Source: Hericium rajendrae
Taxonomy: Eukaryota; Basidiomycota; Agaricomycetes; Russulales; Hericiaceae
Length of the DNA stretch: 64,000 nt
Assembly: GCA_033439255.1 (NCBI GenBank)
Contig: CM065891.1
Coordinates: forward strand, 682,001 to 746,000
Direction of reading: 5' to 3'
Below, in pieces: positions 1 to 64,000 of this stretch. How positions within the stretch are numbered: position 1 is the stretch's first letter; each line of letters begins with the position of its first letter. The translations under genes were made by a program, and so were the position numbers. The notes below the pieces were generated by a model. That model saw only the letters and a list, made by a program, of their open reading frames with translations, was not told where the DNA came from and searched no databases.

Positions 1-2890
1 GGTACAAGCCTGCGCATTGTGCACAGTCTCGAACCGCTCAACAAAGTCACCATCGCTCACTCGGGCGTCCCGCCTTTTACCGACCAGCTCGCCGAGCAGT
101 TCGCCGGGCATGCTTGTGGCGGCATCCTCGATCTCTACGTTGGTTATGACGAGCAACTCTTGGCGGAGGAGTCCCGTGACATGACCACGTTCCAAACCTC
201 GTTCGGGCCCAAATGGCTCGTTACGCTGCCCATGGGGTGGACGAACTCCGTGCCTATCTTCCACAACAACGTTACCGAAATCCTCTGGCCAGAAATCCCC
301 GCTGTCACCATGCCCTATATCGATGATGTCCCCATTAAAGGCCCAGCTACCCATTACGAGTTGCCCGGCGGAAATTTTGAAACTATACCCTGGAACCCCA
401 GTATCCGTCACTTTGTCTGGGAACACTTCCAGGGCACGAACTGTGTCGTCCAATGCATGAAATATTGCAGTGGTACCTTCTCAGGGAAAAAGACTGTCCT
501 TTGCGCACCAGAGATCATCGTCGTCGGCCATAGATGCACGCCGGCGGGCCGTTTGCCAGAACTCAGCAACCTCGCCAAGGTCAGCAACTGGCAACCTTGT
601 ACCGACCTCTTGGATGTTCGCACTTTTCTCGGGACCATTGGCGTGGCCCGCATCTTCATCAAGAACTTTGCAAAACATGCTCATCATCTGGTACGGCTTA
701 CGCGCAAGGACACCCCATTCGAGTTCGGCCCAGACCAGTTGGCTGTGCAGGAAGACCTTAAGCGAGTGCTACTCGCATCACCCGCCCTGCGCACAATAGA
801 TTACGAGTCTCCCGCCTCAGTGATCCTGGGCGTCGACACCTCCTATATTGCCATCGGTTACCTACTCTGTCAACAAGATGTGGACGACCCCAAAGTTCGC
901 CGGTATGCCCGCTTCGGCTCTATCGCCCTGAACGACCGTGAGGCGCGCTTCTCCCAACCAAAGCTGGAATTATATGGCCTATACCGGAGCCTTCGTGCAC
1001 TCAAACTCTGGCTCATTGGCATTTGCAACCTGATTATCGAAGTCGACGCCCGTTATATATCCGGCATGCTGAATAATCCCGATCTCGCCCCTAGTGCGTC
1101 CATGAACCGGTGGATCGTCGGCATCCTCATGTTTCAATTTACCCTGGTTCACGTCCCCGGCGAGAAGCATGGGTCAGATGGCCTCTCCCGGCGCCGTCCC
1201 CAGGACGATGATGCACCCGAACCCAACGACGACTTCGACGACTGGGTCGACCATGCTTATGGCTTTGTACACCTGATAAATGTGCCTCGGATCGGCCGCG
1301 ACCACCCTCAGCTGGCCCAACAGCTCATCTCGACCAATGTCGCCGCCGGCGATTTTGTCGCGCCTCCTCTGCAAGACCACTTGGCGTCCTACGCAGACGT
1401 TCCAAGGTCCGAAAAGGCCCTCCTCATGGATGCCCGGCTGCGCGCCGTCACTGACTTCCTGCTCCATCCGATCTGCCCTGATGGATTGACGGACCGGGAG
1501 TACGCTCGCTTCCTGCATTATTGCCGCTACTTCTTCATGAAAGGTGGCCGCCTCTGGAAGCATGACAAGACAAATGCGCACAAACTAGTGCTCCTGCCGA
1601 CCGGCCGCTGGGCTGCTCTCGTTGAGACTCACGAGTCCGCGGGACACCTTGGCGTCGCTGCAACTGCCCTCCTGCTCGCGGTCCATTTCTGGTGGCCTTT
1701 TATGGGCTCGGATGTCGCTTGGTTCGTCCGTTCGTGCCATATTTGCCAAGCGTTCCAGATCTGCAAAGTTCTTATCCCACCGACGGTTGCGGTGCCCGCG
1801 CCTTTATTTGCAAAAATGTACATGGATACCATGCACCTGCCGAAATCCAACAATATGCAATACCTGGTCCAAGGGTGCTGCTCTGTGTCTCACTTTCCCG
1901 AATGGCGCATGCTGCGCAAAGAACGCAGCGAGCACATTGCTGATTGGATTTACCAAGACATCTTGTGCCGCTGGGGTATGCTCACCGAAATTGTGTTCGA
2001 CAACGGCAGCCCGTTCGTTAAAGCCTTGACGCAGCTGGAAAAGAAGTACCACGTCTGGCATATCCGCATCTCGGGCTATAACTCGAGAGCCAACGGCATC
2101 GCTGAGCGTGCGCACTTTGATGTACGCCAAGCCCTGATCAAGGCCGCCGACGGCGTGGAGAAGAATTGGAGCTACTCAGCCCACTCCGTGTTCTGGTCGG
2201 AACGTATCACCATCCGCCGGTGCATGGGCTGCTCCCCATACTTCGCGGTAACCGGTACGCACCCCCTGATGCCGCTCGATATCGCTGAAGCCACCTACCT
2301 GCTGCCGCCGCCCGAGGTGATCTTGTCCTCTACCGACCTGATCGCCTCCTGCGCTCTTGCCCTGCAGAAGCATCAAAAGGACCTTCAGTGACTTCACAGC
2401 CGTGTCTACGAGGCCTGCCTCCAGGCAGCACGAAAATTCGAACTGGAACATGAACGCACAATCCGCAACTTTGACTTTCACCATGGCGAACTGGTACTTG
2501 TCTGCAATTCCGCGTACAGCACCAGCCATTCCCGGAAGACCAAACCGCGCTACCTAGGCCCGTACCTCGTCCTCGGCTGCAACAAGGGGCGTGCTTACCT
2601 CTTGTGTGAGCTCGACGGTACGTTATTCGACCGTCCCACCGCAGCCTACCGCATTGTCCCGTATTTCGCCCGTACCATCCTCAATCACCCGCCATTGGAA
2701 GATTTCCTCGATGTCGGCATCGAGCAGTTTGAACGCTTACTCACCTCCACCGTCACAGACCCGGATGACGAAACCGCCAGCAGCGACCTCGGCGAATTCG
2801 ACAGGTCCCGACCAAGTTCGCCCGCGGCGTCCTCTGCCCACTCGACTAGCGAGGAGGACTGAGGGCAGTCCATTTTTCAGTTAGGGGGAG
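1..2890 (+). mobile_element. gypsy copy 1: reverse transcriptase, RNase H and integrase region
   Basis: The translation shows a Ty3/gypsy pol in the usual order. The reverse transcriptase catalytic YIDD box lies near 315-330. The RNase H domain spans roughly 780-1200. An HHCC zinc-binding integrase N-terminus lies near 1630-1750, followed by an integrase core with spaced acidic residues (about 1825-2110) and a GPY-like C-terminal module near 2550-2660. Integrase after RNase H is the Ty3/gypsy order, not the Ty1/copia order. A polypurine tract follows at 2881-2890. The region carries about one or two breaks and is a fossil copy. Confidence 0.9.
2874..2890 (+). other. First polypurine tract of gypsy copy 1
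   Basis: The 17 bases TTTTCAGTTAGGGGGAG occur here directly after pol and again at 33531-33547 directly before the 3' LTR. A purine run next to an LTR is the expected plus-strand primer of a retrotransposon. The extra copy here is unusual because no LTR follows it. Confidence 0.7.
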
Positions 2891-3118
2891 TAGAGGCTGT
2901 CAGTCAAGCGTGTCGACGACCTTGGACGCCCCACCAATACCCACACGCACGAAATAAATCTATTGTTACTTGCATTTCGACAAACTCGCCTTGGGCGATC
3001 TTCATACCATCCACCACTCAGATTTTACCTTCACCAATCGTATAGGCCCTGACAAGATCGCCTGGGGCGACTTTGTTTCTTTCTGGTTTTCCCCTTTAGA
3101 TTCACACAGGTTCAGACT

Positions 3119-3322
3119 TCAAGAGAGGGCCCTGTCAGGAGTAGTGGTCAGCGGGGACGGAAGCAAAACGTGCACCAGCAGACTCACCAAGCAAGTGGCC
3201 ACCTGGGTGATCCACTCTGCCCAGACATTGCCAGGGTCGCCTTTGCGTGGGTGGCCTGACCCGAAGAGGCGTTCGAGAGCCTGAATACCCTTGGGGCAGT
3301 TGTCGACGTATGCGCGAGCCAT
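3119..3322 (-). other. Antisense coding-like segment left of E1
   Basis: A 67-residue open frame on the strand opposite to pol lies between the first polypurine tract and E1. Its first 45 residues look coding (a DNCP motif, then GSGHPRKGDPGN). It lies in the same added 3' region of the gypsy element as the antisense frame at 32493-33352 on the other side of E1. I do not recognise the family. Confidence 0.35.
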
Positions 3323-3372
3323 GGGAGATGAGGTGCTGAGGAGCGAGTCGCCTCACAACTCAGTATTCATAA

Positions 3373-3505
3373 CACCAGTAAGGGTAGCCCTTTATCTAAA
3401 TGTACAGTACCTACTGCCTGACACAATCAATAATCCTCAGTAATAGCCAATCGTCACTTACTGAACATTTAGCTAAACACTGTCTTTGTACATTTAGCTA
3501 AATGC
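3373..3505 (+). repeat. E1 left terminal inverted repeat with palindromic motifs
   Basis: This end matches the reverse complement of 32175-32311 over about 135 bp, including AAGGGTAG, GACACAATCAATA and GCCAATCGTCACTTA. It carries three copies of a motif near ATTTAGCTAAAT (around 3394, 3470 and 3489), the most regular being ACATTTAGCTAAATGC. Repeated palindromes in subterminal DNA are typical transposase binding sites; that role is inferred. Confidence 0.85.
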
Positions 3506-4330
3506 ACTCATCTTATCTTTCAACGCCTGCAACAAACTGATCTCTCTAATCGTGCACCATGCACGACAATCATCATCGTGCGAAAAACATACCTTTTGCA
3601 TCTCATCGGCTTCTTTGCGCCTCCGCATCACAAATCGCCTGAAAGTTAGCAACAAAAAAAGGAAGGGTGACTGACATTATGGCGATACAAGATCTGTGAG
3701 TAAAATATGAGATAAAGGGGCTGCATGGAAGGATAACAGAATGGGAAAGGCAATATTGCCAGAGGGAAGGAAGGCGTCGTAATGGTCATGATGGTCGTAA
3801 TGGTCGTGGTGTCCATGATAGCGGAGAGCTTGGAATAGTGTGATAGGCGTCGAATTAAGTCATACGAGACATATGACATGGGGAGGATATTTGTGGGGGG
3901 GGGGGTCAATCTAAAGCATAAGGTCAGTGTACTCAAAGCAGGGATATAAAACAGGATGGGGTGCAAGAGATAGAGATCAATGCTACAGTATGGATGGTGC
4001 AATAAAATATGTTGCTGCGAAGACAAGGGTAAGTAGTATGATGACAATGCAAGTGAAAATGATATGTTAGTTGAGTGAAAAAGATGCAAGACGTGCAGAT
4101 AAAGGGAATAATATGTCAAAGCCCATGCCAATGTAGTGCAATGCGCGTCGTGATAAGGAAAATGTTACATAGGATAAAAATCTGTTTGTGTTGCGAGATT
4201 CAGGCCCAGTTTAAAGCGTAGAGGTGTATGGTTATGTGGTGCGAAGCATGAGAAGGGCTAGAGAAGGAGTAGTCGGAAGGCGATGGGTCTGAGCGTGACA
4301 CCATTGACATTGCATGGGAAGGGCAGCGCC
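3506..4330. other. E1 subterminal non-coding region
   Basis: This AT-richer stretch lies between the left terminus and the end of gene A. It includes a G homopolymer near 3895. It resembles, in inverted orientation, 29073-29930 of E2 (for example the CGCACGA and ATGTTTTT blocks). The 161-codon minus frame here is Leu/Ser/Tyr-rich and I do not consider it a gene. Confidence 0.5.
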
Positions 4331-7300
4331 CTAAGTCTTTCGCCGTTTCACTGGCCTCGACGAGCTGGAAGGCTGCACAGCGCTAACAAAGTCACATTTA
4401 GCAGGCGCAGAAAAAAATTGAAAATCAACACACATTGTTCGCTTTCCAGATTCTCCCATCCCAGAATTCTTCCACTGCCTAATTGCTGCCAGAGCCGTGG
4501 TCACTTGGGACACCGCATCGCTCCAGTCCCTCATTTGATGTGAAGTTGCCCCTCCGGAGTCGAAGATCTGAGCGCCCCAGAATGAAAGGCTGACCATGAT
4601 GAGAACGAGCCCACAGCTCGTGGTCACATCCATGCAGGACCAGTCCAGACCCTCTGCAGGAGGGCCCAGTCTGCCCTTGTTGTCGACGCTGCGCTCCTCA
4701 GGCTGACATACCCCCCACCACCTCCACCATTTCGCTGAGTAATCGATCACATCTGTGATTTCTCGGTCCTTCGGAAGTCGCTTGTGGGAGATCCACGTGC
4801 CAATGAGGCTCGGTCGCACCTTCGATGAGAACTCGCCGACTTTGTTGGTGGATTTCGCAGCAACCTTTGTTAGACAGTAAGCAAGGTGAACTTATCATGA
4901 AGCACAGCCCACTCACTTGAAATTCGTCTATACGCTGCACAGCAACCCACTCATTTACACATGCCATCCACCCCGCACCCCAATCCTTGTCATGCGTGAA
5001 CAGCCAGAAAAGTTCTTGCATTTTGTCGGGCCACGTCCTCAAGTCATCGTGTAGACCTGAGGTCCTGGGCACGCTCGGCATGCTGATTGAATGGTGTGAT
5101 GCTGCAGCTATCGGCCGAGTATGACGCCCCACCTGAAGCATCATTTCGTGAGCATTGGGAGGCAGTTTTGTCGGAGGCCATGAGTCGGATGGAGGTGGCC
5201 GCGTGGATGGGAGCTTCGCCCGTGCCTTCGGTCGCACCGACGGCACAGGTGAAGAGGATGCATCTTGAAAGTGTTGCATGAAATGACGGCCATGTGGGGA
5301 CGTGGGCGGCGGCAGCACTCCTGAAGGCCGGGTCTGAGCTGGGGTCTTGGGGGTGGAGTGCATCCCTGCAAAGGGATTATCTGACATTGAATCGCTGGGC
5401 TCACATCCTGCCTGGGTGTGAGTGACGCTTGTTGCTTGCAAACGCGGGGAATCATCCATGCCATCCCATTCACTCTGCCGCTTATCCTCCAACATACCCC
5501 AGGCCAACTCGTCGAGGTCCCTTGACATCTCATTTCCATCCCAGACAAACGGCTTCCTAACGTATGGAGGCCAGTGGGACGGCAGTCCGGCAATGCATGA
5601 GCTGGGTGGAGCGAACTCCCTAGCAACCAGCGGTGTATCGTTCGAGATAAGTAGCGATGGCCGTGGCGTGCGGAGGCAAGGCGAGTGTTCGCGTGAACGA
5701 TAACCGGGGATTGATGCAGGCTGCTCGCCATCCAGAAGCCTCGGATCGATTGGTATGTGAGGACTGGATGCAGGATGGGCGGCGGCATTAGGGGCCGAAA
5801 GAACACGCCTCGACGTCGCCGGATTAGATAGACGACGGTGGGTAGATTGCTGCGAGAGAGTGCGACGGGGAAGTGGGGTGTGTTGGGAGCCCGAGAACAA
5901 TACGCCTTTGGGAGCAATAGGGGTTGCCACGAATCGTTGATGCGCTTTACGTGTGGGATGATTTGTCGACGGCATGGATGGCGAGCTTCATCAGCAAAAT
6001 TACAAGAGTACGACCAGGGATGAAGACGCCTTATAAGGTTGGCCAGGTATGCCAGGCTCACCAGGAAATGAGTTTCTGGCAAGACCTTTTCGCAGATGGA
6101 TTTTCTGACCAGACGCCGCCAGAATGGTACGTCTGATAAGGCCTGGTGGCACCTGGTGGACCTTACAAGGTCTCGCCAGCTGCTCCGACATTATCATGGG
6201 TTTTCAAAGCAAGCAAGCCCTGTCCCATATACGTGATGTCAATACAGTATTACTTAGGGAAATCACACATTACTACTCTATGCACCATGTTCGAAGTGAG
6301 ACACAAATCAGATCAAATTTAATATTCTAGTATCTAGTGAAGCTACAACAGTACAAGTCATGAAACACAGTTGATGCGCATCGGAAAAAGTTTCCTCGGT
6401 AGTAAATATCTATTGCCGGGCCGCAACCTTATGGAAAGCCTTGCGAGTGAAGCGACCCATATGAAGACGACAACGTACCGGGCGCTAGGGAAATACACTG
6501 GCGTGAAAGCAATATACCTGAGTATGAGATGAACGAGTTAGCGAGAGCGCGATTAAAAAAACACATGAAGGAAAAGAAGCATTATACTTACTGACGACTA
6601 GTGCGCCACGCCGCGCCGTTGTTGTTACTTAGGATCTTGCGATATTCAGCGGTGAAAGCTGCTATATGCAGCCTAACAGCCCCGGAGTTGTCGATAAGCA
6701 TGAAGCCATAAAGGCTGTCAGCAGTGATGCAACAGCAAGGCGAAGGCAAATGTATGCGCTTACTTCAGACAATCCGACAACGACAACGCGGAATTGCCCT
6801 CAATAGTCGCACATAAGCCTCATGAGTCTGATGAAAATCCAGTTATATGTGGGTCCTCAGGAAGATACTTGCGAAGGGGACAGATACAGAGATGGGGGAA
6901 TTAAGTGGGGCGAGAGTGGAGACATGATGGGGAGAGGAAAGAGCGACAAGACGACTTTGACCCCCGAGAACGACGCAATATATCATGTTTGTGGTTGTTG
7001 ATGCGTTTCGATCACGCGGATAAAAGCCTGTGACGTCATCAGCCAGCCGAAGGCAAGGGCCTTCAGCAATCTTCAGCTAAGTTCAGCGTTTACTTACACT
7101 GGCAGCAGCCAGGCAGCAAAATATGGTACACGACTGACTGAAGAAGTGTCGACCCTGCAAATGGGCTTTATGAATGTAGCGCGAGTGCGGCCAGTGCAAC
7201 AGTGCCTTGGACGGATGCGATCAGTGTCGACAGCGCGCCCCATAATGTCGACTCCGTATGCGGAGGGGAGATCGCCATGATGGCGAGGACTGGTAAGGAC

Positions 7301-9924
7301 TATGTGTGCGCGCAGCGTGAGTGCAGCGAGGTGGGCGAAGATAAACACTGTGCAGGGGACCGATTGGAATGAGGATGAGTGAAGAAGTGCGTGCAGCGCA
7401 CGGTCGGGAAGGAAGGGATGAGATGGGAGGAACAGCGCGTACATTTTTAGGTCTTTGAAGTGGGGCTAAGAGTGCGCGAGGACGCGTGGACACGCGGGGT
7501 CGTGGAAATGTCTACGAGCATGGAGATAACGGCGGTGTGACAAGGCCAAGGGTGAGGGTGAGGGTAATTACTAATAGCGACAAGAGCGACAGGTACGGGG
7601 GCGACGAGGTGAAGGCTGGGGAGTTTGAAGGTGAGGACGACGGAAACGGAGGCGAGGGTATAAGATAGTGCATAGAGAACGCACCTCCGACAATGAGGAA
7701 GACCTTGACCTTATTGAAGATAAGTAGGAAGAACTCCAGTGACGGTGAAAGCGAGGATCTGTTGGAAGAGGTGGGCTTCGCGCCACTGTAGCTAGAAATC
7801 ACTGTGAATGTCATGTCTATTCTGGCAAGATAATATAAAGTGCTGCCGATGATAGGAAAGCACTTATAAGGCCTCACCAGATCGCTGAGCACCTGGTCAC
7901 AGCCATACGAGCAAGGCCTCGACTGGAAAGATGCCAGATAAGAGTGTGAGCAAACTCACTCATGTCATACCAGGCCACGTAAGCGTAAATCGTCTGGCAC
8001 CCGGACCGCTGATCCCGGCCATCCGCCACCAGGTGCCGCCAGGTTAATTCTTAACTTTGCACTTTTGCTGATGTTGTCCCGGGAAGGAACAGGGGCATTC
8101 CAGGCTCCACAGGATGTTTGCTGCTTGAAGCATTCGTGTAGCGCGACGCGTGGACCGAAGGTGTAACGGCAGATTGAATGGTAGGAGACAATTGGTGGGC
8201 ATGCGACAGGGGAAGAGGAGGAGGAGTTAATGAGTCTAGGTGCTGGTCCAAAGGGGGCAGAGGAGGCGACGGGGACCACGGGTCTCTAGCTCTAGTAGAA
8301 GGCCCCGGTGTGGGGCTTCCCCTTCCAAAAAGCGATGGATTGTCATTTGATCTTGTGGAGCCTGCAGGTGAGGGGACCACTGGAGAGGCGCTCCTCACAG
8401 TTATGTCAGCATCCGATGCAGCGGTTATGGTTGGAACAATGCGCGCAGCACATTCCTCCTTAGCTATAGACATGAACACGGTTAGCAAAGCAGCTGGTAA
8501 AAAGACATAACAATATGTACTAAAGCAATGGGAACCGAATCGACAATATGATGCCTCCATAGCCTCGAAACCGACCGAATCATCATCCATCCACTTCAAA
8601 CTTCTCGCGTCGCTCGTGGTGCCAACATGAACACTGAACATGATGTAAGTCTGCAGTTGCATGATCAAAGGGCGGCCGACATACCTCTTCATACCTATTG
8701 CCCCCTTATTCGCCCCGATTGGGCCCGTCAGAAGGATGGAGACACACATGCCGAATATCTGCTGGAGGTGCTCGGCAAATGGGTACAAATAATAGGCAGT
8801 CTTCGATAGAACCCTACAGAGTAAAACGTGTTAAAACGTGTCATTTCTAGAGGAGGGACACACGTACCGGTCATAATATTCAGGCGTTTTCTCTTCATCG
8901 GCCGCCTCCAGCTGCTGGTGATACGCTTCCATCTCCTTCTCGTAAGCCTGATCTCGCTCTTCTTTCAGCCCGCGCTGAAACTCGGCAGGCTGAGCATGGT
9001 ACACGGTGCGCGTGTAGGCCGCGCGTAGCTTGACGTCAGACAACCGACTGCCGCGATCATGATAGTCCTCCAACCAGTCTTCGTAGATCTTTGTGAACAG
9101 GGCGTCCCCTTCGAAGGTCATGCCAGTAAGGATAATGATCTGAGATTGTGACGGCAGGGAAGTTGTGTCGGTGGCATCAGAATTCAGCTGGGAAGCCTTC
9201 CACCTCGCTGAAACAACCATAAAATGGCGGTCAAATTGTGGCTTGACCATGGATTCATAATGCCTCGTGGAGAAAAATTGATCCTCATGGTGTCGACGAG
9301 GCTTCACTACCACCATGTCGGTAATGGCATCAAAACTCTTTGCGATATTACTGGTCGCCTTCACCTTGCCGATGCTGACATCGGCGTCGGTGTTATTGCC
9401 ATTGTTTCGAAACCAACTCGAGATTTTCTACAAAATGATCAGCCCTAGCTTAAAGAGAATGTACAAGATAGGCTTACATCCCGGATGAAAACACGATGCT
9501 TGCTCTTCCAAGCAGCATCTAATTCCACCTCCCGGCCGATTGCAACGCGCGATGGTCTGGAAACGCACGACGGTCTGGAAATGTGCGACGGTCCTGCGGA
9601 CGGCTCCGCCTCGTCGACGTCCTGGGCATCTTCCTCGTAATCCTCGTAATCCTCATCGGACTCATTGGGGTCTTCTTGAGACGGCTTGGTGGGCTTAAAT
9701 TTCAGTGGCCTCGGAGGGTATCCAAACTCGAGGAGAAAGTCGTTGGTGGTTTTGTCGTAAAAGACCCCCACCGTGTGCCCCTTCACAGCGTCGCGCCACG
9801 TAGACCGCAGAGCCGCACAGAATGTGACTTTGTCGCCGAGGATGAAACCGATGCGACCACGAGGTTTACCTAGACTTGCACGTCGAGCTGCACGAGTCTT
9901 GCCTAGTTTGGTCGCCTTGGGCAT
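4331..9924 (-). pseudogene. Gene A of E1, large nuclear-looking protein, interrupted by a TIR element
   Basis: This is the E1 copy of E2 gene A (25630-29072). From the start near 9924 the exons give a basic N-terminus (GKPRGR, then FYDKTTNDFL), a helical middle (8831-9364), a domain around YPFAEH and GPIGANKGAIG (about 8600-8790), a Ser/Pro-rich linker, a short domain with WPDKM and KDWGAGW (about 4960-5020), and a C-terminal WWRWWGVCQPE domain near 4690-4740. It ends in a basic tail RPVKRRKT that looks like a nuclear localisation signal. A 2,085 bp TIR element (5989-8073) sits in the linker, while E2 has an uninterrupted site there. Start and introns are assigned by alignment to E2. Function is unknown. 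Confidence 0.7.
5989..8073. mobile_element. Non-autonomous TIR element, CATCAGCAAAA family, copy 1
   Basis: The stretch begins CATCAGCAAAA and ends TTTTGCTGATG, a perfect 11 bp inverted repeat. It interrupts the linker of E1 gene A, which is uninterrupted in E2. TT is found on both sides (5987-5988 and 8074-8075), so the duplication may be 2 bp. No convincing protein is encoded; frames such as 7094-7444 minus are low-quality. A second, shorter member is at 37222-38321. CACCTGGTGG-like blocks recur near both ends (about 6145-6160 and 8025-8045). Confidence 0.75.
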
Positions 9925-10266
9925 CTGGTCGGCGGCATCAATTAGAAGGTCAAGGAGTAGCTGAATAGGGTACTGATCGTTCGATTCTGAATGTTGAACT
10001 TCGGCGCCTGCCGGCTGCACCGGTATACTGCTGAACCGCAATCACGTGCACGTGATTGTTCGAACTGAACTGCGTTCCAGTTCCACCCTGGCATAAGACG
10101 AAGGTCCCCCTGCTAGGATGGTGTTCACATTGAGCTCGCGTTCGAATTTCTCGCTTCATGCAATGTGGCTGAGAGCTCTTAACTCTATATAAACCCCCTC
10201 GGTATGTGCAGTAAAATCCATCTCTCCTTCTCCTCTTTTATCCTCGTCTTTTCTCTCCTTTCGACA
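9925..10266. promoter_or_regulatory. Divergent promoter between gene A and gene B of E1
   Basis: The starts of A (minus) and B (plus) are 342 bp apart. Near 10038 lies the perfect palindrome AATCACGTGCACGTGATT with two E-box cores (CACGTG). A TATA box in CTATATAAACCCCCTC (about 10185-10200) lies 70-80 bp before the B start. The same 16 bp TATA block and one CACGTG occur in the matching spacer of E2. Shared control of the pair by a bHLH-type factor is inferred. Confidence 0.6.
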
Positions 10267-11463
10267 ATGTCATCGTTGTTCGTCGAGCTCGATCGCACGT
10301 CGCCCGCCAGCCTGAGTGGCCATGCCACGCCTGAGTCCTCCATCACCATGTTGTCGTCGCCGTCATCGCCATCGTATGGGACCGATCCAGAGCTAATGAG
10401 GATCATGGGGGAGGTTGAGATTTTGCCGTCGGGCGCCGCATGTAAGCATTGTTGAGCTCTTTGTGCTTGTCGACATCGTATAATAGCTCTTGTAGATATC
10501 CCTACTTGTTCCGAATCGCCGCAGCACCCCCGCAATTTAGGTAAGGGAGCACGCATGGTCTTGTTGCAGGCCTGACCGAGATGTAGGTGACCATGCGACC
10601 AACGGACGTAGCTATCATCTTGTCTCTGGGACGCGCGCGGGTATCTTTCACCAGTGGTAAGTCGCTGTAGTTCTGTAGTATACTGTTTCATGTCTGTAAT
10701 TATGCACGATAGGTGGCGACCCAGACAGCTCAGTCAGGCAGTGCCGCGCGGATTCCTGAGCGCAATCAAAGGCAGGGGGCGCGGACGTTGCTCAGCACCT
10801 GCCATGGCTCAATTAGATTCATTCGCAAGTGCCCCGAACAGCGAAGCTCCTGATTCAAGCTCGGAGGAGGATGAGGGCGACGGATGGCTGACAGCTTGGG
10901 TTGTATTTCGGGGATACTGTCCTGGTGTTTATTATGACAGGTGCGTCGCTGTGGTTTGGGCATTACGCATGCTAATTACAGAGCTAAGGCGCTGCGCGGA
11001 GGAGCAGGTGCTTGGTTGCTTGCACGGCTTCCATACTGGCTTCCACACCCATGACCATGCTTGGGCAGCATATCGCGCACACTTGAAAAAGGGCTTGACT
11101 CATTTCTGCCCAGATGAAGCGCCGGGCTGTCGCCCCGTCCTCGCGCCCTGGTACTCTTACTCTCGCCATTCTGAGAGCATGCGGAGTGACGGCGACGTTG
11201 GTCCTGGCCTGTCAGATGGCCCGTCAGAGGCCAGCTTACCACTTGCAGAGTACCATGACCTTCCTAACATTCACTCTGGGCCAGTGTATGTTGTCTTCCA
11301 AGGCAAGGTACCAGGCCTATATGCGTCGCTCTTCGCAACAACGCGGCAGGTCAGCGGCGGTTTGCTGAACGTCTTAGACTATTATAAGTACCCAGATTTG
11401 GTTGCGGCATGGATGGCATTTGCAGCTGCGATCAACGCGGGTAGAGTTCGCGTGCGGAATTAG
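10267..11463 (+). CDS. Gene B of E1: protein with three RNase H1 N-terminal (viroplasmin-like) domains
   Basis: The ATG at 10267 follows a TATA box and opens a Ser/Pro-rich leader ending TDPELMRIMGEVEI. Three repeats of the hybrid-binding domain found at the N-terminus of RNase H1 and in caulimovirus viroplasmin follow: SYHLVSGTRAGIFHQW (exon before about 10660), AWVVFRGYCPGVYYD (about 10890-10940) and VYVVFQGKVPGLY (about 11285-11325). Each shows the hydrophobic pair, G, PG-aromatic pattern. Introns start near 10442, 10540, 10661 and 10939. No RNase H catalytic domain follows, so the protein probably binds RNA or RNA:DNA hybrids without cutting. An acidic SSSEEDEGDG linker separates domains 1 and 2. 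E2 carries the same gene. Confidence 0.75.
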
Positions 11464-12182
11464 TTCATGTAGGCCCTCCATACTGCAACTTCCAGGTATC
11501 TTTACTCATTCTTCTCCCTACCAATTTTTCACCCTGAATGTTTACTTACCTGTACCTGGGACATGTGTAGTACTGCGTCCTCGATCTCATCGTGTTGTAA
11601 TATTGCTTTCTTACTGCTTTTGTTTGGCTATGTCACAATGTTTTTCGCAATGCATTTTTTGGTGTAAGAAACAATTTACTCCCATAATCGGACGTTTGAT
11701 CATCGGGTGGCAACTGAGCAGTGATCAGAAGATTATTCAGTCTCCGCATAGTCGGAGATTGAAATGCAGAGCCTTCAATTCCTCCGGATTTGGAAGCCAC
11801 GTCCTCCTCCTTCCCTCCAACAGCAAGCACTACTCTCCTCCCTCACCGCCGGCCTGTTCGAACTACCTGGTCCTCTCTATTCGCGTTGTCCATCGTGGTG
11901 AGTTAATCTCTTCTTATAAGCCCCATCTCTGCACGAGCCCTTCCAGTTGGGCCTCGCCCAGGCCCAGCAGCTGGACTCGAGCAGTTGCGTGGGCTTCCTT
12001 CTCCTGTTGTTGTTCACGCGAGCTGACCGGTTTTGAACGCGATTTCATCCAGGGCGGTTCTAGGGAGGGAGGTTCGCGGTGGTTCAACGCGGTTTTCTTG
12101 TCTCAAGGTGAGTTTCGTCACTAATCACCCCGACGCCAAACACTCAGCATTGTTTGCCAAGTTGCAGACCGAGACCAGTACC
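11464..12182. other. Spacer upstream of the E1 TET/JBP gene with a structured block
   Basis: No convincing gene is seen. The block at 11940-12070 contains TTCCAGTTGGGCCTCGCC and CCCAGCAGCTGG, which can pair with each other, followed by a run resembling GAACGCG and CTAGGGAGG. The same block occurs upstream of the E2 TET/JBP gene, where it is duplicated. It may be leader sequence or a promoter element. Confidence 0.4.
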
Positions 12183-14349
12183 ATGCAAAGCCCGGCTGGC
12201 CCCATTGCTGTCAGCCGTATGCGTTCAGGCCGGGACTACACGCCGTTCTACCAGCAATTGCACTCTGTACCCATCCAGGTAGTGGACGGCAGCATCGACA
12301 TTGGCCCCGGTCTTTTCAGAGCCTTTCAGGAGGAAGATAGAAGGCATGAAGCAGAGGACAAGGGGCATCAGGCTTCCTCCCACAAGGGGAGGTCGCCGTT
12401 GGCAACGGGTGTGTTCTCCTCTCCCATCGACCCGCTGACGTGGCCATCCATATCGTCGCATGGCCCCTCCCAGCCCATGGACCTGGGCTCCTCTGCACCC
12501 ACCGCTGCTGGCTCGTCTGCGCCCACTGCTTCCGGCTCGTCCACCTCCACCGCCCCCGGCTCATCTGCGCCCACCGCTTCCAGCTCGTCCACCTCCACCG
12601 CCCCCGGCTCGTCCACCTCCACCGCTTCCGGCTCGTCCACATCCACCGCCCCCGGCTCGTCCATGTCCACCGATCCCGGCTCGTCCACGTCCACCGATCC
12701 CGGCTCGTCCACATCCACCGCCCCCGGCTCATCCGCGCCCACCGCTCCCGGCTCATCCACCTCCACCGCTCCCGGCTCCTCCACGTCCACCGCTCCCGGC
12801 TCGTCCACATCCACCGATCCCGGCTCATCCACCTCCACCGCCCCCGGCTCGTCCGCGCCCACCGCTTCCGGCTCTTCCACATCCACCGCTCTCAGCTCGT
12901 CGCCAACTCCTGCTCTCTCCTCTTTGGCGATGCCTACATCCCATTCCTCGCACATCCCTCCTCCCATGCCATCACAGCCAGATCAGTCGCCCATCTCCAC
13001 CAGCACCACGCGTGGGCCCAAGGATCTGTCATCCGCTGTGAGGACGCATCGGGCCAAGGCAAAGTCGAAACGGAAGCAGCGGCAGAAGGCGCATGACTGT
13101 GCCGCTGGCATCGTCCTCCCTAAGCTGCCAAAGATACGGTCCTCGCTCTCAAGGCACGTTGGGAAGACCGCTGTCGTCCCTACAAACTTCAACACAGCTC
13201 GATTTAGAAGGGCAAACTGGGCTTTTGTGGGCATGCGTACGTGTCCCTTCCGAATGAAGCCATGGACGTTGCCGGAGCTCTTGCATATTGGGTTTCGAGT
13301 GTTGGAGTGGGATGGCAGGTGCGTCCGAAAGGCCCTTTGAATATTATATTTGACATTCAATATGTTCTCCATTGCAGTTTGCCCCATGTTCTTTGCGATC
13401 CGCAAGGCTGCATTGTAACCGTCCTTCCTGGCCGGCCTCAAGGCCCAGAGTGGGACGTTGTTATGGAGGAAGCCACCGTAGCGTTCGAGGAAGGAGAGAA
13501 GGAAAGCCGGCACTGGTCAACAAGAGACCTTGTTGATGGAAGGAGGGGGGATTTCCTTGCCCTGGATACTGGGATCTCTTACGGCGGTGGCCCTCAGGTA
13601 CGTGCTCTACTCATCATTAGAGCTGGTATGCTAATAAGGCATGCATTCAAGGTCGCAGGGAACCTTCGTAACAGCGGGCCCATGCAGAGAATTATCGACA
13701 AACTTGTTGCCACGCCGGCCTTGCAGTGTATAGCAGGTTTCGGCAGTAGTGTGTACAGCCTTTCTCTTATTAGTATGTCTCTTACACCCTTCCTGCAGGC
13801 ATCTTTGCACTGTACGCACCCAAGGTCTACAGTTACTACCATACCGCCCTGGACACGCTCTTGGCCAAGTTCCCGCATCTGAAGCGCCCGTTCCCGAACA
13901 GCATGTTTCCAGCTGCCACCATCAACCTCGGCCCTGCCACGGTCTGCAACGATCACCTTGATTGCACCAATGTTCCACATGGCTGGTGTACGATCACCCC
14001 TTTGGGACGATTTGACCACACCAAGGGTGGTCAATTGATTCTATGGGAGTTCGGACTCATTATCAATATCCCTTCCGGCTCAACTGTGGCCATTCCCTCT
14101 GCATCTATTCGGCATGGCAACACCCCCATCGCGCCGGGTGAAGTTCGCTTCTCTCTAAGCCAATACTGTACGGGTGTGCTACTGTGCTTCATCTGCCATG
14201 ATTTTCGGCCTGCAAAGACACTTTCCCATTCGCAGCGCGTGGCGATGGACGGCACTCCTAAAGAACGCTGGATATGGGCCTTATTGTTGTATTCAACCAT
14301 GTCCACTTTAATAGCAGACCGGCTGAGCGTGTTTCACCTGCAGTCTTAA
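12183..14349 (+). CDS. TET/JBP-family 2-oxoglutarate/Fe(II) DNA dioxygenase of E1
   Basis: Enzymes of this family oxidise 5-methylcytosine or thymine in DNA in the nucleus. The C-terminal catalytic core (about 13800-14340) shows the HxD iron site in NDHLDCTN, a GGQLILWEFGL strand, the distal His in IRHGN and the 2-oxoglutarate Arg in VRFSLSQY, so the key residues appear intact. The N-terminal half has a Ser/Thr/Pro repeat linker (12487-12895), a basic KAKSKRKQRQK patch and a conserved region around WTLPELLHIGF. Introns fall near 13321-13377, 13597-13650 and 13745-13798. The start ATG at 12183 is the first one in the frame giving MQSPAGP; an extra upstream exon is possible. It lies between B and the KDZ gene, and E2 has the same gene. 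Unlike the E2 copy, I see no nonsense codon. Confidence 0.85.
12487..12895 (+). repeat. Coding minisatellite in the TET/JBP linker
   Basis: About 17 tandem units of 24 bp encode the octapeptide GSSTSTAP and variants (GSSAPTAS, GSSTSTDP). The reading frame is kept throughout. The matching E2 protein has only a short Ser-rich stretch, so the array grew in E1 after the two copies parted. Long frames on the opposite strand are by-products of this repeat. Confidence 0.9.
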
Positions 14350-14638
14350 TGCTCTAATAGCTGCTCTCTGTCCAGTCTCGACTATTCCGATTTCTTGCTA
14401 ATAGCCTAAGCGCTGTAATGTAGTAATACTTACGTACATAATGACTTAGTGTTTTTTTTTCTTGGACCAGGGACTAGACAACGAAGCATGCGCGCTTATC
14501 GTTATATGATCGGCACTTTGCGCTGCTCAAGCGCCGAAGTCCTGCTGGCACGGCTAAGTGGACGTTGCTTCTTCACACTTCCCACTCACTCTCTCTAGCT
14601 CTCGTTGCACCCCTCATCGTCCTGCCCCTCCTATACAA

Positions 14639-16733
14639 ATGACGAAGGCTAAGAAACGCACCTTCGAAGTATACGATCATGGTGCACCTCCAGTTGTCTC
14701 AGAAGTCCTCTCGATCAGCAAAAATCGACGCGTGCAAACACGGTCAACAACGGTCGCAGCTGCCCTCCTTGGGATCTCTGCGTCGCCTGATGGTGCAAAT
14801 CCCATGGGGGCCGATGGGGTAGAAGAAGGATTCTTTGAAGAGGTCGAGTCTTCCCATGCCACGCACGAGGCAGGGCTGCAGGGCGTCGAGGTCGTGCCAG
14901 CGAAGCGATACAGCAACTCGGTGAGTTCATTCTTTCATTGTATGATTTGGGAGGATGGCTTACCCTAGCATCTTATAGGATCGCCCTTTGTCCACATGGC
15001 GCAAGCACGCGTCGGAGTACCTCGACGAGTTGATGAGGCTGGATGGGAGGGGACTGCCGGGGAATGCTGTGGACACCGGTGTGCCGGAGGGTGCTTGCCG
15101 TTCCTGCGGGGCTGAGGGTGCAGAATATTGGTGCAAGGAGTGCCATTGTGGAGGGTTAGTTTGTGTGGGTTGCTTGAAGGCAGCACATCATCCAATGCCG
15201 CTCCACGTCGTCGAGGTGAGCATACTGCAGCTATGGTGTATCCTCTCTTCTTCTGACGTGCTCCTCTCACTAGAGATGGTCAGGCGTTCGCTTTGAAACC
15301 ACTCCTCTACATGCCCTCGGCCTCCGGGTGCAGGTGGGTCATGATCCCTGTGAGCTCTGCCCCTCGCGCGTTGCAGGCCGGGACGAGTTTGTCGTTCTCC
15401 ACACGAACGGCATACATTTGGTTGCTGTCGATTTTTGCGGTTGTTCTGGCAGCCTATCCCATCGGGTTCAACTCCTTCGTGCCTCCTGGTGGCCCGCTAC
15501 TCCTCTTCAACCTCAGACTTGCGCCACGATGGCACTCCTACGACAATTTCATGCACTGAACCTTCAAGGGAAGCTGTCCGCCTATGACTGTTACAAGGCC
15601 CTCGACTTGCAAACCAATGGCGCCGGCCTTCAGAAACTCCCGGTGGGTGTCTTTTGTAGATTTGTTCATACCGCCAGCCATCTAATGCAAGCCCTCTCCC
15701 TTTTCTCAGGATCGTTTGCCTATGTTCATGCTGATGATCCGGGAATGGTGCTTTACGAAGATGCTCAAACGTGCAGGCCGTGGTTTGGACCCCACCGGCA
15801 TTGCCAGCACGAAGCAAGGAGAGCTCGCCATCAAGTGTCCTGCTTGCCCTCGGCCTGGGGTGAACCTTCCATCAAATTGGATGGATGCTCCTCCCAAAAA
15901 GGCGTACGTATGCTGTCTTCACAGCTGCTTATTGCTGGCTGATGCACCTTTAGGTTTCTCTATTGGTTGGTGTTAGCTATGGATGCAAATTTCCGATTGA
16001 AGAGTCGACTGCGCACCAGTGAAGACAGTGACCCTCCGCTTGGTAGTGGCTTTGCATACTTTGTAGAGAGCAAAACTTATGGGCAGTATGTTGTGGAGCA
16101 TACGAGCGAGGAGGAGGTACGTGCCATTCTACAATGGTCTGTTTCCTTTGTGACTAATTGTGGCTATGATAGATCAGTACTTGCGTGGCCTTTGCGGCAT
16201 TAGCTACAGCCAACCTGAAGCAGACGAAGGGGCTCGCATCGACTGGTGTCGGCACCATCACCTGCGGTCGCCACCAGTTCTGGCGGGCAAATGGCCTCGG
16301 TGATCTGCAGAAAGGGGAACGGTGCGTTGTTAGTCTGTCTATCTTCTCCGTCCCGTGGCTGATTTCTTTTTCAGGTATCTGAATATGGACTATATCTTTC
16401 TCTCCACGCTGATGGATGTGATTGTCAAGACCCTTGTCTCATCATATGACCTTGCTTGCCAATGGAAGAAGAAGTTTTGGCAACGCGTCGCCAATTTCCC
16501 AAACGCTATGCAGGAGTCACTCAGTGACGCTGACGTCGTGTCCTTGGTACCAGAGTTCCACCTTCAAGCCCACAAGGAGGCTTGTCATAGTGCATACTCC
16601 TCCCGCAGAACTGTTGGGATGGGCCGGTCAGAGCTGGAGGGCCCGGAAAGGAATTGGGCTTGGCTAAACGGTGCGGCAGCTAGCACCAAGGAGATGGGGC
16701 CAGGGTCGCGCCGGGACACCCTCGATGATTTCT
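14639..16733 (+). pseudogene. KDZ transposase of E1, N-terminal part with CxC cysteine cluster
   Basis: The ATG at 14639 opens MTKAKKRTFEVYDHG. After an acidic leader comes a cysteine cluster (CRSCG, CKECHCGG, CVGCLKAAHH, about 15095-15200) of the type found in front of KDZ transposases, then a GRDEFVVLHTNGIH block. The transposase core follows, with candidate acidic residues in AMDANFRLKS (about 15970), SYDLACQW (about 16445) and ELEGPERNWAWLN (about 16635). About eight introns split the gene. The coding sequence stops at 16733 where E2 is inserted, and resumes at 30067. KDZ enzymes are RNase H-fold cut-and-paste transposases. Confidence 0.85.
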
Positions 16734-16895
16734 CAGGCGTGAGTGTAGCCATTTAGCTAAACGTATTGGTAGGTGCCACCTGCCACAATGAATAATGGTC
16801 GGTGATCCACCATTGGTGACTTGCCATGTATTTAGTTAAATGTACATATGTACATTTAGCTAAATGTCCAAGTGCCATTTAACTAAATGCATTAG
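16734..16895 (+). repeat. E2 left terminal inverted repeat with palindromic motifs
   Basis: This end matches the reverse complement of 29930-30066 (GTGTAGCCATTTA, CACCTGCCACAATGA, TGGTGACTTGCCA). It carries four ATTTAGCTAAAT-like motifs near 16752, 16831, 16853 and 16876. Motif spacing resembles that at the E1 ends, which supports a common transposase. Confidence 0.85.
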
Positions 16896-17210
16896 TCTTA
16901 TCTTGCCCAAAGACTCATAATCTAATCTGTTCATCACAGCCCTCTTCCGAAACAGAAGATCAAACAAATACTGAAAAGGACAAAAACATGATATTGCATT
17001 CAAAAATGGAGGTATTCTATGATTTTGTCGGATAGTGCGATAAGATAACAGAGGCAAAATACTACGTCATAAGATGTTCGAGGAAGCATGCAAGATCCAG
17101 ATAGAAACGATCAGGGCAGGAGAGAAATGGAAAGCTCAACAAAATGAACACGAGAATGGCAGAGGCTGTGGAGCAATAGGGACTAAAGACAATAGAGGAA
17201 TCTACACACC

Positions 17211-20200
17211 TCAGCCAAGCCAGAAGTCATCCTCCTCTCGCACCTCAACCTCAACCTCGATCTGAGTTACTGGGGGGTCTAGACCTTCATCCCCGTCATC
17301 CCACTGGTACGCTGTCCCATCTAGCACAGGCCTTGCCTTGCTTCTCACCGCAGCCCAACGCTCACTGAACTGAGCAGCCAGACAACGATACATTGCCGCT
17401 TGCTCAGCAGCATAGGCATGGAGGCCTTCCTTCAGGGCTAGATTGCCTGGTTCGTCAATGTTGCCCTCTCCGTCAAGAGCAGCATCACGCCTGGCCGACC
17501 GGTCTTCCCAAAGTGAGGCCTCCATGGCGAATGTCTCCAGCACACACCTCATCTCCTCTTCTACACGCTGAACTTCTTCATGCCATCGAGCAGCGCGCAC
17601 CTTCGACTTTGCCCATTCCACGCGAAGAGCTGGAACAAAAGCGTAAGACAATAATGCCACAAGGCAATAGCTGAGACGACTTACCCTCTTGGAGATCTGG
17701 ATCTGTCTCATCTGACGTGGTAGGGACAAGCTGCCAGATCCACGACACTGTGGGTGGAGCCTTTTTGCGGCTCGCTCGATTTCCTCTCCCCTGGCTGGCC
17801 TGACTCCTTTCCATCTGCCTCTTTCATCGCCCTCTACCTTGGCTCCCCCCCTGCATGCCCTGCGAGTGAGCATCATCATCGCCTTCATCTCCTGGCAAGG
17901 CAATAACGTCCAATAGATCTTCATTGAGTGACCGAACGTCTTTGTCGTGGAGCTCGCGGAGATCATTCATCCAGGCTCCTCCTCCAGTTAGGCGCATCAA
18001 GGCCCAGTGAGCATGCTGGTACCGAAGCTTGTAAAGCTTCACCCGGTCATCGACCCGGGTTTGCGTCTGCCTAGCTCTGGTGTTGGGACGTTGCCCTACT
18101 ACGTTCTTGACTTTGAAGGTGTTGAAGAAGGTCCGCATGCGTAGGTGCCGCCGTAGCGCCTCCAATGCATCCTGCGCTTCTGCCATTCGCAGCCGAGCCT
18201 CGACTGCAGCAAGAGCAGGTGGACATGCTGCCTGTTGCGTCTCTGCACTCTCGAAGTCTGATGGCATCTTCAGCTCTGCTTCCTCAGCCTGAGCCTGGTC
18301 CACAGCCGTTGCCGCACCGTCTTCAGCTTCATTGACACCAGCAGCTTGGGTCCCAGGCATATGAGTGGCCTGCTGCCTGCGAAAACGTCTAATCTTTCTT
18401 CTCAAGGCACGGCGGCAAGCATCAATGTCCGAGAGCTGGAGGGTAGTCGGAGATTTTGTTGCTCGTACTTCACTAAGGAGCATTCTCCTGTAATAAACAA
18501 TCAGCGAAAGCAAGGGACCTCATTATAAAAGAACTCACTGAGCATGCTGGATCTCGATGCCCAGCAAAAGGAAAGACGATGGGCTGGTGTCATCCTCTAC
18601 TTCTCCAGCAGCGCCCAAGGCAGCCTGCTCCTCGTCCTTGAGCTCCCGCTTTATCTGCGCCAACGTCTTCTCTACGAAAAGGTCAGGACCTGAAATCAGC
18701 ATAAAGGAGAGAAGGTGACGCACTGGTGCATGGGGTTGCAAAAGGACTGGGCTTTTTCTTCTTGTCCGCATCCCATGCCGCAAACATTGCCTCCCAGGCG
18801 TCGAGATCCTCTGGACGCTTATCGCGGAAGCCGGCCACCATCTGGTCAAATGCGTAACGAAAATCGATTGCATTCGGGATGGCCTCTAGCATCTTGCGAA
18901 GAAGAGATGAGCCTAAAGATGAGTCTTAGACAGTGGGCCAGAAAGAAAAGTTTGTAAAGACATACCCATTCCAACCACACGCCTCCAATTGGAGAACCCA
19001 CAGAAGTCATCCAGTGTATCATGCCTGGAGCCAGGTCCCATCTCCTTGGTGCTAGCCGCCGCCCCGTTGAGCCATGCCCAATTCCTCTCTGGGCCCTCCA
19101 GCTCTGAGCGGCCCATCCCAACAGTTCGTCGCGATGAGTACTTGCTATGGCAAGGCTCCTCATGGGCCTGCAGGTGGAACTCGGGAACCAAGAAGATCAC
19201 GTCGGCCTGAGCCAAGGACTGCTGCATGTCACTAGGGAAGTCACCAATACGAGGCCAGAATTTCTTCTCCCACTGGCAGGCGAGGTCGTAAGAGGAGACC
19301 AGCGTCTTGATGACGACCCCCATAAGCGTGGACAGGAAGATGTAATCCATGTTGATATAGCTGTAGCAAGTCAGCACTAGGTCTGCAGATAAACACAGTG
19401 CGAAGACTAACCGTTCACCTTTCTGCAGATCCCCGATGCCATTTGGCCTCCAGAACTGATGGCGGCCGCAGGTGACCGCGCCCACCCCTGTAGCGGCCAG
19501 CCCTGTTGACCTCTTCAAGTTTGCCATCGCCAATGCAGCAAATGCAACGCAAGTGCTGATCTGCAGAAGCCACATTAATTCGTGGCTGATAGGGACGGCG
19601 TGGTGCACTCATGTCCTCCTCGCTGGTATGCTCCACCACGTACGTCCCATAACCCTTGCTCTCCACGAAATATGCGAAGCCGCTGCCCAGCGACGGGTCG
19701 TGCTCCTCACTTGTGCGAAGGCGGCTTTTGAGTCTGAAGTTTGCGTCCATAGCTAGGACCAGCCAGTACAAAAAGCTACGAAGTTTGCTTCAGACAAAAA
19801 ATGTTGATCATGGAGTAGAATCAACTTATGCAGTTTCCGGGGGTGTGTCCTGCCAGTTAGACGGCAGGTTAACCCCAGGGCGAGGGCAGGCCGGACACTG
19901 AACAACGAGCTCTCCTGGCTTTGTCCCCTCAATCCCGCTAGGCTCCAAGCCCCTACCGGCACGCTTCAGCATCTTGATGAACCTCCACTCATGCATCATG
20001 AGCATGAGCATAGGAAGGCGATCCTACAAGGGCAAAGCCATCAGCATTCGGGCCAAGCGTACAGCAAAGGCCATGGCCCGACGCACCGGTATCTTCAAAA
20101 GCCCAGCAGCATTGGTCAGGAGCTCGAGTGACTTGTAGTAGTCGTACCCCGACATTTTTCCTTGTAGATTCAAGGCATGAAACTGGCGCAGACAGGCCAT

Positions 20201-21086
20201 GGTTGCGCATGTTTGCGGCGAACGAGGTGTAGCGGGCCACCAGGCAGTGCGGAGGAGTTGGATTCGGGATGGCATGCTATCAGGGCACCTACAGAAGTCG
20301 ACCTTGACGGGGTGGATCCCGTTGGTATGCAGAACGATGAAATCCTTATGAGCGGCCTCGCGAGCAGGACATGGGCCTGCAAAGGCATGCCCCACTTGAA
20401 CTCAGAGGCCCAAGTCACAGAGCATAACTTGCTGGAAGTGGCCATGGAGCCATTGCTTAACAAGATAGGCGTGAGGCTGTGGAAGAGAAAAAAGGCAGGA
20501 CACAAGAGGCTCACCTCAGCCACATGCAGCGGGAGTGCATGGTGAACATTCAGCAAGCAATCCTTGCAGAGAAGCTGCCCTCCGTGACAGTCCCTGCAGC
20601 GAAAGGCAGACCCAATGGCACCACACAGCCCACAAGCGCTCTCTACCCCGAAGTTGGCTTCACAGGCGGCCTCACCCCTCCCATCCAACCTCAGCACCTC
20701 ATCCAAGTAATCCGACGCGTACTCCCTCCACGTCAAGAGAGGGAGATCCTGTGGGGCCACAAGTCAGATGCCGTCAGGCTCAGCAATCGATGCTGGCTCA
20801 CTGAGTTCCTATATCGCTTCGCTGGCACTAACTCGATCCCATCCAGCCCGGGCTCTGCTGATCCTGCGACCTCTGGCACTTCGAAGAACTGTTCCTCAGG
20901 CAAGTCGACATCGGGGACGGCTTGGCCAGCATCTGGCAGCGGGGGGATGATTGGCGTTGGCGCGATATGGTCTGTTCTCATGTGAACACGATGACGGCTG
21001 TCCAAGGAGAGGACCTCCGAGATAATAGCAGGCTGATCGTGATCATGCATCTCTTGGATGCGTTTCTTGGACTTGTTCTTCACCAT
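17211..21086 (-). CDS. CxC-KDZ transposase of E2
   Basis: Read from 21086 down, the protein starts MVKNKSKKRIQEMHDHD. It has an acidic leader, a cysteine cluster (CGLCG, CRDCHGGQLLCKDC, about 20590-20660), the HKDFIVLHTNGIH block, and a core with LAMDANFRLK (about 19750), SYDLACQW (about 19295) and ELEGPERNWAWLN (about 19090). A long helical, charged C-terminus ends at 17211. About a dozen introns match those of E1. In-frame TGA codons are seen at 20404-20402 (where E1 has an Arg codon) and at 17826-17824, so the copy is probably inactive unless these fall in unrecognised introns. It would recognise the palindrome-bearing termini. Confidence 0.85.
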
Positions 21087-21370
21087 TGCAAAGAGCTGAC
21101 GTGCGACGAGAAGTGGATAGGGGATGGAAAGCTGAAGACAAGCCTGTAGACTTTAGACAGGATGAGGGGGAGGGGAAGGTGATCGTGGTGTGAGGCGAAA
21201 GCGCTGGCAGTACGCAAGGCGCCGCCTTGACGAGGCGCGTGGGAACTTTTGATAAGCATGCATCGTGTTCGAAGAGACTTGGTCTAGACCCCACTCTGCA
21301 GAGACCAGAACATGCAGTTACGAGCCCATGGAGCGAACGTTTTAATACACAAGAAAGGACAGACTAAAAC

Positions 21371-23273
21371 CTAACCTCCAAAAACTTGAAGGCGATCGGA
21401 AACGAGACTTGTAATAGTTGAGAATAGTGTTAAAGCCCATTGCCACCGTTCTTCGGGCAAGCCATCCATCTCCACCCTTTCCTGATAGGACAACGTGCCC
21501 GCCGGGCGAAACCCATGGCGCGTGTACCGCAGCAACCCTCCAGGACAATATTGAGTAAACGAGAACCGCGTCTCCCCTTCCGCAATGGCAGTATTGGCAT
21601 GCCTTATCGAGGAGGACGGAATCTCCGCGCTCGACCCCGGAGGCAAGCTGATGATCAGCCCAAACTCCCAGAGCACGAGTTGGCCCCCCTTCTTATGGTC
21701 GAAGCGTCCAAACGGCGTGATAATGCACCATCCGTGCGGCACGTTGGTGCAGTCGATGTGATCGTGGCAAATGGTGGCGGGGCCAAGGTTAAAGGTCGAC
21801 GTAGGGAAGATGCTATTCGGGAAAGGCCATTTAAGGTTGGGGAACTGGTAGCATAGCTTCTCGAAGTTCTCCGCATAGTACGCGTAAACCTTCGGAGCAT
21901 ACATTGCAAATATGCCTACCATAACGTTAGCACAGAGGGATCTCTCTGGGATGGACACACTCACTGCTGCCAAAGCCAGCCACGTGCTGAATGGCCCAGT
22001 TGTCCAGAAGCCGGTCGAGTATCCTCTGCATGGGCCCAGTATTCGCGAGGTTTCGTGGCAGCTGAAGCGTGTGAGGGAGCAGGCCGACATGCAGAGAGTA
22101 AACAGTAGAAGGCGTACCTCAGGACCTCCACCGTACGACGGCCCCGTGTTGAGAGCAAGAAAGTCGCCCCGCCGTCAGTCTACAAGCCCTCTAGTAGACC
22201 ACTTCCTGCTCTCCCGCTCTGCTCCCTCCAGCGCCACTGTAACCTCCTCCACCACCGCGTCCCAGTCAGCCCCACGCGGCCTGCCTGGAAGAAAAGCCAC
22301 GATGCGACCCTCCGGGTCGCAGAGAGCATGGGGCTGGCTAAGGAGCAGGCGATCGGATGAGTCAGCATGCACGCACAAAAGACAGGCCTCGACTCACCAT
22401 CCATCCCAGTCCAAGTCCTCAAACCCGAGCGCAATGAGTTCATCATAGGTCCACGGCCTTGCCTTTAATGGCTTTGACCTCACCCCAATGTAGCTCCAGG
22501 TATCCCTCCTCAAGCGAGCTGCGTTGAAGCTGGTTGGAACAACGACAGCCTTCATGCTACGATGAGACAGAGAAGACCGGACTTTTGTGGCGCCGTGGCC
22601 TGGCTGCACGACTTTTGAGCGAAGGCGCGCTCGTTTCTTGCACCTCCTCTTTGTCTTCGAGTTCGCGCGGTGTTGCTTTACAGGGTCAAACGCAACACTG
22701 GGTTCGATGTCATCCTCTGATGACTCGGAGCCACGTTCACGGGCAGTAGGGCTATGGCTGAAGGGTGGGTGGCGTGACGGCAAGGGAACCGCTCCAGTCG
22801 ACAGCGCCGATGGGGAGCACTAAGCAGGCGAAGGGCTGCGCGAGGCCTCTGTTAAAGGCGAGGAGCTTCGCGAACCAGCGGTGGGCCACGTCAGTGGGTT
22901 GAGGGGCGAGGAAAACACGCGCTTTCGCGCCGATGAAGACGACGAGCCTGGAGAGAAGGATTGACCCTGTGCACCGACCGCATCCTGCGGGCCAGCCCGC
23001 TGTTCCCTCTCCTGATCTGCCCCCGAAGCCTCGTCCTGCCTATCCTCCTCTTCAAAGGCTTTCAACAGCCCTACGCTGACATCGCCCGTCCTGTGAGCGA
23101 CCCGGAATGGCACGGAGGCTAGGGAGTGATCGAAAGGATTGTAGGTGCGGCCGGAATGAGTGAGCCGCGTGAACACCGGGGCGGAGGCACCCTCCTCCTG
23201 CTGCGTATAAAAGAAAATCAGTGTCTGTGGCACGACGAGGCTACGTGTCACATACCATGGGCGCGCTCGACAT
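21371..23273 (-). CDS. TET/JBP-family dioxygenase of E2, probably damaged
   Basis: A short first exon MSSAPM (23273) joins GASAPVFTRLTHSGRTYNPF, parallel to the E1 protein. The C-terminal core (about 21920-21375) has the HxD site in HDHIDCTN, GGQLVLWEFGL, the distal His in IRHANT and Arg in TRFSFTQYC, so catalytic residues are present. The N-terminal half has Ser-rich and basic stretches (TKRRCKKRARLRSK) and the conserved WTYDELIALGF region. One in-frame TAG (22822-22820) lies in the Ser-rich linker where a Gln or Trp codon could have mutated. It sits between the KDZ and B genes, as in E1. Confidence 0.82.
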
Positions 23274-24065
23274 GTCAGAGTGGAGCTGTCCTGGCTACGG
23301 CCGCCCCTAGAGAGAAACGCGTGCGTGAGGTCAGATGGTTTGTACAGGAAAAGCAGAAAGAAAAAAGATGTCCCGCGACTCTGCCTTCCAACTGCTGGGC
23401 CTTGGCGAGACCCAACTTGAAGGACGGACAGAGTCTCTGGGATGGGAGATGGAAAGTCGAACCACTCACTGGGAAGCGCTACGCGCGCACGATGTGTCAA
23501 CCAGGTGGATTTGTCTTCGAAAGGGCCACCCCTAGATAGAAACGCGTGCGAACGAGGTCAGATCGCGTCGAAAAGCAAAACAAAGGGCAGAAGCCGTCCG
23601 GCCGCTCCCCCCATCCAGCTGCTGGGCCTTGGCGAGACCCAACTGGAAGGATGGACGGAGCCACCAAGACAAGAGAAGAAAGGCAAGCTACTCACGAAGA
23701 CTACTCAACCCAGAGGAAGAGAAAGGAGTGGATAGAACAAAAGACGAGGAAAACGAGAGGAGGAAGAGATGCGAGGTCAAGTTGGCCGCGTCCGAAAGCG
23801 GTATGTAGGTGAGGCCTCACAATTCATGCCCCGACGAAGCGGAGTCTCAACTTGCACAAGTGGATGAGTAATGCTGATGACACCGCCAAAAAACTCTGGA
23901 ACATATCATTTGCATATTCAGAGTAAGCAACGACCGAGAACGTAAGAAAAGCGACAGAACACATGACAGTACAGATAACAGTGGGATTGTAACGAGACCG
24001 GAAAGTGAAGATAGCAAAGACTCATCCATGCAGTGAGCCACAGGCTAAATATCATCATCGGTATG
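23274..24065. other. Spacer upstream of the E2 TET/JBP gene with a 225 bp tandem duplication
   Basis: Two imperfect copies, starting at the CCCCTAG boxes at 23304 and 23529, each contain AAACGCGTGCG and CTGCTGGGCCTTGGCGAG. The same block occurs once at 11940-12070 upstream of the E1 gene. The rest (23800-24065) is AT-richer with no visible gene and covers the 3' flank of gene B. Confidence 0.6.
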
Positions 24066-25287
24066 CTAATTCCGTACGCGCACACAGCCAGCCGCAAGGG
24101 CCTCTGCAAACACCTCTCTAGCAATATAAAGATTCTTGTATTTGCTAAAGTTGTTCAGCGACACGCCGCAAACCTGCTTCAACGTTGACCAATACGAAGA
24201 ATATAGCCCTGGCTTCTTTCCCTGGAAGACAGCATAGACGGGGCCTACATGGTCATCCGGCAAATCATGAAACTGCAAAGCAGGCCCTGCATCAGGACTG
24301 TGCTGAGGACTTAGCGCGACGCCGTCACCTTCGTCGTTGTCGACATCACTATGGGTCGAGCCAGGAGCGGCAGGGACCCACGGTGCGATAGCAGGACAGC
24401 ATTCAAATGAACCTTCCTTGCAGAAGTGCGTCAGACCACGCTCCAAGTGAGCACGGTACGCCGCCCACGCGTCGCAGCAGTCATGGAAGCCACTGTAGAG
24501 CGGCTGTGCGCATCCACGAACCTGCTCCTCTGCATGTGCCCTGTGTACAGGAATGAGCCCCTGGCCACTCGAGAAGGATAAAACTTACAAATTGTAGTAT
24601 ACCCCGGGGCAATAGCCCCTAAAGACAACCCAAGCGTTAATCCATGACCCGCCTTCGTAACCCATTCCATCGCCAGAATCTTCTGCATTATGGCGTAGCA
24701 CGTGAAGGCGCCGTGCCCGCCCAGCCTTCTGACCCTTGCTACTCCTCGCACGGAAGGCATAGGCCAATCCTCGTGGGACGCCTTGGCTCACCGCGCCAGC
24801 CTCCCACCTACAGGACAAAACTTCACGATAAAACTCTACTCCTAGACTACTACTGCTTACCACTGTGAAAAGAATCCTGTACGTTTGCCCGACACTACAT
24901 GATAATGATGGCCGTTCATAGCGATGTTGTCTGGAACGTTTTCAGTAGCACTCAATAGGCGAACGATGAGCACGCGCACCGTCCGACTCGACGTCGTTTG
25001 CAGACCAACTGCTAGGGAAAGGGGCAGACGAACTAGCAGAGGTTGGTGATGAGGCGCGACCAGCGGGGATGTCTGCATGGCCAGCCTCACAGTAAGAACA
25101 TGACGCGCCGGTCATAGGCAGAACACTTACACGCCTTTCCTTCTGCGTCAATCTCAACCTCGCCCATAAGCCTGACCAGCTCTGGGTCCGTCGCATAAGA
25201 CGACATTGGCATCTGGCGTGATGACAAAGGTGTAGCATACGACGATGGGCTCTCAGACGGTGGAGGAACACACAGCGGCGAGAGCAT
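24066..25287 (-). CDS. Gene B of E2: protein with three RNase H1 N-terminal (viroplasmin-like) domains
   Basis: The ATG at 25287 opens MLSPLCVPPPSESPSS. As in E1, a Ser-rich leader ends TDPELVRLMGEVEI. The three domains begin at HYHVVSGKRTGFFSQW (about 24910-24860), AWVVFRGYCPGVYYN (about 24640-24595) and VYAVFQGKKPGLYSS (about 24245-24200). The intron after the first FxxW falls at the same place and phase as in E1. No nuclease domain is present. A TATA block identical to that of E1 (CTATATAAACCCCCTC) lies about 80 bp upstream. It shares a divergent promoter with gene A. Confidence 0.75.
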
Positions 25288-25629
25288 CCCCGCCGAGCAC
25301 GAGAGATAGAGGCGAGTAAAAGAGGGAAAAGGGGAGTGAGGATTACGGAGGAGCTGAGGGGGTTTATATAGGCTGGGGGGCGTCAGCCACAGCGAAGGAA
25401 GCGAAGGAAGTCGAACCGCAGAGCAGCGCACGCTGAACGTGCCAGAGGGCCTCTACACGCTCGAGAACATGAGCCTGAACGCGGTTTGTTTTGATCACGT
25501 GCATATAGTTGAAGTTCGGCTACGTCGGCTAAAGATCGGGACCAGCCGGAACTGGGTGTGAGTCGGTGTTTGTACTCCTTCGTTCACTCCCTATTCGTCT
25601 CCCACCTGATTGACGCCGCAGATAGCCCG
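25288..25629. promoter_or_regulatory. Divergent promoter between gene B and gene A of E2
   Basis: The spacer is 342 bp, the same length as in E1. The TATA block for B is at about 25355-25372 on the minus strand. One E-box, in GATCACGTGCAT, lies near 25494-25504. The full double palindrome of E1 is here reduced to one half. Confidence 0.6.
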
Positions 25630-28600
25630 ATGGCTGGCAAGACGCTCGCAGGCAAATCGCGCGTTCGCAAGTCGCGCCTTGCTGGTCTAGGGAAGCCTCG
25701 CGGCCGCAAGGCCTTCCTACGCGGCCACCGAGTCAAGTTCTGCCAGCGACACGTATCAGCCTGGCGAAACGCCACTGCCGCCGATCCTCCCACGACAGGC
25801 ACGTTTTATGACAAGACCACAAATAGTTATCTGCAAGAAATTGGGTACGATTTCGACGTCAATGCAGAGGGCAGAATCATTCCTTTACCCGATGACGTGG
25901 ACGAGGACGAGGGTGCCGAGGGCTTTGCAGGCGAGGACGGGCCAGTAGGGGACCAGACCGCGGCTCAGGCAGCTCACGCGGAGGTGGTCGCTCAGAAGAA
26001 GAGCGTCAAGTGGAAGGCTCTTTGAACGGTGCACCTCTTTTTTGTTTATCTTCGCTTACTCTGACTTGCCTGCTTGATAGGCTCTTTCCCATTGGTTCCG
26101 CAATAACGGCAATGGCTCCGGGAGCAAAAAACCTCGCGATGGAATGAGCAAGAAGTTCGACGCCATGGTTGACATGGCTCCTGAGAAGCCTCGCCGTGCC
26201 CATGCCGATCAGTTTTTCTCCACGAAGCACTACGACATCATGGTCAAAGACTGCTTCAACGCCCATTTCCACACCATCGCTTCGGCATGGGCGGCTGCCC
26301 AGGCCATTCCTCAACAGCTGGGCGCGGAAGGCTCGCCTTCAGAAGATCAGCTGGCCTTGCTTGCCGGCGTGACGTTCGAAGGCGACGATCTCTTCCAGGA
26401 CGTCTATGACAACTGGCATCAGAGTTTCGCGAAGAAAGGTGGCAAGCTGGTTGAAGTCACGCTGCGGGCTGCTTTCACCCGCACGGTGTACCATTTGCAG
26501 TCGGACGAGTTCAAGGAGAGCCTCAAGCAGGAGTTAGACAGCATTTATGACAAGGCCATGGACACGTATCGCCAACTCTTGGATGCTGCTGACACGGAGA
26601 AGACGCCGGAGTACTACCATGAGTACGTACAGTTGCTCCTCATGGTGATTTGTAGGCTGATTCACGTCATGCAGGATGCAGTCTAAGGCCCCTCATTATC
26701 TGTATCCATTTGCCGAGCACATGTCGAAGAGGCTCGGCATGAACGTTTCGATAATGGTGTACGGCCCAATCTCAGCGCGAGGGGGAGCGATCGGTGTGAA
26801 GAGGTGCATCTTTCCCATTGTGCTGCCATGTATCAATCTAACGATATACACAGTATTCACGTTGGAACCACAAATGACCCTGCAAGCTTGGAATGGATGG
26901 ACGCCGAGCCGGAGGCCTGCGAGGCGATGGTGAAGTCCATGCGCGCATTCGGGGAGCAATGTTTTAGTGAGTAACATGTGCCTGTTCTGTGGCCTATGTA
27001 CTGATGGACCTGCCTACGTAGCCCCGGAGGAGCGTGCAGCGCGCGCTCTTCCAAACATCGCGACGAGCTCTAGCGTTGATCCGCCAACAGACGAGGGGCC
27101 GCCAAGGTCGACGGAGGCGATGGGCGAGCAGCAGGATGCTGCTTTTTTACGTGGCACTGCTCCGCCTGAAGTCTCACCTCGTGCTAGCCGGTCTCCATCT
27201 CTTATCGGTGGGCCAACTCACATGCGAATGCCGGAGGCTGATGGGACACCATCAGTACTCTCCCCTCGTGAAGGCCGTTCTTATCCTTCACGTGGCTCAG
27301 AGTCGCCAGATCACATGCTCGCCCCTCCTTTCATGCCGTCGAGTCCCACTCCACCGCGCACGCCTGCCGCTCCCTTGCAGGCAGCGCCCAAACAGTCCGC
27401 CGTCCTGTCGAAGCAAGCTCATGGTCCAGCCAAGACCCCGTTGTTCCTGCCTAGCTCCAGCCCCGCTTCTGCCCAACTGAGCCATCATCCTTCCCAGAAC
27501 ACTAGTCTGCATCGCGGTCCACCGCCGCCGCTGCCCTCCTCCATCCCACGTCCCTCTCGGACTGCTTCACAGCCTGCATCCCGCGTGGCACGATCTGTCA
27601 ACGTGCCGTCCAGGCGGTTTATATCTGCACCCGCACCTGGTTTCATTACGCAAATTGATCACCCTGCAGCGAGCAGGAAAGTGTCCATTGACCCTCGCCT
27701 TGAGGTGCAGTCGGCATCTGGAGTGGAACATCGTGAACGCGAGGAATCAGATGGCCTACACACCCCACCCTTGTCACCCCTCATACCCGAGGATGAGCCG
27801 CTCGTCGCGCCGAGTTTCTCAAATATGCCGGCGAATCGGATGCTGCAGCCATACTTGCGAAGGCCGTTCCCCTCGCAGCGCAGTGGGATGTCGAGGGAGC
27901 TCGACGAACTCTCATTCAGCTTGCTGGAGGACAAGCGGGAGATGGAATGGAATGCAATGTGTAGCACCCATGCGCAGGATCGAGAGCGTAACAAATCCGA
28001 CAGTCCATTCATGGCCGTCGACACTATCCCGAAGACGCCCGCTCGGCCTCCAAGACGTCAAGCACCCATTCGACACAAGCCCTCTCATCCATTGTCGCCA
28101 CTCTTTTCTCCTGGATTGCCTCCGTTTACTCAGCACTTTGCTGAAGCCTCTTCTTCTCCTGTGCCTTCGCAAAGAGCCAAACTGCCTTCCACAAGGCCTC
28201 CTCCCAGCTCATCTTGGCCACCAAGTCAGCCACCTCCCAATGCGCTGCAAACCATGGAAGAGATGGCAAGGCGTCGTCGACCAGCTGCATCTGTCATGGG
28301 TCCTGCAAGAAGCTTGGTGGCTGCCACAACAACTTCCGTAGTGAGGGCTGAGAAGGACACCTCACGCTGGCCGGACAAGATGCATGAGTTGTACAAATTT
28401 TTGACCAATGGCAAGGACTGGGGTGAGGGCTGGATTGCTTGTGTCACAGAGTGGGTCGAGGTCGAGGGTATGGATGGATTTCCGGTAAGTCAGCGTTACT
28501 TGAATGGGAGGTAGCACTATAGCTAACCGTCCAACAGGTTGATGTTAAGTCCAATCCCAATGTTGGTGCGTTTTCTGCTACCACCCGCCCCGAGCCTGTT

Positions 28601-29072
28601 GGCAGGTGGATTGCATACAAGAGAACTGCCAAGGATCGACCAATCGGAAGTCTCATGGCGTACTCGAGTGCATGGTGGGCTTGGTGGGGAGACTGCCAGC
28701 CTGAAGAGCATGGCGTTGACCAGAAGGGTAGGCCAGGTCCTCCAGCAGCGGACTTGGACTGGTCCTGCATGGATGTCACTACCAGTTGCGGCCTGGTGCT
28801 TATTATCATCAGCTTATCTTTCTGGGGTGCTGAGGTCTTCAAGGCCGGAGGTGTGAGTTCGCGACAGGCATAGGAGTGGCACGATGCTGTTGCTCAGGCC
28901 ACTCTGGCCTTCACCTCTATTCGTAGGTGGAAAATGGACAGTGAGGGTGACTCTGCGAAGCGAAAGAGGTTCGTACCATGCTTTTCATTGGCTTGTCGGT
29001 GCACTAAAGTGAACAATCAGCATCCCACTCCCCTCTGGCTCGACCAGACCCAAGAAGCGCCGCAGGAATTAA
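25630..29072 (+). CDS. Gene A of E2: large nuclear-looking protein with Trp-rich C-terminal domain
   Basis: The ATG at 25630 opens a basic segment MAGKTLAGKSRVRKSR, then GKPRGRKAFLRGHRVKF and GTFYDKTTNSYL. Exon 2 (about 26080-26620) is helical with HWFRNN and HADQFFSTKHYD. The next exons give YLYPFAEHMSKRLGMNVSI with GPISARGGAIG (about 26700-26800) and an HVGTTND block. A Ser/Pro-rich disordered linker follows (27030-28350), then RWPDKMHELYKF with DWGEGWIACV (about 28370-28450). The C-terminal domain contains SAWWAWWGDCQPEE (28665-28705) and DWSCMDV. The last exon encodes a basic tail RPKKRRRN, likely a nuclear signal. I recall similar proteins as abundant hypothetical proteins of agaricomycetes. 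I cannot assign a function. The exon 1 donor is uncertain. Confidence 0.72.
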
Positions 29073-29933
29073 TTCTCGTACGCAGCCCTCTGCGTCTTCG
29101 CGCGCCTCTCATGCAATTGTTCAAATGTCGACCATATTTATTTCCTTCCGCTTTCAACACATTCATTTCATGCCTCTTGTTTTCCCTTCACGATGCTCCC
29201 ACCTGACACTTTACGACATTTTCTGTCTGACGACAATCCACGACGCTCCACAATGCTCGACGAAGGTCCTACAGCTCAAATCTCAACGCCTAATATCGCA
29301 TCTATATCATATGTATTCCATCTTACGTCGCATTGCATTGTCTTATACCCTCGCATCGTACAGCTTTCTGCCATACTGTCTTCATAACTCTCTTACTCTC
29401 CAGCATTATATGCTCACTGCATAGTCCATACTGTAGCATTATTCTCTATCTCATCGCCTCCCCTTGTTTATTTCTACTCATGCATACTAATCTCTGCTCT
29501 AGGTGTTTTCCTCTTTGAGGCCCTATGATCTCGCCTCAATCTGCGAAACAGTGCTTCTACTTGGTCCGATTCAACTCACAATGCCTGGTACATGCTTTAC
29601 GCTTCCACAGCGTCACGAAGATATATCGACATATTCTCTGATTCACCACATCCTCACCTATTCTCCCTGCTTTTACACAGTCTTGCTTTTTAATGGACAG
29701 CTATACTTGGTACCTTATGTTGAGATCTTGCATCATTATAATGTCAGTGACCTTTTGCTTCTCACTCTGCATGTCTTCGCTGGGGTTTGCAGGCAGGTTC
29801 AAAAGGTGTGTGTTATGTTTTTTGTGCAACATATGTTTTTCGCACAACATATGTTTTTCACACGACGTATGTTTTTTGCACGATTAGATTTGATAAGATT
29901 AAGGCTTTCGAACCTGAGAGATAAGTTGAGTGC
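29073..29933. other. E2 subterminal non-coding region with short tandem repeat
   Basis: This region lies between the end of gene A and the right terminus. At about 29817-29885 three imperfect units of roughly 20 bp carry CACAACATATGTTTTT. Frames here are Tyr/Leu/Ser-rich and match the non-coding 3506-4330 region of E1 in character, so I call no gene. Confidence 0.5.
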
Positions 29934-30066
29934 ATTTAGCTAAATGTGTAGAGGCAGGCATTTAGCTAAATTTGTGAAGACTTGCCAATTGTAGGCTGCC
30001 GATGATTTTTCATTGTGGCAGGTGGTAGGTACTGTACCATTAGTTAAATGGCTACACTTAGTGGTG
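29934..30066 (-). repeat. E2 right terminal inverted repeat
   Basis: This end is the inverted partner of 16734-16895. ATTTAGCTAAAT-type motifs occur at about 29935, 29960 and 30040. It ends GGCTACACTTAGTGGTG directly before the GATTTCT duplication. Confidence 0.85.
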
Positions 30067-31849
30067 GATTTCTGTGGCTTCTCGAACTGGAGACGCGTGG
30101 TTGGCATGGGTTCGTTGCCTTTGTATGCAGGCCATAATCATATGCTGACTCATCTTTCATAGGCTCCTCCCTTCTTCGAAAGATGTTGGAAGCCATTTCG
30201 AATGTGATCACTTTCCACCACGCCTACAAGGAGATGGATGACGGTCTTCGCGGCAAGCGCCCGGAGCAGGTAGAGGAATGGGACGCTATGTTCGCTGCTT
30301 GGAATGACGACAAGGAGAACAATCCTAGCCCATTCACTGCTCCTCGAGCAAGTAAGTCCTGGTCTTCCTTTCGAGAGGAAATTTCTGACTCATTTGTTCC
30401 AGAGAAGAGCATGCAAGAGATACGGCAAGAATTGAAGGAGGAGGAACACGCCGCATTGGGCCAGGCCATGGATGAGGAGAGTGACGCCAGTGCATCCTCA
30501 TTCCTGCTGCTGGGCCTCGAGTTGGAACAGACCCAGTACGTGTTTCTTGATTCTGTTTTTGAGTTCTGCACCTAAATACAATTAACCAGGTGATCACTTC
30601 GACATGATCTCAAGCTGGCGAAGTCCCCTACTACCCTGCAGATATCCGACATTGATGATCGCCGGCGGGTCTTTATGCGCCGAGTCCGACGCTTCCAGCG
30701 AAAGCAGGCAATACACATGCCTGGCCTACAGAACACCGGTGGTGACGATATCAACGATGCCGACCGACCAGCACTTGATAAAGTGCCAGCTGAAGAAGTG
30801 GAACTGCAAATGCCATCAGATCTCGATGGTTCAGAAGCCCGACAGGCTGCCTGTTCCATTGCGCTGGCTGATGTGGAGGTCAGGCTTCAGACTGCAGAGG
30901 CGGAAGATGCCCTTGATGACTTGCGGTGTCACCTTCAGATGTGGTCTTACTTCAACAACTTCAAGGTGAACAATGTCGTTGGGCAAGGTCCACACATGCG
31001 TGCCCGACAGACACAGACCCAGATCGATGAGCGGGTGAAGCTGTTGAAGCTTCGATACCAGCATGCATATTGAGCATTGATGCGTTTGACAGGAGGTGGC
31101 AGCTGGACCAGTTACCTTCGCGAACTCAAGGATGCAGACGTTCGCACACTACGCGAAGACCTGCTCGACATCGTGGAGCTGCCAGAAGGAGAGGGCAATA
31201 ACGAAGATACTGCTCCCTCACAAGACTTGGCCAGGCGGGGACGGGGACATGGTCGCAGCAGCCAGATACCTGCTAGGCAAGGGCGAGGCAAGGCCAGCAG
31301 GTCAAGCCAGAGTCAAGGGAAGAAGCCCATTATTTCTTGGATCTGGCATGCTGTCCCTACCGCAGCAGATGAGAACGATCCTGCTCTTCAGAATGGTACG
31401 TCGTACTGATCCTTCTTTTCTCCTTTTTCTTGCTAAAAGCTTTGTCCAGCGCTTCGCATCGAATGGTCCAAGGCGAAGGTCCGCGCTGCTCGATGGGAGG
31501 AGGAAGTCGAGCACGTCGAGGAAGAGATGCGACGTGTCCTTGAAACCTTTGCAACGGAGGCCTCCTTGTGGGCAGATCGATCTGCATGACGTGACACGTC
31601 CATTGACAGCAACAAGGATAAAGACCAAGCATTGAAAAAGGCATTCATGCCTATGCAGCAGAGCAGGCTACCATGTACCATGGCCTTGCTACACAGTTCA
31701 GCAACCGCTGGGCTGCAGTTAGAGTCAAGGCTCAGCCGGTGCTGGATGGGAGCGCATACACAATGGAGGGCGACGATGAAGAAGGACTGCCTGTTACCAC
31801 AATTGAGCTTGAGTTAGGGGTGCACGATGAGGATTATGAGGCATTATAA
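30067..31849 (+). pseudogene. KDZ transposase of E1, C-terminal part
   Basis: The coding sequence cut at 16733 resumes here with FCGFSNWRRVVGMG, the residues that follow directly in the uninterrupted E2 protein. The rest is charged and helical (MLEAISNVITFHHAYKEMD, KSMQEIRQELKEEE, RQTQTQIDERVKLLKLRY) and ends in an acidic tail near 31849. Two in-frame TGA codons are visible, at 31072-31074 (Trp in E2) and 31587-31589 (Arg in E2). Both are single transitions, so this half had decayed beyond the E2 insertion. Confidence 0.82.
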
Positions 31850-32174
31850 GGTGCGTGATTTGTTCTAGCTTTCTGAAAAGTGACTGAGCTTTGCATATGC
31901 TTCAATCAGATCTGTGCAGGCGGCTTGTTTCCCTTGCATATCCTGTATCATTTTCACCTCCCAGCAATCATTGTGCCTGTCCACGTCTGTCTGCGCAGAA
32001 TCCTATCATCTTATCTTATCATAAGGTGACATCATATTGTGCAAAATTGATATATATGTAATAGCTTTGTTTTTGTACGCAATTGAATGTTTTTGGTCCG
32101 TCTGCCTATTCACATGCCACAGCCCGTTCAAGTATGCAAAAATTGATCTTAATGATTTAATAGATAGATGAGTG
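31850..32174. other. E1 right subterminal region
   Basis: This AT-rich spacer runs from the KDZ stop to the right terminus. It contains a TATATATG run near 32050 and no gene that I can support. Confidence 0.5.
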
Positions 32175-32311
32175 GTGCATTTAGCTAAATGCACCTCTAT
32201 GTGCATTTAGCTAAATGTGCGATAAGTGACGATTGGCCATTACTGAGGAGTATTGATTGTGTCGGGCAGCAGCTACCGGTACACTTAGCTAAAGGTCTAC
32301 CCTTATGCCTG
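32175..32311 (-). repeat. E1 right terminal inverted repeat
   Basis: This end is the inverted partner of 3373-3505. It has GTGCATTTAGCTAAATGC twice in close succession (about 32176 and 32202), a third diverged motif near 32282, and ends CTACCCTTATGCCTG next to the TTCATAA duplication. Confidence 0.87.
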
Positions 32312-32492
32312 TTCATAAGGACTCCGCGACAAGACAGAAGCGCCTAGCGAATTGCCTCCGGAGAAGCCCCCGCATACAGGTAGCTTTGCAGCTTTGCAGC
32401 TTCGCGCAGAAGCCTGCAACGCGGGCACCCAGCCAAAACAGTTGTCGCTTCGGACTCAATCAGGATCTCAGGCCCCGATTGGCACCCATTTG

Positions 32493-33352
32493 TCATTCCA
32501 GCCGCGTCTCACGAACAGGAAGCCTATTCGGTGACGGGCAAGTCCCACGGACAGCATAGTGCGCTTTTGCACCAGAATAGTTCAATTGAGCGGTGAGGCA
32601 TACTCGCCATCGGCGTACATCGACCCTGTCGCGGGTGCCCTCCTCGTCTGCTCGGTAGGGCGGAAGCCACAGCAGCTCGGCCAGGTCGAGTGCCTCCGCC
32701 ACTAGGCGGTGCATCGTCTCTATCTCATGCGGATCCTCGCTCACCTCCCCCCCGGCGTCTTCCCACGGCAACTCCGGCACGGAGACCGCTTGATGCAGCC
32801 TGGCGAACAACGGCTCCAGAGCCCGCTTGCAGGCCTCCGCATCTATGACGTCATACTGGTACTTGTGGCAGGTGATATCGATTTCCTCCAGGGCCACCGC
32901 GCAGCACGTCTCCCACAGCTCGGACTCGGCCACGGACAGGCGGTCCGCGGCATCTACCTGATGGTGCTCCAGGGAATCGAGCCACTCACGCTTCAGTGAC
33001 GGCATGAGGTACCAACCCCAGTCGAGCCAACGGCGGACTTTCCCGGACGCACGGGCGGCCTCGGACAGGAAGTGGTCCGACATCTGAGTGATGTCATCCT
33101 GCAGACCCACGTCGATGGCGCCAGCGTAGTGCTGGTAGTCCTTCTGGAGTCCCGAGATTAGCAGGTATGCAACAACGCTGCAAGCGAGCTTGGACGTACT
33201 ACGGCGACCATGAGGTCTCGACCCCAGATCTCGCGTTCCCAGATGACCGCGTCGCACTTGGACAGCGTGGACGCATCGAGCGGGGTCCACGAGCGCTCTG
33301 CAAGGAGCCAGGTCACTTTCTGGTGGAAGACTTGATCAAGGAAGGTGTTCAT
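32493..33352 (-). other. Antisense ORF region between the polypurine tracts of gypsy copy 1
   Basis: A 265-residue open frame (32493-33290) with an overlapping coding-like frame up to 33352 runs opposite to pol, between E1 and the 3' LTR. The predicted protein is acidic and helical with conserved-looking Trp-rich stretches (WLDWGWYLMPSLKREW, LAELLWLPPYR). I do not recognise it. It could be a captured host gene or an antisense gene carried by this gypsy family. It appears damaged. Confidence 0.5.
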
Positions 33353-33530
33353 CGGGACAAGACTGCCGGGCGCGAAGATGGCTCGGAGTTGAGTGCCCTC
33401 CCGGGGCGTAGATGCCTTTTATAGGCTCACTGCAGCACACCCGCCCAGGGCGCCATCGCACAATCAGATTCATGCATGCCCGCACCCGAATCCCTCGTGG
33501 GGCTCCAGATTAGACTACGGAGAGTCTAAA

Positions 33531-33547
33531 TTTTCAGTTAGGGGGAG
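33531..33547 (+). other. Second polypurine tract of gypsy copy 1
   Basis: TTTTCAGTTAGGGGGAG, identical to 2874-2890, lies 2 bp before the LTR start TGATGCACCC. This is the position expected of a functional plus-strand primer site. Confidence 0.8.
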
Positions 33548-33549
33548 AA

Positions 33550-35062
33550 TGATGCACCCTTTAGCACGCCTTGCTACGGCATTGCCCACTCCCCGCTTCC
33601 TTGCTCGTCCCGCTCCACTTCACCTCAGCTGCACCAAGTCCGCCCACTGCGACATTGCTCCCCGCACAGGACAAGCGCCCCCACGGGTTTGGGACCGACC
33701 GGGTCGGACTAAAGCCGGTGTCCCGTGGTCCGATACACCGAACGGGCCGGAGATCAACCGGCCGGACGAGTCAGCGGCACAGGAACAGAAGCGCGCCCAG
33801 AGAACCAGCCGGCTCAATCAACATGCCCTCAAACGCCCACATGCCCCCGGATCACGAGCAGCGCCCGCGACAGTGCGCTACTGACATCATCCCAGCCATT
33901 CCAGCTCGACGCGCCCGTCATTCCCGACGCATGCCCCAGGCGACGTTGTAAGGCAGCGCCTTTGATTCGCTCGTACCACACGCACGCCCTCTGCCCTGCA
34001 CGGGCCGAGCCGCAACAACTCCACTCGCCAAGGGACCCGGAGCAGGCAGGATCAGGAAGGAATTGGAGATTGGGTCGGTCAGCGGGAGGTTGTCGTAGAA
34101 AGTCGCGCCAGGCCGCCTGAGGCAGCCTTGCCCATTTGTACCGTAGCTACTGACTTGGAGAATCAGAACGGAGTCGGCCCTTTTCCCCTCAGAGCTCAGA
34201 TCTCACAAAGCCTGTCGTTTGACGTTCTCACCGCCAGCTTCTAAGCACATCTCAGACGTAGCCCTTCTCGCTTTCTCGTTTCGCTCATCGTATTCGTCGT
34301 ACTCATCGCCACGCCGTTATCTACAAGCCGTATCACCTAAGACCCGTGAGTCTTGTCGTACCATCATCGTCCCTAGCAGAACCGCGTCGGAAGTCGCCCA
34401 CACGCAGCAAGCTCACCCTCCGCGGTCTTGCTCCCCTACCCGTAGTACGGTCACCCGTCAGCTACACGTCCCGGCGCTCCCCTCTTGAGATACTTGGTCC
34501 CCTCTGTAACGGACGATAGAGGTCGAGCCGCTACTGCCCAGGAAGTCCAAGGTAGGCGAGCGAGTGAGGAGGGTATAAAGGTGTCGTAGACCTCCTAGAG
34601 AGAGTCCACGAGCTAGAGCTAACAGAACCGAGGATGCCTCAGTCCTGCAGCCAAGCAGATGAGTGATGAGCTGGCACCTCCTTTGAGGGCCAGCAACAGA
34701 TATAGACCTCCTAATGAGGGTTTTGGGGGCCACACACCTTCCTTTGAGGGTTGGATCCCAAGAGAACCTTTCAGATATGAGGAGAACAAGCAGAGACTGA
34801 GACAAAAGCAGACAGATGGTGGTGAGTTGGCAAGATAGATGCTTATTCCCAATAAGGAAATCCGCTCTAAGTACATGATTCAAACTCAGCTATCCTAATA
34901 AGGAAACTCTGCAAAACTCGAAAAGTAAGCCAGGTAGAAAAGAGTAAGAAAGTAGAAGACTATAGTAGTAACTGATAAACCATCCGTTACACCCTCGCAC
35001 CCCCCAGTACTCTGTTGGTTTTGGTTTTGGCTGCCGCCTCCATTCCTGGGGTCCACACATCA
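33550..35062 (+). mobile_element. 3' LTR of gypsy copy 1, with a nested solo LTR
   Basis: The LTR starts TGATGCACCC and ends CCACACATCA (TG...CA). It matches the 5' LTR of copy 2 (50909-51928), except that a 487 bp solo LTR of another family is inserted at 34505-34991. Without it the length is about 1,020 bp, the same as the copy 2 LTR. Most differences between the two LTRs are transitions. Confidence 0.85.
34505..34991 (+). mobile_element. Solo LTR (TGTAACGG family), copy 1
   Basis: The 487 bp unit begins TGTAACGGAC and ends TCCGTTACA, with inverted ends. It is flanked by the 5 bp duplication CCCTC (34500-34504 and 34992-34996). The undisturbed site is visible in the LTR of gypsy copy 2 near 51860. 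TG...CA ends plus a 5 bp duplication indicate an LTR. It carries no internal region, so it is probably a solo LTR left by recombination. Confidence 0.85.
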
Positions 35063-35283
35063 ACGTGTGGGGTTGGTGGGTCCAGGGGACGTGAAATACA
35101 TCTCTAGTTGAAGGAAGAGAAGAGGATTACGAGCATCAGTTTTGACCAAAGAACAGAATGAGAGAACGCACCAGTGTTCACAGAAACGCGTCCTTCGAGT
35201 TGTCCTCTCTGTCTAGACCATTCCACCTCCTTCTGCATGTTGACCGCGTAGAGCTCACAGATGATTCTGTCCTCCAATCCTTC

Positions 35284-36600
35284 TCAATTCGGGTGATCAG
35301 GAAGAGTGTGGATCATATCTAGCATCTCGCAGAGCCTGTTTTCGTTTTGCAGGTAATGGTAGTTCACGCGAGATTCTTCGCATAAGGCATGCTTTCCCGA
35401 GTTGGAGATGCAGAGCTCCTCTACGTCGGGACGTTGAAATGGCCCGTTGGTCAAGGGGTCATTAGCGAACTCAAGGATCTGGGGAGCGGTAATCCAGGTG
35501 GACCGCAGAGCAAGCTCTTTCTCCAGTGCGTCGAGCTGCGGTACTGTTGTGTCCGCATCTGGGGGTGGCACCAACGGCTGCCGGGGTGAAGCTGGCATTC
35601 CGGTGGAAGGCGATCTCTGCATGAACTATGAAAGATGATCAGCCACATGTTTAGAGGCTATTTTCAAGACGACAGACCTGGTTCGTTACTTGTGCCTCGA
35701 TAGACTTAATACGAGAGCCATATTGATCGTCCAGCTGGTGCTGGTGCTGCAGTGTCCGGGAGAGAAGAAAACCCTCGCTCTCGTATTTTCGTGTCTCTGG
35801 ATTATAACTTAAGCAATGCGAGCGACAACGGCAGAGCTTCTTGCACTTGCGGTCGGACTCGCCAGACATGAGGAGGACGATGTTGTTCTGTATTGATGAC
35901 AAGCATTACAAGGGACACGAAGGATGCGAAAAGCTGACTGATGATCTGATATTGATCCCTTCCTATCGTCTGATGGTAAAAGTCAGCGAAAATTTTGATC
36001 TCTTGGCTGGTGATCTGGTATAACCAATATTCGTGGGCGTGCGAGATCAAGAACAGGAATGCACAGTGCGGATGTGAGTGAATATGTGAGACCCGCAATA
36101 TTCGGGAAGAGTTACATCTAGACTGATAAAGATTGCACAAAGTAGATGGAAAACAGACTCACCAAGAAATCATACCCGCAATTAGTCCTGCGAAATGACC
36201 AGCTAGTGCTGAAGGTTTCGAGCGGCCTAATACCACATTCTGATCTGGACTGGCAGTTGGGGCCGCAACCTGTCGGCATGAGATGATAGGTAGATCGCCG
36301 CAAAGGATGTGCTATCACTCCATTTTCATCAAACAACTATAGCCTTCCTAACAAACTGATGCCGGTGGGTGAAAACTTACCTTGAAGCTCGCGTCGGTAC
36401 AAAGCAAGTGCGGGCACACTGTCCGAGCAAATATCACATTGACCGTTCCACTGAAATGAACACGACTGATTACTCACCAAGAATCTTCCAATGAAGTGTC
36501 TCGTGGCAGTCACTCTAAGGTTACGAGTAGTCGCCTGGAATCTGGAGGTGCTGCCGTAGGCTGCCATGGGCCTCATGTTGGTATGTCCCAATTTAGACAA
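35284..36600 (-). CDS. Cys-rich hypothetical protein, five exons
   Basis: Exons read from 36600 give MSKLGHTNMRPMAAYGS, then an exon with CDICSD, an exon with CGPNCQSRSECG, an exon with CKKLCRCRSHC followed by a helical QHQHQLDDQYGSR stretch, and a last exon of about 110 residues ending LPDHPN at 35284. Cysteine pairs in four exons suggest a zinc-binding domain. No stop codon interrupts the exons and splice sites are conventional. I do not recognise the family. It is a host-type gene lying outside the named transposons. Confidence 0.55.
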
Positions 36601-36890
36601 CAGCTGCAGCTGACGCGACAGCTGGGCGACAATTCAAAGTACTAGCAGTCAAGAAATAGATGATCATACGTGTACTTAAGCTCGATCCACGCTTTCGTTC
36701 GAACTGAGATAGTAAATGTATATTACTGCAAAATATTTCGTTTTGCCTTGGTCAGATCTGGGGTCCAAGGTGGCATTTCCTGAGGCCAGAGTCACGAACA
36801 TATCGATGCAGGCAGACCCATCCATGCTGTACAACCATCAGGGAAAACTACTCAAATCAGGAATGAGGCATAACCACAACCCCTTCCGAA
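36601..36890. other. Short spacer
   Basis: I see no gene or repeat here beyond the flanks of the two neighbouring minus-strand genes. Confidence 0.4.
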
Positions 36891-37103
36891 TCATTCATCA
36901 TCGTCTTCGGACTTCGGACCCGCCACACCGCATGTTAACGTGCGCATGCGGTAACGAGTGACCACCTCCGTCCTTGTTGTTGTTGTTGTCGTTGTAGCTA
37001 TGATCGTCAAGCCGGCGTGCTCGACGAAGGGGACTGTAGTAATAGCAGCGATGGACTTCACATCCTGGAGGATGACCGTATGCCTTTCATCAGGTAGGGC
37101 ATG

Positions 37104-38692
37104 TGTAACGGACGATAGAGGTCGAGCCGCTACTGCCCAGGAAGTCCAAGGTAGGCGAGCGAATGAGGAGGGTATAAAGGTGTCGTAGACCTCCTAGAGA
37201 GAGTCCACGAGCTAGAGCTAACATCAGCAAAAGCGTGAAAAAATTGTAAAGGCTTACAAGCATATGTAAGGGTATGTAAGGGTTCCAATCCCTGCCGTCA
37301 GGTAAGGAAGCTGCATTTTGTCACCAAGCAATATACGCACGCCTTATGGATTTGCCGACCTCACCATCTTGCCCAAAGCTTATCAGTCTGGCCAAGCCTC
37401 ACCCGCAGACGAAACTTGTCCATCAACATGGCATGCGTGCATTGCCATATGGCCTTTGGCTGGCATTGCAAATGACGCAAGGGAGCTCTAGGATATTTTA
37501 CTATTCTTATTTATTTATTGTCCCAGTTGACAGAAATGAAGAATTAAAATCAAGTATATTTCTCGTAGCAACGAAGTAATCTAAAATACATGGTAGCTGT
37601 CTACGATATGCATCTAAGTATACATGCAAAGCAACCATCGCTATGTACGACGATTTACCGTCGCACACTCCATCAGCCGAGAACTAGACCGTCTTGAGAC
37701 CATCCCGAGGATTTCCAACAGCTGCAAGCAAGCGCCGCTGCCATGGCAGGATGGCCAGCAGCTAGAGCGCGAGACCGTCTTCGAGGATTCCCAGACAGTG
37801 AAGCTTGGCGAAAATCACACAGCCAAGATGAGAGCCTGGCTAGTATCATGGAATCGAGGTAAGAGAATACCAGCAGCCAGTTACAAACCGAGATGGCGAG
37901 TTGAAGAGAGGAGAGAGGAGAGAGGAATGGGAGGACAGACTGTGTGCGCGGACACTACTTAATAGACGAGCAGGCAGTTTAGGGCCGGCAGTGATACATC
38001 TTCGAGAAGTGTAGCGATGCGTTGCTATGTGGTATCGAGGGTATCCAGTGCCTCGGGGCATGGTACGGCGGGCAGGCGATCACTGCAAAGATGTCAGAAG
38101 CTCGTTACCATGATTAAAAGCTATTAGAAACCAAACCAGAGACTTTTGAAAACTCACCATATATATATCACATTTCCAAGGCTTCGGCAGCCTTTGATGA
38201 TCTTCACATAGGTATGTATTGCCCCTTGCATACCCTTGTAAGAGGTTACATTCTGGCGCAACCACGGTGACGCGTGACATTGCTCGCCGGGGAATAACCG
38301 ACTGAAACGTTTTTGCTGATGAATAGAACCGAGGATGCCTCAGTCCTGCAGCCAAGCAGATGAGTGATGAGCTGGCACCTCCTCTGAGGGCCAGCAGCAG
38401 ATAAAGACCTCCTGATGAGGGTATTGGGGGCCACACACCTTCCTTTGAGGGTTGGATCCCAAGAGAACCTTTCAGATATGAGGAGAACAAGCAGAGACTG
38501 AGACAAAAGCAGACAGATGGTGGTGAGTTGGCAAGATAGATGCTTATTCCCAATAAGGAAATCCGCTCTAAGTACATGATTCAAACTCAGCTATCCTAAT
38601 AAGGAAACTCTGCAAAACTCGAAAAGTAAGCCAGGTAGAAAAGAGTAAGAAAGTAGAAGACTATAGTAGTAACTGATAAACTATCCGTTACA
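37104..38692 (+). mobile_element. Solo LTR (TGTAACGG family), copy 2, with a nested TIR element
   Basis: The ends TGTAACGGAC and TCCGTTACA are flanked by the 5 bp duplication GCATG (37099-37103 and 38693-38697). The sequence matches copy 1 (34505-34991) closely except for a 1.1 kb insertion at 37222-38321. It interrupts a host gene. Confidence 0.87.
37222..38321. mobile_element. Non-autonomous TIR element, CATCAGCAAAA family, copy 2
   Basis: The 1,100 bp insertion starts CATCAGCAAAAGCGT and ends ACGTTTTTGCTGATG. The uninterrupted site is copy 1 of the solo LTR. AA on both sides suggests a 2 bp duplication, matching TT at the first member (5989-8073). No convincing protein is encoded, so it is probably mobilised by another element's transposase. 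Confidence 0.8.
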
Positions 38693-39559
38693 GCATGGAC
38701 ATCGGATGACGGAACGTGGGCATCGGGTGGCGGGACATGGGCATCGGGTGGTGGGACATGGGCATTGGGTGGCGGGACATAGGCATCGGGTGGTGGGACA
38801 TGCACCGGGACATGTGCTTCGTCTGGCGGGACATGCGCTTCGCGTGGCGGGACATGAGCCGGGACATGCGCTTTGCGTGACGGGACATACACATCAGGCA
38901 GCGGGACGTGCACTTCAGGGGATGGATCATGTGATTTAGAAATGGGATATTGCAGTAGCCCAGGCACGGATTCGGCCCTATCTTGCGCGGGACGAAGATA
39001 GTCAGTAAAACGATCTTCCCAATACCTGGAGGGAGGTGAGGAAGGCATTTCGTTTCCGTCATGAGAAGATTTGTGGGGATAATGGAGAGGTGGAGGTGGC
39101 ACAGGCATTTTGGTGTTCCAGGTGATGATGGGAATCCTGCCATCCTGGATAGCACGCGCTGCTAGTATGGTTGCAATGAAGGCTATCGTCAAGGTCCAGA
39201 ATGTCGCTACCACAACAGAACGACAGCGCTGCCAACACAATTCATCAGAGACTAGATAGGGGAGATGCTATCAGGAAAACGGACCTCTGCACAAGTTGGC
39301 AACTCTGCGTGACCCTCGAATATTCCCAATTCCCATTGCCAAAACCATAAATATGATAAGATTCCACTCTTCGCCTTAGAATCTTGCTGTTTCTCTTCCT
39401 AAAGACGGATTGCCGTTCGTGAGCCCCACTCCGAGATTACAGTAGCGATCAGCTTTCAGCTGTTGTAGACGTTGTAGGCCTAGAATAGGTGGAAAGCTCA
39501 GCTGGTGGACATACTGACAACGATATTGAAGTCTCACCACAGCCTGCACAACGCCATTC

Positions 39560-40706
39560 GCTAGATACTAGATAAGACTTTCAAGCCATCGGTTGAGGAC
39601 AGTATTGGACTTACTGTCATATTCCAAGGACTCCAGCACCTGGCCGCTCTCTACATCAATAATCTGGGCGCACCCAGAACTACCGCTGGTCAAGATAGCT
39701 TTGTCGTCGTGAATGAAGCAAACGGGGATGATCACATTGTGCTTGATAATCTGTGCTGTCGTGCGCATGTATGGAGTTCGAGTGAAAGGGGGCTTGGCTG
39801 TGGTATACCAGTCCACGCTGTCGTAAAGATTAGTGACGGCTATCTTCTTTTTGTCGAAGGATACCGCCGATGCTCCTCTAGCACAAGGGCGAACGGTGAG
39901 AGAGCTCTGACCAATGGTAGGAGAAAGGTCCTTACATCTTGCAAGAACGAGGGCAGATATGCCACGTCAGCTCCAATGTATCGGTTTTCCAAGCGCTGTC
40001 AAGACAGCCCCACTCTAAGCACTATGCCAACACGAAAGACAATGACTGACTCACACTATGCCATGGTCAAGGTATGTAACGAGCAATGTCTCCTCGTCTT
40101 CGCGGAAGTAAAGCGAGCGTGCAATTGAACGTGGAAGCTTCACGCTCAGTTCAGGAAATCCAGGGGGATCGTGAAGAGCTCTGATATTATCCCAGGAGGC
40201 TGCAGCTATGGGTCTCAACGACTCAGACTCTCGAATACATGATTTTCGTGCTCACATAGAGTTCCTCGCTTGACGAGTGAAACGGAATTCGCATGTCCAA
40301 TAGCCAATAGAGTGCCGCTAATAGCCATGCAGAGGATCGGGCCATCGATAGTTCTCATCCAATGCAGGTCTTCGTTGTCATCCTGGCCAACTCTCGCTGA
40401 GACTATGTGATGCTGGGAATGGACCGTACGCACCTTTCCATCGAAAAACCGTGCAGTATGGACATCACCAGCTCTGTCTCCCGCTACAATCGTCCAAGGG
40501 AAGCGATCATTCCAAACAATGGTAGTGATACTTGCCATAGAACGGTAACGACGAATCTCGGGATAGGGTTTGGACATCGAGAATACACAAAGCAGGCCGT
40601 CATCTCCGCCACTAGCTAGGTAATGACCATCTTTGGAAAATGCGAGTACGTTGACAGAGTCCAGATGACCCCAAAGGGTATATTCGACAGAATACTTCTT
40701 TGACAT
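39560..40706 (-). CDS. WD40-repeat protein
   Basis: The ATG at 40706 opens MSKKYSVEYTLWGHLDSVN. The next residues FSKDGHYLASGGDDGLLCVF form a clear WD40 repeat, and further blades follow (ITTIVWNDRFPWTIVAGDRAG, then DGPILCMAISGTLLAIGHA, then VCFIHDDKAILTSGSSG with AQIIDVESG). Several introns occur. WD40 propellers act as protein-binding scaffolds. The 3' end is uncertain. The transmembrane and Pro-rich frame downstream (39240-36891) could be its C-terminus, since agaricomycete WD40 genes with a C-terminal membrane anchor are common in my recollection. Confidence 0.6.
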
Positions 40707-40957
40707 GGGTGGTAGTGATGCAGACGTGATAGTGGTGCAGAGTAGAGAAACCATTTGTACATTCAGTGGAGACCAATGCGATATACATGATGTAGGCATG
40801 AGGCTACAGTCGGGACTCGGTTGTTACATATCAGACGACATATCATGACAAACTTTCTATCACACCCCAATCTGCAAACTCATACCGGGTTCCCCAGTTG
40901 GATATGATTGATATAACTGGACTTTGTTACTATGGAGCCCAATAGGAATCGATGGAC

Positions 40958-42057
40958 TTACTCTGTGATCATCAGCGCATGCTCGAAGGCATACGGCTCC
41001 GCGGTGGGTTTCAGGACACCTTTGATCCAAATGTCCGATTTGGACGCCAGCCAAGTTGGATTGTACGCGTTGATCAGGAGTCCCAATACAGGATGCTCGC
41101 TTCCGATCCTGGGTGGCTGGGGAGGATGCCGAACATGAGGCAGGCCACCGCAGCGATCCTCCGCGAGCTCATTTCCTTTCATCATTTGCTTGTGATTATA
41201 CATGACGTCGAAAGTCGTCAGCCATGGCCTAAGTTCGGCAGCTCGCCACGGCTTCCTTCGCACGAAATATGTTGTCCCGCGAGCCACTTCCACTTCGGAC
41301 TCATTGCTGGACATACCGACTGGTCCAAGACAGTCGAGCATAGGGAGATGGGGCTGCAACTCCTCAAATTCCTTAGCAGCCTCGCGACGACGGTGAAATA
41401 GCTGGTGAAGAGATGAGCTGTGCATTTTCTTCATCAAATGGTACTCACGTTTCTCCGGCGCTCACTGCGATTGTGCTGCGACTTAACGTTCACTTGCTCA
41501 GCCTTCGCGAGCTGCTTAACATTGTAATCCTTCCGAAGCGACTTGATGTGAGAGTAGAAAGTAGCCTTGATGGACTCTTGTACCTCAGCTGTGTCGTCAT
41601 AGCCCATCTTCTCGATCATATATTCTGTGAAGATACGTGCAGCAGCAACATTCCACGGTGAGCACGGTGTTCCAAGGATATCGAAGCGAAAATCTGTGGC
41701 AGTGCAGGGAGAGACCCCACCGTCTGTATTCTTCCATTCCTTCGCGAACGCCTTGGCCTCCTCTTCGCCCACCATAGGCTCCAGTAAATCAGCTCCATTG
41801 ATGATCTTTGCCATCTGAATACGCACAATGTCCTGTGTGCACACACATGAAGATCGAAATTTGGAAGGCAGAATATTCATACGTACTGCAAGAATGTTCT
41901 GAAATGGCGGACGTCATTCGCAGCTCCTCTTCTTTGGCTTCTTCGGCTTTCCTTGATGATGCGTGGAGTGCTGCGCATGGCTCTGCTCTGAGTTCTGAAA
42001 CAAAGTATACAGTCTGTTGAAACCCTTTTCGATGACCGAAACGAGGCCAGGACTCAT
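40958..42057 (-). CDS. Hypothetical basidiomycete protein starting at the edge of element A
   Basis: Exons read from 42057 give MSPGLVSVIEKGFNRLY, a Lys-rich exon end, then MAKIINGADLLEPMVGEEEA, FTEYMIEKMGYDD and a basic helix, and finally GMSSNESEVEV, RRKPWRAAELRPWL, FDVMYN and NPTWLAS. The last block (PWR..., SSNES, DPTWLAS-like end) matches a type of hypothetical protein I recall as widespread in agaricomycetes, with no known function. The start codon coincides with the terminus of element A, where the sequence reads TTTTCTCAG then ATG. Its first exon may therefore depend on that element. Confidence 0.5.
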
Positions 42058-42079
42058 CTGAGAAAACTGAATTTTATAT

Positions 42080-42260
42080 AGCTGCAGGTTATATTATAGG
42101 TGCTATCATTGAGCTATACAAGCTATGTAGCTTGCCTATCTAGCTATATAGAGCTATGAGAGCTTCCATAGCTTCCATAGCTAGTAGTCTCAGTTACATA
42201 GTGTTACCATAGCTTCTATAGCCAGCAGTTTGAGATATATAGCACTATCATACACTATCA
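42080..42260. repeat. AGCTAT-type short repeat, left arm of element A
   Basis: AT-rich degenerate repetition of TAGCTAT and ATAGCTTC occurs just inside the left terminus. Similar arrays lie at 44830-45060 and 49435-49690. Confidence 0.6.
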
Positions 42261-43349
42261 TATTTCATAAGGTGAGCTATGACAACTATGTGTACTACTA
42301 GTACTATGTCAAGTCAACTAGGTACGAAAAATTTTAAGTCAAAATTAATCATATTCAGTGAGATTACTACTACAATCAAATATACTACAGGTACTCGTAA
42401 TGCAGGTGCCTAGTTACATGCAGTCTGCGGGCAAGGCCATGTGCCGCTGGTGGGGCACTACAAAACATGCGCGCACACAAGACGTGGCGCGCCTGCGTGA
42501 CGTGGCGTGCCTGCGTGACGTGGCGCGCCGGCGCGCGGGAGATGCGGGGATGGGGAGCCTGTGCGCAAGTCGCCGGGCTGCGGCGGGCCTATGCGTGGGG
42601 CACTGGACCGCGGCGGGTCCGTGAGCGAAGGGCGAGGGGGACGCGTAAGGTGTGGGGGCCGTGCACGAGGCACGGGTGGTGTGCGCAAGAGTCGGCGGGC
42701 GGCGGGCCCGTGCTTGAGGTACGAGGTACGGGCGCGAGGCGCGCGGGAGGCGTGTGTGGCGAGCGGATATGCTTGAAGCACAGGCGGCGTGCAGTAGGCG
42801 GCGCTGGGCGCCGGGCGCCGGGCCCGTGCACAATGCGTTGAGGGGCGTGCGCGCACGAGGCATGGGGCCCGTGCGCGCACGAGGCATGGGGCCCGTGCGC
42901 GAGACGCAGGAGGTCCGGACGAGGCGCGGAGACCCTGCGCGACACGGCAGACCTGTGCGCGACGCAACAGGCTTGCACGCTGGTGCCGCAGGCACGAGGC
43001 ACGCGAGGGGCGTCGTTGCTTGCCGGGGCCCATGCACGACGCGGCAAGCCAGCGCGCGAGGCGCAGTGGCTGCATGCGGGAGAGCGGCGCAGGGCGCGAG
43101 CTGCGGGGCCCGCATGCGAGACGTCGGAGTGCGGCGCGCCTGGGTGTTGACCGTGTGCGTCCGGGGCGTGGGGTGTGAGCGCGGGACGTTGCGTGCGCGG
43201 GCGGGCGTTGTGCGCATGTCGCGCGTATCCGAGGCGAAGGGGCGTTGCGCGAGTGCGGCGAGCACGCGGGACGTTGGTCTCGGGTGCGGCAGCCGTTCGA
43301 CACGCTGGTGACACGGCCGGGGCGTTGAGGCGTGGCGAGGAGGACGTCC

Positions 43350-43378
43350 GAGTCTCGTTGCCACGGGCAACGAGACTC
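43350..43378. repeat. Perfect hairpin in element A
   Basis: GAGTCTCGTTGCC and GGCAACGAGACTC form a perfect 13 bp stem around a 3 base loop. Such a palindrome is unlikely by chance. Its role is unknown. Confidence 0.75.
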
Positions 43379-43646
43379 TACGGCGCGCGATGAGCGGCGA
43401 CGTGGCGAATGCGCACGTCGCTGACGGCACACGGACGGTGCGGAGCGACGTCCATGCGTCGTCCGTAGTCGTGCGCGTAAAAGGGGGGGTCGGGGTGGGG
43501 GTGACGTCGTGGTTTGGGCACGGGGTGTTGAGGTTGCGCGCGGGCAGCAGAGATGTCACTGGGAGCGCGGAGGGGGACGGTTGAAGGCGAAGAGGGCGAC
43601 GGGGACGCGGGAGAGGAGATGGGAGGCGTGGGGGTGTCGAAAGAAC

Positions 43647-43674
43647 GAGTGTCGCTCGAAGACGAGCGACACTC
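43647..43674. repeat. Hairpin conserved with element B
   Basis: GAGTGTCGCTCG and CGAGCGACACTC form a perfect 12 bp stem with loop AAGA. The matching site in element B (50721-50752) has a paired change in the stem and remains perfect. Confidence 0.8.
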
Positions 43675-44094
43675 TGCGTTAGTACGAATGAACACGAAAG
43701 GATAACTTTTTTTACTTACCTGCAGCCCCCCAGCTTAGTAAATCCCCGCCCGATCCGTCTTGACTGTCGATAGAAGGAAAATTGAAGCGAGGGGAGCGAG
43801 GGGAGCCGGAGAGGAACAGACAGAGTGAGGGAGGAGGAACAAGTGAGAAGTCTCGACGCGAGTTCGGTGCTTCAGCCACCGAACGAGCGAGTCAAAGTTT
43901 CTCGCGACATAGCAAATCGAATAAAATGCGTATAATTACAAAACAAAATACAGCATTGTAGAATAGTAATTTACATGGATTGAATGGGCTGACTATCTAC
44001 AGAATGTAGCACACAAGACCGGACGGCAGAGTCAAAATTATCACGTCTGCCACTTAGCCTCTGACGCGGCGCTCGGCAACGCCCGGCAGCCGGG

Positions 44095-44392
44095 ATTCGT
44101 ATATAAGGCTTGCGTGCCTCTTGCTCCTACACCCCCATCATGCGTCTTGCCACGTCATCCTCGACGTCGTCGCTCCCTCCTTCGTCGTCGTCGCTGCCTC
44201 TCTCGCCGCTGTCTTCCTCGGCGTCGTCTCTCTCGCCGTGCCGCCTTCTCTCGTCGTCATCACCCTCTCTCGTCATCGTCGCCCTCGCTCGTCGTCATCA
44301 CCCTTGCTCGTCGTCATCACCCTTGCTCGTCGTCATCACCCTTGCTCGTCGTCATCACCTCTCTTTTTTCGTTGCTCTGTATTAAGGTAAGT
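44095..44392 (+). promoter_or_regulatory. TATA box, 19 bp tandem repeat and splice donor in element A
   Basis: TATATAAGG (44100-44108) is followed by pyrimidine-rich DNA. About four 19 bp units of CCCTTGCTCGTCGTCATCA lie at 44282-44358. A consensus donor GTAAGT is at 44387. The same order (TATATAAGGCCTGCG, a short tandem repeat, GTAAGT) occurs inverted in element B. No start codon context or long frame marks this exon as coding, so it may be a 5' untranslated exon. Confidence 0.5.
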
Positions 44393-44829
44393 TTTCATCC
44401 TTTGTCTCTTATGTCTGATGCTAATCTTTTATACTTGTTATACAGTACTTGTGTATGTTTATCAGGTAAGTAGTGTGATGTCTTAACACTCGTAGGTTTT
44501 CGCTTTTTTGTTAGTGTGGTAAGCCTTGATATGTTATCTTTATTATCTTTTAATACTAATGTCTTCTTCTTTGCTTATATTTTTGCCTTCTGTAATTGTT
44601 ATAGGTTTGTTATCTTTTGTAGTAATAGATTTTGTAGCTGTAGTAATGTTTTGTAATGAAATTCAATGAAAATTCCAATGATTTTCAAACTTTTAATATT
44701 TGTGATTAAGATGAATCAAATTATTGAGCTAATAATTCTTTCAAATTTGCTAGAACAATATACTTGACAGAAGTAATATAGAGTGGATAGAATTCTTACT
44801 AGCTAGATATGATATAACAATAGTGATAT

Positions 44830-45060
44830 AATATATAGTTGATATAGCTTCTATAGCTATTTTATACTATAATAGCTATGACAGCTATGATATCTTATAC
44901 TCTATGCTATAGCAGCTATATAGCTTAGACCCTATGCTATGGTAGCTATAGCAAGCTATGATAGCTGTGCATAGATTACTTGACTGCTATGAGACTGCTA
45001 TGTAGAAAAGAGGACAGCTATGGACCTAGGAAAGCTATATAGCCTACATAGCCTTATATA
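44830..45060. repeat. AGCTAT-type short repeat, right arm of element A
   Basis: Degenerate runs of TAGCTAT and CTATGATAG lie next to the right terminus. They align, inverted, with 49435-49690. Confidence 0.65.
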
Positions 45061-45322
45061 CCAGTAGTAAATTTCTCAGATGCTGTCTTGCCGGCCACCC
45101 TGTCACTGTGATTGAGAAACCGAAGATGTCACTGTGAACATGGAAACAGACCTCTGGGTCATGATACTCGCCGTCCTCGTCCTCGTCCTCACCACTGGCC
45201 ATGTCCTCATCCTCATCACCTTGCTCCTGTTCTTCATCTCTACTGTTGTTCCCTTGGGCGGAGCCTTGAGCCTGGCGATAGGAATATTGAGAAGGTGAGC
45301 CTGAGCTCCTCCCCGGCTCAGC

Positions 45323-46392
45323 TCAAGTCTGCTGATCCATTGGTGGAGCTTGATAATAGAACGAGGAATCGCTGCTTGATGGCAGTGCGGCCGGCATTGC
45401 AGACAGAGGGACAGAATGGCGGTCAGAAGGCTCAGATTTGACTGGTGGGAGATCATCAACCATATCAACGTCTTCGAATGGCATTAACTGATAGAGCCAG
45501 TGAGCATGAATGTTCGAGTCAGCATTATGTATCACATACTTGCAACAGGTCAACCGATCGGCCCTGAGCAGCAAAGAGCTTCTCAATTGGAACTGCGATT
45601 TGTTCAAGTTGTTTTTCAGATACAGCAACTCCGCACCCCTTGTGGTAGTAGATGACTTCATCGAGCTCCGAGGACAAGGACGGTTTCCACTCGGCAACCC
45701 ACACGGGGTGCTCCCTTGCCTTGCCTTTGCCTTTGCCTGGTGCTGGCACAGAGGAGGCACCTTTGACCGATGATGAGGTGTCACTACTCCAAAATGTAGC
45801 TTTAGTCGGTGTCCGTTCAGTCTGAAGTCATGCAGGACTTGTTAGGCTGAGATCATGTAGAGAAAGGGTACTCTTACCGCCTGCTTCGTACCTTCCCCGA
45901 GGTGTAAATCAATCTCGATCTCCTCTTCTTCCTCATCTTCAGCACAAACTCGCTTCTTTGGCCCTCGACTACTAGATTCTACACTTGCGACAGCCTGGTG
46001 AAATGGAGCTATGGCCATCTCAGCATAACACGAGAAGAACAAAGTAGATTGGTTCTTACTATGTGATACACTGCGGCCTCTACTTGCGGGTACTAAGGGC
46101 ATCAAAGTGATCAGCAAGACTGAAGGATTGACAGGCTTGAATATTCGTACCAGAGCCAGACCTCGGCGATGAGCCTATCAACATGATTTTAAGTGAAGAG
46201 TCAGTGCGTACAGTATAGCGAGAACTTATCACTGACCACGCGATGTGTTTCTAGGTGCTTGGCTGATGCTCCTTTCTGGAGGCTCTGAACCTGTGAGAAG
46301 TTATGAGATAGCCACGGCCTCCAAAGATGTCACTTATGCCTCGGAAACAAGTTATAATGCTCTGGCGTAGGTTCCTTGTCTGTTCTTGCCAT
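45323..46392 (-). CDS. Hypothetical multi-exon protein
   Basis: The ATG at 46392 opens MARTDKEPTPEHYNLFPRH. Further exons carry VQSLQKGASAKH, an acidic EDEEEEEIEIDLHLGEG block, then MPAPGKGKGKAREHPVWVAEW and IYYHKGCGVAVSEKQLEQI, and a last exon with MPFEDVDMVDDLPPVKSEPSD ending at 45323. The acidic and Lys/Gly-rich blocks suggest a nuclear protein. I do not recognise the family. Exon boundaries are approximate. Confidence 0.45.
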
Positions 46393-47059
46393 GATCAGGC
46401 TTGGGGATGGTGAAGGTTGAGGTGAAAGTCGAGGGAGAAAGGGAGGATGGAGAGTGTCGAGAAAGACAAGCCATCGATAATCCGACGACTCGAATTAGCG
46501 ATTGACATCGTGCTCATCATGCCAAAGTTAGCCCAAAAAGGAAAGCGGCGAATACTGTGACTATAGTTGTGGCTCGTAGACGAGCAAGTTGCGTTCCTTG
46601 GATGTTCGCTGGACAGGTCAGCGCGAAGAACCAGAGAGAGAGCCGTATTCAGTTATAGTATTGAACAATATACACTGATTGTTGCTGTGGGTGCTTGTAG
46701 GTCCACCACAACTTCCGCGATCAACAACAAACGACAATAGATAAAAAAGCTGACACGCAATGAATCCATACTATGTAAAGAGACCTCGCAACATTCCAAG
46801 ACTAAATTTGTTATAGAGAGAAGAAATATGAAGGCCGACATTAGAGCGAATGCGCGACCGACTGCTGATGCACAGGTCAGCATTGCCCATCCTGCTGCGT
46901 AACAAAGACACTCACAGTTCAGCACTCAGACCTTCAACTTGGGGGAGCAGGGCATACCACCCACATTGGCAGATGGGCACCCACCTGGAGGGCGTATCGA
47001 AAGCTCGATAAGAACCTGAGAAGGGTTAGTTCAAAGCACGGCACCACGAATACGATAAC
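46393..47059. other. Spacer with no supported gene
   Basis: A 90-codon hydrophobic minus frame (46653-46925) is present but lacks conserved-looking features. Otherwise nothing is seen. Confidence 0.4.
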
Positions 47060-47522
47060 TCATGTGAGAACAGCCTCATCAGCCAGGCGACTCGAGCCAC
47101 TACGCCTAAATGGTGTATTCTTCCCTACAAATGCCACCGCGACCTCTCTCTGCCATGGAAAATAGGACCACTTCTTCAATAAGCCGGGATTCAGCAGTGC
47201 GGTGTGGCTCCACCATCCTGACACCAAGAAAATCTCATTGCCAATAGTCGCATGAAGCTCATGTGTTATGCGTGGACTATTGGGAGATGGCAGAGCGAAG
47301 CTTTCTTCGTATAAGACCTTCGGAGGGTTTGTGATCGACTTCTCGAGCGGGCATAACACATTGAACTTGATCGTCTTCCTGATGATGTTTTCATGCCACC
47401 ATATATACCCGTAGATATGCTTCTGCTCCCGAGTCTGCAATGAATTCGTTCGACAGCACCTTAAATTTAATACAAAAAGAACTTACGACCTGACCACCGG
47501 GAATCTTCTGAAATGCTACCAT
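47060..47522 (-). CDS. Small hypothetical protein, two exons
   Basis: MVAFQKIPGGQV (47522) is followed by an intron and an exon of about 125 residues with YGYIWWHENIIRKTIKFNVL, VSGWWSHTALL and WQREVAVAFVGKNTPF, ending SRLADEAVLT at 47060. The pattern of a strand-rich small protein with a VGK motif is one I associate with hypothetical proteins of agaricomycetes, without known function. A further 3' exon is possible. Confidence 0.45.
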
Positions 47523-48007
47523 AGTACGGGTTCGACTGGAGAGAACGGAGACGAGTGGAGATCGGGGTCGTTCTGAGTATCTGGATTGGTGTGGAAATAT
47601 CCATCACGAACGGAAAGATGGCAACTTGATATAGACGTCGCAGCCCACATACACGCGCCAGAGGTGAGTTGACGGTCTCGTGGATTGCATTCTAGTTGAC
47701 CGATCCGATCTTGACATATGGCGAAGGTCGGGAGGCCGCATCCTGCGTTTTGTCCTCGCGGAAAAAACAAACATAACAAGGCACCATCGCAAGATCTAGG
47801 ACGTTCCGAGCAACTCACCCAAGCCTTCAATGTATATGGGAAGCTGAAGACTTTTTGACGATCAGGCTCAGCTCAAAGAACCATGGCAGAATCCCAATTC
47901 GATATTTGCGCACGAGCCAGCCTGGGAGCGACATGCCGACACCTGCTGAAAAGACCTCTGCCTCCGACCGCGAGCATGTCACTCGGCAGACTGTCCTGAT
48001 AACATCT
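47523..48007. other. Spacer with short frames
   Basis: Two short minus frames (47516-47830 and 47827-48027) have no motif that I can support. They could be exons of a small gene, but no consistent splice pattern is seen. Confidence 0.35.
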
Positions 48008-49000
48008 CTAGGGAACTGAACTTCCACGCCTCAGCGCCTTCTTCTCCTTCCCCTTCCCTTTGTCCTTCACCTGCAACTTCTTAGTCTTTGTGTTTGTCGA
48101 CTGCACTGTTGCCCGGGTAACCCAGCTGGGCTCACCACTATGTTCACGGATACTTAGAACACGATCTTGGACGAACAAATTCTCCACGCCCTCTTTAACC
48201 TCGTGCCATTGGCGATCCAGATTGTAGAGCCAGACTCGTATGTCTCCTGTCCTTGTATGGTAGTGCATGAATAGGTTGTTCGTCTGGCTGTCAGACATGC
48301 GGGGAGGCGTGGTGATGTCGTAGGAAGTCGACAAAGAGTACCATACCGTACTTCCACTTCCCGACTGAGACGAGAAGGGACGACTCTGTTTTTCGGATAC
48401 CAATTGTGCGTCTCCCGGTTCTGGGCTCACGCTGGCACGCTGGAGAGGCGATGGGCTCCACGAGGCCTGGATGCGGTTAGAGGATGCAGCTGCACTAATT
48501 TGCAATGAGGGAAATGCCTGCTGTCTAGCCAATACATCTTGATAAGGGTTCTTGCTAAGATTATGAGATTGTGATACGGCGCACTGATGATCCAATAAAT
48601 TATTTATCATTGATCCGATCATTGCCTGCTGGTTTTCGGCGATTCCCAGCAGGTCCAACTGAGTATTGAGTATCCGGTCAAAGAGTGTCCAGTCCCCGTC
48701 CAAAGACAGGTGATATAGAGTTTGTGCAATGATTTCAATCGACGGAGAGTTGCTCGACTTCTCGAGGATGGCAATGATCAAGTCCAGGGTTGTATTCCTT
48801 TCGCCGTGGCTTCGCTTACTGCCATGATCCTTGGGGATAGGTTTCACCATGCTGTGATCATCTCTGGGAATCGAATACACCATATCTGTGCCCGAAAATC
48901 GCACATCTCCTCTGTAGAACTTATCTTTAGACGGCAAGCCATTAAATCGCAGGAAACTTGAGCACGTACCCAGGCCTTGCTTCGATGGCGGTGGAGACAA
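48008..49000 (-). CDS. Hypothetical protein of about 330 residues
   Basis: A single open frame starts MSPPPSKQGLGTC. It has a helical N-terminal half (LDLIIAILEKSSNSPS, LYHLSLDGDWTLFDRIL), a Ser/Pro/Gln-rich middle, a conserved-looking VWLYNLDRQWHEVKEGVENL segment and a basic tail KDKGKGKEKKALRRG that suggests nuclear location. I do not recognise the family. It points away from element B, whose left terminus lies about 410 bp upstream. Confidence 0.5.
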   Translation of the reverse strand: MSPPPSKQGLGTCSSFLRFNGLPSKDKFYRGDVRFSGTDMVYSIPRDDHSMVKPIPKDHGSKRSHGERNTTLDLIIAILEKSSNSPSIEIIAQTLYHLSLDGDWTLFDRILNTQLDLLGIAENQQAMIGSMINNLLDHQCAVSQSHNLSKNPYQDVLARQQAFPSLQISAAASSNRIQASWSPSPLQRASVSPEPGDAQLVSEKQSRPFSSQSGSGSTVWYSLSTSYDITTPPRMSDSQTNNLFMHYHTRTGDIRVWLYNLDRQWHEVKEGVENLFVQDRVLSIREHSGEPSWVTRATVQSTNTKTKKLQVKDKGKGKEKKALRRGSSVP

Positions 49001-49410
49001 TGTGTGGTTTCCTGTTGCTGGATTATATAGCTTAGTGGCAGGAAGACCATGACAATGATGACTTAAGGCTACTCATGAGTGAGCTGCTTTAGCTCTAGAA
49101 ACCAGTTGTCCGTCCTCATCGAAGCTGTAACGACATTGAAGGAAGCACTGTCGCTCAATAGGCTGGACCATGGCACCGTGATCGTCATCAGCTCGTGAGC
49201 CTGAAGCTTCATATATCACTGCTCACCTCACCGTGAATTGGGGAGTTGCTGCAAGACAGGTCGATGCACCGGGGAGTGTCCATCACGAAACTCACCAAGG
49301 CTGAGATCAGATTGACTAATTTCTGAGATGACGAAGTGGGACGTCCGACTGACTCGTCACCTACCGCATGCCACAATTGACAGGAACATGTGATCGCCCA
49401 CTATAAACTA
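49001..49410. other. Spacer between the hypothetical gene and element B
   Basis: I see no gene. This would be the promoter of the 48008-49000 gene, or an intron if transcription begins in element B. Confidence 0.35.
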
Positions 49411-49434
49411 CATCTGAGAAAAACACCAGAGGTA

Positions 49435-49690
49435 TATTGCACTATGTAGCCTACATAGTTCTAATAGGGCCATAGCAGTCCCCTTTTCTTCATAGCCATC
49501 TCATAGTAGCAAGGTAATCTACATAGAGCTATATAGCTACCATAGTATAAGGCAGTAGCTATGATAGCTATTATAGCTATCATAGCATAGAGCATAAGCT
49601 ATCATAACTACTATAGCTACCATAGTATATGATAGCTATCAAAGCTATATCAGCTATATCATATATCATATCATATCTAATTAGTAAGAC
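49435..49690. repeat. AGCTAT-type short repeat in element B
   Basis: Degenerate runs of TAGCTAT and CATAGCTA lie next to the terminus. They are the inverted counterpart of 44830-45060. Confidence 0.65.
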
Positions 49691-50720
49691 TGCTATCTAT
49701 TCTATATCATCTCTATTGAAAGTACTGACCAAAGAGTATTATAAATTTATTATAAAAGAAAATTATAATAGTACTCAAATGACATAACTGAGGCATTCAC
49801 AACATCGAAAATTAAAAGCATTATATTTCAAGCAACATTTAATTTACATTTAATACAAATTCTATAATATACTAAAAGATAAGATAAGATATAGAATCTT
49901 ATAGATAAGATAAGGATAAAACTATGATAAGATAAGATAGACCTTCAAGACAATAAGATAAGAGATAAGAGAAAGAAAAAAAGCGAAAATAATCTACAAG
50001 TTTGAAGTCAATACATTAGCATACAAAGGAAAGATATAAAAATATATATAAGAGACTTACCTAAGGAGATAAAAGCGAAAATGCCAAGTCTACAAAGAAC
50101 AAGAAGGTTAGTGAACAATAAAACAACCTAACAACAGCATAATTACTTACTGAACATAAGAGAGATCGGGTAAAAGAGGAGAGATCGAGTAAAAGAGGAG
50201 AGATCGACGAAAGACGAAAGATGGTAGTGGTAGAGAAGAGAGAGATGTAGCGCGTCACGCAGGCCTTATATAGACGTGGCGAGTGGAGCGCCAAATGTGG
50301 CTGCCGAGACCGGGCCGGGTGGTGCCGAGCGCTCGCGTCAGAGGCTAAGTGCCAGATTTCTCTAAGTTCATTTTGTTGCCCCGTAGCTTGTAGTAGCTTA
50401 GTTAGATATCAATATCATACGATCCAATTCAATACACGAAAGCTGATTGTCATCTTTTTCTGAGAATTTAATGCATTTTATTTGATTTAATAAGCTCAAA
50501 ACGTTCGAACTCGTGCGCGTTCGGTAGCTGAAGCACCAAAGGCACGTCGAAGTTCGACACTCATCGTCCTTACTTACCACCACCCTCCTCTCTCCTCATT
50601 CCTCCATCGTTCCTCTTCTCTTCAACTCGTTGAATCACACGCGGGAGGGTCTCGAAGGGGCATAAAGGGATATAAGGTAAGTAAAACCAGTCTTCATTCT
50701 TGTTATTCGTACTAATAAAG

Positions 50721-50752
50721 AGAGTATCGCTCGTTTTCGAGCGATACTCTCG
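50721..50752. repeat. Hairpin in element B with compensated stem change
   Basis: GAGAGTATCGCTCG and CGAGCGATACTCTC form a perfect 14 bp stem with loop TTTT. Against element A, a G:C pair in the stem is replaced by A:T on both arms. Confidence 0.8.
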
Positions 50753-50908
50753 TTCTTTGACACCCACGACGCATCCGGCCTCCCTTCCCGTGTTGCCATC
50801 TCTCCCCCACGTCACCATCTCTCCCCCACGTCGCCAGCGCCCCGCCCGCTTGTCGAACATGCCGCCGGCAGCCCCGATCCCCTGCGCGTCTCCGACAACT
50901 GCGCACGA

Positions 50909-51928
50909 TGATGCGCCCTTTAGCGCGCCTTGCAACGGCATTGCCCACTCCCCGCCTCCTTGCCCGTCCCGCTTCACTTCACCTCAGCCGCACCAAGTCC
51001 GCCCACCGCGACGTTGCTCCCCGCACAGGACAAGCGCCCCCACGGGTTCGGGACCGACCAGGTCGGACTAAAGCCGGTGTCCCATGGTCCGATGCACCGA
51101 ACGGGCCGGAGATCAACCGGCCGGACGAGTCAGCGGCACAGGAACAGAAGCGCACCCAGAGAACCAGCCGGCTCAATCAACGCGCCCTCGAACGCCCACA
51201 CGCCCCCGGATCACGAGCGGTGCCCGCGACAGTGCGCTACTGACGTCATCCCAGCCATTCCAGCTCGACGCGCCCGCCGTTCCCGACGCATGCCCCGGGC
51301 GACGTTGTAAGGCGGCACCTTTGATTCGTTCGTACCACGCGCACGCCCTCTGCCCTGCATGGGCCGAGCCGCAACGACTCCACTCGCCAAGGGACCCGGA
51401 GCAGGCAGGATCAGGAAGGAATTGGAGATTGGGTCGGTCAGCGGGAGGTTGTCGTAGGAAGTCGCGCCGGGCCGCCTGAGGCGGCCTTGCCCATTTGTAC
51501 CATAGCTACTGACTTAGAGAATCAGAACGGAATCTGCCTTTTTCCCCTCAGAGCTCAGATCTCACAAAGCCCGCCGTTTGACGTTCTCACCCCAGCCTCT
51601 AAGCACGTCTCAGACGTAGCTCTTCTCACTTTCTCGTGTCGCTCATCATATTCGTCGTACTCGTCGCCACGCCGTTATCTACAAGCCGTATCACCTAAGA
51701 CCCGTGAGTCTTGTCGTACCGTCATCGTCCCTAGCAGAGCCGCGTCGGAAGTCGCCCGCGCGCAGCAAGCTCGCCCTCCGTGGCCTTGCTCCCCTACCCA
51801 TAGTACGATCACCCATCAGCTACACGCCTCGGCGCTCCCCTCTTGAGATACTTGGTCCCCTCGCACCCCCCGGTACTCTGTTGGTTTTGGTTTTGGCTGC
51901 CGCCTCCATTCCCAGGGTCCACACATCA
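50909..51928 (+). mobile_element. 5' LTR of gypsy copy 2
   Basis: This TG...CA unit of about 1,020 bp starts TGATGCGCCC and ends CCACACATCA. It matches 33550-35062 apart from the solo LTR nested there. Open frames inside it are incidental. Confidence 0.85.
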
Positions 51929-54900
51929 TTTTGGAGCCCACCGCGAGGGTTCCATACTCAAAATAGAGCCGCGTCGTACTAGGAGTGGCGCACGGTCGAA
52001 TCCAGATCGTACCCTCAAACAAGAAGTCCGTGTTGCGACTCAGGACCCTCAGCAAGTTTCCCCCGACCTACCGTCACCTTTCCCACCGGTTCCAACTCCC
52101 ACTAGTCCCCTTACTCCCATCGACGAAGAGTTCGAAATTCCCGAGCTCGAGTGTTCCTTCATCGTTCCTACTCCACCCGTATCGCCAACCCCGGCGCCGC
52201 GACCCCTTGCCGGCCCCTCTGCTACCGCGGGTCCTAGGACAACGCCGCACCAGGCGACTTTGCCTGCTACCCCCCGTCCCCCTTCTCCTACTCAACAACA
52301 CAGCCCGCTAGCCCCTGCACGTTTCCCCTTCCCCAGGCCACCAAGTATCCAACCAGTCATGCCGCCCCCCTCCATGCCTATGCGCGGCGAGAGCGGTGCT
52401 CCCAAGTTCGACACCAACTCCCCCCGCGAGCTGGGCCGTTACTTCCTCGATCTCGAATTTTGTTTTCAGCATTCCTCCGTGGCAGATGACGCAGAGAAAA
52501 AGAGTCATGCGGTCCGTCTCCTCTCAGACGTTGATGCACAAGAGCTGTGGCGGTCTGAGGCCAAGTATGCCGCCGGCACTTGGGACGAATTCAAGAAAGC
52601 TATCCACGAACTCTACCCGGGCTCGGCTAAGGAGAATACCTTTTCGCGTCAAGATTTGGAGTCACTCGTGCACCGAACTGCCGAGTCCACCCTCAGTTCC
52701 GTCGGCGAACTTGGTGCGTTCTCGTGCGAGTTCACGGTCATCACGCGCTACCTGAAAGGCAAGAACCGCATCTCCGATATCGAGGAACAACGCTGGTTTT
52801 TGGCGGCGCTCCCCGAACGTCTTCGCCTGCGGGTAGAGGACCGCCTTGCTCTTACCAAGCCTGATCACCATCCCGACGATCCGCACCCGATCAACGACGT
52901 CTATAGGACTGCAGAGTGGTGCATGTATGGCACTGCCATCACCCCCGACCCGTACCTGCGTGGACCGTCATCAACTCAAGCCACCGCGTCGTCATCAACC
53001 GCCGATGCAGGCTCAGGAACGACTATCCAGATTAAGAGTGAGCAGTTAGCGTCACTGGCCGATATCCTCTTGAGGAGCGCGCAGCAGCCGTCGTGTCAAC
53101 CGATGGTCTCCGGAGGTAATCAAGGCGCGCCAATGCGTGGGCGAATGGGGTCGGATCAGTGCAACTTCTGTGGGAACGTGGGGCATTTCGTGTGCGAATG
53201 CATGACAGCCCGGGAATACATGGCCGCCGGCAAGTGCAAGAAGGACGTCCAAGGCAAGATGGTCTTACCCTCTGGGGATTGGCTCCCGCAAGGACCCCCA
53301 GGCATGACTATGGCCGAACGGATCGACGAATACCACCATATGAACCCCAATCAGCGAGCCACGGGTCAGCTTATGATGGGTGTAGCTGGTACCCGCCAGG
53401 CAAGTTCGCCGCGGGTGGGGCTCCCTCCCTACGGCTATCGCGTCACGCCGGCATATGCTCAGACCACTGCGTCCCCCTATACCCAGGTCCAGGCAGGGTT
53501 GTACCAGCTCACCACAGACACGCGGATCGAGAGCCTGGAGGGCGAGCTACAGCGGTTATACCAGTTGAAGGACGCCTCGGTTGTGCCCCCACCCAATGCC
53601 GCGGCCAGCCGTGATAGAGCTAACCGGGCGTTGGAACGAGCTCGCAGGATGGAAGAGCCTGCCCGCCAACCAGCCCCTCCACGATTGCCCCGTGCGCCGC
53701 CGCGCCCGACCATCGAGGACGAACCAGAGCCGCCGCGGGTGTCCCTGCCCCCTCCGCAAGCTTCACTGGCCCCAGGCCCGGAACGAGACGTCCCCCCCAC
53801 CTTCTATCTCAACCTGCAGTACGCGACGACCTCCGCGACCCTGATGGTCCCGTCCACCCATTTGCCAGAGTCCGCAACGGTGCAAGGCCCGCGCAAGTCC
53901 CAGTGATCGAAGTAGTCGAAGAGACGGGCCCAACCCGTCGTGCGCAAGACTCAGTCGGGCAAGACGTGCTGGACCGCATGTTCGCGCGTGCCATGTCCCT
54001 CCCTATCGAGGTCACCCAGGGTGAGCTCTGGTCCCTGGCGCCTGCACTACGCACGAAATACAAGGAGGCAGTCTCACGGTGTCACACGCATCTGGTGGCA
54101 GGACAGAACCTGTTGGAAGTCCTTAACGAGACTGACCTGCTCTCCGAGCTGCCAGGTGAAGATGCAGTCGAGGAGCTGGCCTCGCCAGTGCGTCAAGTAG
54201 AGCTTGCTGCAGGTATCCAGTTCGCGAGCGAGCCCGCCGAAGGCGACCGCGTGCAGCACCCGGCCTCGCTCCCTCATCCACGGGTATCTATCCTTTCGCA
54301 CCAGTGCGCCGAGCCGCCGGAAGGTGCTGTCATCCTCCCGGATCCCTACGAGCAGTACCTCAAGCAACTCCGCCCGGACGAAAAGCCTAAACCCCTGATC
54401 GTCTCGCGCGAGTCTGCGGCACTGCGTTCTATTGCAGCACTCATAGATCATCAAGAACCGGTCGAGTGCATCTTGGACCCAGGTTCTCAGGTCATCTCCA
54501 TGTCAGAGAGCGTTTGCTACACCTTAGGCCTGTCGTATGACCCCATGATTATCCTCACTATGCAATCCGCCAACGGCGAACTTGATGACTCGCTGGGCCT
54601 GTGCCGAAACGTGCCTGCAGTCTTTGGCAACATTGTTCTCTACCTCCAAATACACGTCCTCCGGTCGCCCGCCTACGATATCCTACTCGGATGCCCCTTC
54701 GATGTGCTTACCGAGTCAGTCGTGCGCAGCTACCGCAATGAAACACAGACCATCACCATCTTCGACCCAAACACCGGCGAAGCAGCCACGATCCCCACCC
54801 ACCTGCGCACTGACATTCAGTATACGCTCGCGGCAAAGGAGGATTTTCGCGCTTCGATGATTTGATCGAAGATCAAGGAGAGGTCGCCTTCATCGTTGAT

Positions 54901-57301
54901 TTTGACTCGGAGACGCCGCAAATCACGGCTTATGCCGCTATACCCCCAGAATGTTCCGAAAACCCAGAAAAATGCCAAGATCATCTTCAATCTCTTTATC
55001 TCTATGCCTGTGATGCCTCGCTTCTCGACTCTAGTCCGGGGGGTCCTTCGCTTTCGGATGCCCCCGATAAATCTAATTTGTTGTCTGCCTTTCTCTCCGC
55101 TACAGCCTGCAAGTCCGCTTCCGCTTCCAAGCAAGGTCGCCCGAGTCCGCCGCCTCCTGGCGCGATGGATACCAGTCCTCCTGTCGCCTCTTACGCCGCA
55201 AAGAAATACAAGCCAGTTGCCCAAAAAGTCCGCCCAGTATTTACGGACCTCCCCGAGCGTTTTCGGGTTCTCCGTAACATCAAAGGCGACCCTCTCCAAG
55301 ACCTGCCGGAGTTATCTCCCAATCCGCCCCCGTTCGCTCCCACCGCCCGCTATACTGAAGAAAGAAAAGCGGTTATCGATTGCGCCCATCCAGAAGGTTT
55401 CCTCTGGCCCTCCGAGCGCGACCTACTCCACCATTTCATGTGTCTCCACGATACCGCCTTCGCCTGGGACGATTCAGAGCGGGGACATTTCCGCGAAGAC
55501 TTCTTCCCCTCAGTGGTTATGCTGGTGATACCGCACACCCCCTGGGTCTTGAAGAACCGTCCAATCCTGCCAGGCATCCATGACAAGGTCTGCGAGATTA
55601 TCCGTACCAAGATCGCCGCCGGCGTATATGAGCCTTCGTCATCGTCATATCGCTCACGCTGGTTCTGCGTCACCAAAAAGGATGGTACAAGCCTGCGCAT
55701 TGTGCACAGTCTCGAACCACTCAACAAGGTCACCATCGCTCACTCGGGCGTCCCGCCTTTTACCGACCAGCTCGCCGAGCAGTTCGCCGGGCGTGCTTGC
55801 GGCGGCATCCTCGATCTCTACGTTGGTTACGACGAGCGACTCTTGGCGGAGGAGTCCCGCGACATGACCACGTTCCAAACCCCGTTCGGGCCCAAATGGC
55901 TCGTTACGCTGCCCATGGGGTGGACGAACTCCGTGCCTATCTTCCACGACGACATTACCGAAATCCTCCAGCCAGAAATCCCAGCTGTCACCATGCCCTA
56001 TATCGATGATGTCCCCATTAAAGGCCCAGCTACCCGTTACGAGTAGCCCAGCGGAAATTTTGAAACTATACCCTGGAACCCAGGTATTCGTCGCTTTGTC
56101 TGGGAACACTTCCAGGGCGCGAACCGTGTCGTCCAACGCATGAAATATTGTGGTGGTACCTTCTCAGGGAAAAAGACTGTCCTTTGCGTGCCAGAAATCA
56201 TCGTCGTCGGCCATAGATGCACGCCGGCGGGCCGTTTGCCAGAACTCAGCAACCTCGCCAAGGTCAGCAACTGGCAACCTTGTACCGACCTCTCGGACGT
56301 TCGCGCTTTTCTCGGGACCATTGGCGTGGCCCGCATCTTCATCAAAAACTTTGCAAAACGTGCTCACCATCTGGTACGGCTTACGCGCAAGGACACCCCA
56401 TTCGAGTTCGGCCCAGACCAGTTGGCTGCGCAGGAAGACCTTAAGCAAGCGCTACTCGCATCACCCGCCCTGCGCGCGATAGATTACGAGTCTCCCGCCT
56501 CAGTGATCCTGGGCGTCGACACCTCCTATATTGCCATCGGTTACCTACTCTGTCAACAGGATGTGGACGACCCCAAAGTTCGCCGGTATGCCCGCTTCGG
56601 CTCTATCGCCCTGAACGACCGTGAGGCGCGCTTCTCCCAACCAAAGCTGGAATTATATGGCCTATACCGGAGCCTTCGCGCACTCAAACTCTGGCTCATT
56701 GGCGTTCACAACCTGATTATCGAAGTCGACGCCCGTTATATATCCGGCATGCTGAATAATCCCGATCTCGCCCCTAGTGCGTCCATGAACCGGTGGATCG
56801 TCGGCATCCTCATGTTTCAATTTACCCTGGTCCACGTCCCCGGCGAGAAGCATGGGCCGGATGGCCTCTCCCGGCGCCGCCCCCAGGACGATGATGCGCC
56901 CGAACCCGACGACGACTTCGATGACTGGGTCGACCGTGCTTATGGCTTTGTACACATAATAAATGTGCCTCAGATCGGCCACGACCGCCCTCAGCTGGCA
57001 CAACAGCTCATCTCAACCAATGTCGCCGCCGGCGATTTTGTCGCGCCTCCTCCGTAAGACCACTTGGCGTCCTACGCAGACGTGCCAAGGTCCGAAAAAT
57101 CCCTCCTCACGGATGCCCGACTGCGCGCCGTCACCGACTTCCTGCTCCATCCGATCCGCCCTGACAGATTGACGGACCGGGAGTACGCTCGCTTCCTGCG
57201 TTATTGCCGCGACTTCTTCATGAAAGGTGGCCGCCTCTGGAAGCGTGACAAGACAAATGCGCACAAACTAGTGCTCCTGCCGACCGGCCGCTGGGCTGCT
57301 C
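50909..57301 (+). mobile_element. Ty3/gypsy LTR retrotransposon, copy 2, lacking its 3' end
   Basis: The 5' LTR is followed by a primer binding region near 51932 (TGGAGCCCACCGCG). Next come gag with a CX2CX4HX4C zinc knuckle (about 53160-53200), an aspartic protease region with DPGS (about 54478), reverse transcriptase with YIDD (about 56000), RNase H, and the beginning of integrase. Similarity to copy 1 ends at about 57301. No 3' LTR is seen, so the element is truncated, and it shows a few further breaks. It inserted into element B. The close match to copy 1 indicates a young family. It is a fossil here. Confidence 0.88.
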
Positions 57302-58265
57302 GCTACTAAATTTATAACGATACTACTATTATAATAGCCCAAACCATGTAACGACAACAACTATTATATCCTAAGAGCGTCTATTAGCCTTTTAGGCTTT
57401 GTTAATAGGAATCCTTTAAAATATTAATAAAAGAATATTCGTACCTTTCGTAGGGTGCTTCTTTGAGCTATTTTTAGCTTCTTCTCCATCAGATTATGAT
57501 CCCGATCACTATTTTGTCACCAGCCATCCTGCAGGGTGCGCTTCGGGCGCTTAAATCTAATCTAACGATATTGCCATCAATCCGGGTCCTTATCGATGCC
57601 TTCCGCCCCGGCCATGCATCAATATCTAATCTAATCTTCGCGCATCGACCTGCAGGGTGCGCTTCGGGCGCTTAAATCTAATCTAATGATATTTCCATCA
57701 ATCCGGGACCTTATCAATGCCTTCCGGCCCGGCCATGCACCGGGAGCTTCTTGGCGCCTATACGGGCGCCCAGTCTCCCGCAAATCTAGGCCTTTACCCT
57801 GGCGCTCAAATCAATCGATCAATCTATGATGAGATACTGAATGCGAGCTTCCGCGCGCCTATACGGGCGCCCGGTCGCGTCGGGTTCAGCGCTCCTGCCC
57901 TTCCTTCCTTCTGATTGGTTCCGGACCCTTCCGATCATCGTCCGGGACGTCCCTTAGCCCCACTTTGTCCGCGGCAAGGACAAATCTACTTAGATAGCAT
58001 TATACTTTTAAATCAGCACTATATATTGTGGCTTCAATCAGTAGATAGTGTCATAATGACTGATAACTTCAATATACGAGGCACGATACAATAGCAGTGA
58101 TAATTTCAATATACGAGGCACGATAGAATAGCAGCGCGAGTCAAGAAAACGACAGTGTTAAGATTGTCTCAGTACTACTTTTATAAGTGAGTAGACTTTC
58201 GCCGACACTGTGTTGAACAGTGTCCGACTTTCCCACGCCACGCACTCTCGTGGCGCACTTCACGA
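57302..58265. other. Low-complexity region with two tandem duplications
   Basis: After the gypsy truncation point the sequence is AT-rich. Two imperfect 121 bp units start with CCTGCAGGGTGCGCTTCGGG at 57528 and 57649. GCGCCTATACGGGCGCC occurs twice (about 57755 and 57857). Two 37 bp units (58061-58097 and 58098-58134) contain TTCAATATACGAGGCACGAT. No gene is supported. Confidence 0.6.
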
Positions 58266-60596
58266 TTACACCTTTACCATCTGACGCGCGACCCACAGTA
58301 CATCTTCCAGTGCGTCGTTCACCTCCTCCATATCGCCTTCGTCCTCCACCTCCTTGAACCACCAATTGAGCGACATCAAGATCAACACGAACCCGTTTTT
58401 CCCGCTCTTCCTCAGCTTGTTCCAATCCTCGTTCGCATCTACATCAGGCCGGAGTGGCCAAACGGATCCTCGGGAAGCAGGCTGCAGGCTGCACCACCAG
58501 GCCAACCATGCGCGCGCATACTCCTCGACGTCCTTTATCACCGGGAACTTGTCCAGCCTGCGGGCATCCTTGAACCACTCAGGAATTTGAGATGGACGAC
58601 CGCTTCCGACCAACCTGCAACGAGTGGTCTGCAACGATGACGGTAAGCACCCCGCGTTTCTCATGTTCCTCACACAAACTCACTTTGTCGTCCAGGTACT
58701 CTAATTCTTTCTCCAACGACATCCATAAATCGACGAGCTCCTGCCAATCATCATCGTCGCTTACCGACCGCAAGTATTTCCCGACCTTCTGCATCCACTT
58801 TGGTGCCGCGCTGTCGAATGTTACCCTTTCCCCCTCCTCGCTTTCCTCGCCTCCCTCTGCTACCTGATCCACATCCATTGGTTCGTCCTCCTTCCCATCT
58901 GAGGTTCCTTCTTCCTGGATATCCATGCTGCAGAACCAGGAGTAAGTCACTCGCTATATCTTAACGGATGCCTGTACTCACATGACTTTTCCCTTAGTCC
59001 CTTTCCCCTTTTTCTGCCCCTTACGACGTTCTTTCGGACCAAATAACTCTGAAGCTTTAGGTATGTTAAGTGCTTTCAATTTCACCTGGATCTCTGCGAT
59101 GCGCGCGTCGCGCTCTAACTCGTACGCCGACTTGCGCGATTTCGTTGGCACGGGCTTCTTCTTCTTCTTTGCCTTCTTCGAGGGCGCCTCGTTTTCTGCG
59201 TCGACTTCTTTGTCCGCATCGGGTATGCGTATATCTTCGTCTCCCGGTGTGTTCTCAGGCCGTTCGTCTTCGGGCGGGGCCGAGCCAGGCTGCTCCTCTT
59301 CGGATTGGGGCGGAATCGGCCGTTCCTCAGCGCCTGCTCCAGCGGCGGTAGACTCCTCAGCGCCTCCTCCAGCTGTGGTAGACGTGCTCGCAGCTGGGGT
59401 AGTGGTCGACACCTCACCGCCTGCCGACGGCGCCGCCTGCTCTGTCCCAGTGTTGGCTCTGCCCGTCATCGGCCTGGAATCGCGCAGCCGACGTATGTCC
59501 GGAGCTAGAACGATATCGAAGGTAAGTATCTTTGATAGTGCGGAGATCTGATCAGTCATAACTCACGAAAGAGGCTAGTCGTGTACTGGAAAAACGGCCC
59601 TTCCACTCCTTCTTGGTAGTCTCTATACGCAGCGCCGAAGGTTCGCCCATCGGGGGCCTCAGAATGAATGCTGGGGACCCTATCAAGACCTCGCACACCA
59701 AGAGACAAGTTCAAGACTTACGAATAAGCTTCTATCTCTCCCTGTTTTGAAGGCATAGAAGCACCGAACAAGATGGTCACGGTGCCACCAGTCTGCGCCG
59801 CGAGATCGCGTACGAGACCCGAAGCTGTGCGCGGGAACGCGTCTATCGCCCTATAAATGCTGGTCAGCAGTTTTTCTGCTGGAGGTTCATGTCTACTTAC
59901 TCCTGATACTTCCTAGCCTGTGCCAAACGACGTGCTTCCTCCTGGTCGACCTCAGGAAGTTCCTCGATTGCCTCCATCGCCTCATAATTGTGGTCTCTTG
60001 CCTTTTCGACCTCTGCCTTCACCTCGTCCGACTCTTCGACCAACAACAGCTTCGCGCGCCCGGTGCACCACGGTACCTTGTGCATTATCTTGTCGCCCTC
60101 TTGAACAGTCGCCAAGTACTCCTCGTACATCGGCTCGATGATGGCTCTTAACTTCGAATCCCAATATAGGTGTTGGTAGGCTTGCGCAGAAGATCGCCTG
60201 CGCGTTGCGCCAAGTTTGATTGTTTTTCTTCTACCTGTCTGACCACTAACAGTTCGAGCCGAGTGGTTACCGAACCATTGCTTCAGACGCTGTGACGCGT
60301 CAATCGCGCATTCGTTAATATTAACGGCGCGTTAATTTTTGGAACATACTCACCTCTCGTATGGGTGGTGCGTCATCGACTGGAGGGACATCTCTCTCCG
60401 GGAAGTCGTTGAAAAAACGACCATAGGCCACTGGCCAGAAATGAGGGAGCTTGCCATTGGCTTGTGCATCCCGGTGCAACGGGACAAGCTCCCGAAGCAC
60501 CGTGACTTCCTTCTCGGTCGCCCATGATTTCTTGGAGTGATTGCGAGGATTTTTTTGGCCACGGCCAGTGCCCTTCGCCTTGCCTGAACGCGCCAT
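58266..60596 (-). CDS. Gene A' : free-standing relative of KDZ-borne gene A
   Basis: The ATG at 60596 opens MARSGKAKGTGRGQKN, a basic segment, then FWPVAYGRFFNDFPERD. The second exon (about 60300-59898) has KQWFGNHSART and HLYWDSKLRAIIEPMYEEYL, parallel to HWFRNN and FFSTKHYD of gene A. The third has TGGTVTILFGASMPSKQGEIEAY, matching the GPISARGGAIG domain. An acidic and Lys-rich linker (KKAKKKKKP) follows, then KWMQKVGKYLRSV with DDWQELV, and a C-terminal domain with YARAWLAWWCSLQPASR, DWNKL and NGFVLILMSLNWW ending at 58266. The order of domains is that of gene A. No stop codon is seen inside exons. The role is unknown, probably nuclear. Confidence 0.65.
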
Positions 60597-60906
60597 GGAT
60601 GAAAGGTGGGTTTTTCGTCGTTGAGAATTAAACTGGCCTGCTGCTGATTTGCTGGCTCCCCGTTGCGACCCGTGGGAGACGAGCCGCCAGAGACGAGGCG
60701 AATCCGATGTGATGCAGCCATCGTCTGGAAGGTTCCTCAATGAACCCACACGGTTCGTGCTAAAGCAGTAGGGACCCCGCCTCATTGAAGCCATGCGGTA
60801 CGTGTTTAAGCAATGGGGATCCCTTTTTTGTCTGACTGGCCTTCCCTTCTCAGATAAAGGACCAGCTGTCGAGCGATTGCCCTCCCATCTCTCTCCCTCC
60901 CCCACC
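60597..60906. promoter_or_regulatory. Divergent promoter between A' and B'
   Basis: The 310 bp spacer separates the two divergent starts, close to the 342 bp in E1 and E2. A 45 bp direct duplication is present (60735-60779 and 60780-60823), with CCTCA(A/T)TGAA and GCGGTACGTG blocks. No CACGTG palindrome or TATA block like those of the KDZ elements is seen. Confidence 0.5.
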
Positions 60907-62234
60907 ATGACCCAGCTGCCCTCCCGCACTCACTCTGCACAAGGCCCTTCCTCTCGTACTGCCGCGGCTGGCAATGCCGTCGGGGCTGGCTACGATCGGG
61001 AGGACGGTGCGCAGAGCATCCCGGCGCGGGCTGCGGGTGGTCGCCCCCCTCCTGCGACTGTAGAGACCGTCAGTAAGTGAACACTGCCACATGTCATGCG
61101 CGTAGCATCACTGATCCTCGGGGCATTTAGCGGACGATGACGACCTACCATCGGAGCTTTACGATACCGATGCCCTCCCTTACGACGTGGATGAGGTAGA
61201 TCCCATTCCTAGCAACTCGCCGGTCGACGACATCCCTCCCCTTCTCCCGCCGTCTCCCCCGCCTGCCCCGCCGCTCCAGCAGGAGCCTCCGTCCGAGGCT
61301 CCGGAGGTGCAGATTATGCCTGACCCGGTCACCGTGCCGGGGCAAGAAGCGGACTCGAGGTTCTACCTCGTTACTTACGGCAGACAGACCGGTGTGTTCC
61401 GGGGCTGGTAAGTGATGTCTTCCCAGCCAATGTCCAGGGCTTGACACCATGCAGGCATCGCTGCGCTCCCCTCGTCTCGGGCTTCTCCGGCGCGATCTTC
61501 CAGCGCTACCCCAGCTTAGACCTGGCCTTGCAAGCCTGGAACAACCATCTGCGCATGCGCGAGGAGGCCGAGCTCGCAGTTCAAGAAGCCGCCCGCGTCC
61601 GTGCTGATGAGGACGCGCGTCTGGCTCAGTTTATGCAAGGACTCAACATCGCCAATCCCCCGGTTGTCTCCGGTGGCACGCCTGCGACCGTGACGCCTGT
61701 CAACTCTCCGCCGCCCCGAGCCTCGCCCTTGCATACCCCCCGCCGGTCCACTAGGGCTGCTGACCCCGTCGTCCCTTCTGCCCCTCCCTCGGCACGTTCT
61801 TCCGCTGGGGGACGCGGCCATCGCAGCCGGGCTGCGACGCCTTCGTCGATGTCAACGATGTCCTCGGCCTCCTCCACCACAGGCCTTGAGCAGCGCGGTG
61901 CTCATTACACGACAGACGTCGGCGGCGTCGCCATTTCCATTGCCATTGCTGGTCCTCCTAGCTCCTCGCAGGTTCACAATGTCAGCTGGGTAAGTCCCGC
62001 TGTTTGCTCGCTAGAAGCACAACTGATTGTCGTACCCAGCCTGGAAGGAGCCGCAGAGACGACGATGCAAACCAGGCTGAGCCTCGGCGCTGGTACGCCG
62101 TTGCCAGAGGCCGCCGCCGTGGTCTCTTCCGGTCCTGGGACGAGGTCGCCCCCCTCGTGCTTGGGTACCCCAATGCCGACCACAAGTCCTTCCGTTCTCG
62201 CGCCCAGGCCGAGGACTGGCTCGCGCGCCATTAG
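60907..62234 (+). CDS. Gene B' : protein with two RNase H1 N-terminal (viroplasmin-like) domains
   Basis: Four exons are read with consistent phases: 60907-61072, 61131-61407, 61455-61989 and 62040-62234. The ATG lies in CACCATGACC. An acidic Pro-rich leader precedes domain 1, FYLVTYGRQTGVFRGW, continuing HRCAPLVSGFSGAIFQRYPS after the intron. A Ser/Pro/Ala-rich linker leads to domain 2, RRWYAVARGRRRGLFRSW, ending DHKSFRSRAQAEDWLARH. The intron after the first FxxW is at the same position and phase (TG then G of a Trp codon) as in gene B of E1 and E2, which supports common origin. No catalytic RNase H part is present. It may bind RNA:DNA hybrids or dsRNA. It is paired divergently with A'. Confidence 0.8.
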
Positions 62235-62896
62235 GGTTTCCGTCGATGACACTGGCTTCGGGGCGGGGCCAGTTCTTTTCTTGGTAATCGGACTATCGTT
62301 CATGGACTTCTTCCTGTTGTTGACGGACTTCTTCTTGTCATCACGGCCGCAATTGGCGCGCCGTCTACTTTACATATCCGTTGTTTGTGATTCCGGCCCG
62401 CATCTCGTGATCTCGTCGCTCGATCTGTTCCCATGTCCTCGTACTTGTTACCTCGTGTTTGCTCGAAAAACCCTTGCCCTGCTGCTTGCTACCTATGATG
62501 CATTGTAGTTATTGTTACCCAAGTACTGTTACTGAAATGAAAAACCGTGACCGCCCCTCTTAGTCTTGTGTGCCCGTGTAATATGATCAAGCTCAGTTGA
62601 ACTGGTTAACCTGTCAATGGACTGCTGCGCAGAACGTGACCTACGGCCCGGGCGGGACGTGACCTCGAAATTCCGTCCGCTCACTGCTATAGACTCTATA
62701 AGTCACATTAATTCCTGAAAATAATCATGAACATTCTTGAATGCTGCCCCAACCCGTCCATTAAATTTTGATAGCTGTTGACTATGAGATTGCTTTGGAA
62801 TGGTCTAAGTACGATGTAGGAGTCTTAATACGTCGACTTCAGCCACACGCGTCGGGCAACTGCCCTGAATGGCATGCCTTCCTGTATCCCCTTGCC
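62235..62896. other. Spacer downstream of B'
   Basis: I see no gene that I can support. The stretch covers the 3' flank of B' and the promoter of the next gene. A possible upstream exon around 62770-62820 (frame with ALEWSKY) is too weak to call. Confidence 0.35.
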
Positions 62897-63572
62897 ATGA
62901 CCTACTACGAAAAGTAAGCACCGTCTCCCATCCAAAACCGTGTCAATGACAGCTCTCGCAGTCACAGGGAGAGTAGAAAAGAGTATCAGCGGCGTTATCA
63001 AGCGCGGAATCACCGTCGTAAGGTGGGTAAAGCAGCTGAGGCCAGAGATGCTGCCCGCAGAGCTGCGCTCGTTGGCTTGCCTGGTGGCGATATTACAAGG
63101 TGAGCAACTTTATTTACTTCTAAGAGATCAACTCTAATTCTGACCATTGCAGTAACCTTATGATCTCGCATAGGGGAATCATCGATCCCGCCCGTACAGT
63201 TGATATGGCCGCCGCCGAAAGTGCCCACTGGGGACAAATAATTGAATGGCGTGAGGGGTTGAAGGATCAGCATTCTAACTGGAAGGACGAGCTCAAGATC
63301 CGCTTGGAAGAGCAGCAGCGCGCTCTCCTGCAGACCCGGAGCATGCTCATTGGTGACGCACAGGTGTTGCATGGTCTGCGTCGTCTAATTGCGGCCTACC
63401 ATCAGGAGATCGAGCTTTGTGATATGCCCGAGGTAGTCTATCGAACTTTGGCAGAAACCCGTGAGCTCATCTGGTGCGGCGCATGGTATGACTCAATTTA
63501 TATTCTGCGATGTTTGGCTAATATCTGCACAGTGTGCACCGGCCTTTATTCAGGCGCTCCTACGAATTCTAA
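62897..63572 (+). CDS. Small basic hypothetical protein, four exons
   Basis: A 17 nt first exon (MTYYE) joins 62953-63099, then 63153-63485 and a last exon ending at 63572. Introns have GTAAGC, GTGAGC and GTATGA donors and CAG acceptors, and the reading phase is consistent. The N-terminus is strongly basic and helical (SRSHRESRKEYQRRYQARN, HRRKVGKAAEARDAARRAA), resembling a DNA-binding basic region. The rest is helical (WREGLKDQHSNWKDELKIR). The full protein is about 190 residues. I do not recognise the family. It lies downstream of B' on the same strand. Confidence 0.55.
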
Positions 63573-63964
63573 GAGTCGCGCGTACGAATCCCCGAGATAA
63601 CGATCATGTTATCTATCTATCTTTTCTTAGTATTTCTTGCACGGCACCGCGCTTTGATACCTTACCCGTACCCATGCTCGCGCTATGCGGGGCACCACTC
63701 ATACAGCTTTGGAGTCTATAAATTAGGATGATCTCCATTCAACAATCATATTGAAAAGTAGCTTCTCGATTGAATACCAGTGAGGAGAAGTGAACACTGT
63801 CGTCGGAAACAGATACTTACAAGACTATGATTCGAGACCGTAACACATGAACACGTAAAGTAGCTTTGTCATCGTGATTTACGGTCACCTGCCCTTGGGC
63901 TGGCTTGAGCTATCAACAAACTTCCGTTTAAGCGCCGACTGCATCCAATCCTCTACTCCGCACC
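63573..63964. other. Spacer before the last gene
   Basis: No gene is supported. It likely holds the promoter of the gene starting at 63965. Confidence 0.35.
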
Positions 63965-64000
63965 ATGGCAGGCAAACGCAAGCGCGACAAAGGCGTACAA
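63965..64000 (+). CDS. Start of a gene running off the window
   Basis: ATG in the favourable context CACCATGG opens MAGKRKRDKGVQ, a basic N-terminus like that of the KDZ transposases of E1 (MTKAKKR) and E2 (MVKNKSKK). Only 12 codons are visible, so identity is a guess. Confidence 0.3.
   Translation, partial: MAGKRKRDKGVQ

Follow-up and report, generated by a model that had tools for sequence, protein, structure and literature searches.

A four-gene KDZ transposon with a TET-like gene and a divergent gene pair, present as two nested, inactivated copies in Hericium rajendrae

Transposons that carry TET genes are believed to evade silencing by erasing methylation, and we know of no account of how an element-encoded oxidase would reach the right DNA. 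At a locus in Hericium rajendrae, a TET-like gene is accompanied not only by a KDZ transposase but by two further genes, A and B, in a divergent arrangement. Do A and B belong to the transposon, and what could they contribute to it? We analyzed a 64,000-nucleotide stretch of contig CM065891.1 (the window, whose own positions are used throughout), from which the family is known here by two copies, both within the one window. E1 and E2 are probably two old copies, inserted separately and now inactivated, of a cut-and-paste KDZ transposon that was once autonomous and whose three further genes were kept by selection.

Anatomy and decay of the nested copies

The outer element, E1, is interrupted by E2, which lies in inverse orientation to it, and by a shorter insertion.

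3366-3372 and 32312-32318: target site duplication (TSD) of E1, TTCATAA, 7 bp
3373-32311, + strand: E1, outer four-gene element, with CA..TG ends
3373-3522: left terminal region of E1, with ATTTAGCTAAAT-type motifs at 3390-3503; partner at about 32166-32311
5989-8073: insertion in gene A of E1, 2,085 bp, with ends CATCAGCAAAA..TTTTGCTGATG and TSD TT
16727-16733 and 30067-30073: TSD of E2, GATTTCT, 7 bp
16734-30066, - strand: E2, nested element, 13,333 bp, with CA..TG ends
29914-30066: 5' terminal region of E2, with a ATTTAGCTAAAT-type motif at 29934-29971; partner at about 16734-16888

Both 7-bp TSDs were exact when checked by script. The terminal inverted repeats (TIRs) are imperfect, with 82% identity over 146 bp in E1 (E 8e-32) and 72% over 127 bp in E2 (E 2e-12). 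When the whole window was scanned for the subterminal palindrome ATTTAGCTAAAT with up to 2 mismatches allowed, 12 of the 13 matches fell at the four ends of E1 and E2, with 1.23 expected. Genes follow a common order in the two copies, A(-), B(+), TET-like(+), KDZ(+), and similarity between them is colinear from end to end, in pieces with unaligned stretches between, at 64-76% identity in aligned pieces of at least 100 bp. E1 totals 28,939 bp, of which 13,512 bp are its own after subtraction of E2 with one TSD and of the 2,085-bp insertion with one TSD. An earlier note on this DNA had described two copies of 13.5 and 13.3 kb, less nested DNA, with the same four genes in equal order and orientation within matching termini, and our measurements bear it out almost to the base. 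PlavakaB elements have CATCA..TGATG ends and TSDs of 2-3 bp (PMC12730594); the 2,085-bp insertion has such ends and such a TSD and, judged from its termini, appears PlavakaB-like.

All four genes look selected between the E1 and E2 lineages. Calculated on similarity-selected segments, which biases the values downward, pN/pS was 0.48 for A (bootstrap 0.43-0.52), 0.56 for B (0.48-0.65), 0.34 for the TET-like gene (0.28-0.39) and 0.33 for KDZ (0.30-0.36; 1,149 codons, including some overlap and unspliced stretches), and synonymous sites were near saturation. The target site of E2 lies within a modeled coding exon of the E1 KDZ gene. In E2, aligned codons contained one stop each in A, B and the TET-like gene and three in KDZ; we report one premature stop each in A, the TET-like gene and KDZ, the rest being judged by eye to be unspliced introns. 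E1 and E2 inserted separately, represent two diverged lineages and have both been inactivated.

The transposase and the TET-like gene

12027-14349, + strand: TET/JBP-like dioxygenase gene of E1; the frame is open from 12027, and the automatic model covers 12663-14349
13798-14349, + strand: its catalytic exon, with HxDxxN..H..R
14639-16733, + strand: 5' part of the KDZ transposase gene of E1, with the CxC2 domain
30074-31849, + strand: 3' part of the same gene, resuming beyond E2
17211-21086, - strand: KDZ transposase gene of E2, with the KDZ domain in 18916-19608 and a premature TGA at 20404-20402
21371-23082, - strand: TET/JBP-like gene of E2, with a premature TGA at 22177-22175

The E1 transposase matched CxC2 (PF18803; E 2.4e-40, 137.5 bits against a cut-off of 27), and that of E2 matched the KDZ catalytic domain (PF18758; E 1.4e-46, 159.4 bits against 26.6). 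These profile matches, a KDZ domain and a CxC zinc cluster, support placing E1 and E2 in the KDZ superfamily. Cryptococcus neoformans KDZ1-KDZ3 are alike in kind, being 9-11 kb long with TIRs of 139-241 bp and a CxC cluster beside the KDZ domain. However, their cluster is CxC1, their TSDs are 8 bp (KDZ1) or 4-8 bp (KDZ2 and KDZ3) rather than 7 bp, and the sections of the source describing them mention neither TET nor A/B genes, which E1 and E2 carry (PMC12810828).

From the 7-bp TSDs and CA..TG ends, E1 and E2 best fit the Kyakuja type. TET+ Kyakuja elements of Agaricomycetes likewise combine a KDZ transposase, a TET/JBP gene, 7-bp TSDs and CA..TG termini (Kojima 2025, PMC12730594), and the association of TET/JBP cargo with KDZ elements, which the earlier note had given as established, was indeed already described. 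In contrast to E1 and E2, with TIRs of 72-82%, the two L. bicolor Kyakuja families covered in the same source have none, an absence that does not clearly define the type.

We call the oxidase gene TET-like on the strength of sub-threshold Pfam scores for some queries together with catalytic motifs. Two of the five E1 queries that included the catalytic region matched Pfam Tet_JBP (12.5 and 11.9 bits, where the cut-off is 34.9), none of the four E2 queries did so, and NCBIfam returned nothing for the protein. Among solved structures, the TET-like queries found no TET structure, and the searches with these queries and with the N part of gene A returned unrelated rows only (E 0.039 to 0.68). AlphaFold2 was run on the catalytic exon (two sequences), and the model was discarded at a mean pLDDT of 33.

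Both copies have HxDxxN followed by a His at +53 and an Arg at +64 from the first His, and thereby keep the HxD..H facial triad and the 2-oxoglutarate-binding Arg. The spacing is near that of CcTet from Coprinopsis cinerea, which has the Fe(II)-binding HxD..H and 2-oxoglutarate Arg with His376 and Arg385 lying 50 and 59 residues after His326 (PMC11040006). At the positions of CcTet Gly331 and Asp337, E1 and E2 have Asn and Cys, as counted by spacing from HxD on the assumption, made without direct alignment to CcTet, of a gap-free +5 and +11 after the first His. Human TET2 also has Asn (Asn1387) at the first of these positions (PMC11040006), whereas AG-type Kyakuja TETs have Gly or Ser at 331 and Asp at 337 in CcTet numbering (PMC12730594), residues that the E1 and E2 proteins lack.

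Genes A and B and the proposed working of the element

4331-9960, - strand: gene A of E1 (comparative gene model with alignments A3, A5 and A6), interrupted at 5989-8073
9960-9478, 9427-8862 and 8813-8051, - strand: exons of its N part (the model adds a first exon, 10094-10029)
5975-4917 and 4864-4331, - strand: exons of its C part (comparative gene model)
25630-28873, + strand: gene A of E2, start picked by eye (automatic model start 25469), with a premature TAG at 28871-28873, near the 3' end
10267-11463, + strand: gene B of E1, with RNase H1 N-terminal/viroplasmin-type domains; start set by eye at a Met that lies close to a Met of E2 (automatic model start 10204)
24066-25287, - strand: gene B of E2, with RNase H1 N-terminal/viroplasmin-type (Cauli_VI) similarity; start by eye (automatic model 25470)

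The product of gene A is large and probably nuclear; its C-terminal domain is Trp-rich, and in the E1 copy the protein ends in PVKRRKT. It presumably resembles a multicopy family of hypothetical proteins in mushrooms. Solved structures yielded no TET or RNase H1 structure for either the Trp-rich domain or the N part, and an AlphaFold2 model of an internal exon was discarded (mean pLDDT 42). Profile searches with both genes identified the RNase H1 N-terminal domain in B, whereas gene A of E1 had no match in Pfam. In gene B of E2, PF01693 (Cauli_VI/RNase H1 N-terminal) scored 53.7 bits (E 2.5e-14) against a cut-off of 21; gene B of E1 on its own scored 17.5 bits (E 0.0048), under that cut-off. 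Cut into segments, the E2 protein gave domain E-values of 0.056, 2.4e-07 and 1.9e-06, and that of E1 gave none, 0.0023 and 0.034. The description of B as a triple viroplasmin-like protein thus holds for E2 to the extent of two clear copies and one weak one, while E1 has only weak ones. Searched against solved structures, the gene B profile found no structure of an RNase H1 N-terminal domain at E-values up to 1. Such domains bind dsRNA as well as RNA:DNA hybrids, and from this domain identity gene B may encode an RNA:DNA-hybrid reader. As a minor point, the by-eye starts of A and B are separated by 342 bp in E1 and E2 alike, a spacing that does not hold with the starts of the automatic models.

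The evidence supports a KDZ family with TET-like cargo to which A and B belong in both copies. In such an element, the transposase, with its CxC2 and KDZ catalytic domains, would use the terminal repeats, together with the subterminal ATTTAGCTAAAT palindromes, as recognition sites and would move the 13-kb unit in one piece by cut-and-paste. The element's dioxygenase, a TET/JBP-like enzyme of the Fe(II)/2-oxoglutarate class, would oxidize 5-methylcytosine on element DNA and so oppose methylation silencing, and the divergent A/B pair would aid expression, targeting or transposition through nucleic-acid binding. We infer from these predicted activities an anti-silencing role for an element that combines a TET-like oxidase with A and B. 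Two further genes kept with the oxidase under selection, one of them with hybrid- or dsRNA-binding domains, are candidate targeting partners. It would be a considerable surprise if the more specific version were true, in which A/B is a conserved head-to-head accessory module common to several mushroom mobile elements, tandem RNase H1 N-terminal domains let B bind R-loops or small-RNA hybrids at the element, A acts with B in the nucleus, and the two together guide the element's own TET-like enzyme, a subtype whose Asn pocket differs from the published AG-type of Kyakuja, to silenced copies, as a transposon-encoded system of nucleic-acid-guided demethylation.

A third A-like/B-like pair and other readings of the locus

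58266-58679, - strand: third A-type Trp-rich domain, outside E1 and E2, with its match at 58335-58607
61355-62231, + strand: B-like viroplasmin gene of the third pair, pointing away from the A-type domain

The third A-type domain was found with profile A5 (E 1.5e-11; pairwise E about 8e-7), and a reversed-sequence control for this profile gave no match. Cauli_VI scored 58.5 bits (61962-62231) in the third B-like gene against a cut-off of 21, and two more matches, both weak (E 0.14 and 0.3), fall in 61115-61408 and 61324-62505. The pair lies beside a Gypsy-type element that resembles a second copy up to about 57301; no E1/E2-type terminus was found at that point. Because a divergent A-like/B-like pair recurs outside E1 and E2, the A/B pair may not be tied to TET and KDZ. 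An extension of the third A-like gene into an N-terminal homologue of A is not supported: by eye the two seem to resemble each other, but the z-scores of their alignments were 0.6 to 2.0, which is not significant.

One alternative, which we regard as possible though doubtful, is that A and B make up a two-gene module or mobile unit of their own, which moves among several agaricomycete transposons and sits in this KDZ family by chance. The third pair, divergent at 58.3-62.2 kb, next to a Gypsy-type element and without the ATTTAGCTAAAT motif of the KDZ family, speaks for this, and no TET or KDZ match was found in 62.2-64.0 kb; but the window ends 1.8 kb past the third B-like domain, and TET and KDZ could lie beyond. 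Moreover, neither E1 nor E2 showed termini of a separate A/B unit, no clearly paired termini were seen in 57-64 kb, and the N-part profiles of gene A match nothing in the window outside E1 and E2.

A passenger origin is unlikely, in which the ancestor of E1 and E2 picked up A and B in one event, as a pair of host or foreign genes, and neither serves transposition or escape from silencing. The third pair speaks for capture, constraint is looser on A and B than on the TET-like gene and KDZ, and a precedent exists in capE, a viroplasmin gene reported as captured cargo of the HELPO1.3 Helitron of Pleurotus ostreatus and contains PF01693, as gene B does (PMC4289320, 2014). Both are mushroom DNA transposons, but HELPO1.3 is a rolling-circle element with other cargo, and the portion of the source describing it mentions neither TET nor KDZ. 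Against capture without function, the pN/pS values of A and B are well below 1 although synonymous sites are near saturation, when a useless passenger should decay, and the order and orientation of A and B are kept in both copies. The earlier view of A and B as genes of this family stands in that E1 and E2 both carry them; their special status is weakened by the third pair and by the Pleurotus Helitron.

TET-carrying KDZ elements (2025) and a viroplasmin gene in a mushroom Helitron (2014) were already known, and a literature search, effectively on KDZ, found no description of a conserved A/B pair as part of KDZ elements. A search for the terms "viroplasmin" and "RNase H" found neither in the main text on TET+ Kyakuja (PMC12730594). 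In viral contigs no relative was confirmed for A (two alignments), for B, for TET or for KDZ, nor was KDZ found in bacterial and archaeal genome contigs and plasmids; by their descriptions these collections are non-fungal and have no bearing on recurrence. The third A/B-like pair offers a means of tracing how accessory genes move among elements.

Finally, although E1 and E2 occur together and have all four genes in common, a single locus duplicated locally is scarcely credible, since E2 splits a coding exon of E1, is inverted, is flanked by a 7-bp TSD of its own that contradicts duplication, and is only 64-76% identical to E1 in the aligned pieces of at least 100 bp.

Boundaries and gene content of two nested KDZ elements

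E1, the outer four-gene KDZ element, and E2, a nested copy in inverse orientation, represent a genuine element family with clear limits, of a kind already known.

3373-32311, E1, flanked on both sides by TTCATAA
16734-30066, E2, inverted within a modelled coding exon of the E1 transposase, flanked on both sides by GATTTCT

The ends were read directly and all four flanks were verified by script, as were the lengths; the coordinates and sizes proposed in the earlier note were correct. Leaving aside E2, one target duplication (TSD) and an insertion of 2,085 bp plus its own TSD, E1 measures 13,512 bp; E2 is 13,333 bp long. Both elements start with CA and end with TG. The two ends of E1 pair with each other at 82% over 146 bp and those of E2 at 72% over 127 bp, and all four ends align mutually. 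Between the elements, identity is 64–76% in aligned pieces of at least 100 bp, with unaligned stretches in between. With up to 2 mismatches, the palindrome ATTTAGCTAAAT is found at 13 places in the window where 1.23 would be expected. The four ends hold 12 of them, which makes it a good candidate for the site bound by the transposase.

Self-comparison and comparative gene modelling that used short introns revealed the same gene order in both copies (A, B, TET-like, KDZ transposase), with A on the minus strand and the other three on the plus strand in E1 orientation, bearing out the four-gene arrangement described previously. Exon boundaries in these models are approximate. The start codons of A and B are uncertain: starts chosen by eye are separated by 342 bp in each copy, but the automatic models picked others. 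Pfam identified CxC2 in E1 (2.4e-40) and KDZ in E2 (1.4e-46). Gene B carries an RNase H1 N-terminal domain, scoring 53.7 bits in E2 and 17.5 bits, below the cut-off, in E1; its three segments gave 0.056, 2.4e-07 and 1.9e-06 in E2 and none, 0.0023 and 0.034 in E1. Gene A had no match in a Pfam search; between its two copies, identity is 61% across the Trp-rich C-terminal domain (145 residues) and 49% in the N part. That A and B are conserved extra genes of this family is well supported by the two copies in the window.

TET-bearing Kyakuja elements have been described from five orders of Agaricomycotina, and the Laccaria bicolor families have 7-bp TSDs and CA..TG ends (Kojima 2025, PMC12730594). 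A viroplasmin gene, capE, has been reported within a Pleurotus Helitron (PMC4289320). Among the matches listed from the open-licence literature (titles, starts of abstracts and passages), none described either A or B as part of a KDZ element. Escape from methylation silencing has been proposed for TET-bearing Kyakuja elements (PMC12730594); here, any mechanism beyond transposition would be conjectural.

The TET-like gene

The Pfam Tet_JBP family was matched weakly: two of five E1 queries containing the catalytic region scored 12.5 and 11.9 bits (cut-off 34.9), and none of four E2 queries matched. Both copies keep H-x-D-x-x-N, with a second His 53 and an Arg 64 residues from the first His; the counterparts in CcTet of Coprinopsis cinerea are His326, Asp328, His376 and Arg385 (PMC11040006). 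Judged by spacing rather than direct alignment, CcTet Gly331 and Asp337 are replaced by Asn and Cys, the former as in human TET2, where the side chain of Asn1387 holds 5mC and blocks 6mA. Kyakuja TETs, in contrast, are reported to have Gly or Ser, and Asp, at these positions (PMC12730594). Thus, if it is a TET, the E1/E2 protein would differ from the published Kyakuja type and might perhaps prefer 5mC, as far as spacing can stand in for alignment. Its structure prediction was of low confidence (pLDDT 33). A 24-bp tandem array at 12390-12965, within the 5′ part of the E1 gene, reads in one frame as a Ser/Thr/Pro-rich repeat.

Probable selective constraint and later inactivation

For A (794 codons), B (326), the TET-like gene (365) and KDZ (1,149), pN/pS between the two copies was 0.48, 0.56, 0.34 and 0.33, respectively, values that lean low since segments were picked by similarity; bootstrap ranges stayed below 0.66 for all four. 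Because these ratios are low and third codon positions vary most in every gene, all four were most likely maintained while the two lineages diverged.

Both elements are now broken. The E1 transposase is split by E2 and may contain one further stop. E1 gene A is split by the insertion at 5989-8073, whose CATCAGCAAAA..TTTTGCTGATG ends and TSD TT fit PlavakaB termini (PMC12730594). E2 has three premature stops:

22177-22175, TET-like gene
20404-20402, KDZ
28871-28873, gene A

CpG observed/expected is 0.71–0.85 across the four E1/E2 pieces and 0.94 for the 5989-8073 insertion. Of six other stretches, four lie at 1.00–1.07 and two at 0.88 and 0.83. The pattern is no more than a slight indication of methylation-linked decay.

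A third A-like/B-like pair and other repeats

Five profiles (A N part, two; A Trp-rich domain; B; TET) were compared with all frames of the window. Outside E1 and E2, the Trp-rich profile had a minus-strand match at 58335-58607 (E 1.5e-11) and the B profile a weak plus-strand match at 62067-62210 (0.0081), a stretch in which Pfam places an RNase H1 N-terminal domain at 58.5 bits; the A N-part and TET profiles had no match there, and none of the five matched the reversed window. The stretch 58266-62231 thus has another divergent A-like/B-like arrangement. N-terminal similarity of its A-like gene to A was not significant, and a window scan did not find ATTTAGCTAAAT at the pair. From the pair to the window end, nothing matched TET or KDZ at E ≤0.5; because this covers just 1.8 kb, the pair may or may not belong to another TET-KDZ element. 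A Gypsy-type element adjoins the pair on the left, and the part of it that resembles the copy at 1-1617 stops at ~57301.

The Gypsy-type polyprotein pieces, 1-1617 (preceding E1) and 51804-57301, are 92% alike over their 539-residue overlap; RNase H passes the Pfam cut-off in each piece, whereas matches to aspartic protease and RT stay below it. Direct copies at 33549-34504 and 50908-51862 are 93–94% alike in the pieces found and ~17.4 kb apart, an LTR-like spacing. The CATCAGCAAAA..TTTTGCTGATG ends recur on another element (37222-38321, 1.1 kb, TSD AA), for which 34505-34920 looks like a paralogous empty site. Short tandem arrays lie at 44231-44378 (19-bp spacing) and 38694-38906 (21/54-bp spacing).
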